Below are positions 1 through 64,000 of a DNA stretch of 64,000 nt, piece after piece. The first letter of the stretch is position 1; every line of letters begins with the position of its first letter. A model generated the notes under the pieces. It had not been told where the DNA came from. It saw only the letters and a list, made by a program, of their open reading frames with translations, and made no database searches. Made by a program: the position numbers and the translations under genes. Source of the stretch: Rhynchopus sp. YZ270_cl-10 (lineage: Eukaryota; Euglenozoa; Diplonemea; Diplonemida; Diplonemidae); contig OZ037839.1 in the NCBI GenBank assembly GCA_964035575.1, positions 1,315,220 through 1,379,219 of the forward strand. Direction: 5' to 3'.

Positions 1-602
1 CATCGTTGTCGGAAGTAGACATCACTGGCCTGCATTCAGTCACCACGATTGGTGACAGGTTTCTCGCCTACTGCACAAGGTTTTCGAAAGTCGACCTCAC
101 CTGCTTGCAAGCAGTCACCACGGTTGGTAACGGGTTTCTCTCCGAGTGCAAAACGTTGTCGGAAGTGGACCTGACCGGCCTGCAAGCAGTCACCACGATT
201 GGTAACGCGTTTCTCTCCAACTGCACAACGTTGTCGGAAGTAGACCTCACCGGCCTGCAAGGAATCACCACGATTGGTGACGGGTTTCTCTTCCGCTGCA
301 CAACGTTGTCGAAAGTGGACCTGACCGGTCTGCAATCAGTCACCACGATTGGTTCCGGGTTTCTCTACAACTGCACATCGTTGTCGGAAGTCGACTTCAC
401 CCATCTGCAAGCAGTCACCACGATTGGTGACAAGTTTCTCTCCGAGTGCACAAAGTTGTGGAAAGTGGACCTCACCGGTCTGCAATCAGTCACCACGATT
501 GGTGACAAATTTCTCTCCAACTGCACAACGTTGTCGAAAGTCGACGGAATGGACAAGTGTAGCAACGTTGTACGCAGCAGACTAGGTGACGTTGGTTTTT
601 AG
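1..602 (+). CDS. LRR (BspA-like) protein, C-terminal part, start outside window
   Basis: The reading frame is open from the window edge and ends at TAG 600-602. It consists of seven 25-residue leucine-rich repeats of the form DLTGLQAVTTIG...FLS.C..LS.V, encoded by 75-bp DNA repeats, followed by the tail VDGMDKCSNVVRSRLGDVGF. The same tail closes the genes at 18062, 22027 and 25647, so the missing N-terminus is probably the ubiquitin-like domain and linker found there. Such repeats form a solenoid used for protein binding; the partner is unknown. The repeats are nearly identical at DNA level, which favours unequal crossing-over. The 3' flank (603-670) is the same as behind the other family members. 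Apparent frames on the - strand are mirror products of the repeat. Confidence 0.85.
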   Translation, partial: SLSEVDITGLHSVTTIGDRFLAYCTRFSKVDLTCLQAVTTVGNGFLSECKTLSEVDLTGLQAVTTIGNAFLSNCTTLSEVDLTGLQGITTIGDGFLFRCTTLSKVDLTGLQSVTTIGSGFLYNCTSLSEVDFTHLQAVTTIGDKFLSECTKLWKVDLTGLQSVTTIGDKFLSNCTTLSKVDGMDKCSNVVRSRLGDVGF

Positions 603-937
603 GGGCAGTAAAGAAAGCGGGAGTGGGAATTGGGGTGTTAGGATTATTGGGTGTGTTTGGGCGGGTGGAGTAGTGTTTTGTTGAGTGAGCAAGAAATCAT
701 CCCCACTGTACCACCCACCTTCATTGGACACTTCTTTGGGGTCGGATCAAGGGCACAGTTCCTCTTGTGCTCTCTGCGTGTCCTTCACTTCACCTCTCTT
801 TCCTTCACTTCACTTCACTTCACATTCCGCTTGCATGCTTTATACCATTCCACTTTGTTACTTCCATATTTTTCACTCCATCCCACACAAAACATCCATT
901 TCTTTTTATCACAAAACCCCTCCACCAGGTTACACAT
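603..937. other. Spacer with family 3' flank and pyrimidine-rich leader
   Basis: Bases 603-670 repeat the 3' flank of the LRR genes. Bases 760-937 are rich in CTT/TTCACTT and end in CCACCAG shortly before the next ATG, as expected of a trans-splice acceptor. Confidence 0.5.
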
Positions 938-1762
938 ATGTTCCGCACTTTCCGCAGTGTTCTTTCACTTGCCAACACTTCCTTGAGGATACACCCGCCC
1001 AGTGACACTTGCGTCACTGAACTCTCCTTCCGCTTCCGCATCCCTGAGCGCACCCATGCGGTAACTGAGGTTGTAGATGTTGATGGGCGCGTTTGCCTCG
1101 GTGTATACACGGTGAGCGACGCCGAGAAGCATAGCGAGCGGCTGGATGACTTCCGCATCGTGCGTTACGTCGGACGTTCTGAGGCACTGGGCCTGCGAGG
1201 TCATCTTGAAAAGTACAGCAGCACCGGGGTGCAGCGCATCCCATACAACAAGCAGGCCGCCTCCCGCCCTACCTCCCGCCCTGCCTCCCGCCGTGTCATA
1301 TACCAGCCCCCTGCACAGTGGCACCCAAACAACACTGCCGCGAAGCAAAAATTCGACGCAAGCCTTGCGGCGGCAGGTCGTCATAGCCTTCCTGCGCTGA
1401 CCGATGTTGGTGTGGTTTACGTGCTCCTGGGCGACAATGGGGAGGTGCTGTATGTTGGGCAGACAAGCAAGTCATCGCTTCAGCGTGCAATTTCACACTA
1501 TACTGATGCTGTGCTACGTTGTGAGAATGGTAGGCCCTTAAGCCGTGTGAATGTAGGTGTCCTGCAAAATCGTGGTCCGTTCACCGTGGTCCCCATTGAG
1601 AAGATCCCCCGCAGCAAAGGCACGTTGCTTGCGCAGTTTCGCAGGGATGCGGTCCTCAGGGAACGGTACTACATAGGATTGCTGTCACCGCCGCTTAACA
1701 CAAACCTGATGGGGACTACAAGGCAGGGCTGTGATATACCGCCGTACAGTGCCTTTATGTGA
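938..1762 (+). CDS. GIY-YIG domain protein
   Basis: 274 residues. I chose ATG 938 because a CCACCAG acceptor-like site lies 10 bases upstream and the in-frame extension before it is low-complexity pyrimidine tract. Residues of about 165-260 carry the GIY-YIG fold signature: VVYVLL, then EVLYVGQT about ten residues later, an Arg in LQRAISHY, and ERYYIGLLSPPLN with the conserved Glu and Asn. The family cleaves DNA with a single metal in repair and in mobile elements. The N-terminus MFRTFRSVLSLANTSLRI has Arg, Ser and hydrophobics but no acids, compatible with a mitochondrial presequence (inference). Residues of about 105-145 contain repeated ASRPTSRPASRR, likely disordered. Substrate and role are unknown; the domain could also be a non-catalytic derivative. 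Confidence 0.7.
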   Translation: MFRTFRSVLSLANTSLRIHPPSDTCVTELSFRFRIPERTHAVTEVVDVDGRVCLGVYTVSDAEKHSERLDDFRIVRYVGRSEALGLRGHLEKYSSTGVQRIPYNKQAASRPTSRPASRRVIYQPPAQWHPNNTAAKQKFDASLAAAGRHSLPALTDVGVVYVLLGDNGEVLYVGQTSKSSLQRAISHYTDAVLRCENGRPLSRVNVGVLQNRGPFTVVPIEKIPRSKGTLLAQFRRDAVLRERYYIGLLSPPLNTNLMGTTRQGCDIPPYSAFM

Positions 1763-2478
1763 TTGTGTGCGGGTGGCGTTATTGCTGTCGGTGGGGGTGC
1801 AACAGAATTGAAAAAAAAAAATCGATTCTCATAACTTAATGTAAGAGTGAGGAAAGAAAGATAAAAAAAACCCATCTTGCGTAGGAGCAGTGGTCGCCAT
1901 AGTTTTTGTACCCACAAAAAAAAGATTTTTTTTTTTTTTTAAATTGTACCATTTTTTCCCCCACTGAACGTCCTTGCTATAGTCCAAGGGAGAAAATTTT
2001 TGACTCGCCCAACTCCCTGCAAAAATAGCAACTCTCATTTAACAACTGGCGACCTTTTCGTTGTCTTTTACCAAACAAAAAAAATTTCTCCCCACCGATC
2101 TGTGCGTCTTGGTGTGTTCTTGAGAAGTACCGTGGCTGTGCAATATGTGTGATGTCTTTTCTTCACGCCTTACCCAATGCCTTACTTTGATTGCACACAG
2201 ACAAAATATGGAGTTTATTTCATCAATTACCGGTGGAAGGTGCAAGAAGGCACAGAGTATAAGTTGTCAACCCTGTCACCGCCCAATGTGTTTTATGCTT
2301 GAGAGTCAGATGGGCTCACCTGCCAAGTTATGCTTCCCTCTTTAGGCAATTACGAAGAAACTCGAGATGATCAAACCAAATTTTATTTTTTGGGTGCATG
2401 TGTTGACCCTCTCATATACTTTCAATTCTGTAATTCTGTGAACTGAAAGTATATGAATCTAACTTTTTCTTGCGAATA
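1763..2478. other. Spacer, A/T homopolymer rich, no gene seen
   Basis: It contains long A and T runs (1809-1945) and a short inverted repeat at 2425-2455 (ACTTTCAATTC with GAACTGAAAGT). No frame has coding character. Confidence 0.4.
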
Positions 2479-2609
2479 TACCGTAACCGAGGAAAGTCAA
2501 GATACGATTAATGTACCATACACGATCCTCTTAAGGGATGACAACCTATTAGGAACGCTCAAAAACGAAAGGAACATTTATCGTTATTTCACTTTTCCCG
2601 GTTACGGTA
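2479..2609. mobile_element. 131-bp foldback element (MITE-like)
   Basis: Imperfect terminal inverted repeats of about 39 bp: the left end begins TACCGTAACCG and the right end finishes CGGTTACGGTA. The halves fold into one long hairpin. No transposase and no clear target duplication are visible. The open frame across it (2453-2731) is a by-product of the hairpin. Confidence 0.6.
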
Positions 2610-2931
2610 ATCCAGACGAGACATATATTGTTCTCGTTGTCCCTCCCCACTACCACGGCGCTTTTCTGCGACAACAAAAAAAGAAGAAAAAAATCCCAAT
2701 TTCTGACACATGTTTTTTTATCCTTGTGTGAGCCCCCATTCCCCCTAACATTGTATTGTACCACTCAGCAACACAAAAGTTGCTATTGTTTTGAAAAAAA
2801 AAAAAAAGGAAAAAAAAAAAAAAAAAAACCACCCCCCCCGCTAGTCTGACGCTTTGTTTTTTTTCTCTCCCCTAGCCACCTCTGCTTGTTCCCTGCTCAC
2901 CCCCCTGACACGTGCCACCGTTAATCTATAT

Positions 2932-3550
2932 GGGACAGTCCATAAACCCACCCCCCTAAAAGGTAACTTTTTGAATATTTTTTACATTAGATAACTTCCA
3001 CTCGGACTTTTTGCTCGATTTTTGCTCCTTTGAACTCAGAATATTGTTTCTGAGGTCACAGGAGCAAAAATCGAGCAAAAAGTCCGAGTAGAAGATAGAT
3101 GAATTAAAGTCGAGAAATAAAAAAGCCCCAGTTGAACTGGGTTTTGAAGGGTTCCATTTTTGTGGAAAAAACACAAAAAAAGGTTAAAAACAGCATAATG
3201 TACCCTCCTTTGCGGCAAATATGCCCCAAAAATGGTTTTCGAGTCTATTTCCACCTGTTTTTGACATTTTTGGCACTTTTTCTGTGGTTTTTTGGTAAAC
3301 TTAGGTAAAAAAACAGGTTTACCCACGAAACCCAGCCAAACTCATTTCAACTGGAGTTTTTTTATTTCTCGACTTTAATTCATGTATCTTCTACTCGGAC
3401 TTTTTGCTCGATTTTTGCTCCTGTGACCTCAAAAACAATATTCTGAGTTCAAAGGAGCAAAAATCGAGCAAAAAGTCCGAGTGGAAGTTATCTAATGTAA
3501 AAAATATTCAAAAGGTTACCTTTTAGGGGGGTGGGTTTATGGACTGTCCC
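2932..3550. mobile_element. 619-bp foldback transposon with hairpins inside each arm
   Basis: Two arms of about 205 bp (2932-3136 and 3346-3550) are inverted copies, starting GGGACAGTCC and ending GGACTGTCCC. Each arm contains its own 29-bp inverted repeat; in the left arm it is 3000-3028 against 3061-3089, beginning ACTCGGACTTTTTGCTCG. The centre is non-coding. Superfamily is not assignable because flanking duplications are unclear. Confidence 0.75.
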
Positions 3551-3771
3551 TTTATTATGGCGTGACAAACTTACGCCCGCCTATCGAGCACAGCACTGCC
3601 TTGTCTCCTCTTGTCCGTGGAGGATGTGCTGACATCACTCTGTGTGGCCTCTTCCCACGCTTTTACTTCGGGGCCCCTCACGGTTGAGGGGGTGGGGTTT
3701 TTTATTGTTACGTAGCCCTTGGCAATGGACCCACTATTTTGCGCCTAACAGAATTTACTTTTTTTTTTTTT
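3551..3771. other. Spacer, no gene seen
   Basis: Unique sequence with a T run at 3759-3773. No coding signal. Confidence 0.3.
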
Positions 3772-3930
3772 TTACGCACACTACTTTGTGAGCGGAAAGT
3801 GTCACGTCGTTCACTCACCCAACCGTGCTCCGCAACACCACCAACCAACAGGTAATTTTTAGTGTGTGTGGAAGCGTCAACGCATCAAACAACTACAAGA
3901 AGGGGGGTGAGGGAACGACAAGTGACACTT
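3772..3930 (+). repeat. 159-bp dispersed repeat, copy 1
   Basis: A direct copy, about 95% identical by eye, lies at 38023-38182. It begins TTACGCACACTACTTTGTG and ends AACGACAAGTGACACTT. It includes a CAACAGGT step that resembles an exon/acceptor boundary. No frame is shared over its full length, so it is probably a transcribed spacer or untranslated segment. Confidence 0.6.
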
Positions 3931-4661
3931 TTGATTTTTTTTTTTTTTTTTTTTTTGAACACTCTCCCACAGGGCTATTTCTAAAAACCTGTCCCTGTCC
4001 CTGATTTTTGGAAAATGAAAGTTGCCAAAAAATTTGCATGGGGCTTATATACAGGGCCGCCAAAAAAATTGCACGTACTACAGTACTTACCAAGAGAGGG
4101 GTGATGGACTTTCTGCTTGAAGAAAGTTGCCGATTTTTTTGTGTTGAAAAGTTTTCTTCCAGATTGTGCAAATAACGGGGGTGTTTTGGTGTATTCTGAA
4201 AAATCCTAGCGGGCGCACCAGGCCGCGTGCCGGAGGCGCTATGAGGGGGTTTCTTAGAAAACTTGTTCTCTACACTAGCATCACACTGGCACCGTACTCA
4301 TTTTAACAATAACCAAGAACTTGCCCAATTCTGCAAATTGACCCCACCACAGAACGGACGGATTCTGGAAATGCAAAGGCCGGTGTTTTCGCGCATTTTC
4401 ATGTTTCAGCATCTGGGAGAGAAAATCTGGGTTGTGGGATTTACCTTGGCCCCTTTTCCTTACACTCATTTTGACCAAAACCAAGAACTTGGCCATTTCG
4501 GCAAATTGACCCCACCACAGCGCGGACAGATTCCGGAAATGCCAATCGCGGTATGTTTTGGGGCTGAAAAATTTTCAGGGTAAATTTTTTTTGAGCAGCA
4601 TTTTTTGGCCGAAAATGGGCTCCACGTATTAGTGACCGGGCTCATATTTTCAAAAATTTAA
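3931..4661. repeat. Spacer with a degenerate two-copy tandem repeat
   Basis: Segments 4295-4385 and 4460-4550 are related direct repeats sharing CCAAGAACTTG, CAAATTGACCCCACCACAG and GGAAATGC. A third trace occurs at 6836-6880. The single frame over it (4263-4583) shows no family resemblance. A T/A-rich region at 3935-3955 precedes it. Confidence 0.45.
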
Positions 4662-4748
4662 CCCTTTAAGGACCAGAGGGGACATATATGTCCACGCAAC
4701 CACCTAAATTGGCTTCCACTAGGACTTTTTGAAGATTTTTTTTTTTAA

Positions 4749-5955
4749 CCCTTTAAGGACCGTTCAGGTTTTTGGATTTTGGGGGTCAACTCTCCCCCGG
4801 CAGTAAAATATTAAGTGATACTTTTTTTTGACCAAATCTGGCGGCATTTGAAAGATTTTGCACAAATCTTTCCAACGGAATCAAAAAATCGAAAAATAGA
4901 AAATCAACTATTTTTTTAGAGTGGTGCGAGACATTTATTTTTGAGATTTTTTCTGAACAAAAAAATTTTTTGATAAACTCCCCGACATTATTTCAACTCG
5001 AAAACGGCGTATTTTGAAAGATCTGTTCAAAATCTTTGAAAATAAAAAAAAATTCGATAAGAAAGTCGGAGTAGAAATTTTCTGAAACAGCTGCACAAGG
5101 TTAGCAGCAATATTGAAATACATGAGTTGTTAAAGATTTGCCTTGAACACGTGTATATCTGTAAGAAACAGTACAAAAAGTGATCAAACCTCTTCCCATT
5201 CCTCACCTTCCTTCTCTTTGGAGCTTCTGGAGTATCCGGAAGCGTCACAAAAAGCGATGACCGTGTTCCCGGCATTGCCGATGCTCGCGTTGTCCACCTG
5301 TTATCAGCAATAAGCTGCTTCGCCAGTTCACACTTGAACACACTAAGCGACACCTTCTGTTGCTGAGAGCGTTGCAGAGGGAGAAGGCATTCTGCGCGAA
5401 CTCCAAGAAATACCAAAACACTTTCGGTACCAAACTTTAGTCTTGAAGTCCTGGCAGGCTAGCGCTGGTCCGACCGATCGATCCCTCCCATGTGGGAGTT
5501 GAATACATGTCGAAGACATTATCCGTGGGTGAAAATGGGGGAAATCCCAAAGTGAAATGGTACCCCTAACCCCTCCTGTTAATGGGGCTGACATGGTATG
5601 TCAAAATAAATTTATTTTTGCTTCTTTGGAAAGATTTGTCACAATATCTTTCCAAAGAACCAAAAATCAATTAGAAATACGTAGTGGACACCCTCTAAAT
5701 TTTTTTTGTGATTTGAAGTGCCTCCGATCCGTAAAAATCCGGAAAATCCCAACAAAAGTGAAATTGTACCCCAAATCTCTCCTGTCGGTGATGGTGCCGG
5801 GGGGTGTCAAAAAAAATCAAAACTTGCGTATTTTGAAAGATTTGCAACAAATCTTTCCAAAGAAGAAAAAATCGATTTGAAATATGAAGTAGACATATCC
5901 TTAGGTATTTACGTGACCTTGAAGTGGCAATGGATTGCCTATGGTCCTTAAAGGG
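4749..5955 (-). mobile_element. piggyBac-like element nested inside the first
   Basis: Target duplications TTAA at 4745-4748 and 5956-5959. Terminal inverted repeat CCCTTTAAGGACC at the left, GGTCCTTAAAGGG at the right. It interrupts the surrounding element exactly at a TTAA. The - strand between about 5027 and 5470 holds the broken C-terminus of a transposase. There is no intact transposase. Confidence 0.85.
5027..5470 (-). pseudogene. piggyBac transposase C-terminal remnant
   Basis: Read on the - strand, three frames each keep a piece of the usual C-terminal region: TKVWYRK, then VFWYFLEFAQNAFSL, then SLSVFKCELAKQLI. In the DDE_Tnp_1_7 family the corresponding order is a Trp/Lys-rich helix, a stretch resembling VNAFILY, and an FRxxLAxxLI-like helix before the cysteine-rich end. 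The pieces are out of frame with each other, so no protein can be made. It supports assigning the surrounding element to piggyBac. Identification is by motif reading only. Confidence 0.55.
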
Positions 5956-6112
5956 TTAATGAGAAGATTTTGTGCGAAATCTTTCAAAAGACGCAAGATT
6001 CGATTTTTTTTGACGCTCTCATCCCCTCTCATCCACACCCGGCATTATCACATAATAGGGTATTTTGGGTCATTTTTTTGGGAATAATGTACCATTCTGA
6101 CGCGCTTGAGTC

Positions 6113-6520
6113 ATGAGAGGATTCAAACTTTGGTGTGCAGGGAACCATTTTGTACGGTCTTCAGAACGAAACTAAAATAATGGAAAATACCCGCGACTGG
6201 GCAAAGTAACACGAGTAGTTGCAGTTCCTGACCCTGAACTGGGTGTGCCTCTTCTCCGTGTATTTATTGCATTTTGTCTTTTGAGGGACATTGTACAGAA
6301 AATCTATATCAACACGGTCAAGGTACAGAGACACTGGCAGGAGGGTGTTGGTCGACAACTTCTTCTTGCTTGGGAAACAGGCGTCTGAAAACAGATTACA
6401 TGTGCGGGGGATGCGGCATTCACCTTTGTTCAGCACCAGGCCAAGTTGGCCAAAAGTCCCAAAAGCCCCAACTTTTGTACTGTCCAACCTCTGTACAATT
6501 ACGGTATATATAGTTGGTTG
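6113..6520 (+). pseudogene. piggyBac transposase core remnant
   Basis: ATG 6113 opens MRGFKLWCAGNHFV, which resembles the KWGFKLW block of piggyBac transposases. Further on, in other frames, NLYQHGQGTETLAGG and RRVLVDNFFLLGKQ correspond to the GhGTETL...(V)DNFFTS region that holds a catalytic Asp. Parts between the blocks are missing and frames shift, so it is dead. The same blocks occur on the - strand in the element at 47000-47991, where the first reads IRGFKLWCEGNHF. Confidence 0.6.
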
Positions 6521-6803
6521 GTACCTTCTCTCCATGCAGTGAGACATTATCTACTAGGACTTTTTGATCGATTTTTTTTTCTTTTGAAAGATTTTGAACC
6601 GATCTTTCAAATAAAGCCATTTTCGAAAACCGAAAAAACAGGTGCGTAACCGGAATAATTTTTTTCTTCAAAATTTTCAGAAAAAAATATCAGCTCTCCT
6701 CAATTTTCAATTTTCCATTTTTCTCATTTTATTTCGATTTCTGCTCCATTTGAAAGATCTGCTCAAAATCTTTCAATTGCGGCCAGGTACGATCAAAAAA
6801 GGG

Positions 6804-7319
6804 TTAAGTGGTCAAAAAATCGTCCAATTTTCGAGATTGACCCCACCACTGCGCGGGTGAATCCCAAAAATGCAAATAAGGACGTTTTTGGCACAAAATA
6901 AATATGCCAAAAAGTTTGTGTCCCGGATTGGATTTTGGGCCCCCCGGACCCCATATTTAGAAATAGCCCTGCTCTCCCAGGTGTCCTGAGTACGAGAAAT
7001 TGGTGTGCAGTAAGAAACACCACTTAGCACCATCCGCCCCCTCCCAAATCAAGGTTGGCCTGCCGACCCCCTTTGTTAAACAAAACAAACAAACTTATAA
7101 ACCCCCCTCGTTAGACTGAGGCCTGGGGTCTTTTCATGCTCACGCTGGCACTCGCGGAAACGGTTATCGTTAGCACCTTCCTATTTACTATTTATCTTGC
7201 CACACCTGCCACACCTCTCCCTACTTAGTAAGGGAAGCACCATCTTCTCCCTCTCCCAAGACCACACACACACACACACTCTTCAGATATACAAAAGCAC
7301 ATTCCCCCCCTTCTACACT
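6804..7319. other. Spacer and leader of the first opine dehydrogenase gene
   Basis: 6804-7060 shows a remnant of the GATTGACCCCACCAC repeat. 7190-7319 is pyrimidine-rich, with a CA repeat at 7264-7279 and CTTCAG at 7282-7287 as a plausible trans-splice acceptor. No gene seen. Confidence 0.4.
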
Positions 7320-8537
7320 ATGGTTCAGGTGACTATCTGTGGCGGCGGCAATGCGGCCCATGCTATGTGTGCTGACCTTTCATCCCGCGGACACCGTGTC
7401 AACATGTACATGCCCTTCAGCGATGAGGCTGCACGCTTCAAGGCAGGACTGAAGAAGCATGGAGGGCTCCGCATCAAGTACTCCCAGACGGGGAAGACGT
7501 TTGTGGCGCACCCTGCTTGCGTCTCCACCGATCCAAAGGAGGCATTCACACGGTCGAAGTATGTGTTCATCCCGCTTCCAGTGTTTGCACATCTTCCGAC
7601 TTTGAGGGATATTGTGCCTCACGTTGCTGAAGATGCCGTGATTGTTGCACTCCCTGCAACTGGGGCGTTTGATTGGACTGCAGAAAAGGTGTTCGCGGAG
7701 TGCGGACGGCGTGTGCACATTGCAGGGCTTGCTCCTTTGCCGTATGTGTGTCGTACGTCGGTGTATGGATCAGAGGTGGAGCTCTTTGGAGTAAAGGAGA
7801 TCGTCGGGATGGCGACCGCGCCGTGCAACCTCGTGCACGAGGTGGCATCGGATCTGCAGAACATTTTGCGGTTCAAGATCGATGAGTTCCCCTCCTTCCT
7901 TGCGCTCACCTTGACCCCAACCAACCCCATCATGCACACCGGACGTATGTATGGCATGCTCGTCGCCAGCAAAGAAGGCTACTGGCGGAACCGTGTTGGG
8001 GGATTCAAAAGCAACCCGAAGTTTTATGACGACTGCGACGACGTTTCCGACGAATGGTTGCACAAACTTGACAACGAAAACCAGGCGATTGTGCGGAAGA
8101 TGGAAGAGCTTGCGCCAGGCTGCATCGCGGGCAGGGTGGAGACAATCAACAAGTTTCTGCAGTGGACCTACGGCGCGCAGATCACAGACTCCACCACCTG
8201 CGGGTCTTGCTACAGAACTAACATCGCATTCAAGGGCCTTGGCTCACCCATGTACCAGGTCGCAACCGACTATTGGGTGCCCGACTTCAAGAGCCGCTAC
8301 TTCACAGAGGACATTCCGTGTGGCCTGCTTGCCAACCGAGGTCTTGCCGAGCTTCTGGGTGTCCCCACGCCACACATGGACACCGTCATTGAGTGGGCGC
8401 AAATGGAGATGGGCAGGAAATGGCTTGTCAACGGCAAGGTCAACCCCAAAGAACTCCCGCAGACGACCCCGCAGGCTGCAGGGCTAACAAAGGAGGACGT
8501 TGTGAGCATGTACCAGGTGCAAAAGGGGAAGTTGTAA
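7320..8537 (+). CDS. Opine dehydrogenase, copy 1
   Basis: 405 residues, the usual length for NAD/NADP octopine/nopaline dehydrogenases. The N-terminal Rossmann fold begins VTICGGGNAAHAM (residues of about 4-16), the nucleotide-binding glycine loop. The C-terminal domain contains LTPTNPIMHTGRMYG; its His matches the catalytic His of octopine dehydrogenases. The enzyme would reduce the imine formed between pyruvate (or another 2-oxo acid) and an amino acid, regenerating NAD+ under low oxygen. The amino-acid partner cannot be read from sequence. No targeting signal, so probably cytosolic. ATG 7320 was preferred because the second copy at 13827 diverges upstream of this point. The two proteins differ at 13 positions. 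Confidence 0.9.
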   Translation: MVQVTICGGGNAAHAMCADLSSRGHRVNMYMPFSDEAARFKAGLKKHGGLRIKYSQTGKTFVAHPACVSTDPKEAFTRSKYVFIPLPVFAHLPTLRDIVPHVAEDAVIVALPATGAFDWTAEKVFAECGRRVHIAGLAPLPYVCRTSVYGSEVELFGVKEIVGMATAPCNLVHEVASDLQNILRFKIDEFPSFLALTLTPTNPIMHTGRMYGMLVASKEGYWRNRVGGFKSNPKFYDDCDDVSDEWLHKLDNENQAIVRKMEELAPGCIAGRVETINKFLQWTYGAQITDSTTCGSCYRTNIAFKGLGSPMYQVATDYWVPDFKSRYFTEDIPCGLLANRGLAELLGVPTPHMDTVIEWAQMEMGRKWLVNGKVNPKELPQTTPQAAGLTKEDVVSMYQVQKGKL

Positions 8538-8780
8538 AAAAAGGTGGGGTGTTTCTTCTTTGTGGATTTAGAAAAAGAAAGAAGTGTCTCAAAATTCCTG
8601 GTTTTATTTTGATTTTTGTTGTTCCTTCTATTCAGTAGAATAGAAAGTATATGAAATATTTTTTATTTATTTTTTTGATAAATTGTCAGAATGATTGTGG
8701 TCTTGCCTTCTGACTAACAGCTCCACTTTAAAAAAAAGGACGACCTCCGTCTATATATTTTAAGTACAATAGCCTTCGGG

Positions 8781-8820
8781 CGACATTGAGTACAGATCCT
8801 GCACTAGCAGGTGATTGTCG
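8781..8820 (+). ncRNA. Stem-loop family H4, copy a
   Basis: Outer pair CGACA/TGTCG and inner pair CCTGC/GCAGG around loop ACTA, followed by ACACAACAAAAAA. In copy b (29521) the inner pair is CTACC/GGTAG, a compensatory change, so the structure appears conserved. Function unknown. Confidence 0.5.
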
Positions 8821-8944
8821 ACACAACAAAAAACGTTTTATTGAAGAGATTTGGAAAGGTAATGCCTTTTTAAATTAACATCCCCCCCCACTGACACATC
8901 TAAACGCGATCTCTTTTAACTCATCTATTAGCAAGAAATACACA

Positions 8945-8971
8945 GTGAAGCACGCAATCGGGTGTCTACAC
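8945..8971 (+). ncRNA. Stem-loop family H6, copy a
   Basis: GTG-A-AG-CAC pairs with GTG-T-CT-A-CAC. It is followed by a conserved single-stranded tail TACTACAAGCAAG. Confidence 0.45.
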
Positions 8972-9197
8972 TACTACAAGCAAGTTTTTCAAAAATACTA
9001 AAAATTGGGTTTTCAGTGAACCCTACGTTGATGAACGGTGAGGCGTTGGCAGTATCGATACTCTCTCTTTTTTTGAAAACTTGGTTGTTTTTAGTGTACA
9101 CATCCCGAGGCCGAGCTTCCACTACACTAAACGCTTGAAAGCAGCTGTTGATGAGCACATTTTTTTTATTTTTTTTTTGTTTTGGTTCAGGGTATAA

Positions 9198-12158
9198 CAC
9201 GGATGCTGCCAGATCTGGCCAGATCTCCAGATCTGGGCCGCCCAGATCTGGCCAGATCTGGAAAATTTTTTTTTTTTTTTGAAAAAAAAAATTTTCCCAG
9301 ACGTCCCAGATCTGGCCAGATCTGGCCAGATCTGGCCAAATCTGGGAGATCTGGGACGTCTGGGAAAATTTTTTTTTCCAGGTACCCCAATGACATAACG
9401 AAGTATCGCTTGAAGTACCGTTCAATATACGTTGCTCGTGTGTGCAAGTTACGAAGTAGGACACACAAGGTATATCAAACGATAAATCAATCAGATAAAA
9501 CGTTACATCATCGGAAAATTGTTGGCACCGCCGCCCTGTCTTCGTATTTATTACGTCGACAGGCCAAACAGCGTTGGGCTCAGAAGAAGCAGTGCAAAAC
9601 ACTGGGGATCAACATGAGAACCAACTCCCAACAACACAGGCTACCGAAGTAGCAGGTGGGGTGTTGCGGGTGTTTGGGGTGAAAGAAAATCGATTTTGGT
9701 AAGTTCCAGCAGAAAATTCTTAAGTTTGCACAATTGAGAAGGGTGTTACCACTGCCTAATAAACTTCGAACATGTGAACCGGTAAGGTCGAGAAGGGTGG
9801 ACACGGCATACAAGTACAAGTACAAGTAAGACGTACCTTCTACAAAGGCTGAATTCGCAATTCTTAAGGGATTGAATTCAGCCCCCACGTGGTGTTTTTG
9901 AGAAAATCATTCCATGGTATACAGCTAATGGTTCCCGAAGAATGATTCGCCCCTCCTCGTTCATGCAAACTTAAGAAAATTCTGAAGTAACTACAACCTG
10001 GCGTGCGGGTACAGATGCATTGCTTTGTTCTTTCCTCAAAGTCATGTGTGATCTCTCGGGTCTGTACTAAAGTCAGTGTTTAGATAAGCATCCACTTGAC
10101 TCGTTCTAACAACCGTCGAAATCTAGAACAAAACAATACACTGCCCCTTCTCACACCAAGCCGCCATGCTTCAAGAGCATGCCCTGGGCAAAAATTACTC
10201 TGACAAAAATTGGTTTTCTGGGGGAACGCAATATTTTCTTGTGCCTAGTCCTCCGCAAGAGCAGAGGACAGACTTTCCGGATCCCGAAGTCGAATTTCTT
10301 GCACTAGCTATGCTCCCTGGGCTAAATGGCTATAGCAGTGACTGACTAAGAGTTTCATAATAATTAGGGTGGTCTATGGGGTGGGTTAATGGAAAAGTTG
10401 GTATATAAACCCGACTTTTACGATCGCCACCTGGTTTTGAAATAATTGCACCAGCTCTTCCGTCGGCACTGCTTCGCAGTCACGATGAAGGGTCGTCGGT
10501 TCGGGTACCTGTTAAGAGAAATTGAATGTAAAAGTAGAGACTACAACAAAAAAAACAAACAAGAAGCCGCGCCGTACCCCTTAAACGTAAAAGTGACATT
10601 TTTGTTGACAAAAAAAAAAAAAAAAATAGCTAAAAAAATAGCGGACATGTCGAAAAGGGAGAAAACCGGGGGGTTAAAAACATACCTTGCACTCGGCCCA
10701 CTCTCCAGGTACAAAGAACATCACTGCACGACAAACCCACTACTACGATAGAAAATAACTATTTTTTACCAGGTCGTTTTATTGATGAGTGTTTTCTGAG
10801 TGCACACTCAGTGGGGACAAAATGCAACACTTACCGAAAAAATTCTCCAATCGGACAAAAACCTTTCTAAACACCCAAAAAAAAACACCTCAGTCCACAT
10901 CCGCTGGGGTCGCGAGATGGAAATATATGGTTTTACAGCTTTTAGGGGGTCTAGCGTGGGTCCCAGATGCATTTTGCAACGGGTCTGTGTGTGCCTCAAC
11001 CGCTTCACAGTACCCTTTTTTGTAACTGAAAACGACGCATCCTGTACCTAAGTGCACTGAAGCCTTGCTTGCGTCCTCCTTCGTGGTTTTGGGCGTTCGC
11101 ACGCGAGAATCATTATCGCATTCTCACATGTAATTCTCGCATCACGGAGAGGATTTTAGCGTCACGTGACCACAAAAAAAGTGCACAAAATTAGTTTGGT
11201 CAAAAATCACCTTGCACTTGTGAAGGAATTGCTAAGGAAATGTGAAATATGCGTGTTTTGGTACACAAAAGTGCGTTTTGGGTGGTTCTGAAGGGTCAAA
11301 ACACCAAAAAAATGCGTTTTTTTGCATTTTTGGTCACCCAAGGACCCACTATTTTGGTTGATATTTTTTTTTTCCCTTTGCGAAAAAATACCCAAAAATC
11401 ACGGCTATAAAAACGCTAAGGAAAAATCGATATTCATTTTTTTGGGCAGAGAAGTGCGTTTTAGGCGCCCACAGATGGTCAAAACATCAAAAATTTTGTG
11501 TTTTTGGCATCTGGACACCCAAGGACCCACTATCAGGGGTGAATTTTTTTTGCCTGAGATTTGCCTTTGCCAAAATCGGAAAAAAAAAATTATGAAGGAA
11601 ATTGCTAAGAAAAAGTCGAAATTGTGGGCCCCTGTAGTGCATATGGCGGTACCCCAGATCGTCAAAACACCCGACTCTTGCGTTTTTTTGCACTTTTTGG
11701 TGCACAAAAACCCTACTCAGGGGTCAAAATTTTCCCGGAAAAATTTTTTTTTTTTTTTGAGATTTTTCAAAAATCGACTTGTCTTTGGTAAAAACCACGA
11801 AATTTCGGGTTCGCAAAACCACGTTTTAGACCCCCACAGATGCTCAAAAGTGCCAAATTTTGCTTTAAATGGCCTCAAATCGTCGAAATTAGCCCTATAT
11901 AGGGGCGAAAAAAAAAATTCGAGAGTCCCTTTCCCTGGGAGACAATAGCCAGAAATCTGAGAAAAAAAAAAAACTGGCCAGATTTCCAGATCTGGCCAGA
12001 TCTGGGGGGTTTTTTTTTTTTTTTGAAAAAAAAATTTTCCCAGATTCCCAGATCTGGCCAGATCTGGCCAGATCTGGAAACAAGATCTCCACATCTGGAA
12101 AACGAGCCAGATCTGGGAAATTGGCCCCCAAATCTGGCCAGATCTGGCAGCATCCGTG
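9198..12158. mobile_element. 2.96-kb TIR element with CCAGATCTGG clusters at both ends
   Basis: Flanked by GTATAA (9192-9197 and 12159-12164). Ends are CACGGATGCTGCC at the left and GGCAGCATCCGTG at the right, continuing into arrays of the 10-bp palindrome CCAGATCTGG (9210-9360; 11970-12150) broken by T/A runs. The interior has no convincing gene: frames at 9580-9888 and 10446-10751 lack family character. Superfamily unassigned; a 6-bp duplication is unusual. Confidence 0.75.
11265..11890. repeat. Degenerate tandem repeat, period near 180 bp
   Basis: Blocks near 11270, 11453, 11635 and 11820 share TGCGTTTT, GGTCAAAACA, TTTTTGCA, CACCCAAGGACCCACTAT and a T run. They lie inside the 2.96-kb element. 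The long + frame (11322-11948) is repeat-derived. Confidence 0.45.
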
Positions 12159-12373
12159 GTATAAGCTTGGATTTTGGATTTTTTCCAGAATTAGGTTTTT
12201 TGAAAAAATTTTTTTTTGGTGGGGTTATAGACAAGGTTTTATATAGGAATTTTTTCCTGAACTGAGGATTCATTTTTTCCCACCCACCCACCCAAAATAA
12301 AAGTTGTTTTTTCGGCTGGGGCCAGTTGTGGTGTGCCTTGAACCCCCTTGGCTGTAAACCCAATTGATAGCAA

Positions 12374-12660
12374 TTCGTGCACCAGGCACACGTGGTACAC
12401 GAATTGTATGTAGCCAGTACATTTATAACAAAGAAAGGGCGGTCATGGCACCCAAAGGTTCCTAGCGAAGCCACGGTACGCAACATTTCAAAAAATTGCG
12501 CTCATAATCGCACATTTTTACAGCCGAACTATGTCAGGGAAGGGTGGGTTGCAATCTTGCGCCGCAGGCGCACGGTACGCTACTTTTATAATTTCGCCAT
12601 GATACATGCTTCCTTTTCCTTCGGTGTTTGACCAATTGAGTCGCGTTCTGGCTGTGACGG
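12374..12660 (+). repeat. Dispersed repeat 'KPRYATF', copy 1
   Basis: Contains GCGAAGCCACGGTACGCAAC and GCGCCGCAGGCGCACGGTAC about 100 bases apart. Related copies: 30370-30625 (+), 54755-54920 (+), 17540-17700 (-). The copies also share CCTTTTCCTTCGGYGTTTGACCA at the end. All have short open frames without resemblance to a protein family. Confidence 0.5.
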
Positions 12661-12947
12661 GGGTGTGGGTAGGGTGTTGGTCGGGGCCTTGCGTTTCATA
12701 GTGTTAATAAATGTATGCAATGTTCTGGGGGGAATTTATGTGGGGTGCAAAATTATGATTCCCTGATTTTGAGTTTTTTGGGGAGTTTAAGCTCTCGCCT
12801 CGACGTGGTAACCTCACTCAGTAGTTTTTGATGAGTCCAAAGTGCCTGAACCCCTTCTGAGAGCCTTTTTTTTTTTTTTTTTTTTTTCCCCGAAAAATTT
12901 CAGAGTTAGGTTTTTGAACCTAATTCTGAGTACCAAGCTAATACCCT

Positions 12948-13217
12948 GTTTTGGTTCCCTATTTGACTCCGGCGATGGGAGCATTCACTACACTGACTTT
13001 CGAATAAGTCTTTTTGCTAGTGATCTTTTATTTTGTATCTTTTTGTTTGCCTTTTCTCTTGTTGCGGCAGTCCTCTCTACTCTCCCCTGCCACCCCCGTT
13101 CCCATCCCGATTACAAAGCCTCCCGAAGGGGAATTTAACATAACACAAACGTGGTCCTCACCCCCTTGCTTGTTCCTCCTTCAACTTTCCCCCCCAACCC
13201 ACCACAGTCCCCAACAG
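12948..13217 (+). pseudogene. Orphan leader of a propeller gene
   Basis: Matches 15530-15786, the leader immediately before the beta-propeller CDS, up to and including the CAACAG acceptor-like end. Beyond that base the sequence is unrelated and no propeller coding sequence follows. It is thus a duplicated 5' leader without its gene. Confidence 0.65.
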
Positions 13218-13826
13218 AAATTTTTGTGTTTTTAAAAATGTTTTCCTGGCATGTTTTTGAGGTGTTTTTATGGGACATTTGTAACTATCTGGGCTCCCGG
13301 AGTGACTTTTCGGCTACTTTTCACGAAAAACCCGACCCAGAATGTGATTACAAGCTTGCGATATTGCTGGGATGGGTATGGGGTGGGTATTTTCGGACCT
13401 GTTTTTTGACCTTAAAGCACCAAAAAAAACGGCCAAAAAAAGTACCCAAAGTGTGCAAAACAGGTCGGTACAAACTCACAGGGCATCCCTGGGGCAGTTT
13501 TGTGCCCAAGCAGCTGTCATGATGTCGGAATTTTACAGTTTTTTTTGATTTTTTTCACAAAAACTGCCATTTTACCCAACATGGGATTTTTTTTTTGCAT
13601 TTTATCATATTCTGAGTTGCCCTTATCATGGATTTTCGGGTCACGGGGCGTTTCTGACCCACTTCTGGGGTGTTTTCCGACCGGAGGTGGCCTGGAAATG
13701 GCCCAAAATAATGTGAGAGGTTAATACGAGAACATTTTATATATGTGTCAGCGCCTGCGTCCCAGAGGCGTTTGCACTATCAACTTCACTTTTATAAGGG
13801 AGCCCCCTAACCCCCCCTTCTACACT
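13218..13826. other. Spacer before opine dehydrogenase copy 2
   Basis: T- and A-run rich and unrelated to the spacer before copy 1. A pyrimidine-rich stretch (CCCCCTAACCCCCCCTTC) leads directly into the ATG. The frame 13151-13522 has no family resemblance. Confidence 0.35.
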
Positions 13827-15044
13827 ATGGTTCAGGTGACTATCTGTGGCGGCGGCAATGCGGCCCATGCTATGTGTGCTGACCTTTCATCCCGCGGACA
13901 CCGTGTCAACATGTACATGCCCTTCAGCGATGAGGCTGCACGCTTCAAGGCAGGACTGAAGAAGCATGGAGGGCTCCGCATCAAGTACTCCCAGACGGGG
14001 AAGACGTTTGTGGCGCACCCTGCTTGCGTCTCCACCGATCCAAAGGAGGCACTCGCACGGTCGAAGTATGTGTTCATCCCGCTTCCAGTGTTTGCACATC
14101 TTCCGACTTTGAGGGGTATTGTGCCTCACGTTGCTGAAGATGCCGTGATTGTTGCACTCCCTGCAACTGGGGCGTTTGATTGGACTGCAGAAAAGGTGTT
14201 CGCGGAGTGCGGACGGCGTGTGCACATTGCAGGGCTTTCTTCTCTGCCGTATGTGACACGTACGTCGGTGTATGGATCAGAGGTGGAGCTCTTTGGAGTA
14301 AAGGAGATCGTCGGGATAGCGACCGCGCCGTGCAACCTCGCACACGAGGTGGCATCGGATCTGCAGAACATTTTGCGGTTCAAGATCGATGAGTTCCCCT
14401 CCTTCCTTGCGCTCACCTTGACCCCAACCAACCCCATCATGCACACCGGACGTATGTATGGCATGCTCGTCGCCAGCAAAGAAGGCTACTGGCGGAACCG
14501 TGTTGGGGGATTCAAAAGCAACCCGAAGTTTTATGACGACTGCGACGACGTTTCCGACGAATGGTTGCACAAACTTGACAACGAAAACCAGGCGATTGTG
14601 CGGAAGATGGAAGAGCTTGCGCCAGGCTGCATCGCGGGCAGGGTGGAGACAATCAACAGGTATTTGCAGCGGACCTACGGCGCGCAGATCACAGATTCTA
14701 CTACCGGCGGGTCTTGCTACAGAACTAACATCGCATTCAAGGGCCTTGGCTCACCCATGTACCAGGTCGCAACCGACTATTGGGTGCCCGACTTCAAGAG
14801 CCGCTACTTCACAGAGGACATTCCGTGTGGCCTGCTTGCCAACCGAGGTCTTGCCGAGCTTCTGGGTGTCCCCACGCCACACATGGACACCGTCATTGAG
14901 TGGGCGCAAAGGGAGATGGGCAGGAAATGGCTTGTCAACGGCAAGGTCAACCCCAAAGAACTCCCGCAGACGACCCCGCAGGCTGCAGGGCTAACAAAGG
15001 AGGACGTTGTGAGCATGTACCAGGTGCAAAAGGGGAAGTTGTAA
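13827..15044 (+). CDS. Opine dehydrogenase, copy 2
   Basis: 405 residues, differing from copy 1 at 13 positions (about 97% identical), with the same Rossmann loop GGGNAAHAM and catalytic-His block NPIMHTGRMYG. Differences cluster near residues of 76-80 and 140-150 and around NRYLQRTYG; none touches the motifs, so both copies are probably active. Identity with copy 1 begins about ten bases before the ATG and runs through the 3' region, so this is a segmental duplication. The next gene downstream is the propeller protein, whose leader also exists behind copy 1. Confidence 0.9.
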   Translation: MVQVTICGGGNAAHAMCADLSSRGHRVNMYMPFSDEAARFKAGLKKHGGLRIKYSQTGKTFVAHPACVSTDPKEALARSKYVFIPLPVFAHLPTLRGIVPHVAEDAVIVALPATGAFDWTAEKVFAECGRRVHIAGLSSLPYVTRTSVYGSEVELFGVKEIVGIATAPCNLAHEVASDLQNILRFKIDEFPSFLALTLTPTNPIMHTGRMYGMLVASKEGYWRNRVGGFKSNPKFYDDCDDVSDEWLHKLDNENQAIVRKMEELAPGCIAGRVETINRYLQRTYGAQITDSTTGGSCYRTNIAFKGLGSPMYQVATDYWVPDFKSRYFTEDIPCGLLANRGLAELLGVPTPHMDTVIEWAQREMGRKWLVNGKVNPKELPQTTPQAAGLTKEDVVSMYQVQKGKL

Positions 15045-15735
15045 AAAAAAGGTGGGGTGTTTCTTCTTTGTGGATTTAGAAAAAGCAAGGGTACTTCTGT
15101 AGCACCCTCCATTCCATTTTTTTCGTAAGAAAATACTGTATGAAATAATTCTTTGTGGATTTAGAAGAGAGAAAAAAACGTCTCAAATTCCTGGTTTTAT
15201 TTTGATTTTTTTTTATACCTTCTATTCAGTATACGCGACTATCTCTTTTAACTCATCTATGAGCAAGAAATACACAGTGAAACACGCAATCGGGTGTCTA
15301 CACTACTACAAGCAAGTTTTTCAGAATACTAAAAATTGGGTTTTCAGTGAGAGACCTACGTCTGCCGATGAACGGTGAGGCGTTGGCAGTATCGAACCCT
15401 CTCTTTTTTTTGAAAACTTGGTTGTTTTTAGTGTACACATCCCGAGGCAGAGCTTCCACTATATTAAACGCTTGAAAGCAGCTGTTAATGAGCACTTTTT
15501 TTTGTTTTTTTGTTTTTTTTTGGTTCCCTATTTGACGCGATGGGAGCATTCACTACACTGACTTTCGAATAAGTCTTTTTGCTAGTGGTCTTTTATTTTG
15601 TATTTTATTTTGTTTGTCTTTTCTCTTGTTGCGGCAGTCCTCTCCCCTCTCCCCTGCCACCCCCCGTTCCCATCCCGATTACAAAGCCCCCCCGAAGGGG
15701 GATTTAACATAACACAAACGTGGTCCTCACCCCCT
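15045..15735. other. 3' region of opine dehydrogenase copy 2
   Basis: Holds the counterpart of the region behind copy 1 without transposons: joining 9188 to 12958 reproduces the order seen here at about 15521-15536. It includes an H6 stem-loop at 15277-15303. A GTTTTT-rich tract lies at 15497-15521. Confidence 0.5.
15277..15303 (+). ncRNA. Stem-loop family H6, copy b
   Basis: GTG-A-A(A)-CAC against GTG-T-CT-A-CAC. Near-identical to copy a because the locus is duplicated, so it adds no independent support. Confidence 0.4.
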
Positions 15736-15786
15736 TGCTTGTTCCTCCTTCAACTTCCCCCCCCTCCCAACCCACATACCCAACAG
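15736..15786 (+). promoter_or_regulatory. Putative trans-splice acceptor of the propeller gene
   Basis: Long pyrimidine tract ending in CCCAACAG, ten bases before ATG 15797. The same tract ends the orphan leader at 13217. Confidence 0.45.
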
Positions 15787-15796
15787 GAACCTATTC

Positions 15797-16918
15797 ATGA
15801 TGAGAGCAGCAGTGCTTTTTGCGGCAGTGAGCTGTGCCTTGGCGCAGGACTTGCAGGTTGTGTGGAACGTGACTGTCGATGAGAAGGGCCTGACGAGTGT
15901 ACCCTTTTGGCACGTCCATGTTGAGGACGACGTGGCGCTGGTCTCTGTACAGGAGTACCCGAATGTGAACGTATCGCGGGTCGACCTTGCAACGGGTGCA
16001 CGGACGGGGTCTGTTCTGGGCTCTGCCGCAGGCACGTACGAGATGGACATCGACGCAGCTGGGGAGCTCTTCGCGATGTACAACGCATTCGGCAACCCAT
16101 GCCTGTACCGCACCAGCACCTTGCAGCAGCTCTGGTGTGCAAAGCAGGTGTGCAATGCCGACACGAAGTGCGCGTTTGCGCTGGGAGCCGGCATCTTCGT
16201 CTATGTGCACGGCACCACCGTTGTCGGGGTGCAGGCAAAGCCACACCCGGGTGAGGCCATTTGGGAGACGACACTGTCCGGCGCCATGGCAGGCAGCACA
16301 ATCACTGTGTCGATGGGCAAGATGTTGCTTGCCGTTGCAACCACCAACCAAGTGTACACATTAAACCTCGACACAGGTATCGTTGCATACACGACGCAAG
16401 AAGTCAGTGTCATCAGCGAGAAGTTTGCCTTCGACAGCAGTGACAACCTCATTGCGTGCCAAGGCTTCTTCGGGCACTCCTTCTTGGTCCTCTCTCCACA
16501 CGGTGAGGTCATCATGAACTACACATCCGAAGCAGGCAAGACAGTCTCGGCCGTCTACATGATGCCCGACTCTTCAGTTTACATCACAGAGATCGTCATG
16601 GGCAAGGGGGTGGGCAACAACTACCCTGGACAGATCGTCTCCGTTGACAGCTCCGGGAAGAAGCAATGGACCTGGGGCACCACAAACACCATCGGCGCCC
16701 TGCACCTCATGCCTGATAGGGGGCAACTCTCCTTCGTGACCACCTGGAACTTCAATGTGCTTTCCGCAGCAACTGGGAAGCTCCTCGGTGCAGCCCCTGT
16801 CATGGACTACAGCGAGCCCGGGGCTCCAGCTGACGACGGCAAGGGGAATGGTATTTTCGGTTCATGGATCATCGGCTCCACAGCGCAATTCAACGTGGTG
16901 TCTGTGAAGCTGCCGTGA
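15797..16918 (+). CDS. Secreted PQQ-like beta-propeller protein
   Basis: 373 residues. N-terminal signal peptide MMRAAVLFAAVSCALA, cleavage likely before QDLQVVW. The rest consists of repeated blades with alternating small and aromatic residues: IFVYVHGTTVVGVQA, VYTLNLDTGIVAYTT, IVSVDSSGKKQWTWG, FNVLSAATGKLLG. This is the pattern of PQQ-like/YVTN propellers. No catalytic motif is evident; the fold usually binds protein or ligand, here outside the cell or in the secretory lumen. ATG 15797 or the adjacent 15800 could start. A duplicate of its leader, but not of the gene, lies at 12948-13217. No membrane anchor is seen at the C-terminus. Confidence 0.7.
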   Translation: MMRAAVLFAAVSCALAQDLQVVWNVTVDEKGLTSVPFWHVHVEDDVALVSVQEYPNVNVSRVDLATGARTGSVLGSAAGTYEMDIDAAGELFAMYNAFGNPCLYRTSTLQQLWCAKQVCNADTKCAFALGAGIFVYVHGTTVVGVQAKPHPGEAIWETTLSGAMAGSTITVSMGKMLLAVATTNQVYTLNLDTGIVAYTTQEVSVISEKFAFDSSDNLIACQGFFGHSFLVLSPHGEVIMNYTSEAGKTVSAVYMMPDSSVYITEIVMGKGVGNNYPGQIVSVDSSGKKQWTWGTTNTIGALHLMPDRGQLSFVTTWNFNVLSAATGKLLGAAPVMDYSEPGAPADDGKGNGIFGSWIIGSTAQFNVVSVKLP

Positions 16919-17995
16919 TAAAGCGGGAAAATAAAGGTGTCAAAAATCCCAAAGCTAACAACTGTGCTTTTTTGTGTTCTCAGTGTGCTCCCGTGTGTTT
17001 ATATATCTTTTTTTAATTCAGAAGAGGTGAGAGGGGGTAAGCAGCAATGCTTCCCACAGGGGGAGAGGAAGCGGAGCTAAAAAGCCTTGACTATTCCTTT
17101 GTAAAACCAACGATACAAAAAACAGTGTTTCCCACGGTGAGATTTTGGGGTGAGAAATCTCACAAAAAAAAAAAAAAAAAAAAAGTGAGGTGAGAAATCT
17201 CACCTGCGGGGAAAAAAAAAAAAAAAAAAAATCATGGTTGAACCACGGGAGTACCATGGAACTGGGTTGCTGACCGCACCATCCAGGCTGTACCTCAATT
17301 TTTTTTTGCCTGCGGCGCCATTTTCCCTTTTTTGCTCCGCAAAAAAGGGTTGGGTGTGTGACTATGTGCTGTAAAAAGATAGATTTTTACACTGTACCCT
17401 AATTTTTTTTCGCCTGCGGCGCCATTTGTTTGATTTTTTTTTGCTCCGCAAAAATCCCTATGTTCCCAATGTCCCTGGTCAGCAGTGCTGAAAAAATTTT
17501 GGGCACAAAAACAAGCTGACCCCCCAATCTTCCAACGACAGTGACATTTATGTCAACAATTTTTAGAAATGTCGCGTACCGTGGCTTCGCTTGGGTGCCA
17601 TGCCTGCCATGACTGCCGTTTATTTTGTAAATGTACTGAGTTTACTGATAATTCGTATACCACGTGTGCCTGGTGCAAATATCAATGAAGTGCCGAACTC
17701 CGAGAAATTCTCACATTCCGCCGGAGGCCCCCAACTTGAGCTAAGGTGGGGACCCGGGCGCGCGAAGCGCGCCCGGGCTCGCCACACCTATGCAAAAACC
17801 CGCAAAACCGCAAAATCTCACCTATTTTCAGAGTTAGGTGAGATGCTGGGAAACACTGACAAAAAAAAAAAAAAAAATGTATTTTTTTTTCGAGGTGGTG
17901 GTGATGAGTGGCTTCTAAAAAATTGGTTTTTTTTCCTTCTTTTTTTTGATAAATTGTTGGAGTAGTGTAGTTGCCTCGGTTGTGTCGCCACATTT
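16919..17995. repeat. Spacer with dispersed repeats, no gene
   Basis: 17150-17215 has GTGAGAAATCTCAC palindromes separated by A runs. 17230-17490 is the reverse complement of about 48320-48600 (GCCTGCGGCGCCATTT and TTGCTCCGCAAAA blocks occur twice). 17540-17740 is a - strand copy of the repeat at 30300-30450. 17948-17999 holds an H6-like stem-loop on the - strand, the only minus-oriented copy recognised. Confidence 0.5.
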
Positions 17996-18061
17996 GTGCA
18001 ATTCTCGTGCTCTTCCTTACCCAACAACCCACCCGCAGAGATACATCAAGAGACACATAAA
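17996..18061 (+). promoter_or_regulatory. Leader with acceptor-like site of LRR gene
   Basis: CTCTTCCTTACCCAACAACC followed by CACCCGCAG at 18031-18039, 22 bases before ATG 18062. This leader differs from the TTCTCAACACC-type leader of the other family members. Confidence 0.4.
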
Positions 18062-19060
18062 ATGGAACTGACTATCGAGGGCTTGGGGAAGGACTTCGTG
18101 ATTGAGGTGGGTGAGAACGACACAACGGAGACAATGCGGCAGAAGGTGGCGTCTGCAACAGGGTTGTGCGAAAACAGCTTCCGCATGGGCTTCGGAGGGA
18201 AGGAGGAAGGAGAGGACATCACAGAACTGAGTGCTGGAGACACAGTCGTGTTGACGAAAACGATGAAGTACGAAGCCATATCAGCTCTTCATGCATTGGG
18301 TGAGACAAACATCACAGCAGAAAGGTTGCAGCAGGTGGAGGATCCGAAGGTGGCCAGCTTGCTTCTTCAGGCAGAAGTTGCGACTGAGATTCCAGAAGAC
18401 TTCTTCTCAGGTAGTGACGTAACGCGCATTGGTTTCAGTTGCGTACCCAATGTGGATGACAACTGTGGCATCACACTGCACCTGCCTGCATTACCCTGCG
18501 TCACCACGATTGGTGACTTTTTTCTCTCCTACTGCGAAGCGTTGTCGGAAGTGGACCTGACCGGCCTGCAAGCAGTCACCGCGATTGGTTACTGGTTTCT
18601 CTACAGCTGCACATCGTTGTCGAAAGTCGACCTGCCCGGCTTGCAATCAGTCACCACGATTGGTGACTTTTTTCTCTCCTACTGCGAAGCGTTGTCGGAA
18701 GTGGACCTGACCGGCCTGCAATCAGTCACCACGATTGGTGCCGATTTTCTCTCCTCCTGCGAAACGTTGTCGGAAGTAGACCTGACCGGCCTGCAAGCAG
18801 TCACCACGATTGGTGCCAATTTTCTCTACGGCTGCACAACTTTATCGAACGTAGACCTCACAGGCCTGCAATCAGTCACCACGATTGGTAACTGTTTTCT
18901 CTACGGCTGCACAGCCTTGTCGGAAGTGGACCTCTCAGGCCTGCAAGCAGTCACCACGATTGGTGATGATTTTCTCTCCGACTGCCCATTGTCGAAAGTC
19001 GACGGAAGGGACAAGTGTAGCAACGTTGTACGCAGCAGACTAGGTGACGTTGGTTTTTAG
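18062..19060 (+). CDS. Ubiquitin-like/LRR protein, short type, 6 repeats
   Basis: 332 residues. Residues 1-67 form a ubiquitin-like domain (MELTIEGLGKDFVIEVGEND ... ELSAGDTVVLTK) without a C-terminal di-glycine, so it is a fixed module rather than a conjugated modifier. Residues of about 70-145 are a linker/cap (LHALGETNITAERLQQVEDP). Then come six full 25-residue LRRs of DLTGLQ.VTTIG type and the family tail VDGRDKCSNVVRSRLGDVGF. No signal peptide, so intracellular. The start was chosen over an upstream frame because all paralogues begin MEL at this point. The likely role is a protein-binding adaptor in a ubiquitin-related setting (inference); the partner is unknown. Confidence 0.8.
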   Translation: MELTIEGLGKDFVIEVGENDTTETMRQKVASATGLCENSFRMGFGGKEEGEDITELSAGDTVVLTKTMKYEAISALHALGETNITAERLQQVEDPKVASLLLQAEVATEIPEDFFSGSDVTRIGFSCVPNVDDNCGITLHLPALPCVTTIGDFFLSYCEALSEVDLTGLQAVTAIGYWFLYSCTSLSKVDLPGLQSVTTIGDFFLSYCEALSEVDLTGLQSVTTIGADFLSSCETLSEVDLTGLQAVTTIGANFLYGCTTLSNVDLTGLQSVTTIGNCFLYGCTALSEVDLSGLQAVTTIGDDFLSDCPLSKVDGRDKCSNVVRSRLGDVGF

Positions 19061-19351
19061 GGGCAGTAGAGTGGGAATTGGGGTGTTAGGATTATTGGGT
19101 GTGTTTGGGCGGGTGGTGGAGGTAGGTAACACAAATGGATGGCCTTCACCTTGCCACCGGTTCATTTCACTCCACCCTTGAAATGAGACTCTCAGTTCTT
19201 CCTCACAGCAGCTTTTTGAATACGCGGGTTTTCGATGTTTTTTTCGTGTCTTTTGGAGGTTTCACGTAAGAGAGAGAGAGAGAGGATGGATACGGTGGAC
19301 AAAGAGAGGACGACAGCAAAATAGCGAATGGGGGGTATTTCATTTTGTTTC
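19061..19351. other. Common 3' region of the LRR family
   Basis: GGGGTGTTAGGATTATTGGG..., CACCGGTTCATTTCACTCC, a GA repeat (AGAGAGAGAGAG) and GGGGGGTATTTCATTTTG recur behind other LRR genes (21190-21425, 22804-23100, 26574-26875). Probably a shared 3' untranslated region. Confidence 0.5.
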
Positions 19352-19406
19352 TATTTTGTTGTATCTTGCCTCCCTCCTCCTCCTTCTCAACACCACCCCA
19401 CAACAG
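19352..19406 (+). promoter_or_regulatory. Putative trans-splice acceptor (family leader)
   Basis: TATTTTGTTG then TCCCTCCTCCTCCTTCTC and ACCCCACAACAG, ending 21 bases before ATG 19428. The same leader precedes 22027, 23639 and 25647. In frame it would read LYLASLLLLLN, which mimics a hydrophobic signal. Confidence 0.5.
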
Positions 19407-19427
19407 AGCAACACTTCACTCGAAACA

Positions 19428-20843
19428 ATGGAACTGATTTTCCAGGGCTTGGGGAAGGACTTCGTGATTGAGGTGGGTGAGAAGGACACAACGGAGACGA
19501 TGCGGCAGAAGGTGGCGTCTGCAACAGGGTTGTGCGAAGACAGCTTCCGCATGGGCTTCGGAGGGAAGGAGGAAGGAGAGGACATCACAGAACTGAGTGC
19601 TGGAGACACAGTCGTGTTGACGAAAACTACTAAGTACGCAGCTCTTGAAGCACTTCGTGCCTTGGGTGAGACAGACATTTCCGAATCGAGGTTGGCGACT
19701 GTGCAGGATCCTGAGGTGGCTTCTCTGCTTCTTCAGGCGGAGGTTGCGACTGTTATTCCAAACTTCTTCTTGAAGCAAGCATTGTTTACGAGACTTGATC
19801 TCTCTGTTGTGTCTGTTGTGACACGAATTGCGCACGGCTTCCTCTTCGGGTGTAGGTTGGTGGAAATCGTTGACTTGTCGGGATTGTGCAACGTTACGCA
19901 CATTGGGATTGCCTGTCTCGATGGCTGCACATCGTTGACAAGCCTTAACGTGTCAGGGTTCACTGGTGTGACGGTGATAGAGAACGGGTTCCTCCGAGGA
20001 AGTGGCGTCACAAATCTTGACTTATCCCATATGACGAGTGTGACGGAGGTTGGTGCAGAATTTCTTATCAACTGCAAGTCGTTGGAACGTCTTGACATCT
20101 CAGGATGGCACAGAATCACGCACATTAAGAACAATTTCCTCCAGCACTGTACCTCGTTGGACACGATTGACTTGTCAGCACTGCACAAAGTTGTGAAGGT
20201 AGGCTACAATTTTCTTTGGGGCTGCACCTCTCTGGCAAGTGTCGACCTCTCAGCTTTTGGCAATGTCGCAGACATAGGACACAGGTTTCTCAGTCACTGC
20301 TCATCATTGAAAACAGTTGACTTATCAGTGTTGCGCAGCATCACGCACATTAAGTCAAGCTGGATGCAAGGGTGCTCCGCGTTGACAACAGCAGACTTAT
20401 CAGGAATGAGCAATGTTACGAACATTAGTACATATTTCCTGGATGAGTGCACATCCTTGACGATGCTGGACATGTCCGGTATAGGCAGTGCCACAAGGAT
20501 CCAACACGACTTCCTGCGCAACTGCAACGCACTCACAACAGTCGTCTTGCCAGGCAACATCGACATTGACGAGATGCCTCTCCCGATTGAAGTTGAAAAG
20601 AACGACAGCAGCAGGAAGACCTTCCATGCATGTGCATGTGACATTTACGCAAGGTTTACGGAACAGTTCGGAGGTGTGCAGACAGAAGATCTGGTACGAA
20701 CAGACGTGTCTGGAGGTGCAAGACAATATATTGCATTGAAAGCAGGACAAGAAGGAGAAGGTTTGATGCAAGCACAAGAGGACGAGGACAAGCAGGAACT
20801 GGACAAACAGGAGCATGACAGGCAAGGGTACTTGGAGGGTTAG
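19428..20843 (+). CDS. Ubiquitin-like/LRR protein, long type
   Basis: 471 residues. Ubiquitin-like domain at residues 1-67, very close to the short type, then a variant linker (LRALGETDISESRLATVQDP). About twelve LRRs follow, diverged from one another (e.g. DLSGLCNVTHIG, DISGWHRITHIK, DLSALHKVVKVG), in contrast to the homogenised repeats of the short type. The C-terminal extension (about 100 residues) has KTFHACACDIYARFTEQFGG and ends in a charged, Gln/Asp/Glu-rich tail (QEDEDKQELDKQEHDRQ). No signal peptide. It pairs with the gene at 23639, which has the same layout. Role as adaptor is inference. Confidence 0.8.
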   Translation: MELIFQGLGKDFVIEVGEKDTTETMRQKVASATGLCEDSFRMGFGGKEEGEDITELSAGDTVVLTKTTKYAALEALRALGETDISESRLATVQDPEVASLLLQAEVATVIPNFFLKQALFTRLDLSVVSVVTRIAHGFLFGCRLVEIVDLSGLCNVTHIGIACLDGCTSLTSLNVSGFTGVTVIENGFLRGSGVTNLDLSHMTSVTEVGAEFLINCKSLERLDISGWHRITHIKNNFLQHCTSLDTIDLSALHKVVKVGYNFLWGCTSLASVDLSAFGNVADIGHRFLSHCSSLKTVDLSVLRSITHIKSSWMQGCSALTTADLSGMSNVTNISTYFLDECTSLTMLDMSGIGSATRIQHDFLRNCNALTTVVLPGNIDIDEMPLPIEVEKNDSSRKTFHACACDIYARFTEQFGGVQTEDLVRTDVSGGARQYIALKAGQEGEGLMQAQEDEDKQELDKQEHDRQGYLEG

Positions 20844-21660
20844 GGTCCGGGACAGGCTGCAGCGACGTTGTGTCGGGCACAGTGAGGAACGGCCAGCAGA
20901 GGAAGTCAGTGGTTGAAGCCCGTCCGAAACGCAGTGTGCACCACAGGAGGATTACCACAAGTGGCGGAGACGAACACACAAAGTGACGCCACGAGCTGCG
21001 CACTGCTCCCTCGAAGCTGCACGACGCACACCCTCACAGGCCACTCCTCCCGCAAGCACTGCAGACAACAGAGCTGGAATCGCTGCTGCAGCGGCTGCGT
21101 GTGTGCTGGGGTGTCATATGCGACGGCAACAGGCAGTTGGCCAGGGTGTGCACAAAGGTCGGAACGGTGTTGCAGCAGCAGTGCTTTGAGGGTGTATGGA
21201 GGTTGCAACACAAATGGATCGCATTCACCTTGCCACCGGTTCATTGCACTCCACCCTTGTAGCTCTTCCTCACAGCAGTTTTTTTTGAATACGCGGGTTT
21301 TCGAGGTTTTTTCGTGTCTTTTGGAGGTTTCACGTAAGAGAGAGAGAGGATGGACACGGTGGACAAAGAGAGGACAATAGCAAAATAGAGAATGGGGGGT
21401 ATTTCATTTTGTTTCTATTTTGTTGCATCTTGCCTCAACCTTGTATCTTTTCCACCATACACGAAAAGCTCCATTTTAGACACCTGCTTCCGCTTCAAGA
21501 CCTTACTCACTACCATATTTAAGGTGACTAAGCATGAGAGGCTTAGGTTCATCCCATAAGCTTTTGTTTTGTTTTGTTTACTTGTGCTTTCATCCGGATG
21601 GCTGGCATCGTACGTGGGTCAGTCGGAGGTGCCTGCATTAATAACTTCACTTTGTTTGCG
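20844..21660. other. Spacer duplicated with 25208-25510
   Basis: 20844-21160 is repeated behind the second long LRR gene (25208-25505). It keeps an open Ala/Thr/Arg-rich frame (20983-21189) that I do not regard as a gene. 21190-21425 is the shared family 3' region. An H1 stem-loop lies at 21523-21553. Confidence 0.45.
21523..21553 (+). ncRNA. Stem-loop family H1, copy a
   Basis: GGTGA and CTAAGC pair with GCTTAG and TTCATC around loop ATGAGAG; followed by CCATAAGCTTTTG. Confidence 0.5.
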
Positions 21661-21924
21661 ATGGAAATCACAGTAGAGACCTCAGACCTGCTTGCCTCCT
21701 GCACGGTGGAGGTGGGGGAGACTGCTGTGTGGGGTGTGGTGTTCGATGCTGGGGCGGAGCTGCTGTCGTGCCTGGCTGAGGAGGTCGAGGTGACACTGCC
21801 GGACGAGACGGCGGTGGAGGGGGGGACGGCCGTGAGCTCCTCCTCCTTGCAGCACGGCGACACTGTCCACGTTGACTACAGCGCGGCGTACGCACGCAAC
21901 CGTGCAAGGATGTGTCGCCACGTG
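21661..21924 (+). pseudogene. Broken ubiquitin-like domain gene fused to LRR leader
   Basis: ATG 21661 opens MEITVETSDLLASCTVEVGE and continues to GDTVHVDYSAAYARN, a ubiquitin-like domain of another subfamily. After it the DNA GCAAGGATGTGTCGCCACGTG matches 23278 onward but in another frame. The gene then breaks directly into the LRR leader at about 21950. Since no stop intervenes, the frame stays open into the LRR gene at 22027; a fused 409-residue reading is possible but the acceptor-like site between them argues against it. Confidence 0.45.
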
Positions 21925-22026
21925 AGGTGTACCGCTGTCTCAGCCCAGCCTATTTTGTTGTATCTTGCCTCCCTCCTCCTCCTTCTCAACACCACCCCAC
22001 AACAGAGCAACACTTCACTCGAAATA

Positions 22027-22803
22027 ATGGAACTGTATGTGCAGGGCTTGGGGAAGGACTTCCTGATGGAGGTGGGTGAGAACGACACAACGGAGACGAT
22101 GCGGCAGAAGGTGGCGTCTGCAACAGGGTTGTGCGAAGACAGCTTCCGCATGGGCTTCGGAGGGAAGGAGGAAGGAGAGGACATCACAGAACTGAGTGCT
22201 GGAGACACAGTCGTGTTGACGAAAACGATGAAGTACGAAGCCATATCAGCTCTTCATGCATTGGGTGAGACAGACATCACAGCAGAAAGGTTGCAGCAGG
22301 TGGAGGATCCGAAGGTGGCCAGCTTGCTTCTTCAGGCAGAAGTTGCGACTGAGATTCCAGAAGCCTTCTTCTCAAGTAGTGACGTAACGCGCATTGGTTT
22401 CAGTTGCGTACCCACAGTGGATGACAACTGTGGCATCACACTGCACCTGCCTGCATTACCTTGCGTCACCACGATTGCTCACGGGTTTCTCTACAGCTGC
22501 ATAAGGTTGTCGGAAGTGGACCTCACAGGCCTTCAAGCAGTCACCACGATTGGTGACGATTTTCTCTCCCAGTGCACCACGTTATCAGAAGTCGACCTGA
22601 CCGGCCTGCAATCAGTCACCACGATTGGTGACTATTTTCTCTTCGACTGCCAAACGTTGTCGAAAGTGGACCTGACCGGCCTGCAAGCAGTCACCACGAT
22701 TGGTGATGATTTTCTCTCCTCCTGCACATCGTTGTCGAAAGTCGACGGAAGGGACAAGTGTAGCAACGTTGTACGCAGCAGACTAGGTTACGTTGGTTTT
22801 TAG
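22027..22803 (+). CDS. Ubiquitin-like/LRR protein, short type, 3 repeats
   Basis: 258 residues. N-terminal ubiquitin-like domain beginning MELYVQGLGKDFLMEVGEND, linker LHALGETDITAERLQQVEDP and cap as in 18062, but only three DLTGLQ repeats before the tail VDGRDKCSNVVRSRLGYVGF. The lower repeat number is the main difference from paralogues with 5 to at least 7 repeats. Start at the MEL codon shared by the family, 21 bases after CAACAG. Intracellular adaptor by inference. Confidence 0.8.
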   Translation: MELYVQGLGKDFLMEVGENDTTETMRQKVASATGLCEDSFRMGFGGKEEGEDITELSAGDTVVLTKTMKYEAISALHALGETDITAERLQQVEDPKVASLLLQAEVATEIPEAFFSSSDVTRIGFSCVPTVDDNCGITLHLPALPCVTTIAHGFLYSCIRLSEVDLTGLQAVTTIGDDFLSQCTTLSEVDLTGLQSVTTIGDYFLFDCQTLSKVDLTGLQAVTTIGDDFLSSCTSLSKVDGRDKCSNVVRSRLGYVGF

Positions 22804-23158
22804 GGGCAGTAAAGAAAGCGGGAGTGGGAATTGGGGTGTTAGGATTATTGGGTGTGTTTGGGCGGGTGGTGGAGGTAGGTAACACAAATGGATGGCCTTC
22901 ACCTTGCCACCGGTTCATTTCACTCCACCCTTGTAACGAGACTCTCAGTTCTTCCTCACAGTAGTTTTTTCAATACGCGGGTTTTCGAGGGGTTTTCGTG
23001 TCTTTTGTGGTTTCAAACAGAGAGAGAGAGAGGATGGATACGGTGAACAAAGAGAGGACGACAGCAAAATAGAGAATGGGGGGTATTTCATTTTGTTTCA
23101 CTGTTTCAATGTGACCAGGCACGAGAGGCTTACGTTCATCTTATGAACCTTCCTTTCC
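22804..23158. other. Family 3' region with H1 stem-loop
   Basis: Repeats the common 3' region, including the AGAGAGAGAGAG tract and GGGGGGTATTTCATTTTG. Then 23111-23140 carries an H1-like loop (CACGAGAGG ... TTCATC) with weakened pairing. Confidence 0.45.
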
Positions 23159-23470
23159 ATGAAGGTGTATACTGTGAGCCCTTCCACACTGCAGCTTTTA
23201 CCCCATGCGGACGCTGCATCACACAGGACTCATGACCCTGTGTGTGCACTGAGCCCCGCGGTGCGGATCGCGGACTGCAAGGATGTGTGGCCACGTGAGG
23301 TGTACCGCTGTCTCAGCCCAGCGTTGCGTGAGGACAAGGTGTTGCTGCAGAAGCTTGCCCAACGGAGGAGACGCATCGTCCGTTTCTTCCCATCGCAGCT
23401 CTTTGAATGCTTGTGTTCAGCTTCAACATATTTTCCATTTCTCTCTTCTCACAACCGGCAAGTGAAATAA
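23159..23470 (+). pseudogene. Gene fragment, REVYRCLSPALRED
   Basis: The frame reads MKVYTVSPSTLQLLPHADA ... KDVWPREVYRCLSPALREDK. The central part matches, in another frame, the end of the fragment at 21661-21924, so both are relics of one gene family with an N-terminal ubiquitin-like domain. The rest of that gene is absent. Spacer DNA with the family leader resumes near 23480. Confidence 0.35.
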
Positions 23471-23638
23471 ACAAGAAAGCTATTTTGTTGTCAGCCCAAA
23501 GTCTTTTCTACTCCACATATGTGTCAGGGTGAGGATGAGTGAAAAACAAAACAAAGAAAGTTATTTTGTTGTATCTTGCCTCCCTCCTCCTCCTTCTCAA
23601 CACTTACCCCACAACAGAGCAACACTTCACTCGAAACA

Positions 23639-25207
23639 ATGGAACTGATTTTCCAGGGCTTGGGGAAGGACTTAGTGATGGAGGTGGGTGAGAACGACAC
23701 AACGGAGACGATGCGGCAGAAGGTGGCGTCTGCAACAGGGTTGTGCGAAGACAGCTTCCGCATGGGCTTCGGAGGGAAGGAGGAAGGAGAGGACATCACA
23801 GAACTGAGTGCTGGAGACACAGTCGTGTTGACGAAAACTACTAAGTACCAATCTGTTGAGGAACTTCGTGCCTTGGGTGAGACAGACATTTCCGAAGCGA
23901 GGTTGGCGACTGTGAAGGATCCTGAGGTGGCTTCTCTGCTTCTTCAGGCGGAGGTTGCGACTGTTATTCCGAGGCATTTCTTGAGTCTCGCGTCATCGTT
24001 TACGAGACTTGATCTCTCTGCTGTGTCTGTTGTGACACGAATTGAGCATGCCTTCCTCTTCGGGTGTGCGTCGGTTACAACCGTTGACTTGTCGGGATTG
24101 TGCAACGTTACGCACATTGGGAATGACTGTCTTTCGCACTGCACATCGTTGACAAGCCTTGACGTGTCAGGGTTCACTGGTGTGACGCTGATAGAGAACG
24201 GATTCCTCCAAGGAAGTGGCGTCACAGAGCTTGACTTATCCCGGATGACGAGTGTGACGAAGGTTGGCCGAAGTTTTCTTTTCAACTGCGACTCGTTGGA
24301 AAGGATTGACATCTCGGGATGGCGCAGAATCACGCACATTGAAGACGGCTTCCTCCAGAACTGCACCTCGTTGGCAACCATTGATTTGTCAGCTTTTTGC
24401 AGTGTCACGAAGATCGGCTCCAAGTTTCTCCACTCCTGCAAGTCGTTGACCACCATCAGCTTTTCAGGAATGACCAATGTGACGGTAATAGGCGAAGACT
24501 TTTGCACGGGTTGCACCTCGTTGGAAACGATTGATTTGACAGCACTGCACAGAGTTGTGAGGGTAGGGTACAACTTTCTTACGAGCTGCACCTCGCTGGC
24601 TAGTCTTGACCTCTCAGCTTTTGGCAGTGTCGCAGCTATCGGGCACAGCTTTCTTAGTCAGTGTTCATCATTGAAAACAGTTGACTTATCAGTGTTGTGC
24701 AGCATCAGGCTCATTATGCGTGGCTGGATGCAAGAATGCTCCGCGTTGACAACAGCAGACTTATCAGGAATGAGCAATGTTAGCCACATTAATGGATCTT
24801 TTCTGCAAGGGTGCGCATCCTTGACGACGCTGGACATGTCCGGTATAGGCAGTGCCACAAGGATCCAACACGACTTCCTGCGCAACTGCAACGCACTCAC
24901 AACAGTCGTCTTGCCAGGCAACATCGACATTCACGAGATGCCTCTCCCGATTGAAGTCGAAAAGAACGACAGCAGCAGGAAGACCTTCCATGCATGTGCA
25001 TGTGACATTTCCGCAAGGTTTACGGAACAGTTCGGAGGTGTGCGGACAGAAGATCTGGTACGAACAGACGTGTCTGGAAGTGCAAGACAATGTATTGCAT
25101 TGAAAGCAGGACAAGAAGGAGAAGGTTTGATGCAAGCACAAGAGGACGAGGACAAGCAGGAACTGGACAAACAGGAGCATGACAAGCAAGGGCATTTGGA
25201 GGGTTAG
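23639..25207 (+). CDS. Ubiquitin-like/LRR protein, long type, second copy
   Basis: 522 residues. Same plan as 19428: ubiquitin-like domain 1-67, linker LRALGETDISEARLATVKDP, about fourteen diverged LRRs and the C-terminal extension with KTFHACACDISARFTEQFGG and the Gln/Asp/Glu tail. It has two extra LRRs (around DLSAFCSVTKIG and SFSGMTNVTVIG) relative to the first copy, which accounts for the 51-residue length difference. The acceptor-like leader differs by one inserted T (ACACTTACCCC). The downstream 300 bases match those behind the first copy, showing duplication of a long-type plus short-type unit. Confidence 0.8.
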   Translation: MELIFQGLGKDLVMEVGENDTTETMRQKVASATGLCEDSFRMGFGGKEEGEDITELSAGDTVVLTKTTKYQSVEELRALGETDISEARLATVKDPEVASLLLQAEVATVIPRHFLSLASSFTRLDLSAVSVVTRIEHAFLFGCASVTTVDLSGLCNVTHIGNDCLSHCTSLTSLDVSGFTGVTLIENGFLQGSGVTELDLSRMTSVTKVGRSFLFNCDSLERIDISGWRRITHIEDGFLQNCTSLATIDLSAFCSVTKIGSKFLHSCKSLTTISFSGMTNVTVIGEDFCTGCTSLETIDLTALHRVVRVGYNFLTSCTSLASLDLSAFGSVAAIGHSFLSQCSSLKTVDLSVLCSIRLIMRGWMQECSALTTADLSGMSNVSHINGSFLQGCASLTTLDMSGIGSATRIQHDFLRNCNALTTVVLPGNIDIHEMPLPIEVEKNDSSRKTFHACACDISARFTEQFGGVRTEDLVRTDVSGSARQCIALKAGQEGEGLMQAQEDEDKQELDKQEHDKQGHLEG

Positions 25208-25646
25208 GGTCCGGGACAGGCTGCAGCGACGTTGTGTCGAGCACAGTGAGGAACGGCCAGCAGAGGAAGTCAGTGGTTGAATCCGTCCGTGCACCACAGG
25301 AGGATTCCCACAAGTGGCGGAGACGGACACACAAAGTGACGCCACCAGCTGCGCACTGCTCCCTCGAAGCTGCACGACGCACACCCTCACAGGCCACTCC
25401 TCCCGCAAGCACTGCAGACAACAGAGCTGGAATCGCTGCTGCAGCGGCTGCGTGTGTGCTGGGGTGTCATATGCGACGGCAACAGGCAGTTGGCCAGGGT
25501 GTGGTTCATCTTTAATATGTTTTCCATTTCTCTCTTCTCACAACCGACAAGTGAAACAAACTAAGAAAGCTATTTTGTTGTATCTTGCCTCCCTCCTCCT
25601 CCTTCTCAACACCACCCCACAACAAGGCAACACTTCACTCGAAACA
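25208..25646. other. Spacer between long and short LRR genes
   Basis: 25208-25505 duplicates 20844-21160; 25560-25625 is the family leader with ACCCCACAACAAGG, where the usual CAACAG has become CAACAAG, so the acceptor AG shifts by one base. No separate gene. Confidence 0.4.
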
Positions 25647-26573
25647 ATGGAACTGATTTTCCAGGGCTTGGGGAAGGACTTCGTGGTGGAGGTGGGTGAG
25701 AACGACACAACGGAGACGATGCGGGAGAAGGTGGCGTCTGCAACAGGGTTGTGCGAAGACAGCTTCCGCATGGGCTTCGGAGGGAAGGAGGAAGGAGAGG
25801 ACATCACAGAACTGAGTGCTGGAGACACAGTCGTGTTGACGAAAACGATGAAGTACGAAGCCATATCAGCTCTTCATGCATTGGGTGAGACAAACATCAC
25901 AGCAGAAAGGTTGCAGCAGGTGCGGGATCCGAAGGTGGCCAGCTTGCTTCTTCAGGCAGAAGTTGCGACTGAGATTCCAAAAAACTTCTTCCCACGTAGT
26001 AACGTAACGCGCATTGGTTTCAGTTGCGTACCCAATGTGGATGACAACTGTGGCATCACACTGCACCTGCCTGCATTACCCTGCGTCACCACGATTGGTC
26101 GCTGGGTTCTCTGCGACTGCCCAATGTTGTTGAAAGTCGACCTCAGAGGCCTTCAAGCAGTCACCGCGATTGGTGACAATTTTCTCTTCTCCTGCACCAC
26201 GTTGTCGGAAGTGGACCTGACTGGCCTGCAATCAGTCACCACGATTGGTGACGAGTTTCTCTCCGAGTGCACAGCGTTGTCGGAAGTGGACCTGACCGGC
26301 CTGCAAGCAGTCACCACGATTGGTGCCTATTTTCTCTCCTCCTGCACCACGTTGTCGAAAGTAGACCTGACCGGCCTTCAAGCAGTCACCACGATTGGTG
26401 CCCATTTTCTCTCCTCCTGCACCATGTTGTCGGAAGTGGACCTGACCGGCCTGCAAGCAGTCACCACGATTGGTAACTATTTTCTCTCCTACTGCACATC
26501 GTTGTCGAAAGTCGACGGAATGGACAAGTGTAGCAACGTTGTACGCAGCAGACTAGGTGACGTTGGTTTTTAG
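25647..26573 (+). CDS. Ubiquitin-like/LRR protein, short type, 5 repeats
   Basis: 308 residues: ubiquitin-like domain (MELIFQGLGKDFVVEVGEND), linker, cap, five 25-residue repeats from DLRGLQAVTAIG to DLTGLQAVTTIG, and the tail VDGMDKCSNVVRSRLGDVGF identical to that of the partial gene at 1-602. Although the frame is open further upstream (to 25314), that part is duplicated spacer, so the MEL start is preferred. Likely an intracellular binding protein. Confidence 0.8.
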   Translation: MELIFQGLGKDFVVEVGENDTTETMREKVASATGLCEDSFRMGFGGKEEGEDITELSAGDTVVLTKTMKYEAISALHALGETNITAERLQQVRDPKVASLLLQAEVATEIPKNFFPRSNVTRIGFSCVPNVDDNCGITLHLPALPCVTTIGRWVLCDCPMLLKVDLRGLQAVTAIGDNFLFSCTTLSEVDLTGLQSVTTIGDEFLSECTALSEVDLTGLQAVTTIGAYFLSSCTTLSKVDLTGLQAVTTIGAHFLSSCTMLSEVDLTGLQAVTTIGNYFLSYCTSLSKVDGMDKCSNVVRSRLGDVGF

Positions 26574-27302
26574 GGGCAGTAAAGAAAGCGGGAGTGGGAA
26601 TTGGGGTGTTAGGATTATTGGGTGTGTTTGGGCGGGTGGTGGAGGTTGCAACACAAATGGATGGCCTTCACCTTGCCACCGGTTCATTTCACTCCACCCT
26701 TGTAACGAGACTCTCAGTTCTTCCTCACAGTACTTTTTTGAATACGCGGGTTTTCGATGTTTTTTCGTGTCTTTTGGGGGTTTCAAACAGAGAGAGAGGA
26801 TGGATACGGTGAACAAAGAGAGGACGACAGCAAAATAGTGAATGGGGGGTATTTCATTTTGTTTCACTGTTTCAATGTGACCACGTACGAGAGGCTTGCG
26901 TTCATCTAATAAACCTTCCTTTCCATGAAGATGCCTCGCAAAAAGGCCCGTTCATTTACGTCAGGGGAGAAAACCGAAGAAACCGGATGTTGGCGAAAAA
27001 AAAACCCCCCCTAGCTAATGCCCTGGATGTATCACAGCACAAAGCAGACCAAAATCACTAAATATGCAGTCTTGCTATCCTGCGATCGAATTCAATACAT
27101 TTTAATATTGTGTATGCGTATGAGCCCCATGAGATTCTCCCCAAGAGAGTTACGTGTTGCATCATCACAAACGGGTGAAATGGCGGCTGGGGCTGCGGGG
27201 GACTCTCGTTTACGCTGCTTGAGCAGTCGGCGCTAACTACTGCACGTATTTTTGTTGAGACAAATGGGGGGTTGTTTTAAAATTTGGCTGGCCTCGTTGT
27301 GT
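26574..27302. other. Family 3' region and unique spacer
   Basis: 26574-26875 is the shared 3' region; 26877-26906 an H1-like loop with CGAGAGG and TTCATC. 26930-27300 is unique and has no coding signal. Confidence 0.4.
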
Positions 27303-27575
27303 TTAGGCCTCTCCTTGCGTGTTGTGCGCAAGAAGCATCGTCATTCCTGAGGGATGGCATCTCAGATTCACTTCATCCGTGAGATGGGCACGTAATCCGT
27401 CCCACATAAAGACGGCGTGGGCATGACGCCCGAAGTGTTTCCCTTTGCTTTTCGATGTAGGGCTGCAGTGTTGTACTTCGCACGGAGACAGTTGGGCTTG
27501 TTGCCCAATGTGAATGGGGTTTGGGTACAGTGGATGCTGTACAATGGCGCACATCGTGTGTGTGGGGTAGGGCAC
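27303..27575 (-). pseudogene. Possible DDE transposase fragment
   Basis: The - strand frame includes FGRHAHAVFMWDGLRAHLTDE followed by NLRCHPSGMTMLLAHNTQ. This resembles the block of pogo/DDE_1-type transposases where a catalytic Asp sits in (V)xWDGxxAH and is followed by a Gly-hydrophobic strand and an NT(T/Q) turn. Only about 60 residues show this, with no start or further catalytic motifs. It may be a lone relic; identification is tentative. Confidence 0.3.
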
Positions 27576-27895
27576 ATCTGATGTTCACGTCTAATGGGTT
27601 TTAGTTGGGAAATGGTTTTGCAGGCCCACCTGTCCCACCAAAAAGGGAAACTCCAGGGTTTGTTGGGTTTGTTGGGGTACACTGTGGAGGTGAAAGCTTA
27701 GTGCCCTCTGGAAAGGCGTATGCATGGCATGCGGACGCTTCCGTGGCTCCTCTGTTGTACTGGGAGCTGAGGACTCCTACTCACGCCATCTCCTTCGCCC
27801 CATTACACCAGCCCCCATACTGCCCACAACTTCTCATACACCATACAACACATTATTCACCACTTTCCCATATACATCAGACTTTTGCCAACACA
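27576..27895. promoter_or_regulatory. Leader of sulfatase gene 1
   Basis: 27770-27880 is C/T/A-rich; CATATACATCAG ends at 27880, about 15 bases before ATG 27896, as an acceptor-like site. Confidence 0.35.
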
Positions 27896-29464
27896 ATGAC
27901 CATGCTTATGGCTGTTGCAACAGCCATGCTGGGTGCACATGCTACCAACTTTCTGATGATCGCTGTCGACGACCTGCGCCCCGACATTGCCGGTCTCTAC
28001 GGTCAAGACTTTGTCAAGACACCCAACCTGAAGCGCCTGCAGGCCATGGGCACTACCTTCGAACGTGCCTATTGCCAAGTCGCGCTGTGCTCCCCAAGCC
28101 GCACCTCACTGCTGACCGGGCTGCGCCCCGACACGAGCCGGGTCTATGAGATCGGACCTTTCTTCAGAAACACCATGCCCAACGGGACAGGCGCAGACGT
28201 CAAAACCCTTCCACAGTGGACGAAGGAGCATGGCCTCTGGACGACCGGCTCCGGCAAGATCTTCCACCCAGGTACAAGCAGTGGCGGCCCTGGAAAGGAG
28301 GGAGGTGGTGACGGCGGGTACCCCTTCATGACAAACGGGTCGTGGTCCGAGCCTTACTACTTCTGCGATCAGTTCTACAATGGGTCCTTCCAGAGCCCTG
28401 TTGCGCAGGACTTCCCCGGGGAGAAGGCGGGATGCATCCAGGATGCTGAGTGCATCGAATGCTTGACCAAGGCAGGCAGCATTACTGCAGCGGGGAAGCC
28501 TGCGATTTCTCACGCCGACTGTCCCGACCGTTGCTACCCTGATGGAGACGTCGCGAGGGAGACAGTCCGCAAGCTGCACAGCAACATGACACAGCCGTTC
28601 TTCCTCACTGCGGGGTTGAAACGCCCGCATCTTGGATGGTTTGTGCCACAGAACTACTGGGACAAATACACGACTGAGGACATCACTATCGCGACGCACC
28701 GTAGCCCGCCGAACATCTCACACACCTCCTTCGGGACCAACAGCGAGATCTGTGGTATGGACAACATCAACTGCACAAAGACCGAGGACGACTTCCCCAT
28801 TGTTGCCGATGAGATGCACCAATACCTACGCCACGGATACTACTCCGCTGTGACCTTCATGGACTCCCAGCTGGGGCTCATCCTCGATGCGCTTGTGGAC
28901 ACAGCGCTTGTTGACAACACCGCAGTGCTCTTCTGGGGTGACCACGGCTACCAGCTTGGCGAGCACGGCCTCTGGTCGAAAATCACAAACTTCGAGCTCG
29001 CAACCCGTGTCCCCCTCATTGTCGCCCTCCCACACCACCCCGAGGAAACAAAGGGAAAGTCTGCCTCCGGGTTTGTGGAGCTCCTTGATGTGTTCCCGAC
29101 AGTAGTGGAGGTGCTTGGGTTGCCTGCACCGGAGGCTTTGCAGGGGGTGTCCTTGATGCCGTTGCTGACTGGAGAGAAAAAGACGATCATGGACGCAACC
29201 TACAGCCAAATCCAAAGGGTGCAGACGATGGGTCTGTCCATGCGTGTGGAGGGCTGGCGTTTCACGGAGTGGACGGCGTTCAACTACAGTACAGGGCGTG
29301 CCATTTATGACGCGGCGAACACAGATCTGGAGCTCTACTCTCATGGTGAAGGAGCGGAGTCGGATTTCAATGAATTTGAGAATGAGAACCTCGCAAAGCT
29401 GCCGCAAAACAAACAATTTGTGGCGGAAATGCGTGCTAAGCTTTGGGCACAGTGGAAGAATTAG
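27896..29464 (+). CDS. Secreted sulfatase, iduronate-2-sulfatase-like
   Basis: 522 residues. Signal peptide MTMLMAVATAMLGAHA. Sulfatase core: metal-binding DD at residues 25-26 (AVDDLRPD), C65-S-P-S-R69 in LCSPSRTSLLTGLRPD, where Cys65 would become formylglycine, SGKIFHPG, and FWGDHGYQLGEHGLWSK with the Asp-His metal ligands. DDLRPD, the GLRPDTSRVY stretch and GLKRPHLGW resemble the iduronate-2-sulfatase branch. It would hydrolyse sulfate esters of sulfated sugars in the secretory path or outside the cell. ATG 27896 was chosen because it starts the signal peptide. Its substrate cannot be fixed from sequence; dependence on a formylglycine-generating enzyme is family knowledge. Confidence 0.85.
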   Translation: MTMLMAVATAMLGAHATNFLMIAVDDLRPDIAGLYGQDFVKTPNLKRLQAMGTTFERAYCQVALCSPSRTSLLTGLRPDTSRVYEIGPFFRNTMPNGTGADVKTLPQWTKEHGLWTTGSGKIFHPGTSSGGPGKEGGGDGGYPFMTNGSWSEPYYFCDQFYNGSFQSPVAQDFPGEKAGCIQDAECIECLTKAGSITAAGKPAISHADCPDRCYPDGDVARETVRKLHSNMTQPFFLTAGLKRPHLGWFVPQNYWDKYTTEDITIATHRSPPNISHTSFGTNSEICGMDNINCTKTEDDFPIVADEMHQYLRHGYYSAVTFMDSQLGLILDALVDTALVDNTAVLFWGDHGYQLGEHGLWSKITNFELATRVPLIVALPHHPEETKGKSASGFVELLDVFPTVVEVLGLPAPEALQGVSLMPLLTGEKKTIMDATYSQIQRVQTMGLSMRVEGWRFTEWTAFNYSTGRAIYDAANTDLELYSHGEGAESDFNEFENENLAKLPQNKQFVAEMRAKLWAQWKN

Positions 29465-29520
29465 AAAAAAAAGGGAAAAAGAACAAAAAACAAAAAAAAA
29501 AAAAAAACAAAGCCTTAGGG

Positions 29521-29560
29521 CGACATTGTGTACAGATTCTACCTCGGTAGGTGATTGTCG
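29521..29560 (+). ncRNA. Stem-loop family H4, copy b
   Basis: CGACA/TGTCG outer pair and CTACC/GGTAG inner pair; the inner pair differs from copy a at several positions on both sides, so pairing is kept while sequence changes. Confidence 0.55.
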
Positions 29561-29688
29561 ATACAACAAAAAAGTACGGCTTTGGCCGATGAGTGCAAGA
29601 TCTTTATACCAGGTGTGAAGTGATTGTCAAAACAAAAAAGAAGGAAAAAAAAAACCCCAAGAAGTGTGTATTGTGCGTATTGTTTAAA

Positions 29689-29723
29689 GGTGGCTAAGCA
29701 CTTTTGTGGAGCTTAGGTACATC
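29689..29723 (+). ncRNA. Stem-loop family H1, copy d
   Basis: GGTGG and CTAAGC pair with GCTTAG and TACATC; the loop is longer (ACTTTTGTGGA). Confidence 0.45.
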
Positions 29724-31284
29724 TTACCCGAACGTTTTTATTTATTTATTTTTGTGTGATTTTTCATTTTTCATTTTTTTTTTTATTTTTGTTGCTCTCG
29801 TATGTTATCACCATTCACTATTTTTAAAATCCTTTTGAAATGAGACGGGCCATGTGGTCATCTTATACAGTTACCATACCCGATCTTTTCAACAGTTTTG
29901 TTTCCTTCCCTCCTCCTCCCTCTCAACGGCTTCCAAACAAAATACTAGACCAGCCAGGGTAGATCCTTATTTTCGCTAAAAACGCTAAAAATACCAGATT
30001 TATTTTCGTTTTTTTCCTTTTTTTTTTCTCTCCCGTTTTTGAGATTTTTCCGCGCAGGCCTGACGCTAACTTTCAGGTTTTTGGGAAATCGTGTGGGGTT
30101 GACGGTTTGTCCGCGAGCGCAGCGAGCGCAAAAATTGAGTGACGGTCTAAAAAAAACCAACAAGCAGGTTGGTACTGTACTGAGGCAGAATAGTGGTGTT
30201 TTTTTACACATCTCAGCTGTCGTAGAACTAAACCCCAGGGGATAATATAGGTTTTGGGGGTTTTCGCTGAAACTCGGTCAAAACTCGGTCGAGCCCAACC
30301 CAGCTCGTTCGGGGACTCCGGCGGAATGTGAGAACTCCTCGGTTATCCAACTGCGGAGTTCGGCACTGCATTGATATTTGCACCAGGCACACGCAGTATC
30401 AGTAACCTCAGTACATTTGCCATGGCGAAGCCACGGTACGCAACATTTCTAAAAACTGCGCTCAAAATTGCACATTTTTACTGCCAAACTATGTCATGGG
30501 AAGGGTGGGTTGCAAGCTTGCGCCGAAGGCGCACGGTACGCCACTTTTTTCTCTCGCCATACTGCATGCTTCCTTTTCCTTCGGCGTTTGACCAATTAAA
30601 TCGCGTTCTGGCTGTGACCCTTGTCGGACACTGCGCCCTCTGACAAGGGTAATCCTTTCTAGAAACATTCTGAAAAAAGTGGTAGTGCCGGCATTAGCAA
30701 GAAAATTTTCCAGTGGTTAGGTTCGCAATTTTTGGGCCAAGTTCAAAATCCCACAAAAAATTAAGCGGGGATTTTCGACGATTTTGGCCTAACAGTGTTG
30801 TGTTTCTGCCTTGGTCCGGTTGAAGTCTTTATCCGTCCGCTTTGCGGGTTTGTGGACATCGTAATTGTGTTCTTCAAAAATACGCTTCAAAATTGTCTTA
30901 TGCAAGGTGACACTGAGAATTGACACTCATTGGTACTTGTCTTATGAAGTGAAGACAAATATTGAAGGGGCATTGGCGGGCCGAAGGCCAGCCAAAAAAA
31001 CGGTAGCGAACTTTTACTTTTTTTCCTTTTGGTTTCCCCCTTATTTTGACTTTCCGGATCGATTGCGGACCGTGGTGGTGCCACTCTGTGGCTGGAAATT
31101 AGTAGGTAACCAAAAAAATGGGCCAGAGAAAAAAGGAAAAAAAAAAAGGAAAAAAAAATAAAAAATCTCGGATCCTTATTTTCACTTTCGCTAAGGATCT
31201 ACCCTGAGACCAGCCTCCAAAAAATCTTTTTTTTTTTCAAAAACGTACAAACCACCAAATATATCCAGAAATTGGATCCAGTTT

Positions 31285-31455
31285 CTGGACTCCTTTTGAA
31301 CCTTAAAGTTTATAGGATGATCCTAAGCACGAGAGGCTTAGGATCATCTTATAAACTTTTCTTTGAATCTCTCGCAACTCTCTTACAGCGCGTCCGTAAT
31401 ATAGCCCCGCACTGTAAGAGAGTTGCAGCGGTTGCGAGAGCTTCAAAAGGAGTCT
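31285..31455. repeat. Nested palindrome containing an H1 hairpin
   Basis: Outer pair GACTCCTTTTGAA (31288-31300) with TTCAAAAGGAGTC (31442-31454). Inside lie a 24-bp hairpin (31305-31359) and a second one, GCAACTCTCTTACAG against CTGTAAGAGAGTTGC (31376-31424), whose loop GCGTCCGTAATATAGCCCC recurs at 31518-31538. Three stems thus fold within 170 bases. Confidence 0.7.
31305..31359 (+). ncRNA. Stem-loop family H1, copy e, 24-bp stem
   Basis: Left arm 31305-31328 and right arm 31336-31359 pair over 24 positions with one G-T wobble, around the loop ACGAGAG. It shows the fullest version of the H1 fold: CTAAGC/GCTTAG at the top, GATGATC/GATCATC below, and AAAGTTTATA/TATAAACTTT at the base. Confidence 0.65.
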
Positions 31456-32294
31456 TAATCGCGCCTAATTATGGGTAAGTCCAATATTTACCCATAATTA
31501 AGTTACCCATAATAAAACGCGTCCGTAATATAGCGCCCCACTGTATGTCCAGGCAATCGAACGAGGTGTCATCTCTGAGCGTGTAGAAGGGCGATATTTT
31601 TAAGGAGTGAAAGAGAAAAAAAAAAAGTTTCTTGGATTTATTGGTTGTTTGCATTTTTAAAAAAGAGTGCATTCAATTCCTTTGTTTGAGATGTGTATAC
31701 ACTTGAGGTATATTCATCATTCAAAAAATTTTTTTTGTTCGGACATACCGGCATTCTAGAGTTGTCGGCATCAACTTGCACTTTTTTTTTTTATTTTGAT
31801 GAAAAAAGGTAAGGCCAATTTAGCTTGGTAGATGTCCAGGGTTCAGGAGACCAGGACCTTATTTGTAAACCACCTGATTTTTACCGAATAAGGACCGTAT
31901 ACGCGCCTGTACGTGGGGTAAAAATCAGGTGAGTAAAATAGGTGAAAAAAAGGGGGAAAAAAAGGCCCATCTGAATTTTATCAGCAGTTCAAGTGTATTT
32001 TTTTTTACCTCTTTTTTACCCCTCCTTTTTTTGAGTTTTTTGTTTGAAAGATCTGCTTCGCAGTCTTGCAGCAGTTTATCTTCTGGGAAAACCCCCACAT
32101 CCCCATCCCCCCTCCCTCAATCCTTTTTTTTTTAAAGATGACCAGCGAGTTGTCAATCTCGACCCCTCCCAGAGCACCATCATTGTGTGTGTTTTTTTTT
32201 AGCTCTCATTGCGCTTTGACTTTCCAAAATACGCTTCCCAACGGGAAATAAGCTGGAATATGAGAGGCACTCTTATTTTAAAAAAAAGGCTAGA
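31456..32294. repeat. Spacer with hairpins, no gene
   Basis: 31471-31500: TAATTATGGGTAA/TTACCCATAATTA hairpin. 31518-31545: second copy of CGTCCGTAATATAG followed by CACTGTA, resembling a transposon end. 31690-31718: H2 stem-loop. 31860-31935: CACCTGATTTTTACC and GGTAAAAATCAGGTG, an inverted repeat; a related pair occurs at 57378-57480. Confidence 0.5.
31690..31718 (+). ncRNA. Stem-loop family H2, copy a
   Basis: GATG and TATAC pair with GTATA and CATC around ACTTGAG. Confidence 0.5.
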
Positions 32295-32954
32295 TACCGG
32301 CCGCGTACATATTACGTCGCGTACTAATTAAGTCGGTTAGGGCAAATGCCGACTTAATTAGTACGCGACGTAATAAGTGTGCGACGTAATTAATTTTTTG
32401 AAGAAAAACAAAATCTATGGACAAGGTGAGTGGGAAGGATGTCTGGCATTTCTCTTGGTGTTGGCGTGTTGGCCCTCGGCCCTTTACAAGGTTACATTGG
32501 GAAGAGATTGCAACATGCAAACAAAAGTTTTTTAAAAAAGTTTGTTGAAATATGAACGAATGGCTCAAATTGCGGATTTGAGGAACTCCATTGGCACTTC
32601 CCACTCCTCTTGTGCATGTGGAGATACTAGACGCACTGTGGCAGAGTTCTCACCGATTTCTTCCACCTTACCCTGTGCCGTCTACACGCGCCGCGTGTTG
32701 GGTTTGTTCTCCTCCTCGTTCACACGATCTGCGATGACTTCGGGATTGTGTGGGTTTGGTGGTATCCCCCCAGTAATGTGCCCACGCCAGCTGTGTTCCA
32801 ACATGATTACTCCCACTTTTTTTCACCTTACGGTGTGTACTAATTACGTCGCTTTTTGGGCGCCCGAGGGCCCCCAAAAAGCGACTTAATTAGTACGCGA
32901 CGTAATAAGTACCCCCCGTAATAAATACGCGACGTAATATGTACGCGGCCGGTA
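32295..32954. mobile_element. 660-bp MITE with long inverted ends
   Basis: Ends TACCGGCCGCGTACATATTA and its inverse (ending CGCGGCCGGTA), flanked by or including TA, compatible with Tc1/mariner-type integration. Each end contains further copies of TACGCGACGTAATA; at the left, 27 bases (32311-32337) pair perfectly with 32350-32376. The middle (32400-32830) has no gene. Confidence 0.75.
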
Positions 32955-34130
32955 CTGAGTGTGATCGAAAAAACAGAAGTGTAAATAAAACAGTTTTGTT
33001 GTGTAGTTTTTAGGGAAAAAACAAACAGAAAAATATTTTAAAAAAAAAAAAACACGACCAGAAAGAGGACAGGAAAGGGGTGTGTACCTTCGCTCGTAAA
33101 AGGCGTGTGCATACCTTTGAACCCCCTTTTTGTTGTTTTCTGTGAAGAATTTTGCGACTATTATTTTGTTGCGATTTTCAATCATGACTCATGCAAGGAG
33201 ATTATTCGTTTGTTATTCTATCTTTTTTCTTTTGATAACCTGGCTGTACCCTACTTTTAGTAAAAAAAACAAAAGATTTTTTTATTCAGAAAAAAAGAGG
33301 AGACGAAGCTGGACAAAAACTCCATCTTTCGATGGAAAACATTATGTTAATCACTAGCGACAACTTGTTGGATTTGTGTAGCTGCCACGCGAGCAGTTTG
33401 CACAGTCCAGGTTTTGCTCTCACGTAAAGGCCTCTTGACCAATATGGGGCCGTCTGCGAACCTCGGGATGTTACCTGTTTAGGGTTCGCAGCTGCGCTAC
33501 CTTATTTGAAGAAATGTGTTTTCCCGTTTTTCTTTTTCTCTCTCTCTTTTTTTTTTTTTTTTTTGTGTCATTTTTTGCCGTGTGCCACTTTTTTATATTT
33601 TTCTTCCCTCCCTCACTTTCGATTTGTTATTAGGAAGGCCCACGTTTGGAACCAGAATACCTTTCCACCTTTGACTGCGTTAGGGAAACTATCCATTGCC
33701 GTTGCCCTTCTTGTGAAGGGCATTTTTTCAATGTTTCAGTCACCTTGTAGCTTTGTGGAAACGCATATTCGGAAGGATCGTGAACTGTACCTTTTAACAC
33801 CAAAAATTCACCCCCTCCTCAAATAGCCTTCAGGCGACATTTTGTGCATGTGACATGACCTGCTTCGGCAGGGAAATTGTCGAACAAAAAAATTTAAAAA
33901 ACAGAGAATTTTCCCCTCTTGCATCCCATCCCACCACAAAAACCAAAAAAAACCAAAAAAAAAAAAAAAAAAAAAAAAAGTACGAACAAAGAAAAACCCT
34001 ATCGATCTCCTGCCCCCTTTTTTTTTGCATCTGGTAATGAAACCTACCTCCTTCTTTTTTGTCCCCAGACATCCTCCCTGTTTTTTTTTGGATACTGCGC
34101 TTTTTGTTTTAAATTTCTAAAAAAAAAAAC
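32955..34130. other. Spacer, homopolymer rich
   Basis: Runs of A and T (33040, 33550, 33955-33980) dominate. The only structured piece is the H4 stem-loop at 33835-33882. No gene seen. Confidence 0.4.
33835..33882 (+). ncRNA. Stem-loop family H4, copy c
   Basis: CGACA/TGTCG outer pair; CCTGC/GCAGG inner pair with a TTCG-type loop; followed by AACAAAAAAA. Confidence 0.5.
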
Positions 34131-34145
34131 CCCCTCCCCCTTCAG
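34131..34145 (+). promoter_or_regulatory. Putative trans-splice acceptor of the SKP1-like gene
   Basis: CCCCTCCCCCTTCAG, 27 bases before ATG 34173. Confidence 0.4.
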
Positions 34146-34172
34146 GGTCAATAGAGGTTCCCATCAGCGAGG

Positions 34173-34823
34173 ATGTCCTCTTCTGATTTGGATCAAATCC
34201 GTTTTGTGAGCAATGAGAGCCCTGGACACGTGGTCTGTGCTGTTGGGGTGCATCTCCGCGCCTTGAGCCGTGTCCTGCGCGAGATGTACGGGGATGCAGA
34301 TGTCTCGGACACACCACTCCCACTCCCTGCGTCGGCCGAGACGATCACTGCTGTGTGCCGCTACTGTGAGTACCGTGCCGTGCATCGCGACGAAGCACCG
34401 TACCATGGGAGGGACGTGGACGAGCAGGTCATGCTCTACCCGGTTGCCGCAAAGTTGAGCACGCTGTTCACGAATGAGCACGACAAAGCGTTCATGCTAG
34501 GAACAGATGGGATATTAGAAGGTGGCATCGAAGGTGGTCTAGAACGGCTTGTGGCATGTCTGCACCTCAGCAACTTCTTGAACATCACGTGGCTGCGGGG
34601 CCTCTGCGTCGCAGCAGCAGCAGCGCTTTTAAAGGCACCGTGTACGGTGGACACATTGCGGGAGGCCTTTGCGTTGCCACCTGCGACAGAGACAGACCTG
34701 GTAGGGTATGGGGCACAGCACAGCTGGGTAGACGAGAGATATGATGTGATGCGGATAGCGGCAAGGGAGACTGCAAGGGTGGAGGGGGAGAAGGGGGAAG
34801 AGGAGGGGGAGCAGGCCAGCTGA
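34173..34823 (+). CDS. SKP1-like protein
   Basis: 216 residues; typical SKP1 is about 160-170. The N-terminal BTB/POZ-like part includes LRALSRVLREMYG and the loop before ITAVCRYCEYR, matching the 'viexCxyH' helix. The C-terminal dimerisation part reads LHLSNFLNITWLRGLCVAAAAAL and then TVDTLREAFALP, close to AANYLDIKxLLDLxCxxVA and TPEEIRxxFNI of SKP1. SKP1 links cullin-1 to F-box proteins in SCF ubiquitin ligases. Extra length comes from an insertion around residues 95-125 (FMLGTDGILEGGIEGG) and an acidic tail (VEGEKGEEEGEQAS). The last F-box-contact residues (WCEEK in SKP1) appear as poorly matching WVDERYD, so F-box binding may be altered. Probably a divergent paralogue. Confidence 0.7.
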   Translation: MSSSDLDQIRFVSNESPGHVVCAVGVHLRALSRVLREMYGDADVSDTPLPLPASAETITAVCRYCEYRAVHRDEAPYHGRDVDEQVMLYPVAAKLSTLFTNEHDKAFMLGTDGILEGGIEGGLERLVACLHLSNFLNITWLRGLCVAAAAALLKAPCTVDTLREAFALPPATETDLVGYGAQHSWVDERYDVMRIAARETARVEGEKGEEEGEQAS

Positions 34824-35111
34824 CGGAAGGGGGAGGGGGAGGGGTGTGACGACATCATCCCGAAGGAAGGATATGTCGGGAAGGACGGATGGTTGAGGGG
34901 GGGGGGACCACTGTACCGGTCATGTGCCACGGTGCGCTGTAATGAGTGGGCATTGTAGTGCAAAGTAGAATATTTGGGGTGGCATTTTGCCCCTTTACCT
35001 TCATCACCTCAAATAGAAGTGTCCGCCCAATATGAGCTGGCAGGTAGGGAAGCCACACCCGCAATCTGGTGAAGGTTGCACACCCCCTGTATGGGATCGG
35101 TGCCTTCTATC
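34824..35111. other. Spacer upstream of tRNA-Sec
   Basis: G-rich at 34825-34905. No clear external promoter element is recognised within it. Confidence 0.3.
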
Positions 35112-35198
35112 GCCGTGATGATATCAACTGGTGTTGGTTGCAGACTTCAAATCTGTAGGCGGGGTGACCCGCAGCGGTTCGATTCCGCCTTCGCGGTG
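35112..35198 (+). tRNA. tRNA-Sec (anticodon TCA)
   Basis: 87 bases. Acceptor stem GCCGTGA pairs with TCGCGGT (G-T first pair, one T-G). D stem of six pairs, ATCAAC with GTTGGT around TGGT, a hallmark of eukaryotic tRNA-Sec. Anticodon arm GCAGA-CTTCAAA-TCTGT gives anticodon TCA. Long variable arm GCGGG-GTGA-CCCGC. T arm GCGG-TTCGATT-CCGC. A run of five T follows directly (35199-35203), a polymerase III terminator. It inserts selenocysteine at UGA codons that have a SECIS element. No intron. It lies between the SKP1-like and sulfatase genes on the same strand. Confidence 0.93.
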
Positions 35199-35203
35199 TT
35201 TTT
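35199..35203 (+). terminator. Polymerase III T-run terminator of tRNA-Sec
   Basis: TTTTT immediately after the discriminator base. Confidence 0.75.
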
Positions 35204-35385
35204 CGTTTGCCCCAAAAGTGGTCCGTTTTTGTGCCAAGACCCAACACCTTTGCACCCCTCTGGGAGCGATCTGTCAAAAGAAGGCCGAAAAACGGTGTTT
35301 TGAGCAGTTTGAAGCACTTTCATAATTTTCCTACCTAAAATGCACTTTTTGCCTTTGCCACTTTTTTTTTTGCCTCCGAATTCGC

Positions 35386-35471
35386 ACACTCCACCACCCC
35401 TCCCTCCCTCTCCACTGTTTCTCTGCACACTTCCTTCATCTCCCCCCTCACACTCCCTCTTCCCTCTACAG
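35386..35471 (+). promoter_or_regulatory. Putative trans-splice acceptor of sulfatase gene 2
   Basis: About 80 bases almost free of G, CT-rich, ending CCTCTACAG, 32 bases before ATG 35504. It is the clearest pyrimidine/AG signal in the window. Confidence 0.55.
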
Positions 35472-35503
35472 TGTTTTGCTTTTTTGGTTGACAAAGAATA
35501 ATA

Positions 35504-37069
35504 ATGCAGCGTGCGATGTTTGTCGTCGCTGCCGCCAGTCTGGCTGCAGCGGCGAAGCCCAACTTCGTCTTCTTCCTGACCGACGACCAGGACCAGATGC
35601 TCGGCGGGAGTTTCCCAACCATCAACGGCTCGACCCCCATGCCTCACACCGAAAGAGAGATGAGCCAGAAGGGCGCTACGGCCACCAAATGGTTCATCCA
35701 CACCCCGATCTGCTGCCCAAGCAGGTCCGAGCTTGTTACGGGGCGCTACTTTCACAACATCAAAAAAACTGATGGATGCCCGATCGGTGACGCCGAAGCG
35801 GACTGCTGCATGCACGTTGACACCGATCTTGTGAACAACGCTACTCTGGCCCGTGTCTTTGAACAGGCAGGATACAAGGTAGGGATCTTCGGGAAGTACC
35901 TGAACGCAAGCCCCAAGAAGGCGCCACCTGGTTTCGATGCGTACTTCGCGAATGGAGGGGGGACATATTATTCGCCTTCGTTTTTTGTGCAGAATGTAGA
36001 CGGATTTGAGAATGGCACCTGGAGAGGGACACCAGACAACTACACCACCTCGGTGGTAGGCAACGTCTCGCATGCATGGATCCGTAAGATGCACGCTGCT
36101 GACCAGCCCTTCTTTGCGTACATCGCGCCCAAGGCTGCCCACGAACCCTTCCTCCCCGCAAACTGGTACCAGGACCATTGGGACCCAAGCTGGCCTGAGC
36201 ATGAGCCCCGCCCAGAGTCATGGAACTGCTCGTTTGAAAGCAGACAGGATCACCACTACACCATCCGCACCGAGCCGCTTATCACAGAAGGGGCTGCAGA
36301 GAACATTACTCAGGTCTTCAAGGACAGATGGCGTACCCTGATGAGCGTGGACGACCTGATCTACGACACCATCAACCTTATTGACGAGCTTGGTCTCACG
36401 GACAACACCTACTTCTTCTACTCCAGCGACCACGGATTCCAGCTTGGGGAGTTCAACCTTCCTTTCGATAAGCGCCATACCTATGAATTTGACATCCGCA
36501 TCCACCTTCTCGTGAAGGGACCTGGAATCGAAGAAGGGTCGACCTTTGATGCGATGGGAACCCAGGTGGATCTGGTGCCGACGTGGTTTGAAATGGCGGG
36601 GATTGAGGATACGATTACTGAGATTGATGGGAAATCGATTTTGCCGTTTTTGGTGTCAAAAGAAATGGCGGTGAAGGCGCCGGAGACGGTGCAGAGGGCG
36701 TTGGCGAAGCGGGATGTGGAGGAGGATAAGGCGGCGTGGCGTGATTCGATCTTTATTGAGTACTACTACAATGATTACAACACAAAGTGTATTCCGAACT
36801 GTTACAACATCGAGGACCCATCGAACAACTACATCGCTGTAAGGCACGGCGCGAACAGTGCCTTTGGGGAGACCACGTACGCTGAGTTCCAAACCTCTAA
36901 GACAGGAGAAACGGTCTTCGACAACATCGACTTCTTCGAGTACTATAACATCTCAAACGACCCCTGGCAGATGCACAACCTATACAACGCAACTGAAAAG
37001 GAAACCCTCAGCTCGCTCCACGATAAGTTGAGGATGTGGTACAAGTGCGCAGGAGAAACCTGTCCTTGA
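35504..37069 (+). CDS. Secreted sulfatase, N-acetylglucosamine-6-sulfatase-like
   Basis: 521 residues. Signal peptide MQRAMFVVAAASLAAAA before KPNFVFFLTDDQD. Core: metal ligands D27-D28; formylglycine site C70-C-P-S-R74 in TPICCPSRSELVTGR; YSSDHGFQLGEFNLPFDKRH with the Asp-His pair and catalytic Lys; FDIRIHLLVKGPGI. The TDDQD start, CCPSRSELVTGR and the DHGFQLGEF block are typical of glucosamine-6-sulfatases. Several NxS/T sites fit a secreted glycoprotein. It would remove 6-O-sulfate from N-acetylglucosamine in glycans; arylsulfatase activity on other sugars cannot be excluded. Not a close paralogue of the sulfatase at 27896. Confidence 0.85.
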   Translation: MQRAMFVVAAASLAAAAKPNFVFFLTDDQDQMLGGSFPTINGSTPMPHTEREMSQKGATATKWFIHTPICCPSRSELVTGRYFHNIKKTDGCPIGDAEADCCMHVDTDLVNNATLARVFEQAGYKVGIFGKYLNASPKKAPPGFDAYFANGGGTYYSPSFFVQNVDGFENGTWRGTPDNYTTSVVGNVSHAWIRKMHAADQPFFAYIAPKAAHEPFLPANWYQDHWDPSWPEHEPRPESWNCSFESRQDHHYTIRTEPLITEGAAENITQVFKDRWRTLMSVDDLIYDTINLIDELGLTDNTYFFYSSDHGFQLGEFNLPFDKRHTYEFDIRIHLLVKGPGIEEGSTFDAMGTQVDLVPTWFEMAGIEDTITEIDGKSILPFLVSKEMAVKAPETVQRALAKRDVEEDKAAWRDSIFIEYYYNDYNTKCIPNCYNIEDPSNNYIAVRHGANSAFGETTYAEFQTSKTGETVFDNIDFFEYYNISNDPWQMHNLYNATEKETLSSLHDKLRMWYKCAGETCP

Positions 37070-38022
37070 AAAGGAATCAAAAAAAAGATGAGATTTTCAG
37101 TAAATGTGTGATATTTTTTGTTAGGTGCAAAAAAGGGGGAGGAAGGGTAGAGAAGGAACGAAAGATGGAGGTGGGGGGTCTTTTAAAAAAAGAGAAGAAG
37201 AAGAAAAAAAAAAGAGCGTGTGTGGGGAAATGTGAAAAACGCGTTGTCGTGTGATTTGTTTATATAATTTTTTTTTTTACTTTTTATTCCCCCCCCCTAA
37301 TTTGCATCTTTTGGTTTTTTTTTGTGTTGTGGATCCTCCACTTTTCGCTCTCCCTTTTTTGTTTTATTTTTTTCTCCATTTTTTTTCTTTTTCGCGTTTT
37401 TTTTCCCCCCCATTTTTGTTTTGTTATTTGGGTGCCACCTTGCAAGGGTATTATATGATAAGCATCAACAGAACAAAAATGGAAGAAAAAAAAAAGCACA
37501 ATTTTTTTAAAAGGTGACTAAGCACAGAGAGGCTTAGGTTCATCTCATAAACGTATTTTTATTTTTTATTTGTTTAGCTTTTGAAAAACACTGGAAACAG
37601 CCGATCTCCGCTCTCACAGCTGCGTTCAGAGTGAAACGAAGGGGTTTTTTTAAAAGAAGGTGATGATGATGTCATGCATATGCACTTTGTTCGTTCTCTG
37701 GCTCTTTGCTGTACGTAGGATTTCGCTTTCAGTGTGATTTGAAAAAAAGAAAACAGAAAAAAAAAACCCCGTAAATTTTTAATGCACTGCACTCCCCAAG
37801 AGTCTCAGATACTATCCTATAGTGTTTTTAGAGAGTTTTAACGATGTTGTTATTTGGCTGCCACCTGCCAGGGGAGCATTCTCTGATAAGCATCAACAGA
37901 AAAAAAGAGAAAAAAACTTTCGTGGAATTATTTTTTTTGGGGGGATTTTTTTCTACCAAACTCTCAAGGACTCTCGGGGATTTCAATGTATGTAAACCGT
38001 GTAAATTCTGGACTTTTTTTTA
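37070..38022. repeat. Spacer with stem-loops H1 and H7
   Basis: 37431-37474 and 37851-37901 are H7 copies sharing GGnTGCCACCT, then CTGATAAGCATCAACAGAA (first copy ATGATAAGC). 37513-37544 is H1. The rest is T/A-run rich. No gene seen. Confidence 0.45.
37513..37544 (+). ncRNA. Stem-loop family H1, copy f
   Basis: GGTGA and CTAAGC pair with GCTTAG and TTCATC; loop ACAGAGAG; followed by TCATAAACG. Confidence 0.5.
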
Positions 38023-38182
38023 TTACGCACACTACTTTGTGAGCGGAAAGTGTCAACGTCGTTCACTCACCCAACCGTGCTCCGCAGCACCACCACCCAA
38101 CAGGTGATTTTTAGTGTGTGTGGAAGCGTCAACGCATCAAACAACTACAAGAAGGGGGGTGAGGGAACGACAAGTGACACTT
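38023..38182 (+). repeat. Dispersed repeat, copy 2 of 3772-3930
   Basis: Direct near-identical copy; carries CACCACCCAACAGGTGATTT where copy 1 has CACCAACCAACAGGTAATTT. Confidence 0.6.
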
Positions 38183-38757
38183 TTTATACCAAGCATTGGC
38201 AAGAGGTCGATCAACGGCAGGTTTTGCACATTTTTTACGGTTTTGCGATATTTTTTTTCCCTCCTTTATTTTTCTCTCATTCCTCCTCCCCTCCCATCAC
38301 CCCCCCCACCCTCAAAGAATTACAAAACGTGTGTTTTTTTTTTTTTTTTTCAAAAAAAATTTTTTTGATGATCTGAACACTTCACCGTTCTTACCTCTCT
38401 CCTATAGGGATACTCCTCGTATGTGTTTCCTCAGTTAGATTGGTATATTGAATGTATTTAAAAAAAAAGCCTTTTTTTCTTAGTTCTGAGATTGTTGTAT
38501 GAGCAAAGCACGCTTTCTCAATGAAACTTAGAAAAGCAAAAACCCTCCTATAACAGAGAGAAAACAAATCAAGAACAAACACCCCTCCCTCCCCCCCCCA
38601 AAAAGAAGCACAAAACCAGAGCACGCAAAAAAAAAAAAAAAAAAACAGCAAAAAAACTTCATAAAAAACCCCCTTTCAGACCCTTTACCGAAGATGGTTG
38701 CTGTCTTGTAAATACCCCAGCCCTCCCCCACTCCATTCTAGTGATTGGATACCCCAC

Positions 38758-38785
38758 CCTATCGGATAGGTGATTGTCGATACCA
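38758..38785 (+). ncRNA. Stem-loop family H4, copy d
   Basis: Inner pair CCTAT/ATAGG around CGG, then TGATTGTCGATACC as in other copies; the left outer strand is lost. Confidence 0.4.
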
Positions 38786-38983
38786 CAAAAAGATAATCAA
38801 AAAAGGGAGGGGCTTTAGGCAATGTTGAGTATGTGAATCCCCCACCTCCCCAAGGTGGGGCGGGGCGGAAGGGGGGGCTTCTTTGATGAACAAAAGTGCA
38901 CAAAAACTCAAAAACACCAATTGCACTTCTTCTGATTCATTTCAGCACTGATTCACGTTGCCCATTTTTTCATTTGTGTTTAA

Positions 38984-39009
38984 GATGTGTATGCACGCGA
39001 GTCATATCC
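38984..39009 (+). ncRNA. Stem-loop family H2, copy b
   Basis: GATGTGTATGC, loop ACGCGA, then GTCATATCCAT; pairing is partial. Confidence 0.35.
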
Positions 39010-39053
39010 ATTTTTCCTCTTTTTGCTATACTTTTTCTCCCTTAGGTGACTTA

Positions 39054-39084
39054 GGTGACTTAGCAGGCGAGACTTAAGTTCATC
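39054..39084 (+). ncRNA. Stem-loop family H1, copy g
   Basis: GGTGA and CTTAGC against ACTTAAG and TTCATC; loop AGGCGAG. Confidence 0.4.
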
Positions 39085-39192
39085 TCAAACCCCCCCTTTC
39101 CCCTCTTTTGTTGCTTTTCTGTTGTGTGCGGGTGTGCAGCTGACAACGCGAGCCAGGGTTTTTTTTTACAGGATATTTTTCTTCTTCTTTTT

Positions 39193-39225
39193 GATAGTGT
39201 GCACGATTGTGCGGGCACATTCATC
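39193..39225 (+). ncRNA. Stem-loop family H2, copy c
   Basis: GAT and GTGTGC pair with GCACAT and ATC around ACGATTGTGCGG; followed by ATTCAAA as in copy a. Confidence 0.45.
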
Positions 39226-40198
39226 ATTCAAAATTTTCAAAAAACGCTGTGTTTGTGATGCACCAGTCCATGCAGCCGCAACAGAACAAAAAAAAAAAAA
39301 AAAAAATAGTGTATAGCAGAGTACGTGCTCTCTCGGTGTCTCTTACCTGCACAAACTGTTAACACTCTGTCCCGGACGGTGTTTTTTAAAACATATGTGG
39401 CATTGCATTCGAACGCGTGTTCCCGTTTTTTTTTAAAAGGAGTTTTCGGGTGCGCGTTTTAAAAACGAAAAAAAAAGAGCGCGTTTTGAAAAAAAAAATG
39501 AAAATCGTGTTTTTTTCAAACTACCCGGGACGGGAGGTTTTCGAACGCGCGTTTGGGAGGGGGGTGAAAAAAACTGGAATGCAGTTTTTCAAACGCGCGT
39601 TCGGATGCTATGATGTGCATAGAAAAAATATATATTCTGGGACACAGTGTTTAAAACAAAACGAACAAACATCCCCTCAAAACAAAACGTCTTGTTTCGC
39701 CCCTCCATTTTTTTTTTTTTTTTTTTTTTTTGTTTTTGCGTGCTTTATCGTGTCTGAGTGTTCCCAAAGAAAAAAAAAAAAAACGAAACAACAAAACAAC
39801 AAAAAGAACGAAACCAATCACAACCCACTTCCATTCTCTCTTTTTTTTAAAATCACAAAAACTTCGTTACTAAATTTTCATTGCCACATGGATGTCCACC
39901 CCCCAACAGGATTATGTTGACAACGAGCCTGACTACTACTCAAGCCATATCAAAGGAAGAGGTCTGTCCATTTCCTGCGCACTTTGTACCCCCTTTCGCC
40001 CGTCTCTCTCTCAGGGCAAATGATCTGATATACTACGCCACCCGCTTTTTCTGTTCTTGATCTCTGAGCCCTGAACTGAAAGATTGCTCTCCCTCTCTTC
40101 CCCCCGCAATCTCGAGTCATTTCTGTACTTCAGGAAAGCGGATGTTTCCTACTGACTCACCCCAGCCTCAACAGAACACATCCATTCTATTGATGGAC

Positions 40199-40252
40199 AC
40201 TCGTAAACCTCACTCCCGTTTTTCAAAAAACGAGAGTGAGGTTTACGGGAGT
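40199..40252. repeat. 54-bp palindrome
   Basis: ACTCGTAAACCTCACTC with CGTTTTT pairs with AACG and GAGTGAGGTTTACGGGAGT, leaving a loop of a few A bases. Confidence 0.65.
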
Positions 40253-40883
40253 TATACAGAACACATGCTTCACCTTCAGATGTGCCCTAGTCTGTACCGT
40301 CCTCGGCTGATTCTTTTTTTTGTGCCCTATTTGAAGGGTACACTGCACAGGAGAGTGCAGAGGATAGAGAAGAAAAATAATAAAACCTACATTCTTGAGC
40401 TCTTCTATACTAAGTGATTTTCATTGGACGCATCCCCTCCTCCTAACAACCGTGCGCGTACCGCTACGTATGTTGTGTACAAAAATAAAAAGTGGAGATG
40501 GAACAACTGTGGCAACACAAACCCAAGGGCAACGGCACTACTCCAACTATTTATCAAAAAAAAATATGACTAAACAAAAATAAGCATTCAGAGTGGAAGC
40601 AGAGTTTTGTCATTCAGCTTTACCAACTTTCACTCTTATTTTTCTCTCGCTCTCTCTGTTTCTCTTCTTCGTCAAGTATGAGTACATCAGGATTACCCGG
40701 GAGTGGCTAACACCCCCATCGTCGGATATTTCCCCTCAAATGCGTGTTGTTGTGTTCACGAAACAAGTGCATGCAATGCCTATTGTCACTCTGGATCCAT
40801 CCATACCTCGTCTTGCACCACACCACACCACCACACCAGGGCTATCCCTCCACCCTTCCTCCTTCCTCTTTGCACCACGCAAG
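40253..40883. other. Spacer and leader of the DUF4116 gene
   Basis: 40492-40538 carries an H6 stem-loop. 40610-40680 and 40810-40883 are pyrimidine-rich; CACCACACCAGGG near 40838 is a possible acceptor. Frames upstream of ATG 40884 are open but low in complexity. Confidence 0.4.
40492..40538 (+). ncRNA. Stem-loop family H6, copy f
   Basis: AGTGGAG opens and CACTACTCCAAC closes, with GTGGCAACACAA inside, as in copy g (57517). Confidence 0.4.
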
Positions 40884-42803
40884 ATGGAGGTGTTCATCCG
40901 TGACCCAGACTGCGTGATCGAAGTGGGCGCAAACGACTCCGTATCGCACCTGAAGCAGAAGGTGGTGCAGGAAACAGGGTTGGCGGTGCAGGCGCTGCTC
41001 TTGGAGGGGGTGCGGCTGCCTGAGGAGGAGCTCTGCTGCTGCACAGATCTTGTGGACGGGTCTGTGCTCGACCTTGTGGTGCAGGTCGACATGGTGTTGC
41101 TGCGCAAGACGTGGCTGAAGAGGGATGTGGGTTTGTGCCGGGCTCCGTCTCAGCTGTGGACTGATGAGGACTTTGTGTTCACGTTGCTCATGCGCGATGG
41201 TGATGTGAGTTCTGTTGTGCCTTTGACACCTCTGTTTGCAGACAAGGCGTTCATGCGACGTGTTGTTGCACGGCAGCCACGACACCTAGAACATCTGCAA
41301 GGTGCGGCACGGGGTGACTGGGATGTCATCTACACTGCCAGCTACAGCTCCCGCTGGAGCATGGCATACTTCGAACACCTCCCACGAACCATGCAGTGTG
41401 ATGCGTTTATAGTCGACCACGTTGCACGGAATTCGAATTGGTCTGTGGAAACGTTTCGCTTGCTGCCACTCTCGGTACGGGGTAGATTGCGCTTAGTTCT
41501 GAAGTTCGTGGAGACGAGCCCTTCTTGCTTACAGTACGCCTCGACTGCGATGCAGAACGATTGGAAGGTTGTGCTCACTCACATCAAAGCAACGCCGTCA
41601 GCCACCGGCATGGCCGAGGTGCCTCTGTCGCTTCGGTCGGACCTCAGGGTTATGATTCCTGTGATGTCGAGAGACGCGTGCTGCCTGCGGGATGATTCCG
41701 TACGCCACCTACGAGGTAACGTGAAGGTGGTTTATGCTGCAGTGCGGAGCAGACGGTGGGAGTCTTCCCTTATGTCTCTTCTGGAGAACTGTGAGGTGTT
41801 GAAGATTGCGGTGGCGAAGAACCCATCCACATTGCAGGACGTACCAGCTCTGCACAACGACACAGAGTTCATCATGTCGTTGGTGTCGATGAACGCGAAG
41901 CACCTTCAGCATGTGCCCGAGACGGTGAAGGGATACAGGAAGGTTGTGCTGTCTGCCATGCGCAGCACGACGTGGGATGATGCATACCTGCAGCACGTAG
42001 CAGAGCCACTGCTGTCATGCATTGATGTGATGGCGGGTCCCATCAAGAGGAACGCAGGTCTCCTGCAGCAGGCATCAGACGTGATCCGCTCGAGTCGCAA
42101 GCTGTGGATATTGGCCATCGAGAGCAGGACGTGGAAGACTTCGCTGCTGCAGTATGCACCTAACAAACTGAGGGCAGACAGGAAGCTGGTGTGGTTCGCC
42201 CTGCAGAAGGACGCCGCAGCAGTGCGGTACGCAAACCCCTCACTGCGCGACAACAAGGAGCTCATGTTGAAAAGCATGCGTGTGTGCCCTTCTGTGATCC
42301 TGCCGTATGTGTCCTCCAGACTGCGTGCAGATGAAGACTTCATGTTTGAGTGTGTGATGGAGAGGACAAGCCACCTGCAGTATGCATCGGTGTCTCTGCG
42401 GTCGGACACAGACTTCATGCAGCGCTTGCTGGTGTACAGACGGGATGTGCTTTTGTACGCAAGCAAAGCTGTTCTGCATGATGAGAGCTTCATAGAGAAG
42501 TGTGTTGCAAAGTACGGATCCCGCATTCAGCTGCCATTTTCTGTGCAGAGACAACATGCAGCAGCCAAGGAACGTGCCGCAGCAAGAGTACGTGTAGCAG
42601 AAAAGTCAAGAGCGCGTGCAGCAGCACAGGAACGTGCAGCCATCCCACATGCACAGCTCTGCAATAATGTGTGCACCTCTGGTGATTCTTCAGACTCAGA
42701 CGAATCATCGGATTCTGAATCCGATGATTATCACGAGACAAGGACTGTGCGAAGGGATGCACGTACTCGTGGTCAACGTTGTAGAGTTGACTGCTGGTGG
42801 TGA
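40884..42803 (+). CDS. Ubiquitin-like/DUF4116 repeat protein
   Basis: 639 residues. Residues 1-68 resemble a ubiquitin-like domain (MEVFIRDPDCVIEVGANDSV ... LVDGSVLDLVVQ), the same fold placed first in the LRR proteins here. Residues of about 80-560 contain DUF4116-type repeats of some 45-50 residues: 'LRADEDFMFECVMERTSHLQ', 'LRSDTDFMQRLLVYRRDVLL', i.e. aligned 'D..FM...V....L.YAS..LR.D'. The C-terminus is Ala/Arg-rich (ERAAARVRVAEKSRARAA) and then acidic Ser/Asp-rich (SDSDESSDSESDD), likely disordered. No signal peptide. DUF4116 has no known function. The start was chosen at the first Met of the ubiquitin-like fold; upstream frame is leader. Confidence 0.75.
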   Translation: MEVFIRDPDCVIEVGANDSVSHLKQKVVQETGLAVQALLLEGVRLPEEELCCCTDLVDGSVLDLVVQVDMVLLRKTWLKRDVGLCRAPSQLWTDEDFVFTLLMRDGDVSSVVPLTPLFADKAFMRRVVARQPRHLEHLQGAARGDWDVIYTASYSSRWSMAYFEHLPRTMQCDAFIVDHVARNSNWSVETFRLLPLSVRGRLRLVLKFVETSPSCLQYASTAMQNDWKVVLTHIKATPSATGMAEVPLSLRSDLRVMIPVMSRDACCLRDDSVRHLRGNVKVVYAAVRSRRWESSLMSLLENCEVLKIAVAKNPSTLQDVPALHNDTEFIMSLVSMNAKHLQHVPETVKGYRKVVLSAMRSTTWDDAYLQHVAEPLLSCIDVMAGPIKRNAGLLQQASDVIRSSRKLWILAIESRTWKTSLLQYAPNKLRADRKLVWFALQKDAAAVRYANPSLRDNKELMLKSMRVCPSVILPYVSSRLRADEDFMFECVMERTSHLQYASVSLRSDTDFMQRLLVYRRDVLLYASKAVLHDESFIEKCVAKYGSRIQLPFSVQRQHAAAKERAAARVRVAEKSRARAAAQERAAIPHAQLCNNVCTSGDSSDSDESSDSESDDYHETRTVRRDARTRGQRCRVDCWW

Positions 42804-43213
42804 GAAAATGGGAAGACGAAGCCAAATGTTTACTCTTGACGGTTATTTATTTCCACCCGTGCACCATTCAGTGCCAAGGTACACTGTCACGAGTGGGTTT
42901 TGTTTTTGAAGCCAATTTTTTTTCTATTTTGTTTTCTGGATTGACCTTGCACACAGGCCTTCTCTGGTCAAGAGGAGACAGGAGAGTCATCTGTACCCTG
43001 ATGTGTTGCTGTGTACTTTAACTCTAACCTTTTCACAGCTGAAGGAGACCAGGTCGTTAACATCGTTGTTTTTGTTGTTGTGTTCACGGTATGAATCTGA
43101 AAAACATTGCGCACACATTTTTTTTTTTTTTCGTCCACATGAGTAATTACTTTGCCACGCTTGACGCCCACTCAACTCGAGAGACTCCAAACCTCATCTT
43201 GGTTTTCCAACAC
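42804..43213. other. Spacer
   Basis: 42878-42910 holds an H3-type loop (CACTGTCACGAG, then TTTTGAAG). No gene seen. Confidence 0.35.
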
Positions 43214-43259
43214 AACCCCTCTCTCTCCTCCCTCCCCTCTCCCCCAAAAAACACATCAG
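43214..43259 (+). promoter_or_regulatory. Putative trans-splice acceptor of the glycosyltransferase gene
   Basis: CCCCTCTCTCTCCTCCCTCC tract then ACACATCAG, 27 bases before ATG 43287. Confidence 0.5.
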
Positions 43260-43286
43260 GGTGGATAAATTTTATTTTTTGAAGTA

Positions 43287-45239
43287 ATGGTTCGCGAAAT
43301 GATAATACGGCTGTTGCTGGTGGTGGTGTCGTTTGTGTCCGCGCTTCTGTTGACGGAGTGGAAGCGGCCGCAGCCTGCTATGTTGGTTGTCAGCGCTCGA
43401 GACCCCCCGATCGAGACAGCACCACCGCTCTCCAGCAGCAGCTCCGCTGGGACGCAGAAAGCGAGCCCTACCGAATCTGTCTCCTCCATCATCCCTGCCT
43501 CTTCTGTCACTATCGTATCCTCGGAGTCATCACCGCCCCCGCCTCGTATCTACCCCGACCCAAACCGCCACCAACCCAGCAGAGAGGTGCCCCTCCTCCG
43601 TGGAGGCATGCGACGTCTATCGCGACCGTTCCTCAATAAAGTGGTCGAGCACAACTTCGTTTATCTGTGCATCCTCAAAATGGATGGGGAGGATCCCGTA
43701 GTGGTGATGTGGAAGCGCAATATAATTGCCGCAGGGGTACATAACTTTGTGGTAGGCGCTTTTGAGGCAAGCTATGTTAGGGTTGAAGAGATGTTTGGCG
43801 AAAAGCATACGTATGCAGTGGACCCACCGATTCCTCCAGCGGAGAAGTTGGATCTGCATAATGGGATGAAGCTGAGTGTGTTTGCAAGAATCGAGTCGTT
43901 GCTCGCGATTTTGGAGCTAGGTATTGGATGTACTCTGGTCGATTCAGATGCAATGTTTGCGCAAAATCCTACTCCAGTGTTGCTTCGTTATCCCCAAGCA
44001 GACATTCTCGCCACGACCGACAGTGCATACCCCACGGAATACGGCCGCACCCACGAATTAGAGGACCCCACCATGCTTACATACGACTTCAACATAGGAT
44101 TCTGCTATTTCAAACCCGGACCTTACGTAAAACGCTTCGTTCAATCCTGGAGCCAAACGTACTTTGCCAACCAATACCTTTGGGACCAACGGTTATTTGG
44201 TGATATGCTGCGTTCTGTTACCAATCCATATTCATACCCGGGTAAATGGAAGCCTCAGAACGGAAGCTGGGCTGTAGAAGGACTTGAATACGGACTACAC
44301 CCACTTTATGGAGGTAAGGTGGTGACCGGCATGCTGTCGTCTCTGCTCTTTCGCAACGGATTTGTGATGCACGGATCGCTTCCAGAACGTTTAGACCCTG
44401 CAGGGAGGGAGCCCTATCTGCTTCACCCTACGGCACACCAAGACAAAGCATTCGCAGCGAGAGAGCAGCTCTCCGGGAGGGATGATCCAGAGTACTACAA
44501 TGCCCCCGAAGGGTACCTTACATTCGATTTAGACATTCCGGAGCTTGGGGTGGGGGTAGGAAGTAGCTATAACTATGTTGAGGTGAGTCGGAAGCTGCCA
44601 ACAGATTTGAGTGTTGATGCGCAGCGGTTTTGGCGAGCGGTGTTGAACAAACAATTGGCGCAGATCGGCAATGCGGCTGCAACAGCGAAATGGATGGGGC
44701 GGATTTTGGTGCTTCCTCCCCTCATAGTTCCGACGGTGATGAAGGGATGGTTGTCTCCGTATTCATTTGTGGGAAATGAGAGCGCGCAACGGCCTATAAA
44801 GTGGAGTAGAAGCTTTGTATGGCTGGTTAATACCAAGCTGGTGAACAGCCTGCCCAAGGAAAAGAGGTATATCAAAATCCGTGAGTACTCCTTCATGCGG
44901 AATCCGTTGTTGCCTGCGGAGGTGCGTGGTGGGGTGAAGCAGATGGGGGCCGCGAACTTCACAGAGGTGTCCGCGAAGGAGGCTGGGGAGAAGTTTGTCT
45001 CAGACCGTGTGCTGCACTTCAGTAGCATGGAGCGGGGCTTCAGCTTCGCCATGAAGGAGGCGCGTACCGACTTCGAGCTGAAGACATACCGTCCCTTCTT
45101 CCGCGAGCAACGTACCGTCTGGGCAAAGCAAAATCAGTACAGCTTCCTCCCCTCGGAAGCGGAAATGGCGGATGTGCGCAACCTGACCCTCTTGATGGCA
45201 GAGGCCCGCGCGATGTATTACAATGTTAGCGGGGCATGA
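43287..45239 (+). CDS. Type II membrane glycosyltransferase (GT77/nucleotide-diphosphosugar transferase-like)
   Basis: 650 residues. A short cytosolic N-terminus and a single membrane segment (residues of about 6-22, IIRLLLVVVSFVSALLL), then a Pro/Ser-rich stem (to about 95). The catalytic part has LVDSDAMFAQNPTPVLLRYP (residues of about 216-236), a DxD-like DSD for metal-bound nucleotide sugar, and later NIGFCYFKPGPYVKRFVQSW and WDQRLFGDML, the usual order in the Nucleotid_trans family (PF03407). It would act in the Golgi on glycoproteins or wall sugars; donor and acceptor unknown. The last 200 residues are without recognised domain. Start follows the acceptor-like site. Confidence 0.7.
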   Translation: MVREMIIRLLLVVVSFVSALLLTEWKRPQPAMLVVSARDPPIETAPPLSSSSSAGTQKASPTESVSSIIPASSVTIVSSESSPPPPRIYPDPNRHQPSREVPLLRGGMRRLSRPFLNKVVEHNFVYLCILKMDGEDPVVVMWKRNIIAAGVHNFVVGAFEASYVRVEEMFGEKHTYAVDPPIPPAEKLDLHNGMKLSVFARIESLLAILELGIGCTLVDSDAMFAQNPTPVLLRYPQADILATTDSAYPTEYGRTHELEDPTMLTYDFNIGFCYFKPGPYVKRFVQSWSQTYFANQYLWDQRLFGDMLRSVTNPYSYPGKWKPQNGSWAVEGLEYGLHPLYGGKVVTGMLSSLLFRNGFVMHGSLPERLDPAGREPYLLHPTAHQDKAFAAREQLSGRDDPEYYNAPEGYLTFDLDIPELGVGVGSSYNYVEVSRKLPTDLSVDAQRFWRAVLNKQLAQIGNAAATAKWMGRILVLPPLIVPTVMKGWLSPYSFVGNESAQRPIKWSRSFVWLVNTKLVNSLPKEKRYIKIREYSFMRNPLLPAEVRGGVKQMGAANFTEVSAKEAGEKFVSDRVLHFSSMERGFSFAMKEARTDFELKTYRPFFREQRTVWAKQNQYSFLPSEAEMADVRNLTLLMAEARAMYYNVSGA

Positions 45240-45855
45240 GGAAGAGGTGGGGGTGTACACAGTAGACCCGCCGAAACTATCAGGTGAAATGACGACAGGT
45301 GGAACCAGATTTCCACCTCCTCCAGGTGGCCCCACCTGTCTCCGCACCTGGTACACGATGTGTAGATTTAATGGGGGTGGGGGGTGAGGAACGGAGGTTG
45401 TAATTAATGCATCGTTTTTTTTTTTAAAGGGTGGCCAAGCTTTAGAAAGCACCGATTTGGGTTATCTGTTTAAACCCCCTTTGTTTTTTTCCTTTTGGGG
45501 TTGATTGGGGTGAGGGGGGCCTAATAATATACCCCCACTTTGGAAGCGGCAGTGTACGTTGCTTTCCGGTGGAGGGATATTTCCACTGAATTGCCATCAG
45601 TGTATTAGGCACCGTGTGTGTACTAAACGTTAGGAGGTGACACTATGTTGAGGGAATCCGCCCTCGTTTGGCTTGGCATTTCCTTGATGGGTGGCGGTTC
45701 CAGTAATGTACACGGCAGGTCCTGAAGACAAAGTATTTCACGTATGTCTCTCTTGACTGGGTTTTTTGTGTAGAGGTGTTTAGCTATCATCCATTCAGTT
45801 GTATTGTATGGAGATAATATGGCCTTTGCGTGGAAGAGGACGAGGTTTTCGTGTC
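45240..45855. other. Spacer
   Basis: 45427-45470 resembles a decayed H1 element (GGTGGCCAAGC ... GGTTATC). 45285-45345 has repeated CAGGTGG/CCACCTG. No gene seen. Confidence 0.35.
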
Positions 45856-46012
45856 CACGGCCGACTAGTCAGGGGGACTACTTGGTGAAACTACTAGTCG
45901 TAACGACTAGTACTAAACTATAGCAATGCTACTGGTGGAACACTAGTCGTAAAACACTGATCATTTGGACTAGTAGAGCACTACTAGCAGCCCCCATGAC
46001 TAGTCAGCCGTG
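45856..46012. mobile_element. 157-bp foldback element rich in ACTAGT
   Basis: CACGG...GACTAGTCAGGGGG at the left pairs with CCCCCATGACTAGTCAGCCG at the right. ACTAGT occurs six times (near 45864, 45892, 45904, 45942, 45969, 45999). No coding content; no clear target duplication. Confidence 0.6.
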
Positions 46013-46431
46013 TACCCATAGGGAGTGGGCGGTGGTGGTGGTCCACCCTCCCCTTTTGTCCCACCCTTATCTCTTGCCTTGTGACCTCCCTCACCCCACT
46101 CCACAGCTCTCAAATTAATTCTGTTCCCACCCCTTCCCCCGTCTCCCTTGTCCCCAATGGCAGATATTTTTGCAGATGACGACACTTAGATTCAACCTCT
46201 CTCTTTCTCTCTCTCTTAGTGTATTTGGGTAACTAAATCGCGGCTGTCATCCCGTGATAGTAGCCTGAAAGCAAACATTCTATTTTTATTTTTCTATTAT
46301 ACCTTCTATTCAGTAGAATAGTTAGTATATTGAAACAATTTTTTTTGGTGTGGCTGAAGGGGGCTGATGCGCACTTTTCCCGCACTTTTTCCGCCCCCCA
46401 TTCAGCCACACCAATTTTTATTTTTATTTTA
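46013..46431. other. Spacer with stem-loop H5
   Basis: H5 copy at 46242-46265; TTCTATTCAGTAGAATAG hairpin at 46306-46323, as at 8626; GGTGTGGCTGAA (46350) with TTCAGCCACACC (46401) form an inverted pair. Confidence 0.4.
46242..46265 (+). ncRNA. Stem-loop family H5, copy a
   Basis: GGCT/AGCC outer pair and ATC/GAT inner pair around CCGT. Confidence 0.45.
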
Positions 46432-46469
46432 GGTGACTAAGTTCATACCTGTCGTGGCCTAGGTTCATC
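46432..46469 (+). ncRNA. Stem-loop family H1, copy h
   Basis: GGTGACTAAG opens and CTAGGTTCATC closes around a longer loop. Confidence 0.35.
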
Positions 46470-46601
46470 GTACAAAAATCTCTCTCTCTCTCTGTTATTT
46501 TCCTTTATGTTTTGTTGTTAAGCCGCCTTTTCGGTGTTCCGGTCACGTACCAAAAAGATGCCAGTCATGAGCGGGCTTTGTATTTCATTTTATTTTTTCA
46601 A

Positions 46602-46630
46602 GATGTGTGCACGAGAGAGGCACATGCATC
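46602..46630 (+). ncRNA. Stem-loop family H2, copy d
   Basis: GATG and TGTGC pair with GCACA and CATC around ACGAGAGAG, the same loop core as H1 on a different stem. Confidence 0.55.
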
Positions 46631-46739
46631 TTTCAAGTTTTCCTTTTTTTTCGTGGACTCAAAATATGTTTGGCGTCCCAAAAAAAAAGGCACCACATTT
46701 CCCCCAAAAAATCCCCAAATCCACCAAGCAAGAAAGTTG

Positions 46740-46828
46740 CAGTTGGACAAGAACCTTGGCGACCAAATAATATTGGCGGATTTTGTAATTGGCGACTTTT
46801 TTGGTCGCCAATATTATTTGGCCAACTG
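46740..46828. mobile_element. 89-bp MITE, CAGTTGG ends, copy 1
   Basis: CAGTTGGACAAGAA at the left and CCAACTG at the right. The interior holds a near-perfect stem: CCAAATAATATTGGCG against CGCCAATATTATTTGG. Copy 2 is at 51422-51524. An adjacent short palindrome, GGACTCCAAG/CTTGGAGTCC, follows at 46834-46856. Confidence 0.65.
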
Positions 46829-46999
46829 AAATTGGACTCCAAGTTTCTTGGAGTCCTGTACTATCAATACCAATAGCTGCTCGTTCCCATCTTTTTTTGA
46901 TGCATACTAATCCTGAGAGAGATATTCTGTTCTGACTTTTTACCCTGATAGTGTCGTGATACACCCCCCTTTTTTTTTATACCTACAAGCGTAGCTTAA

Positions 47000-47991
47000 C
47001 CCTTTATGGACCACGGCCGTATTTTGCGTTTTGCTATGATTGTCTCTCACATAGGTAAAATGAGATCCGATGCATATTTTTGATCGTACCTGGCCGCAAT
47101 TGAAAGATTTTGAGCAGATCTTTCAAATGGAGCAGAAATCGAAATAAAATGAGAAAAATGGAAAATGGAAAATTGAGGAGAGCTGATATTTTTTCCTGAA
47201 AATTTTGAAGAAAAAAATTATTCCGGCTGCGCACCTGTTTTTTCGGTATTCGAAAATGGCTTTATTTGAAAGATCGGTTCAAAATCTTTCAAAAGAAAGA
47301 AAAATCGATCAAAAAGTCCTAGTAGATAATGTCTCACTGCATGGAGAGAAGGTACCAACCAGCTAAATATACCGTAATTGTACAGAGGTTGGACAGTACA
47401 AAAGTTGGGGCTTTTGGGGCTTTTGGCCAACTTGGCCTGGTGTTGAACGCCGCATCCCCCGCACATGTAATCTGCTTTTAGCCGCCTGTTTCCCAAGCAA
47501 GAAGAAGTTGTCGACCAACACCCTCCTGCCAGTGTCTCTGTACCTTGACTGTGTTGATACAGCTTCTTTTGTACAATGTCCCCCAAAAGACAAAGGGCAA
47601 TAAATACACGGAGAAGAGGCACAGCCAGTTCAGGGTCAGGAACTGCTACGACGAGTGTTACTTTGCCCGGTCGCAGATATTTTCCATTATTTTAGTTTTG
47701 TTCTGAAAACCGTACAAAATGGTTCCCTTCACACCAAAGTTTGAATCCTCTGATGACTCAAGCTCGCCAGAGTAGTTCATTATTCCCAAAATATACCCGA
47801 AAAAGTCGAAAATTTGGAAATGCCTCGATTTGGTGACAGTGTATGAGAGTGTCAAAATAAATTGAATCTTGCTTCTTTGGAAAGATTTCACATCAAATCT
47901 TTCCACTAAAAAAAAAATCGCTGAAAAAGTCCGAGTAGAAGCCATGTTAAGCATTTTCGTGGATATATATATCCTCTTGGTCCATAAAGGG
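47000..47991 (-). mobile_element. piggyBac-like element with transposase remnants
   Basis: TTAA on both sides (46996-46999, 47992-47995); ends CCCTTTATGGACCA and its inverse. The body is the reverse complement of the element at 4662-6803. On the - strand, 47345-47760 keeps IRGFKLWCEGNHF, QGTETLAGG and VLVDNFFLLGKQ, in different frames. Non-autonomous. Confidence 0.85.
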
Positions 47992-48059
47992 TTAAAGGAG
48001 AAATAGTTCCTCAGATACGGTCGCCAATCACCCCTCAAACAGGGTAATTGTGCAATCAA

Positions 48060-48740
48060 GCATGTCCTTAAATCCGGGAAAAATCAGGATTTTTCCGATT
48101 TTTAAATCTCAAAATTTTCTTATAGAAAAAAAAATTTTCGCGCTGCGCGCGAAAATTTTTCGCGCACAACAGGAGAAGATATTTTGTTGTTGTTGTTGTA
48201 GGCCCGCAGTGCGGGGCGGTCACATTTTTCTCCCCACCACAGTGCCTTATCCAAGAATCAGATTTCAAGATTTTTGGGGTCAGTTTGTGTTTCCCCCAAG
48301 ATGTTTTTCAGTTCTGACCAGCGAAGACATTGGAAACATAGGGAATTGTATTTTATTTTCCTTTTGCGGAGCAAAAGGAATAACACAAAATGGCGCCGCA
48401 GGCGAAAAAATAATAGGGTACGGTGTAAAATGTAGCTTTTTACACTACAGAGTCAGTCAACGATGCCTTTTTTGCGGAGCAAAAAAGTAATAAATAATGG
48501 CGCCGCAGGCAAAAAAAATTAGGGGACAGCCTGGGATTTCACGGTGCGGTCAGTAACTCAGTTCCCCAGGGTACTCCCGTGGTTCAACCACTGTTCTACC
48601 AGGAAATTATTCCGACCTCCCTAAAAAAGACACTGCCCCATATCCATATGAAAATTTTTTCACCGGCAAAAATAAAATTTTCTTATAAAATTTTCTTATA
48701 GAAAATCCTGAATCCTAAATCCGATTTAGAGGACAGCATG
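48060..48740. mobile_element. 681-bp element with 11-bp target duplication
   Basis: TGTGCAATCAA lies on both sides (48049-48059, 48741-48751). Ends are imperfect inverted repeats (GCATGTCCTTAAATCCG against CGGATTTAGAGG...ACAGCATG inverse). Internally CGCGCTGCGCGCG, and 48320-48600 is the reverse of 17230-17490. The long duplication suggests a Mutator-like element. Confidence 0.65.
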
Positions 48741-49234
48741 TGTGCAATCAACGAAAAAAATTTTTTTTTAATTGAGACAACTGCCTTGCATAGGTATAGG
48801 TTGCAGGGGAGGAAATGAAAAACGTATTTGAGTGTGCCCGAATTTTTTTTGGTGAGAGTGATGTAAACACGACACAACTTATCCACTGAAACAGTTTTTT
48901 GATTTTTTGTCCCTACACACTCCACAAAAATCCGGTGCAATCAACGATTTTCTTCTCTGATTTCGTTTCTTTCTTTTATCAGACTAGCTTACACTCAGAT
49001 AACAGTTTTTATTTTGACAAAATCAGCATGTGTAGCGACAGTGAGGTTCTCTGTTTTTTTTGCAAATCCAGCAAACCAACAAAAAGGGGCCAGCGTTGAA
49101 GACGACCCTCCTCTGCCTGTTATGCGTGTGTGTCGTGAGGACGAATTTTGGAATCAATTTCGACCATTGGCCATTTGGGTCCATTTAATTTACCGTGTTC
49201 GCAATAATGCTCGACCATAAAGAAAGGTCATATA

Positions 49235-49261
49235 GTGGAGCACACTCTAGGGTGGCTACAC
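49235..49261 (+). ncRNA. Stem-loop family H6, copy c
   Basis: GTG-G-AG-CAC pairs with GTG-G-CT-A-CAC; tail TAATACAACCAAG. Confidence 0.5.
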
Positions 49262-49502
49262 TAATACAACCAAGTTTTCAAAGAAAGGTTGAACTTCCAA
49301 AAAAAAATCCTGAAAAGGTCGAACATCATTGCAGTCGTCAATTTTTTTTTCGATTTGTGGTAAAGGGTCCGCTAAATGGTCAGAACTTTTTAACTAGCCC
49401 CGAAACAACAAAACAAGCGTATCAGTACTTCTTCTTTGTTGACAGGTATACATACACTGTCACAAGAGGGTTTGTATGTCAAGACACCTTTTTTGTGGTC
49501 AA

Positions 49503-49530
49503 GGTGACGTATGCGAGGCTTAAGTTTATC
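49503..49530 (+). ncRNA. Stem-loop family H1, copy i
   Basis: GGTGACGTATGCGAGGCTTAA then GTTTATC; short and degenerate. Confidence 0.3.
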
Positions 49531-49744
49531 TTTTTTTTTTTCGCGTTTTTGGTATTTTTCATAATATTATTTCACCGCCGAAAAAATAACATTTGCGCCC
49601 TCAGGCTTTGCGAGAAACTCCTCAGTTCTCTGCTTTGTGCATCTGGGTCACTCTGGGCGTAAAGCGTTTATGAATGGCACTGAATAGGTATTCTTTCCCC
49701 TTTAGAAACCCCCATGAGGCCCGAGAAGGTAGTATTTTTTAAAA

Positions 49745-49771
49745 GATGCGTGCGCGCGAAGCACATTTACC
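49745..49771 (+). ncRNA. Stem-loop family H2, copy e
   Basis: GATG and CGTGC opposite GCACA and TTACC around GCGCGAA. Confidence 0.4.
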
Positions 49772-49789
49772 TTTTATTTTTAATTTTTT

Positions 49790-49811
49790 GGCTGCTCCCA
49801 TGATAGTAGTC
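49790..49811 (+). ncRNA. Stem-loop family H5, copy b
   Basis: GGCT/AGTC outer pair; GATAGTAGTCTAAAATCAAAC tail conserved in part. Confidence 0.4.
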
Positions 49812-49830
49812 TAAAATCAAACATTGTTTT

Positions 49831-50040
49831 TATACCTGCAAGCGTAGCTTAAATAGGCTGATTGACGTGGGCCTGGCATGCCCCATTTTTCACTTTTTAT
49901 CATCGATTTAAACCGATCACCGTGGATCACCACCGACCAAGCTCAGCGTCAATCAGCCTATTAAAGGAGAAGTAGTTTCTCCGATACAGTCGCCAATCAC
50001 CCCCTCCAACAGGGTTCATCGAGTAATCAACGAAAAAAAA
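49831..50040 (+). repeat. Host repeat copy 2
   Basis: TATACCTGCAAGCGTAGCTTAA, then an insertion, then AGGAGAAGTAGTTTCTCCGA and TCGCCAATCACCCC to AATCAACGAAAAAA. Counterpart of copy 1. Confidence 0.75.
49854..49960. mobile_element. 107-bp TIR element at the TTAA site of host copy 2
   Basis: TAGGCTGATTGACG at the left, its exact inverse at the right; flanked by TTAAA (49849-49853, 49961-49965). In host copy 1 the same TTAA is occupied by a piggyBac-like element. Confidence 0.75.
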
Positions 50041-50074
50041 CCTTTTTTCCCCTTTTACTTACCGATCAGAGTTA

Positions 50075-50192
50075 CAGTCATCCAACAAAGGTTGGTGGGG
50101 TAAAAACCCACCAATTTTTTTTCGATCCCCCAAATACACCAATATTTTTGCCCCACCAACCTTTTTACCCACCAACGTTTGTTGGGTGACTG
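50075..50192. mobile_element. 118-bp MITE, CAGTCA ends
   Basis: CAGTCATCCAACAAAGGTTG pairs with the inverse at 50170-50192 (CAACGTTTGTTGGGTGACTG); TA precedes it, TG follows. Confidence 0.6.
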
Positions 50193-50257
50193 TGCTATTT
50201 TTTTTTGATACAGACCTTCTATTTTGCTCTCTTTTAAGGATCCTGTGAACAACAAAT

Positions 50258-50282
50258 GGCTGCCTATCTAGTGATAGTAGTC
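50258..50282 (+). ncRNA. Stem-loop family H5, copy c
   Basis: GGCT/AGTC and TATC/GATA around TAGT; preceded by TTGCTCTCTTTTAAGGATCC, also seen before copy d. Confidence 0.5.
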
Positions 50283-50412
50283 TCTCGTCAAACAAAATAT
50301 TTTTGCAGCGCTTTACTGATGTGCTCAGCGACATCAATCACCTATGCCGATATGTTGTATTATTTTTTGTACGGCACACACACACACACTCACTCTCTCT
50401 CTCTTTCTCTTT

Positions 50413-50988
50413 AAAGGGGTGCCCCGTCGATTATTTACCTTTTGTAATATTTACCTTCGTGTATTATTTACCTTTTTAATGCCAAACATTGTATTATTTA
50501 CCTTTCGTGTATTATTTACCTTTTGAATTGGCATTTAATTAATTAATTTTCCGCCCCGCTTTTTTTGGGTGAAGTTCTGAGGCACTGGACGTGTCGCTGA
50601 AGCTCTCAACGTCCAGGTCCAGGCTCGCCACGCTTGCCTCGTCGAGGCCGACGACCACCTCGCAGCGGCCACAGCGCACCTCATCCCACTGGTGGTTCAG
50701 CTCTGCAAGGGTCGAGGCGTTCAACATGACGGCGAGAGGGGTTCCGGGGAGGGGGAAGGGCGGGGTGTGAAAATCTGTTGTGCAGTGAGTCGGGAGTCTA
50801 GTGGGTGTGCATCGAAAACAGGACCGTTTACCCGCAATAGGTCAAACCGTATATTATTTACCTTTTGAATTAATAAAGTCCAAATATTGTATTATTTACC
50901 TTCCATGTATTATTTACCTTCCGTGTATTATTTACCTTTCGTGTATTATTTACCTTTTCAAAAGGTAAATAATCGACGGAGCACCCCT
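50413..50988. mobile_element. 576-bp TTAA-flanked element with TATTATTTACC repeats
   Basis: TTAA at 50409-50412 and 50989-50992. Ends AGGGGTGCCCCGTCGATTA and its inverse with one change, continuing over about 30 bases. Inside each end are several direct copies of GTGTATTATTTACCTTTCGT. A - strand frame (50539-50727) encodes an acidic, Ser-rich stretch (LDVESFSDTSSASELHPKK) reminiscent of transposase N-termini but too short to assign. Confidence 0.75.
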
Positions 50989-50992
50989 TTAA

Positions 50993-51421
50993 CGATTTTA
51001 TCTTGATTAATTTCAGTTCTCCGTTGTGTGCACAATGACCCCCCACTTCTCCTGAGTTTTGTTTTATGATTACCGAATGTGATAAAGGTGGCACTTCACT
51101 GCACCTCACATATTTAGCCACCGTTTGGGTCACACTTTTTTGTGATCAAAGGGTGACTAAGCAACAAGAAGATTTGGTTCACTTTCTAAATGCTTCTTTT
51201 GTTTTGTTTCGGGTCTCGCTATCCCACGGCGCGTCTGCGCCTTCTGTCCCCAGAGACCCCAGGGGGTGTTTTTATTTTTTTTTTTTGAACCACAATGAAT
51301 AACGAAGGTCCCAGCGGATCTGACAATCGATAGCGGCGCGCTTTTCTTAGATGTGACTTTTGCTGGACGGAACTTTTCGTGATGCATTGTACCAATCTTT
51401 GTTTTTCTTTTTTGAGACATA
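50993..51421. other. Spacer
   Basis: Holds a degenerate H1 at 51152-51186 (GGTGACTAAGC with TTGGTTCACTTTC). No gene seen. Confidence 0.3.
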
Positions 51422-51524
51422 CAGTTGGACAAGAAACTTGACGGCCACATAATATTGGCGGATTTTGGGGGTTTTCTTGCAATTAGTATTGGCGACTTTT
51501 TGGTCACCAATTCTTGACCAACTG
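51422..51524. mobile_element. 103-bp MITE, CAGTTGG ends, copy 2
   Basis: TA on both sides (51420-51421, 51525-51526); CAGTTGGACAAGAA left, TTCTTGACCAACTG right. TA duplication and CAGT start fit Tc1/mariner-type MITEs. Confidence 0.7.
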
Positions 51525-51584
51525 TACGCACCCATACTCATTTGGTATTTTATTTTTTTCCGTGCACAGCAACAAAAAAAAATA

Positions 51585-51612
51585 GTGGAGCACACTCTGG
51601 GGGTGGCTACAC
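51585..51612 (+). ncRNA. Stem-loop family H6, copy d
   Basis: GTG-G-AG-CAC pairs with GTG-G-CT-A-CAC; tail TGATACAAACCAA. Confidence 0.5.
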
Positions 51613-51831
51613 TGATACAAACCAATTTTTCAAACAAAGAAAATGCGAGGTGTCTACACGTTATCAATTATTTATTCAAACATAAATGCTAGAACCTCAG
51701 CCTAGGCCTTCTCTTTAAGAGTAGTTAGTATTCTGGTGAAGACTTGTACGCATAGGCTTGCTGCTAACCATACAGATCAAAACACAAAAAAACCGCCCCC
51801 CTCTTTTGGGTACACTGTGTTTCCACAAAAC
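51613..51831. other. Spacer, no gene seen
   Basis: Unique sequence leading into the leader of the PDZ gene. Confidence 0.3.
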
Positions 51832-51861
51832 TTCTCATCCCCACCCCCCTCCCCTGCACAG
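51832..51861 (+). promoter_or_regulatory. Putative trans-splice acceptor of the PDZ gene
   Basis: CATCCCCACCCCCCTCCCC then TGCACAG, ending 92 bases before the chosen ATG. Confidence 0.45.
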
Positions 51862-51882
51862 AACACACTGCACCATGACACC

Positions 51883-51957
51883 ATGCGTTGGCCCTACCCT
51901 GCTTCGAAGATAACCCACCCTCCAAAATTGGATTCGGAAACAAACAGCCCACAATGA
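51883..51957 (+). other. Upstream reading frame overlapping the PDZ start
   Basis: ATG 51883 opens 24 codons and stops at TGA 51955-51957, which overlaps the main start as ATGA. Another, 12 codons long, begins at ATG 51874. Such an overlap could tune initiation on the main frame. Confidence 0.45.
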
Positions 51958-53735
51958 CTCAGCCAATATACATGCCAATTGATGTGCCTGCAGAGTACGC
52001 GGCTCTGAATTTGAATAGCACAGGGCGTCCGTTGTATGCGCTCATGGTTGTCAATAAGGTGTCGTCTGCTGGGAAAAAGGACCTTCGGTTATTATGCGTA
52101 AATGATTGTGTCGTCCTGCAGCTCACTAAAGCCGCGAAGGTGAAGAGAGTAGCGCGTCTTGAGGATGTGAGTGAGGTGGCTGTAGACACTACAAAAAATT
52201 GGATCAATTTAAGCTTCACAACGGATCGGGATTGGATGATGGAGCGGACAGGGCATAGTACCAACCAACCGAAGGATTTGACGGATTTTATCGAGTTGCT
52301 ACGCCATTTGAGACGGAATCGTAGTTTAACTCAATTAAAGGTGACGAAACGGGGTTTGGTTGTGTCCAAACCACGTCTAGCATCAAGAGGGAAAGACTCC
52401 TCACGGCATCGGATGGAACAGCTTGGTGCCAGCGGAATGCAGATCCCACCAGACGTCCGACGCACCCGAGCAGAAGAGTACGCAAAAGAACTTCGCGCAG
52501 TTAAACGAAAAATCACCTTGAAAACCCCCAACGAGCCTTGGGGGTTAGAAATTATCAAAACACCCGACGGGCGTGCGTCGATTTCACGGTCTTCAGATGC
52601 CGCACAACGAGCCGGAGTGCTTCCAGGAATAATATGTCAAATAAACGGACAACGCGTTGATCATCACACTGCAACAAAACTGCTGAAATCTGCTGTCGCT
52701 GAAAAAGAGAAGGAGATGACATTGCACATTGTACCTAACCCTGTTGCTGAGCTGAATGATGCCAAACAACGAAGCGAACGTGAACATGACGAACAACGCC
52801 AGCGCCTTGAGGACGAACTCATCGAAAAGGCAACAGAAGTCGAGCAACTCAAACACACCATGCAGGCGGCCGAAGCAGACACCCAGGCGGACCTCCGCGC
52901 CGAACGCACAAAGTCCGCCGCCTCCCAAGCTCTCGGAGAAGCCCTGAAAGACGAAATCCTGGACCTAAAAACCGAGGTACGAGACCTCAAACAGGAGGCA
53001 GAAGAGGAGCGCCTCCGCGTACAGGAGAAACTCGCCGACCCTGCCTCCTTCGGCGTTACCGTCCTCCCGGACCATGTGGTCAGAGAGTTCCGTGCCACCA
53101 CCGCTGCCTCGCCCCCAAAAAGTGTCAACCAACCCGGTGGAGTGCACGATGCACTGTCTCGTATCAGACGTGGTGATTTTTCTCCTGAACAGCATCATTC
53201 AGAAGAAATCAAACGGCGTCTCAAAGACCAAGCGAAAAAGACAGAAAACCTTCAACTAGAACTACAACGGATGCGGGTCCTCACCCTTTCACGCGAGGCG
53301 CCTCCACCACCCCTTGAGGCACCTCCACTTCCTATAGACGACTCACCACCCCCAATCGAACTCAGAGACCCAAGAACGTCCCCATCACCCTTAGGTTCGC
53401 CTTCTGTGATGTTTACACCGCGGGATGAAAGGACGTCGCAGGTGATAATGACTCCGTTGATGACACCCAAGCAGGACTCTCCTGGGGCAATCAAGGGGGT
53501 GCTGTCTGCAGGGAAGGGAGGGGGGTCGCTACCACGGCAGGAGAACTCCCTGCGGGATTGGTATTCAGGCAGGTTGGGGATGGACGAGGATGATGGTGGT
53601 GGTGGAGGGGGAGGAGGTGGTGGAGGAAGTGTTTCGCCCCTCAGGGGAGCGGACCCGAAGCGGACGTACCTGGTACCCACGTCGCCTGTCGCGTCGTTGC
53701 CAGGGAGGTCAATAAGGGTGCGTGCGCAAGCCTAG
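51954..53735 (+). CDS. PDZ and coiled-coil protein
   Basis: 593 residues. Residues of about 20-120 look like a PH/myosin-tail-like domain (LRLLCVNDCVVLQL, VKRVARLEDVSEVAVD, LTDFIELLRHLRR). A PDZ domain follows at about 190-262: ITLKTPNEPWGLEIIKTPDG, SDAAQRAGVLPGIICQINGQ and VDHHTATKLLKSA, though the carboxylate-binding loop is PWGLEI instead of GLGF. Residues 265-370 form a Glu/Gln/Arg-rich coiled coil with ERTKSAASQALGEALKDEIL. The C-terminus is Pro-rich and has a Gly run (about 11 G) after MDEDDGGG. This layout suits a cytoskeletal or membrane-cortex scaffold; no partner can be named. ATG 51954 is the first in-frame Met; two short upstream frames precede it. Confidence 0.65.
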   Translation: MTQPIYMPIDVPAEYAALNLNSTGRPLYALMVVNKVSSAGKKDLRLLCVNDCVVLQLTKAAKVKRVARLEDVSEVAVDTTKNWINLSFTTDRDWMMERTGHSTNQPKDLTDFIELLRHLRRNRSLTQLKVTKRGLVVSKPRLASRGKDSSRHRMEQLGASGMQIPPDVRRTRAEEYAKELRAVKRKITLKTPNEPWGLEIIKTPDGRASISRSSDAAQRAGVLPGIICQINGQRVDHHTATKLLKSAVAEKEKEMTLHIVPNPVAELNDAKQRSEREHDEQRQRLEDELIEKATEVEQLKHTMQAAEADTQADLRAERTKSAASQALGEALKDEILDLKTEVRDLKQEAEEERLRVQEKLADPASFGVTVLPDHVVREFRATTAASPPKSVNQPGGVHDALSRIRRGDFSPEQHHSEEIKRRLKDQAKKTENLQLELQRMRVLTLSREAPPPPLEAPPLPIDDSPPPIELRDPRTSPSPLGSPSVMFTPRDERTSQVIMTPLMTPKQDSPGAIKGVLSAGKGGGSLPRQENSLRDWYSGRLGMDEDDGGGGGGGGGGGSVSPLRGADPKRTYLVPTSPVASLPGRSIRVRAQA

Positions 53736-54100
53736 AGGGGAGGAGGTGGAGGTTGAGGTGCAAGAGGAGGGGGGGGTAGTTATGTATTGGATTTTTTTTT
53801 TTCTTGTGCGCCTGGGTTTTTTGCTCACTTTGACTGAATGTGGGTGGCAAAGGTGCATTATATAGTTTCGAGAACAAAATCTCAAACGCCCATTTTTTTT
53901 TTTTCTGGCCTTGAAGCCATTCCACAGTACCTTCACGCCCGACGCGTATCTTTTGTGTTTTTTTTAAAAAAAATCAGTATTGCACAGTGGGAGTGCATCC
54001 TCGGGTGGCTACACTAATACAAACCAAGTTTTCAAAAAAAAAAAAACGTACATTCTGTGCAATTTTTGCACAGGAGAGGGCCCTACCCGTCTCCCCCACA
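53736..54100. other. Spacer with H6 stem-loop
   Basis: 53987-54014 is H6 copy e (GTG...CTACAC, tail TAATACAAACCAAG). The rest is T/A-run rich. Confidence 0.35.
53987..54014 (+). ncRNA. Stem-loop family H6, copy e
   Basis: GTGGGAGTGCATCC opposite GGGTGGCTACAC; pairing with mismatches. Confidence 0.4.
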
Positions 54101-54166
54101 CACGGTGACCATGCCCCGGGTATCATGTTGTTTCATCATGCTACCCAGGGGCACATGGTCACCGTG
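54101..54166. repeat. 66-bp palindrome
   Basis: CACGGTGACCATG pairs with CATGGTCACCGTG; inside, CCCCGGGTA and TACCCAGGGG continue the stem with small bulges. Confidence 0.65.
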
Positions 54167-54471
54167 ACACCATAGGAGATTTGGCGTTTTTTCTCTCGTC
54201 CATGTTTATTTAGTTTATAGATGACTGAGTACTAATCGGGGGTAATTCTTGCGCAGAATATGGCCCCAATGTGGATGCAGAAGAGACGCGTCCATCTTGA
54301 CAATTTTTCTTTTTCTTTTCTATATGGGTATGTTCACGTGGGGCATATTCAATTTTTTTCTTCTTTTGCGTTTCCCTCAAAAAATCCCCATCTCACTCCC
54401 CCCGCGCATTTGTGCTACACAGTTAGCACTGCCACGTTGTGTATGTAAACAATAATAAACCCTGTTCTTTA

Positions 54472-54502
54472 GGTGACTAAGCACGCGAAGCTTAGAATCA
54501 TT
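54472..54502 (+). ncRNA. Stem-loop family H1, copy k
   Basis: CTAAGC/GCTTAG around ACGCGAA; flanks GGTGA and ATCATTTT. Confidence 0.5.
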
Positions 54503-54523
54503 TTACCGTTTTTTTTAAATATA

Positions 54524-54551
54524 GAGGTGTCCACGAGAGGCACATTTCGTC
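54524..54551 (+). ncRNA. Stem-loop family H2, copy f
   Basis: GAGGTGTCC, loop ACGAGAGG, then CACATTTCGTC; only 20 bases after the H1 element. Confidence 0.45.
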
Positions 54552-55374
54552 TTTAGGTTTTCTATGTATTTTTTTTTGGGGGGTCACTGTACGCCAGGGG
54601 ACATTGGTAGTTTGAGATTTTGAAAAAAAAGCCGGTGTGAGCCAAAAAAGCCGGTGTGAGGCAATTTTTTTTTCCCCACGCATTTTTGGCAGAGACCTCC
54701 ACAACTCTTTCCCCTCCGCGCCCTTGTCTAACCATATGGCATCAAAACTTTTCTGGCGAAGCCACGGTACGCAACATTTCAAAAATTGTGACATAAAATC
54801 GCACGCTTTTATAGCCAAACTATGGTAAAGGTAGCTGTGACTATGGCCTAGGGTAGAGCTGTGGGCTACCGCTCGTCATTTTTAGCTGCGCCGCAGGCGC
54901 ACGGTACGCTACTTTTTTATGAGAGTTGCAAACATCTATTTCTTTTGATTGAACGGACCGATTGGTCTTTGTGGTGGGGTCACATGCACATAAGAAACCG
55001 CTACAGATGTGGTTGTAGCCTTGTATGAGGAGATAAAATTCAGAAAAAAATTCAAAAATCTGCCTTTTTCTTTTTTTTTTTTTTTTTTCTCAAAATCCCA
55101 CACCGGCTTAGCCGGTGTGGCCACACCGGCACACCGGCATACTAATGTCCCCTGCTGTACGCCCCATATGCGGCACCTGGTCACCGTATGCCCTCCCCCA
55201 CCCCCCTGTTAATTGTTGCCGCTCACACCATGCTTTTTTTTGGTTTTTGTTTTTTTTTTCCATTTGCGCTCCAGGGTTCGATAACCCCACGCGTTCCATC
55301 CACCCTAGTACACCTTCTTCCTAATCCCATGGCGTTTTTTTTTTTTTTTTTTTGCACGACCGACCTTTATCTGC

Positions 55375-55403
55375 GATTCGTATGCACAAGAGGCACCTTC
55401 ATC
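55375..55403 (+). ncRNA. Stem-loop family H2, copy g
   Basis: GAT and TGC around ACAAGAG with GCA and ATC; followed by TTTCAGG. Confidence 0.4.
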
Positions 55404-55625
55404 TTTCAGGCCCTTTTTTTTTCTTTTTTTCTTTTAAATATCGCGCCTTGAAAGATAAACGAGGTGCAGTGTGCCGCATTGCCACTCAACTCCTCTGTAC
55501 ACCCCCTTCCGCCTAGTCAACTTCATGTTTCTCCCCACCCTTAAATTTTTACTTAATAGACAGGTACACCCCCACTCCGATCAGGGGAAATGATTGCGTA
55601 CCGTTCAGGTACATATGCTATAGAA

Positions 55626-56875
55626 AGACAACAAACACTGGTGGGGTAAAAACTAAGGTTGCCCCTGAAATAAAAAATACCAAGTACGCAACAACTACGC
55701 ACTAAGTACGCAAACGAGGCCGAGTCGGCCTCGCCAAGGCCTGAAAATAAATACTCAGGCGTGCCTGAGGCGTACTCGGGATTAGTTACGTTTAAGTACG
55801 CCTCAGGCACGCCTGGGTATATTTATATTTCTTACCAGCATTTTGGTTCAAATGCGGGGTCGCACGATGAAAAATGCGCCTCTGGGCCGAGCGAGTCGAA
55901 AAAATGAAAAGGGTTCGCTAAGCTTTGGTGCTGATGATATATATTTTGGTGGTACCTTCGGGTATTTCATTGATTCAAGAATCATTGTAAACAAATCTCG
56001 GGGGTGCTTTTCGACTGGGTCCCTTCGGGGCCAACTTGATGCAAGACGGAAGAGGCTCATACAAGGCTGGACCCTCTAACACTAGAGAGATCCCATCGAG
56101 ATCCCAGAATTTTACACAGGCCTCCTTGATCCACAGACCACAGCTCTATTTTTAGTACAACTATGGGGTGACCAAAGGACTTATTTATACTTTTTTATAC
56201 CCTAGGTATAACTCATCTTCTGCGAAGCCTCTTTTTAGGAGGCAGTTTACTGTAAGCAGTAACCATGATATTTTTCCACTAAAGATATCTTGCGACCCCG
56301 CAATTTTCTCAGCAGGACACCAAAAGTTGATTTCAGCACATTTCAGGGGGCGGAGGAAATACATGGCATGACTTAGAAACGTGGTGACCTGTGCATAATA
56401 ATTTTACATATCAGTAGAAATATGAAACCGAGTGTACTTTCCCCTGCTTTTTGGTACAAACTTAAAGTCACGCATTTTTTGCTAAAAAAATTGTCCGACC
56501 CCGGAATTTTTTCAGATCGCTCCGGAAATGCATCAGAGGCCCTTTTTGCGGGGGGAAAATACACACCAGGCGCCTGAAACGCAATTATACGTTGATATAT
56601 ACTCAGGCGTGCCTGAGGCGTACTTAAACGTAACTAATCCCGAGTACGCCTCAGGCACGCCTCAGATATATTTTCCAGATACGAGTATTTTCAGGCGTAC
56701 CCGGCCTCGTTGCATTGTATGGCAATATAGGGTATTCCTGTATTTTTTTTTTTCCGTGCACAAAGTGCGCAGCAAGTACGCAAAATGGGGTTTTCAGGAG
56801 CACCAAAGGTAGTTTTTTTTTTTGCGATTTTAAAACTACTAAGGAGGGTTTTCACCCCACCGCTGTTTGTTGTCT
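55626..56875. mobile_element. 1.25-kb foldback element with nested palindromes
   Basis: Ends AGACAACAAACACTGGTGGG at the left and the inverse at the right (CCCACCGCTGTTTGTTGTCT). Inside each end, ACTCAGGCGTGCCTGAGGCG pairs with CGCCTCAGGCACGCC (55761-55815; 56600-56665), and GGCCGAGTCGGCC lies at 55720-55732. No coding sequence recognised. Confidence 0.65.
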
Positions 56876-57196
56876 AACTGTAACTATACCACACCTTAGT
56901 ATATTCAAGCCGAATACTTGAAGAGGGAAAGGTCCAAACAATAATAAACAAAAGTCGGTCCTTTTTTTCAGATGTAAACCTCGAAATGGATGTAGGACTG
57001 CATTGGGGGTCCACCCCACGGTGCACCGTTCATCTCCCAGAAGCCACACTGTCACGAGAGGGGTTTGGGTTTTGTATTTCAATTCAACTTTTTTTTTGGG
57101 GGTGCAAACACCGGTAAACGAGTCTACTAGGCACTTCTTTGAGACGTAATATCAAAGGACACATTCACATTTTCTCGAAATTCCATTTTTTTAAAA

Positions 57197-57228
57197 GGTG
57201 ACTAAGCACGAGAGGCTTAGGGATCATC
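57197..57228 (+). ncRNA. Stem-loop family H1, copy l
   Basis: GGTGA and CTAAGC pair with GCTTAG and ATCATC around ACGAGAG; followed by TTATAAACTTTTC as in copy e. Confidence 0.55.
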
Positions 57229-57318
57229 TTATAAACTTTTCTTTTCTTTTTTCCACAATGAGCCACAAAGCGTGCTCCTTCTTGCTCTCTTTTAAGGGTC
57301 CTGCGAAGAGAAAACCAC

Positions 57319-57343
57319 GGCTGCTATCTTTGTGATAGTAGTC
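57319..57343 (+). ncRNA. Stem-loop family H5, copy d
   Basis: GGCT/AGTC and TATC/GATA around TTTGT. Confidence 0.5.
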
Positions 57344-57516
57344 TATAATTTAGCAATATTTTTTCCACAATGAGCCACCTGATTTTTACCCCCACGAAGA
57401 GGTGCGTATAGGGTGTAGAGGACCGTATCCGCGCCTGTACGTGGCCTGTACGCACTTATACGCGGGGTAAGTCTCAGATTAGATGAGGTTCAAAAAGTAC
57501 AAAAAAAAAATTGACA

Positions 57517-57562
57517 GTGGAGATTGCACCAACTGTGGCAACACAACCGAGGCAATCTACAC
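57517..57562 (+). ncRNA. Stem-loop family H6, copy g, extended stem
   Basis: GTG-G-AGATTGC pairs with GCAATCT-A-CAC; GTGGCAACACAACC in the loop; tail TACTCCAACAATTTATC. Confidence 0.55.
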
Positions 57563-57587
57563 TACTCCAACAATTTATCAAAAAAAA

Positions 57588-57615
57588 GGTGACTCACTAG
57601 AGAGGTAGGTTCATC
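57588..57615 (+). ncRNA. Stem-loop family H1, copy m
   Basis: GGTGACTCACTAGAGAGGTAG then GTTCATC; directly follows H6 copy g. Confidence 0.4.
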
Positions 57616-57767
57616 TTGCAAATCTTTTTTCTCTCCCCCCCCTACCCCCTAATACCCACTCTTACCTTCCCTTACATTTTTCAGTCTCACAAACAAAAAC
57701 TGGATTGTTATAACGAACCCTCTTTCTACCTTTTTCCACCTCCACCACCCTCCCTTCATACGAACAC

Positions 57768-57905
57768 TGCTCCATGAGTCTTTACCCATGGGTGGGTGCC
57801 ATCAGTGAACAGTAAACGAATACATAGAGAAAGGGTGGGGGTATTTCATTTTGTTTAATAGTTGACTCTAGACATGAACGGGGGTGGGGTGTGCATGGGT
57901 AGGGA
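57768..57905 (-). repeat. Inverted counterpart of 62818-63095
   Basis: Reverse complement of the heptamer-array region with about 92% identity by eye, but holding only two heptamer units (AGTGAAC and AGTAAAC). The pair brackets the ankyrin/cyclin-like unit. Confidence 0.7.
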
Positions 57906-58783
57906 GGTTGATAGGGAGCTCATCAAGGCAAGGGGTCGTTCTGCAAGCCTATCCAAGCTAGAGGGTCGCAGGCCAACGTCTCCCACCCACACTTTCGCCC
58001 CTTCCTCATAGTGCCTGAGGACCCTACGATGCTATCCGCATTGTGTGAGGAGGCGTTCTTTGCTGCAGATCTTTCCTCGCAAATGGGAAGCTCGCTCTTC
58101 ACCAGATCGACCGGCACGTCGTAGCGGAGAGGCATCTCCAGAATCGCATAGCGGCATTGGAAATTCTCCAGGTGTGCAAACGGTCTGCGCGCAAGCGTTG
58201 AGGAACTCAAGACCTTGCTTCGTTGCACCAAGGTTCCAGAGGGTGTTCTTCCCCAACACTTAAACACTGTAAGCGAGGGATGGCACGCCCTACACGACTC
58301 CGCGCCACAGCGTGCAGGTTGTACTCCGCTTCGGCGGGGGGTTTTTCAGTCCTTCAAAGAACTGCGAGTACGTCTGGCGGTTCTCATCGTCGTCACTCCT
58401 GGATCGACTCCCCTGTACAAGACAGTGGTTTGACGCTGCGTAGGCGCCGGCCAAGAAAGGCCAATTTGCCTCAGAGGGGGGTGGGAAGGATTTGGCCCTG
58501 ATGGACGGATCAGCTTGTCTGCCAGGCTTCGCTCAGTAGGCTTCTCTCAAGCTGATGCAGGGTGTGCCTCATGTCACAGACCTCCCCTCCTGCCCTACGT
58601 GGAGAAATAACCCGAAGAACGCATATCTCATTTGGAGGCGTCCTTCACTGCAGTTGCACAGTGAGCCATACTGCGTGATGCCGGGTGCTTATCCCCTCCT
58701 CTGTCCACACACCTTCACAAAGAGTAACGTCACTCCACCACTGACAGACACACAGCATACGACACAGCAACGACACACAAGTA
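57906..58783. other. Spacer and ankyrin gene leader, with an unassigned gene relic
   Basis: 58022-58265 on the + strand has coding character (MLSALCEEAFFAADLSSQMG; later VEELKTLLRCTKVPEGVLPQ) but contains stops; family unknown. 58600-58783 is the ankyrin leader, repeated at 63098-63266, with CACACAG/GACACAG acceptor-like ends. Confidence 0.4.
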
Positions 58784-61504
58784 ATGTCTGGGCAACACGC
58801 AGGCAACCACAGCAACACTACGTTGCACGAGGCAGTGGTGGAAGCACGTGCAGATGTGGTGCAGGTGCTCATTGCTGCAGGGGCAGACATCGAAAAAAGG
58901 GACACCCAAGGATGTACGCCTCTTCTCCTTGCGTGCGTGAGAGGGTGCCTCGGCACTGTGAAGGTGTTGGTGCAAGCTGGTGTGGAAGTGCGTGTCACAA
59001 ACTGGAACGATGATACATGTCTTATCGCTGCTTCGCGTGAGGGACACACGGAGACTGTGCGCTATCTTGTGGGCTTGGGGCAGGATGTGGATAACGTCGG
59101 TGGGTGGCACGCAACCACTGCGTTGCACGAGGCAGTTGGTAAAAACCATGCAGATGTGGTGCAGGTGCTCATTGATGCAGGGGCGGACATCGAGAAGGAG
59201 GAGTCTGAAGGACTTACGCCTCTTCTCCTTGCGTGCATGGAAGGAAGCCTCGACACTGTGAAGGTGTTGGTGCAAGCTGATGCGGAAGTGCGTGTCACAG
59301 ACCGCAACCGCGACACATGTCTTATCGCTGCTTCGCGTGAGGGACACACGGAGACTGTGCGCTATCTTGTGGGCTTGGGGCAAGTGGATGTGGATCAGGT
59401 AGGTGGGTGGCACGCAACCACTGCGTTGCACGAGGCAGTTGGTAAACACCATGCAGATGTGGTGCAGGTGCTCATTGATGCAGGGGCGGACATCGAGAAG
59501 GAGGACTCTACAAGACGTACGCCTCTTCTCCGTGCGTGCGTGAAAGGGTGCCTCGACACTGTAAAGGTGTTGGTGCAAGCTGGCGCGGAACTGCGTGTCG
59601 CAGGCGCCGACGGCGACACATGTCTTATCGCTGCTTCGCGTGAGGGACACACGGAGACTGTGCGCTATCTTGTCGGCTTGGGGCAGGTGGATGTGGATCA
59701 GGTAGGTGGGCGGGGCGCAAACACTTCGTTGCACCGGGCACAAAACCATGCAGATGTGGTGCAAGTGCTCATTGATGCAGGGGCAGACATCGAGAAGGAG
59801 AACTCCCAAGGATATACGCCTCTTCTCTTTGCGTGCGTGAAAGGGTTCCTCGACACTGTGAAGGTGTTGGTGCAAGCTGGTGCGGAACTGCGCGTCGCAG
59901 GCGCCGACGGCGACACGTGTCTTATCGCTGCTTCGCGTGAGGGACACACGGAGACTGTGCGCTATCTTGTGGGCTTGGAGCAGGTGGATGTGGATCAGGA
60001 AGGTGGGCCGGACGCAACTACTGCGTTGCACGAGGCAGTTGATAAAAACCATGCAGATGTGGTGCAGGTGCTCATTGATGCAGGGGCGGACATCGAGAAA
60101 AGGGACTCTGTTGGACGTACGCCTCTTATCCTTGCGTGCGTGAGAGGGTGCCTCGATGCTGTGAAGGTGTTGGTGCAAGCTGGTGCGGAACTGCGTGTCA
60201 CAGACTCGAACGACGACACATGTCTTATCACTGTTGGGACCGAGAACAACTTCACTGCGTTGCTCGAGGCAGTTGGTAAAAACCATGCAGCTGTGGTACA
60301 GGTGCTCATTGATGCAGGGGCAGACATCGAGGAAGAGGACTCTGATGGATGTACGCCTCTTGTCCTTGCGTGCATGGAAGGGTTCCTCCATATTGTGAAG
60401 GTGTTGGTGCAGGCTGGTGCGGAACTGCGTGTCACAGACTCGAACGGCGACACATGTCTTATCGCTGCTTCGCGTGAGGGACACACGGAGACTGTGCGCT
60501 ATCTTGTCGGCTTGGGGCAGGTGGATGTGAATCAGGTAGGTGGGCCGGACACAACCACTGCGTTGCACAGGGCAGTTGGTAAAAACCAGCCTGCAGATGT
60601 AGTGCAGGTGCTCATTGATGCAGGGGCGGACATCGAGGAAAAGGATGCCTTGCGTCGCTCGCCTCTGCTGTTGGGTTGCAAGTCAGATGTGAATGATGCT
60701 GTGAAGGTACTGATTCGAGCAGGTGCGGATGTGGGTGCAAGAGACCGAGATGGCAGGACATGTCTCATGATTGCGTCTGCTCGTGGATTCACGGAGATTG
60801 TGAAAAGCCTTCTGTGCATGGCAGAGGTGGGTGTGGACCTCGTTGATGCTGAGCACTGGACTGCGTTGCACCACGCAGTGCGCAGGAAACGTGCGCCTGC
60901 GATACAGATGCTCATTGATGCAGGTGCAGACGTGGAAGCAAAGAGCGAGTTGGTCTGTTCGCCTCTGATGATGGCTTGTCGGGCGGGTGAGGTCCATATC
61001 GTGAGGATGTTGCTAGAAGCGGGTGCACGGCTGCATATACAGGGCAATGGCAATATCCGTTTCGATGCAGCAGCGCGTTACCCCAAATCATATGAAGCAA
61101 AGGTGCAGGAGCTCATTGATTCAGGTGCACACATCGAGAAATGGGACGACAGAGGACCTTCGCCTCTTGTCTGTGCGTGCATGGGAAAGAACCGCGACAT
61201 TGTGAAGCTGTTGGTGGAAGCTGGTGCGGAACTGCGTGTCACAGAACATATCGAGGAGCTCTCACAGCACTTTGAAGCTGCTGCAGGGGACAGAAAAGAA
61301 CATAAAATACAGAAGGTGACATGTCTGATTACTGCTGCGGAAGAGGGAGGCACGGAGACTGTGCGTTATCTTATGGTAGGCGTGGAGCAGTCAAAGAAGC
61401 GCTTGCGCGAGAAACTTGAACCAATTCGTGCTGCTTGGGAACACATGGCGACGTCCCTTTCCGCACCGGAGCTTCCACTTGTTGCTGCTGAAGTTGTCAC
61501 ATGA
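58784..61504 (+). CDS. Ankyrin-repeat protein
   Basis: 906 residues made almost entirely of ankyrin repeats. A higher-order unit of about 101 residues holds three repeats: TALHEAVGKNHADVVQVLID, then TPLLLACVKGCLDTVKVLVQ, then TCLIAASREGHTETVRYLVG. About six such units occur, the fourth slightly shortened (SLHRAQNHADVV) and the fifth losing its third repeat (CLITVGTENNFTALLEAV). After about residue 620 the repeats diverge. No signal peptide or other domain. Ankyrin stacks bind proteins; no target can be named. ATG 58784 begins MSGQHAGNHSNTTLHEAVVE, identical to the second gene at 63267. The ~303-bp units, a multiple of three, create long mirror frames on the - strand. Confidence 0.85.
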   Translation: MSGQHAGNHSNTTLHEAVVEARADVVQVLIAAGADIEKRDTQGCTPLLLACVRGCLGTVKVLVQAGVEVRVTNWNDDTCLIAASREGHTETVRYLVGLGQDVDNVGGWHATTALHEAVGKNHADVVQVLIDAGADIEKEESEGLTPLLLACMEGSLDTVKVLVQADAEVRVTDRNRDTCLIAASREGHTETVRYLVGLGQVDVDQVGGWHATTALHEAVGKHHADVVQVLIDAGADIEKEDSTRRTPLLRACVKGCLDTVKVLVQAGAELRVAGADGDTCLIAASREGHTETVRYLVGLGQVDVDQVGGRGANTSLHRAQNHADVVQVLIDAGADIEKENSQGYTPLLFACVKGFLDTVKVLVQAGAELRVAGADGDTCLIAASREGHTETVRYLVGLEQVDVDQEGGPDATTALHEAVDKNHADVVQVLIDAGADIEKRDSVGRTPLILACVRGCLDAVKVLVQAGAELRVTDSNDDTCLITVGTENNFTALLEAVGKNHAAVVQVLIDAGADIEEEDSDGCTPLVLACMEGFLHIVKVLVQAGAELRVTDSNGDTCLIAASREGHTETVRYLVGLGQVDVNQVGGPDTTTALHRAVGKNQPADVVQVLIDAGADIEEKDALRRSPLLLGCKSDVNDAVKVLIRAGADVGARDRDGRTCLMIASARGFTEIVKSLLCMAEVGVDLVDAEHWTALHHAVRRKRAPAIQMLIDAGADVEAKSELVCSPLMMACRAGEVHIVRMLLEAGARLHIQGNGNIRFDAAARYPKSYEAKVQELIDSGAHIEKWDDRGPSPLVCACMGKNRDIVKLLVEAGAELRVTEHIEELSQHFEAAAGDRKEHKIQKVTCLITAAEEGGTETVRYLMVGVEQSKKRLREKLEPIRAAWEHMATSLSAPELPLVAAEVVT

Positions 61505-62377
61505 GAAGTACGCTGTGCGACGTGAGCGGGTTGTTGCTCATGTCACACGGGTCACCCATACCCTAGGTCGCCTTGCAACTCAAGAGTATGATACAAGTGT
61601 TGCGTACATCACACAACACTACGTTGACGTGCTCCTGCACTCACAACCCAACATGCAGCAGCAGGACTTTCGCACCTGGCCTGTCACCGCGGCTTTCTTA
61701 GCGATGAGTGTGAAAGCTATTCTGTACCCCTCTCTCTCAGTCATCAGCAAGCACTTTGCGATCTCTGCAGACCTTCTTTACCATACAGAGCTCGAGCTTC
61801 TGAAGCTGCTCGACTTCAACACCCACGGTCGTCACAATGCGGGATCAGCTGAGTGCGTGGGAGTTTCTTGTTACGAGACAGTTCGAAGGGTGCTGCAATC
61901 GTTCTGCCTAAGGGTGTTCATGAGGATCTGTACAACAGACATGTCTGTGAAGAAAGGGGTGGGGCTGGCAGCAGCGCTGTTGGACAGTACAAGACGAAGG
62001 ACATGAGCGGGTCACATCCTGCGTTGCGTGCTTTAGAGGAAGTGATGAAAGAAGAGATTTACGCAGCAGACTTTGGCGTGCGGAAAGATGTGCGGCACTT
62101 CCTCGAGCTTGTACCCTGCTCTGCGGAGATGGTCGCAGGTGCAGTGTACGGGGAGTTTATTCCCGCAGCCTTCGACCTTGTCTGCTGCAATGTCTCCTCC
62201 TTCCGTGAGTTCCCCCCCTCAGTAGTGATGCTCTGCTGTCTCCTGGTCGCAGCAACGCCTAATGTGGAGAACACCGCACACAACACAGAACAGATCCAAG
62301 AGATGTGGGGTGTGCTCAAGCGTTGCTGCAGGCCGTTGTCTCAGGTATGGTTTTTGTCGGTAAAGGAGACCTCATGA
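61491..62377 (+). pseudogene. Broken cyclin-like gene
   Basis: In one frame 61491-61840 reads EKYAVRRERVVAHVTRVTHT ... FRTWPVTAAFLAMSVKAI, PSLSVISKHFAISADLLYH, TELELLKLLDFNTH: the helix pattern of a cyclin N-terminal box. The continuing part is in another frame (62010-62330: ALRALEEVMKEEIYAADFGV ... EFPPSVVMLCCLLVAATPN), consistent with a second cyclin-fold lobe. No ATG starts the first part, and it overlaps the end of the ankyrin gene. At least one frameshift separates the two. I regard it as a relic; an intron or an ankyrin-cyclin fusion product is an alternative. Confidence 0.4.
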
Positions 62378-62913
62378 AGTGCGTCTGGCTTGCTTGTGTA
62401 CATCGAGACCAATGCATGTTGTATTGGTGGGTGGGCGTGGGTGAAGTGTTGCACATCCAAACTTCCCCACATCACAGAATAATAACTTCATCGCAAGCAT
62501 CCCCAGGTGCGACATCGTGTTGCAGACAGCGTGCCACAGGCATATGAGGCAGTGCAGAAAGAGCTTATTCAGCGATTCACTGATTGCACGGATTCACCCC
62601 AGACCCTGCATCACGCAGACTTAATCAACGATACGTCTCGAATGATGCTTTCATTCATCTGACTGACGAGAGGAAGCGGGGGTAGAGCATATCAGATGTC
62701 AGAGGTAAACCACGAAATGGATGTAGGACTGCTTGTTGGGGTCCACCCCACGGTGCACCGGTCATTTGTACCAAGGTACACTGTTCACGAGAGGGAATTG
62801 TATTTCAAGTCACATTTCTTTTCATTTCCCTCAACCTTACCCATGCACACCCCACCCCCGTTCATATCTAGAGTCAACTATTAAATGAAATACCCCCACC
62901 TTTATATTTATTC
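62378..62913. other. Spacer
   Basis: 62700-62806 carries the H3-type segment GAAATGGATGTAGGACTG ... CACTGTTCACGAGAGGG ... TTGTATTTCAA, also found at 56980-57085. No gene seen. Confidence 0.4.
62769..62806 (+). ncRNA. Stem-loop family H3, copy d
   Basis: GGTACACTGTTCACGAGAGG then GAATTGTATTTCAAG. It shares the CACGAGAGG core with H1 and H2. Other copies: 42878-42910, 49445-49484, 57041-57085. Confidence 0.35.
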
Positions 62914-63067
62914 GTTTACTGTTTACTGTTTACTGTTTACTGTTTACTGTTTACTGTTTACTGTTTACTGTTTACTGTTTACTGTTTACTGTTTACTGTT
63001 TACTGTTTACTGTTTACTGTTTACTGTTTACTGTTTACTGTTTACTGTTTACTGTTTACTGTTCACT
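62914..63067 (+). repeat. Heptamer array, 22 x GTTTACT
   Basis: 154 bases of GTTTACT in perfect tandem, the last unit reading GTTCACT. The inverted counterpart at 57768-57905 has only two units, so the array has expanded here. It is not coding; it creates an artificial YCLLFTV frame. Confidence 0.9.
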
Positions 63068-63266
63068 GATGGCACCCATCCTGGGTAAAGACTCGTGAAA
63101 TATCCCGAAGAACGCATATTTCATTTGGAGGCGTCCTTCACTGCAGTTGCACAGTGAAGCCATACTGCGTGATGCCGGGTGCTTATCCTCTCCTCTGTCC
63201 ACACACCTCTTCACAAAGAGTAACGTCACTCCAGCACTGACAGACACAACATAAGACACACAAGTA

Positions 63267-64000
63267 ATGTCTGGGCAACACGCAGGCAACCACAGCAACA
63301 CTACGTTGCACGAGGCAGTGGTGGAAGCACGTGCAGATGTGGTGCAGGTGCTCATTGCTGCAGGGGCAGACATCGAAAAAAGAGACTCCCAAGGATGTGC
63401 GCCTCTTCTCCTTGCGTGCATGAGAGGGTGCCTCGACATTGTGAAGGTGTTGGTGCAAGCTGGTGCGGAACTGCGTGTCACAAACTGGAACGATGATACA
63501 GGTCTTATCGCTGCTTCGCGTGAGGGACACACGGAGACTGTGCGCTATCTTGTGGGCTTGGGGCAGGTGGATGTGGATCAGGTAGGTGGGACGGACACAA
63601 CCACTGCGTTGCACGAGGCAGGTGGTCAAAACCATGTAGATGTGGTGCAGGTGCTCATTGATGCAGGGGCAGACATCGAGAAAAAGGACTCTGATGAACG
63701 TACGCCTCTTCACCTTGCGTTCATGGAAGGGTGCCTCGACACTGTGAAGGTGTTGGTACGGGCTGGTGCGAAACTGAGTGGCACAGACCGCTACGGCGAC
63801 ACATGTCTTATCGCTGCTTCGCGTGAGGGACACACGGAGACTGTGCGCTATCTTGTGGGCTTGAGGCAGGTGGATGTGGATCAGGTAGGTGGGCGGTTCA
63901 CAAACACTGCGTTGCACGAGGCAGGTGGTAAAAACCATGTAGATGTGGTGCAGGTGCTCATTGATGCAGGGGCAGATATCGAGAAAGAGACCTCTTTGCG
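63267..64000 (+). CDS. Ankyrin-repeat protein, second copy, runs off the window
   Basis: 244 complete codons in the window, frame open to the edge. Begins MSGQHAGNHSNTTLHEAVVE, identical to 58784, then alternating units such as CLDIVKVLVQAGAELRVTN and TALHEAGGQNHVDVVQVLID. Residue changes (GGQNHVDVV for GKNHADVV) are repeated in its later units, so units have been homogenised within this gene. Leader (63098-63266) duplicates that of the first copy. Same inferred protein-binding role. Confidence 0.85.
   Translation, partial: MSGQHAGNHSNTTLHEAVVEARADVVQVLIAAGADIEKRDSQGCAPLLLACMRGCLDIVKVLVQAGAELRVTNWNDDTGLIAASREGHTETVRYLVGLGQVDVDQVGGTDTTTALHEAGGQNHVDVVQVLIDAGADIEKKDSDERTPLHLAFMEGCLDTVKVLVRAGAKLSGTDRYGDTCLIAASREGHTETVRYLVGLRQVDVDQVGGRFTNTALHEAGGKNHVDVVQVLIDAGADIEKETSL

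Follow-up and report, generated by a model that had tools for sequence, protein, structure and literature searches.

Results

Hairpin copies on the gene strand

In the window, the whole 64,000-nt stretch of diplonemid DNA analysed here, sequence profiles and a covariance model (R1) recovered 21 copies of a short hairpin, all on the + strand, which is the gene strand. They comprise 13 H1 and 8 H2 copies, in which one constant loop is carried by two different stems. This agrees with a preliminary description of the locus as holding a strand-biased family of about twenty short elements with a common fold, all on the + strand; the six copies that it considered best were found where it had placed them. 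The sole minus-strand match of the covariance model at E ≤ 0.1 was the mirror reading of a palindromic copy at 31305. Model scores within the window are circular because the models were partly built from window copies, and the genome is the independent test.

The H1 copies, scored by the covariance model, start at 21515..21575 (73.4 bits) with a LINE 3′ hairpin and its T-rich tail, followed by a degenerate copy within an LRR array (23102..23162, 62.2 bits) and its likewise degenerate duplicate (26868..26928, 60.8 bits). The copy at 29681..29745 has an enlarged loop (55.4 bits), that at 31305..31359 is a perfect 24-bp palindrome (60.5 bits; model start 31310), and that at 37505..37566 has the loop ACAGAGAG (73.2 bits). 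Degenerate copies lie at 39046..39106 (49.9 bits), 46424..46491 (49 bits, with a large loop), 49495..49552 (39.1 bits) and 57580..57637 (51.8 bits), a very degenerate and marginal one at 51144..51205 (22.8 bits, E 0.046), and one near consensus at 57189..57250 (77.3 bits). The H1 copy at 54464..54524 (56.2 bits) is directly followed by an H2 copy at 54507..54561 (31.1 bits by nhmmer). By the same program the other H2 copies are 31679..31726 (37.0 bits), 38971..39022 (36.0 bits), 39181..39236 (31.1 bits), 46594..46652 (46.8 bits; 34.4 bits with the covariance model) and three degenerate ones at 49736..49776 (19.6 bits), 54316..54354 (18.1 bits, marginal) and 55375..55410 (18.6 bits). The copies at 51144, 49736, 54316 and 55375 are the weak members of the 21, and a weaker covariance-model match at 54262 (E 0.058) was left out of the count. 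The palindrome was dropped as a candidate mobile form, as its core pattern has a single exact match in the genome, namely itself; the repeat surrounding it, through which an empty site was sought, had no second copy.

As for the claim that no copy lies in a coding region, six copies touch or overlap open frames. A stop-to-stop frame (21547-22803) has the copy at 21515 at its start, by eye well before the ATG used by its paralogues; mechanical ORFs, 105-155 aa long, overlap those at 46594, 49495, 51144 and 54507, and that at 23102 shares 4 nt with a 103-aa ORF. Apart from frame 21547-22803, no ORF of at least 200 aa in the window is overlapped by any hairpin copy.

H1 is the 3′ end of a LINE

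H1 is the 3′ end of an endonuclease/reverse transcriptase (RT) LINE, family L, with a 1462-aa ORF. This ORF contains Exo_endo_phos (E 1.8e-13) and RVT_1 (E 2e-24) domains, and in the PDB its RT region is similar to chains of LINE-1 ORF2p (E 1e-18); the nearest named relatives of the RT region are LINEs of Diplonema papillatum (best 48% identity). In copy L082 the ORF ends at 5697 and the H1 model match begins at 5702, with the stem base about 11 nt past the stop codon. The hairpin was at the 3′ terminus in all 13 copies read (L082 and L088-L099) out of 27 LINE L matches. In all of the 12 further copies chosen from these matches it lay no more than about 35 nt from where it was predicted; six of the stretches include the last codons and the stop, and six begin just past the stop. 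Directly past the tail, which after the hairpin varies between (CTTTT)n, (GTTTT)n and Tn, the flanks of LINE L copies diverge.

Dispersed H1 hairpins are 5′-truncated LINE copies, most measured ones being reduced to the hairpin. At three dispersed loci (L014, L077/L065 and L074/L071) similarity to the LINE begins in its last codons or at the stop and continues through the hairpin, over 68-78 nt at 95-96%. Of 20 H1 5′ ends with enough flank, 17 stop at the stem base, no more than 4 nt from the core, and three extend 20-30 nt beyond it; four were dropped for short flanks, including L043 and L047, which extend further. Retroposition, which the preliminary description had set aside, is just what the 13 LINE termini display. 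Its argument that retroposition by itself gives no single orientation was fair, and orientation is the remaining puzzle.

H2 has the same loop and layout as H1, and in three of its copies (L028, L073 and L074) a common sequence of about 125-130 nt has the hairpin at its end. We propose that a partner of the LINE, be it a second LINE or a SINE-like element about 125-130 nt long in all, supplied H2 as its corresponding 3′ tail. No tRNA was found in a search for a tRNA-like head on the long copies. A parent was sought among the other RT families, and no hairpin was found in nine loci of six families, where the family a loci fall short of the 3′ end and the start-open frames of M, R, N, Q and O end inside the stretch. 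Target-site duplications were not established: non-simple shared words were found in 1 of 21 cases for H1 (0.6 expected, P 0.5) and in 2 of 11 for H2 (0.2 expected, P 0.007), in a test that is blurred by T-rich sites and in which the left flank was missing from two of 32 rows (L082 and L028).

Pairing of the stems and a possible host RNA

According to the preliminary description, pairing is kept while the bases change. This is true mainly between H1 and H2; within the families compensation is rare. Changes from Watson-Crick consensus pairs in H1 (31 of 40 rows placed) were one-sided in 38 cases, eight of them giving G-U, two-sided with Watson-Crick pairing kept in one and two-sided without it in three. 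The H2 count (24 of 30 rows placed) gave 35 one-sided changes, five of them G-U, and four two-sided ones. The pair-change count revealed no compensatory pattern within either family. Double-changed cells numbered 36 against a shuffled mean of 16.5, but the alignment used combines both families and had been fitted to the structure.

The hairpins might be host RNA elements recruited from the LINE and selected in pre-mRNA or 3′UTRs for processing, stability or as small RNAs. In support, all six copies folded both ways gave the more stable fold on the sense strand (for example, -13.3 vs -7.8 kcal/mol in L008 and -15.9 vs -12.9 kcal/mol in L058), and each consensus stem has a G-U pair on the sense strand. 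However, new G-U pairs are no more frequent than A-C mismatches (8 vs 13 in H1, 5 vs 11 in H2), so that there is no asymmetry between them, and a hand count between the duplicates at 23102 and 26868 gave differences at 5 of about 52 hairpin sites, with upstream flanks 94% identical. Nor was enrichment downstream of stop codons significant in the small sample of 27 elements, pooled from profile and covariance-model matches (13 within 1 kb, 9.8 at random, P 0.135). Targeting to trans-splice acceptors, as a pyrimidine tract plus AG, was rejected, with an acceptor-like context in 5 of 29 elements against 31 of 148 sense and 20 of 102 antisense control T-tracts, which is no excess, and no acceptor-site signature downstream. 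Without a significant post-stop excess or an acceptor signature, the host processing signal, small RNA or mRNA 3′-end element suggested in the preliminary description is not supported, and we consider recruitment by the host improbable.

Leader sequences were searched as patterns. A dinoflagellate origin of the DNA had been considered and was abandoned; the dinoflagellate/perkinsid spliced-leader pattern had no match. The euglenozoan leader end TTTCTGTACTNTATTG had two, both of which by eye lie a short way upstream of an ATG or open reading frame, the arrangement found in retrocopied mRNAs.

Orientation along contigs

The H1 and H2 cores are commoner than chance, judged against the same patterns read backward. 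An exact H1 31-mer occurs 222 times in 152 Mb (112 forward, 110 reverse), a 36-mer variant of H1 576 times (297 forward, 279 reverse) and an exact H2 29-mer 91 times (48 forward, 43 reverse); none of the reversed patterns occurs on either strand. Equal numbers on both strands genome-wide, which the preliminary description had named as evidence against its reading, are thus literally what was found, yet this equality reflects the equal share of genes on the two strands.

Within contigs, minus hairpins lie to the left and plus hairpins to the right, that is, with one divergent switch. Among the matches listed, a one-switch model left three exceptions for 329 elements on 64 contigs, all on one contig, C2, while randomised strands gave a mean of 80 and a minimum of 65. 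Pooling elements with genes (533 features on 90 contigs, among the matches listed) gave four exceptions, again all on C2, where elements and three genes follow the same three blocks (+, -, +). The elements predicted the strand of 73 of 193 kinase and tubulin genes, and all 73 agreed among the matches listed; of the rest, 117 were not testable and the three on C2 were set aside. The sample consisted of the first 100 of the 222 and the first 100 of the 576 H1 places, the best 40 of 915 and the best 40 of 764 DNA candidates, and the best 127 of 685 kinase candidates; two self-hits and second pieces of genes (in 4 of 131 kinase and 2 of 68 tubulin rows) were removed before counting. No antisense H1 or H2 was seen among the matches listed, even among copies of about 50 nt or degenerate copies in multi-kb spacers.

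Repeats in the spacers of the + cluster form 163 direct and 65 inverted pairs. Sixteen of the 27 repeat families, including H1, are direct only, some of them through duplicated gene arrays, and inverted pairs occur in the other 11.

LINE L and other retroelements

Among the best 150 of 739 RVT_1 candidates, LINE L had 21 sense, no antisense and 6 untestable copies, compared with 50 sense, 33 antisense and 40 untestable copies in the other RT families (Fisher P 1.4e-4), the families being grouped by E-value and ORF length rather than by tree. Antisense copies occur in 10 of the 15 other testable families in this set (33 of 83 copies). The 27 L copies added no exception to the one-switch model (random mean 9.9, minimum 4), and the 20 copies of family a added 12. 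The contrast depends largely on some of the other families: family a alone has 5 sense and 12 antisense copies, and the remainder without it lean towards sense (45/21, P 0.004). In a post hoc pool of families M, N, O, Q, R, T, d, g and j (33/6), the difference from L is at P 0.08. A general lean of this kind across retroelements is equally compatible with selection. Transposases of the Tc1-like and hAT-like types were also found antisense.

Target composition was compared between the sense and antisense strands in 174 kb. Runs of at least 8 T numbered 148 and 113, pyrimidine runs of at least 15 numbered 113 and 75, and CTTTTCTTT occurred 13 times and twice, respectively; the last motif is partly element-derived, since 6 of the 13 are preceded by an element-like motif and others are found next to L024 or in a degenerate copy.

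Discussion

LINE insertion is usually held to be nearly orientation-neutral at birth, with selection shaping the survivors. That no antisense copy of L was found suggests either that target-primed reverse transcription includes a step that reads direction or that purging is unusually strict. Our reading, which we regard as probable, is that H1 is the tail of the LINE and H2 that of its partner, and that both insert one way only, the direction being set at insertion and most likely by transcription. By analogy with stringent-type LINEs, the ORF2 protein would read the loop common to H1 and H2 and start reverse transcription in the tail. New copies would then be inserted in the same orientation as the genes of the long one-way cluster, and transcription might fix the direction through, for example, a template-strand nick or the opening behind the polymerase. 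The chances seem even that target-primed insertion is obligatorily co-directional with either RNA polymerase II or the replication fork and that the tail-sharing partner H2 inherits this direction.

On ordinary contigs the directions of transcription and replication are inseparable. If an origin lay near each divergent switch and sent forks outward, a LINE priming on one fork strand would be oriented likewise, and a single divergent switch does fit all sampled contigs but C2. According to PMC5371812, orientation by the fork has been documented in IS200/IS605 and Tn7, and PCNA is a binding partner of human LINE-1 ORF2p. The 1462-aa ORF lacks a simple PIP-box pattern, but this says little since both comparison proteins lack it too. 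The + block of C2 at 0.2-0.8 Mb would demand a further origin near the left end, and we are doubtful that the fork sets the direction.

Random insertion followed by purging of antisense copies, as damaging to the polycistronic transcript, would accord with the sense lean of the other families without family a and with the preference of spacer repeats for direct pairs, and Leishmania SIDERs are about 4-fold sense-biased in gene clusters, as given in PMC2689281. Yet antisense copies persist in most of the other testable RT families and among the transposases, and purging would have to reach the short and degenerate hairpins in multi-kb spacers; we think it unlikely. Segmental duplication of genes with their spacers could make orientation a by-product, as some copies do lie in duplicated gene arrays (the LRR array; L003-L007) and direct-only repeat families are common, but many nearly identical copies are bordered directly by unrelated sequence and the inverted pairs in other repeat families also speak against it, which makes this origin very improbable. 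We favour insertion steered by transcription over fork polarity and selection. If so, L would be a LINE with a built-in sense of transcription direction. In a diplonemid with very long one-way gene clusters, each tail also marks which way the local genes are transcribed, all 73 testable gene orientations among the matches listed having been predicted correctly.

Relation to known elements

Orientation that follows chromosome-arm polarity is shared with IS200/IS605 and Tn7 (PMC5371812); these are bacterial DNA transposons, and no such enzyme is implied in the diplonemid. Like SIDERs, the hairpins resemble short remnants of extinct retroposons lying mostly sense in polycistronic clusters. SIDERs, as PMC2689281 describes them, show a sense ratio of about 4:1 and an antisense enrichment between poly(A) and splice sites, whereas the 329 elements on 64 contigs among the matches listed have no exception outside the three-block C2. 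In ZfL2 and UnaL2, ORF2 binds the stem-loop, and changes in the stem-loop lower retrotransposition (PMC4176376). The stringent-type LINEs UnaL2, ZfL2-1 and ZfL2-2 and their tail-sharing SINEs are matched here in the endonuclease/RT ORF, the 3′ stem-loop, the variable short-repeat tail past it, the 5′-truncated copies and the two tails with one loop. L differs from them in its diplonemid lineage, which it shares with its relatives in Diplonema papillatum, in the closeness of the hairpin to the stop codon, in the reduction of most measured copies to the hairpin, and in that no antisense copy was seen within gene clusters among the matches listed.

The hairpins of the window and their layout

The window corresponds to C7 1315220-1379219 in a 152.4-Mb genome of 126 contigs. 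The hairpins of the preliminary description are present there, and its count of about twenty copies, all on the + strand, was borne out: profiles and a covariance model, built partly from the same window copies, detected 21, four of them weak, and 21/21 are on the + strand. Because the model of the H1 hairpin family also matched H2 copies in the window, the two families have a common layout, namely a lower stem, an upper stem and a loop close to ACGAGAG, followed by a T-rich tail. In the H1 copy at window:31305-31359, the 5′ and 3′ arms are perfectly complementary over 24 bp, and the core pattern has a single exact match in the genome. This palindrome, with a possible TTTGAA repeat on either side, looks like a templated quasi-palindrome correction. 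Another short module (CTTTCATCCGGATGGCTGGCATCGTACGTGGGTCAGTC) occurs immediately 3′ of several H1 copies (window:21581-21666; L025:2978, L017:5334 and L021:3693 at other loci); it is found 54-273 nt downstream of gene stops, is on the gene strand at the places checked, and can be folded by eye as a hairpin.

A role in host RNA, as a processing signal, small RNA or mRNA 3′-end element, had been proposed but was not supported. The hairpins were not significantly enriched downstream of stop codons, no acceptor-site signature was found downstream of them, and the stems of each family on its own showed few compensatory pairs and no G-U excess. Accordingly, pairing kept despite changing bases is seen between the differing stems of H1 and H2 but hardly inside either family. 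The sense strand was predicted to fold better than the antisense strand in 6/6 copies folded both ways, which would fit a LINE-RNA signal as much as a host signal.

H1 is the 3′ end of a LINE

Family L is an endonuclease/RT LINE with a 1462-aa ORF. Among its relatives assigned to a named organism, the closest come from Diplonema papillatum (best 48%), on which ground the host was taken to be a diplonemid. In its copy at locus L082, the ORF carrying the endonuclease and RT domains stops at 5697 and the H1 match starts from 5702, leaving about 11 nt between the stop codon and the H1 stem base. Three dispersed loci align to the LINE over 68-78 nt (95-96%), starting in its final codons or at the stop and running across the hairpin. 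The hairpin was at most about 35 nt off its predicted place in 12/12 further copies, where the stretches contained the stop codon in 6/12 and the flanks diverge right after a variable T-rich tail. Therefore, H1 is the 3′ end of the family L LINE, and the dispersed H1 hairpins are 5′-truncated insertions of it. In a sample weighted towards near-consensus copies, the H1 5′ cut fell at most 4 nt from the stem base in 17/20 copies with enough flank; two of the four dropped for short flank (L043 and L047) extend further 5′. The longest H2 copies have about 125-130 nt in common and the others begin stepwise down to the hairpin, a 5′ ladder also seen in H1.

Elements and genes follow the same divergent strand pattern along contigs

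Equal strand numbers genome-wide had been named as evidence against a strand-biased family. Exact hairpin patterns were indeed nearly balanced between DNA strands (112/110, 297/279 and 48/43; reversed controls 0/0 each), but the strands are unmixed, with minus on the left and plus on the right of each contig. We pooled places among the matches listed into 350 distinct elements. Among the 329 listed elements on 64 contigs with at least two, three were exceptions to this order, all on contig C2, compared with a mean of 80 and a minimum of 65 in 1000 draws of random strands. With 127 kinase and 66 tubulin matches retained as gene markers, the elements predicted the gene strand correctly in 73/73 testable genes (another 117 could not be tested, and 3 on C2 were excluded). 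When both kinds of feature were combined (533 on 90 contigs), a model of one divergent switch per contig left four exceptions, all on C2; random gene strands gave a mean of 54 and a minimum of 37. Along the 200 kb preceding the window, ORFs switch from - to + and the elements switch likewise. All of the 90 contigs with at least two features except C2 fit one divergent switch, sometimes off-centre (between 26 kb and 333 kb on C22), and both genes and elements face the contig ends. C2 consists of three blocks, +, - and + (C2:212820-2072079), common to the elements and its three genes, which may reflect chromosome fusion or joining during assembly. The 68 tubulin-domain matches are spread over many contigs, none with an internal stop.

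Orientation of other repeats and RT families

We sampled spacer repeats in 147 kb of the + cluster, 64 kb of which is outside long ORFs. Direct pairs only were found in 16/27 families, including H1 (10/0), and inverted pairs in 11/27 (direct/inverted 22/28 in a family containing near-palindromes, 4/3 and 2/2, for example). The lean to one orientation is thus common to H1 and other spacer repeats; the total of 163 direct vs 65 inverted pairs partly reflects spacers duplicated along with gene arrays. In one array (window:19356-26573), genes with LRR_5 repeats and weak ubiquitin-family matches below the cut-off are duplicated together with their 3′ spacers. A selenocysteine tRNA gene (anticodon TCA) lies at window:35112-35198.

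RT families were sorted by E-value and ORF length, without a tree, and their counts rest on 150 RVT_1 matches scored among 739 candidates. Family L was sense to the chromosome arms in 21/21 testable copies (6 untestable), vs 50 sense, 33 antisense and 40 untestable for the other families pooled (Fisher P 1.4e-4). Antisense copies occurred in 10/15 other testable families, the remaining five having one to three testable copies each. Family 'a' (1364 aa) had 5 sense and 12 antisense copies, leaving 45 and 21 in the others. With families a, b, c, e, f and S left out, the remaining nine lean sense (33/6, pooled post hoc). Family L differs from this pool at just P 0.08, and a weaker orientation effect may thus be widespread in the genome. 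Adding all 27 family L copies to the one-switch model produced no extra exceptions (random minimum 4); adding 20 family 'a' copies produced 12. A 986-aa family that matches RVT_1 and, weakly, RVT_3 (L015:1998-4958) had 3 sense, 3 antisense and 2 untestable copies genome-wide. Tc1-like and hAT-like transposases lie antisense at L014:5726-6790 and L022:4253-7453, respectively.

Origin of the orientation bias

Taken as a whole, the data are probably best explained by LINE-tail hairpins inserted one way, with the direction set at insertion. Stringent-type LINEs carry a 3′-tail stem-loop bound by the ORF2 protein, the stem generally and the loop specifically (PMC4176376). A single LINE machinery reading two tails would leave a constant loop on the differing H1 and H2 stems. 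That selection instead purges antisense copies after insertion seems unlikely, although the sense lean of the RT families other than L adds some weight to it at the cost of one-way insertion. Purging would have to remove every antisense remnant, even those of about 50 nt lying in spacers several kb long, yet other RT families retain antisense copies; a bias arising at insertion is therefore favoured.

Target composition alone would not yield a complete bias, since long T-rich tracts on the sense strand outnumber those on the antisense strand by a factor of just 1.3-1.5. On ordinary contigs, the directions of transcription and replication would coincide, and the replication fork could set the insertion direction, as documented for IS200/IS605 and Tn7 (PMC5371812). 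C2 leans towards transcription, because the fork would require an additional origin there.

Comparison with known systems

In D. papillatum, genes form long unidirectional clusters and mRNAs undergo trans-splicing (PMC10161547). A spliced-leader-like sequence ending TTTCTGTACTTTATTG occurs shortly upstream of an ATG or open frame at L029 (reverse strand, about 1500) and L051 (about 263), as in retrocopied trans-spliced mRNAs. As this leader end has only 2 genome matches, the assembly may lack SL RNA genes, or the genes may be divergent. We found no publication on this hairpin family or a one-way diplonemid LINE in a search mostly of literature outside subscription journals. Leishmania SIDERs are a known case of sense-biased retroposon remnants, at about 4:1 (PMC2689281). 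LINEs with a 3′ stem-loop are likewise known, the stringent-type ones among them, and the H1-bearing LINE is another; what we rate as new here is the one-way orientation.
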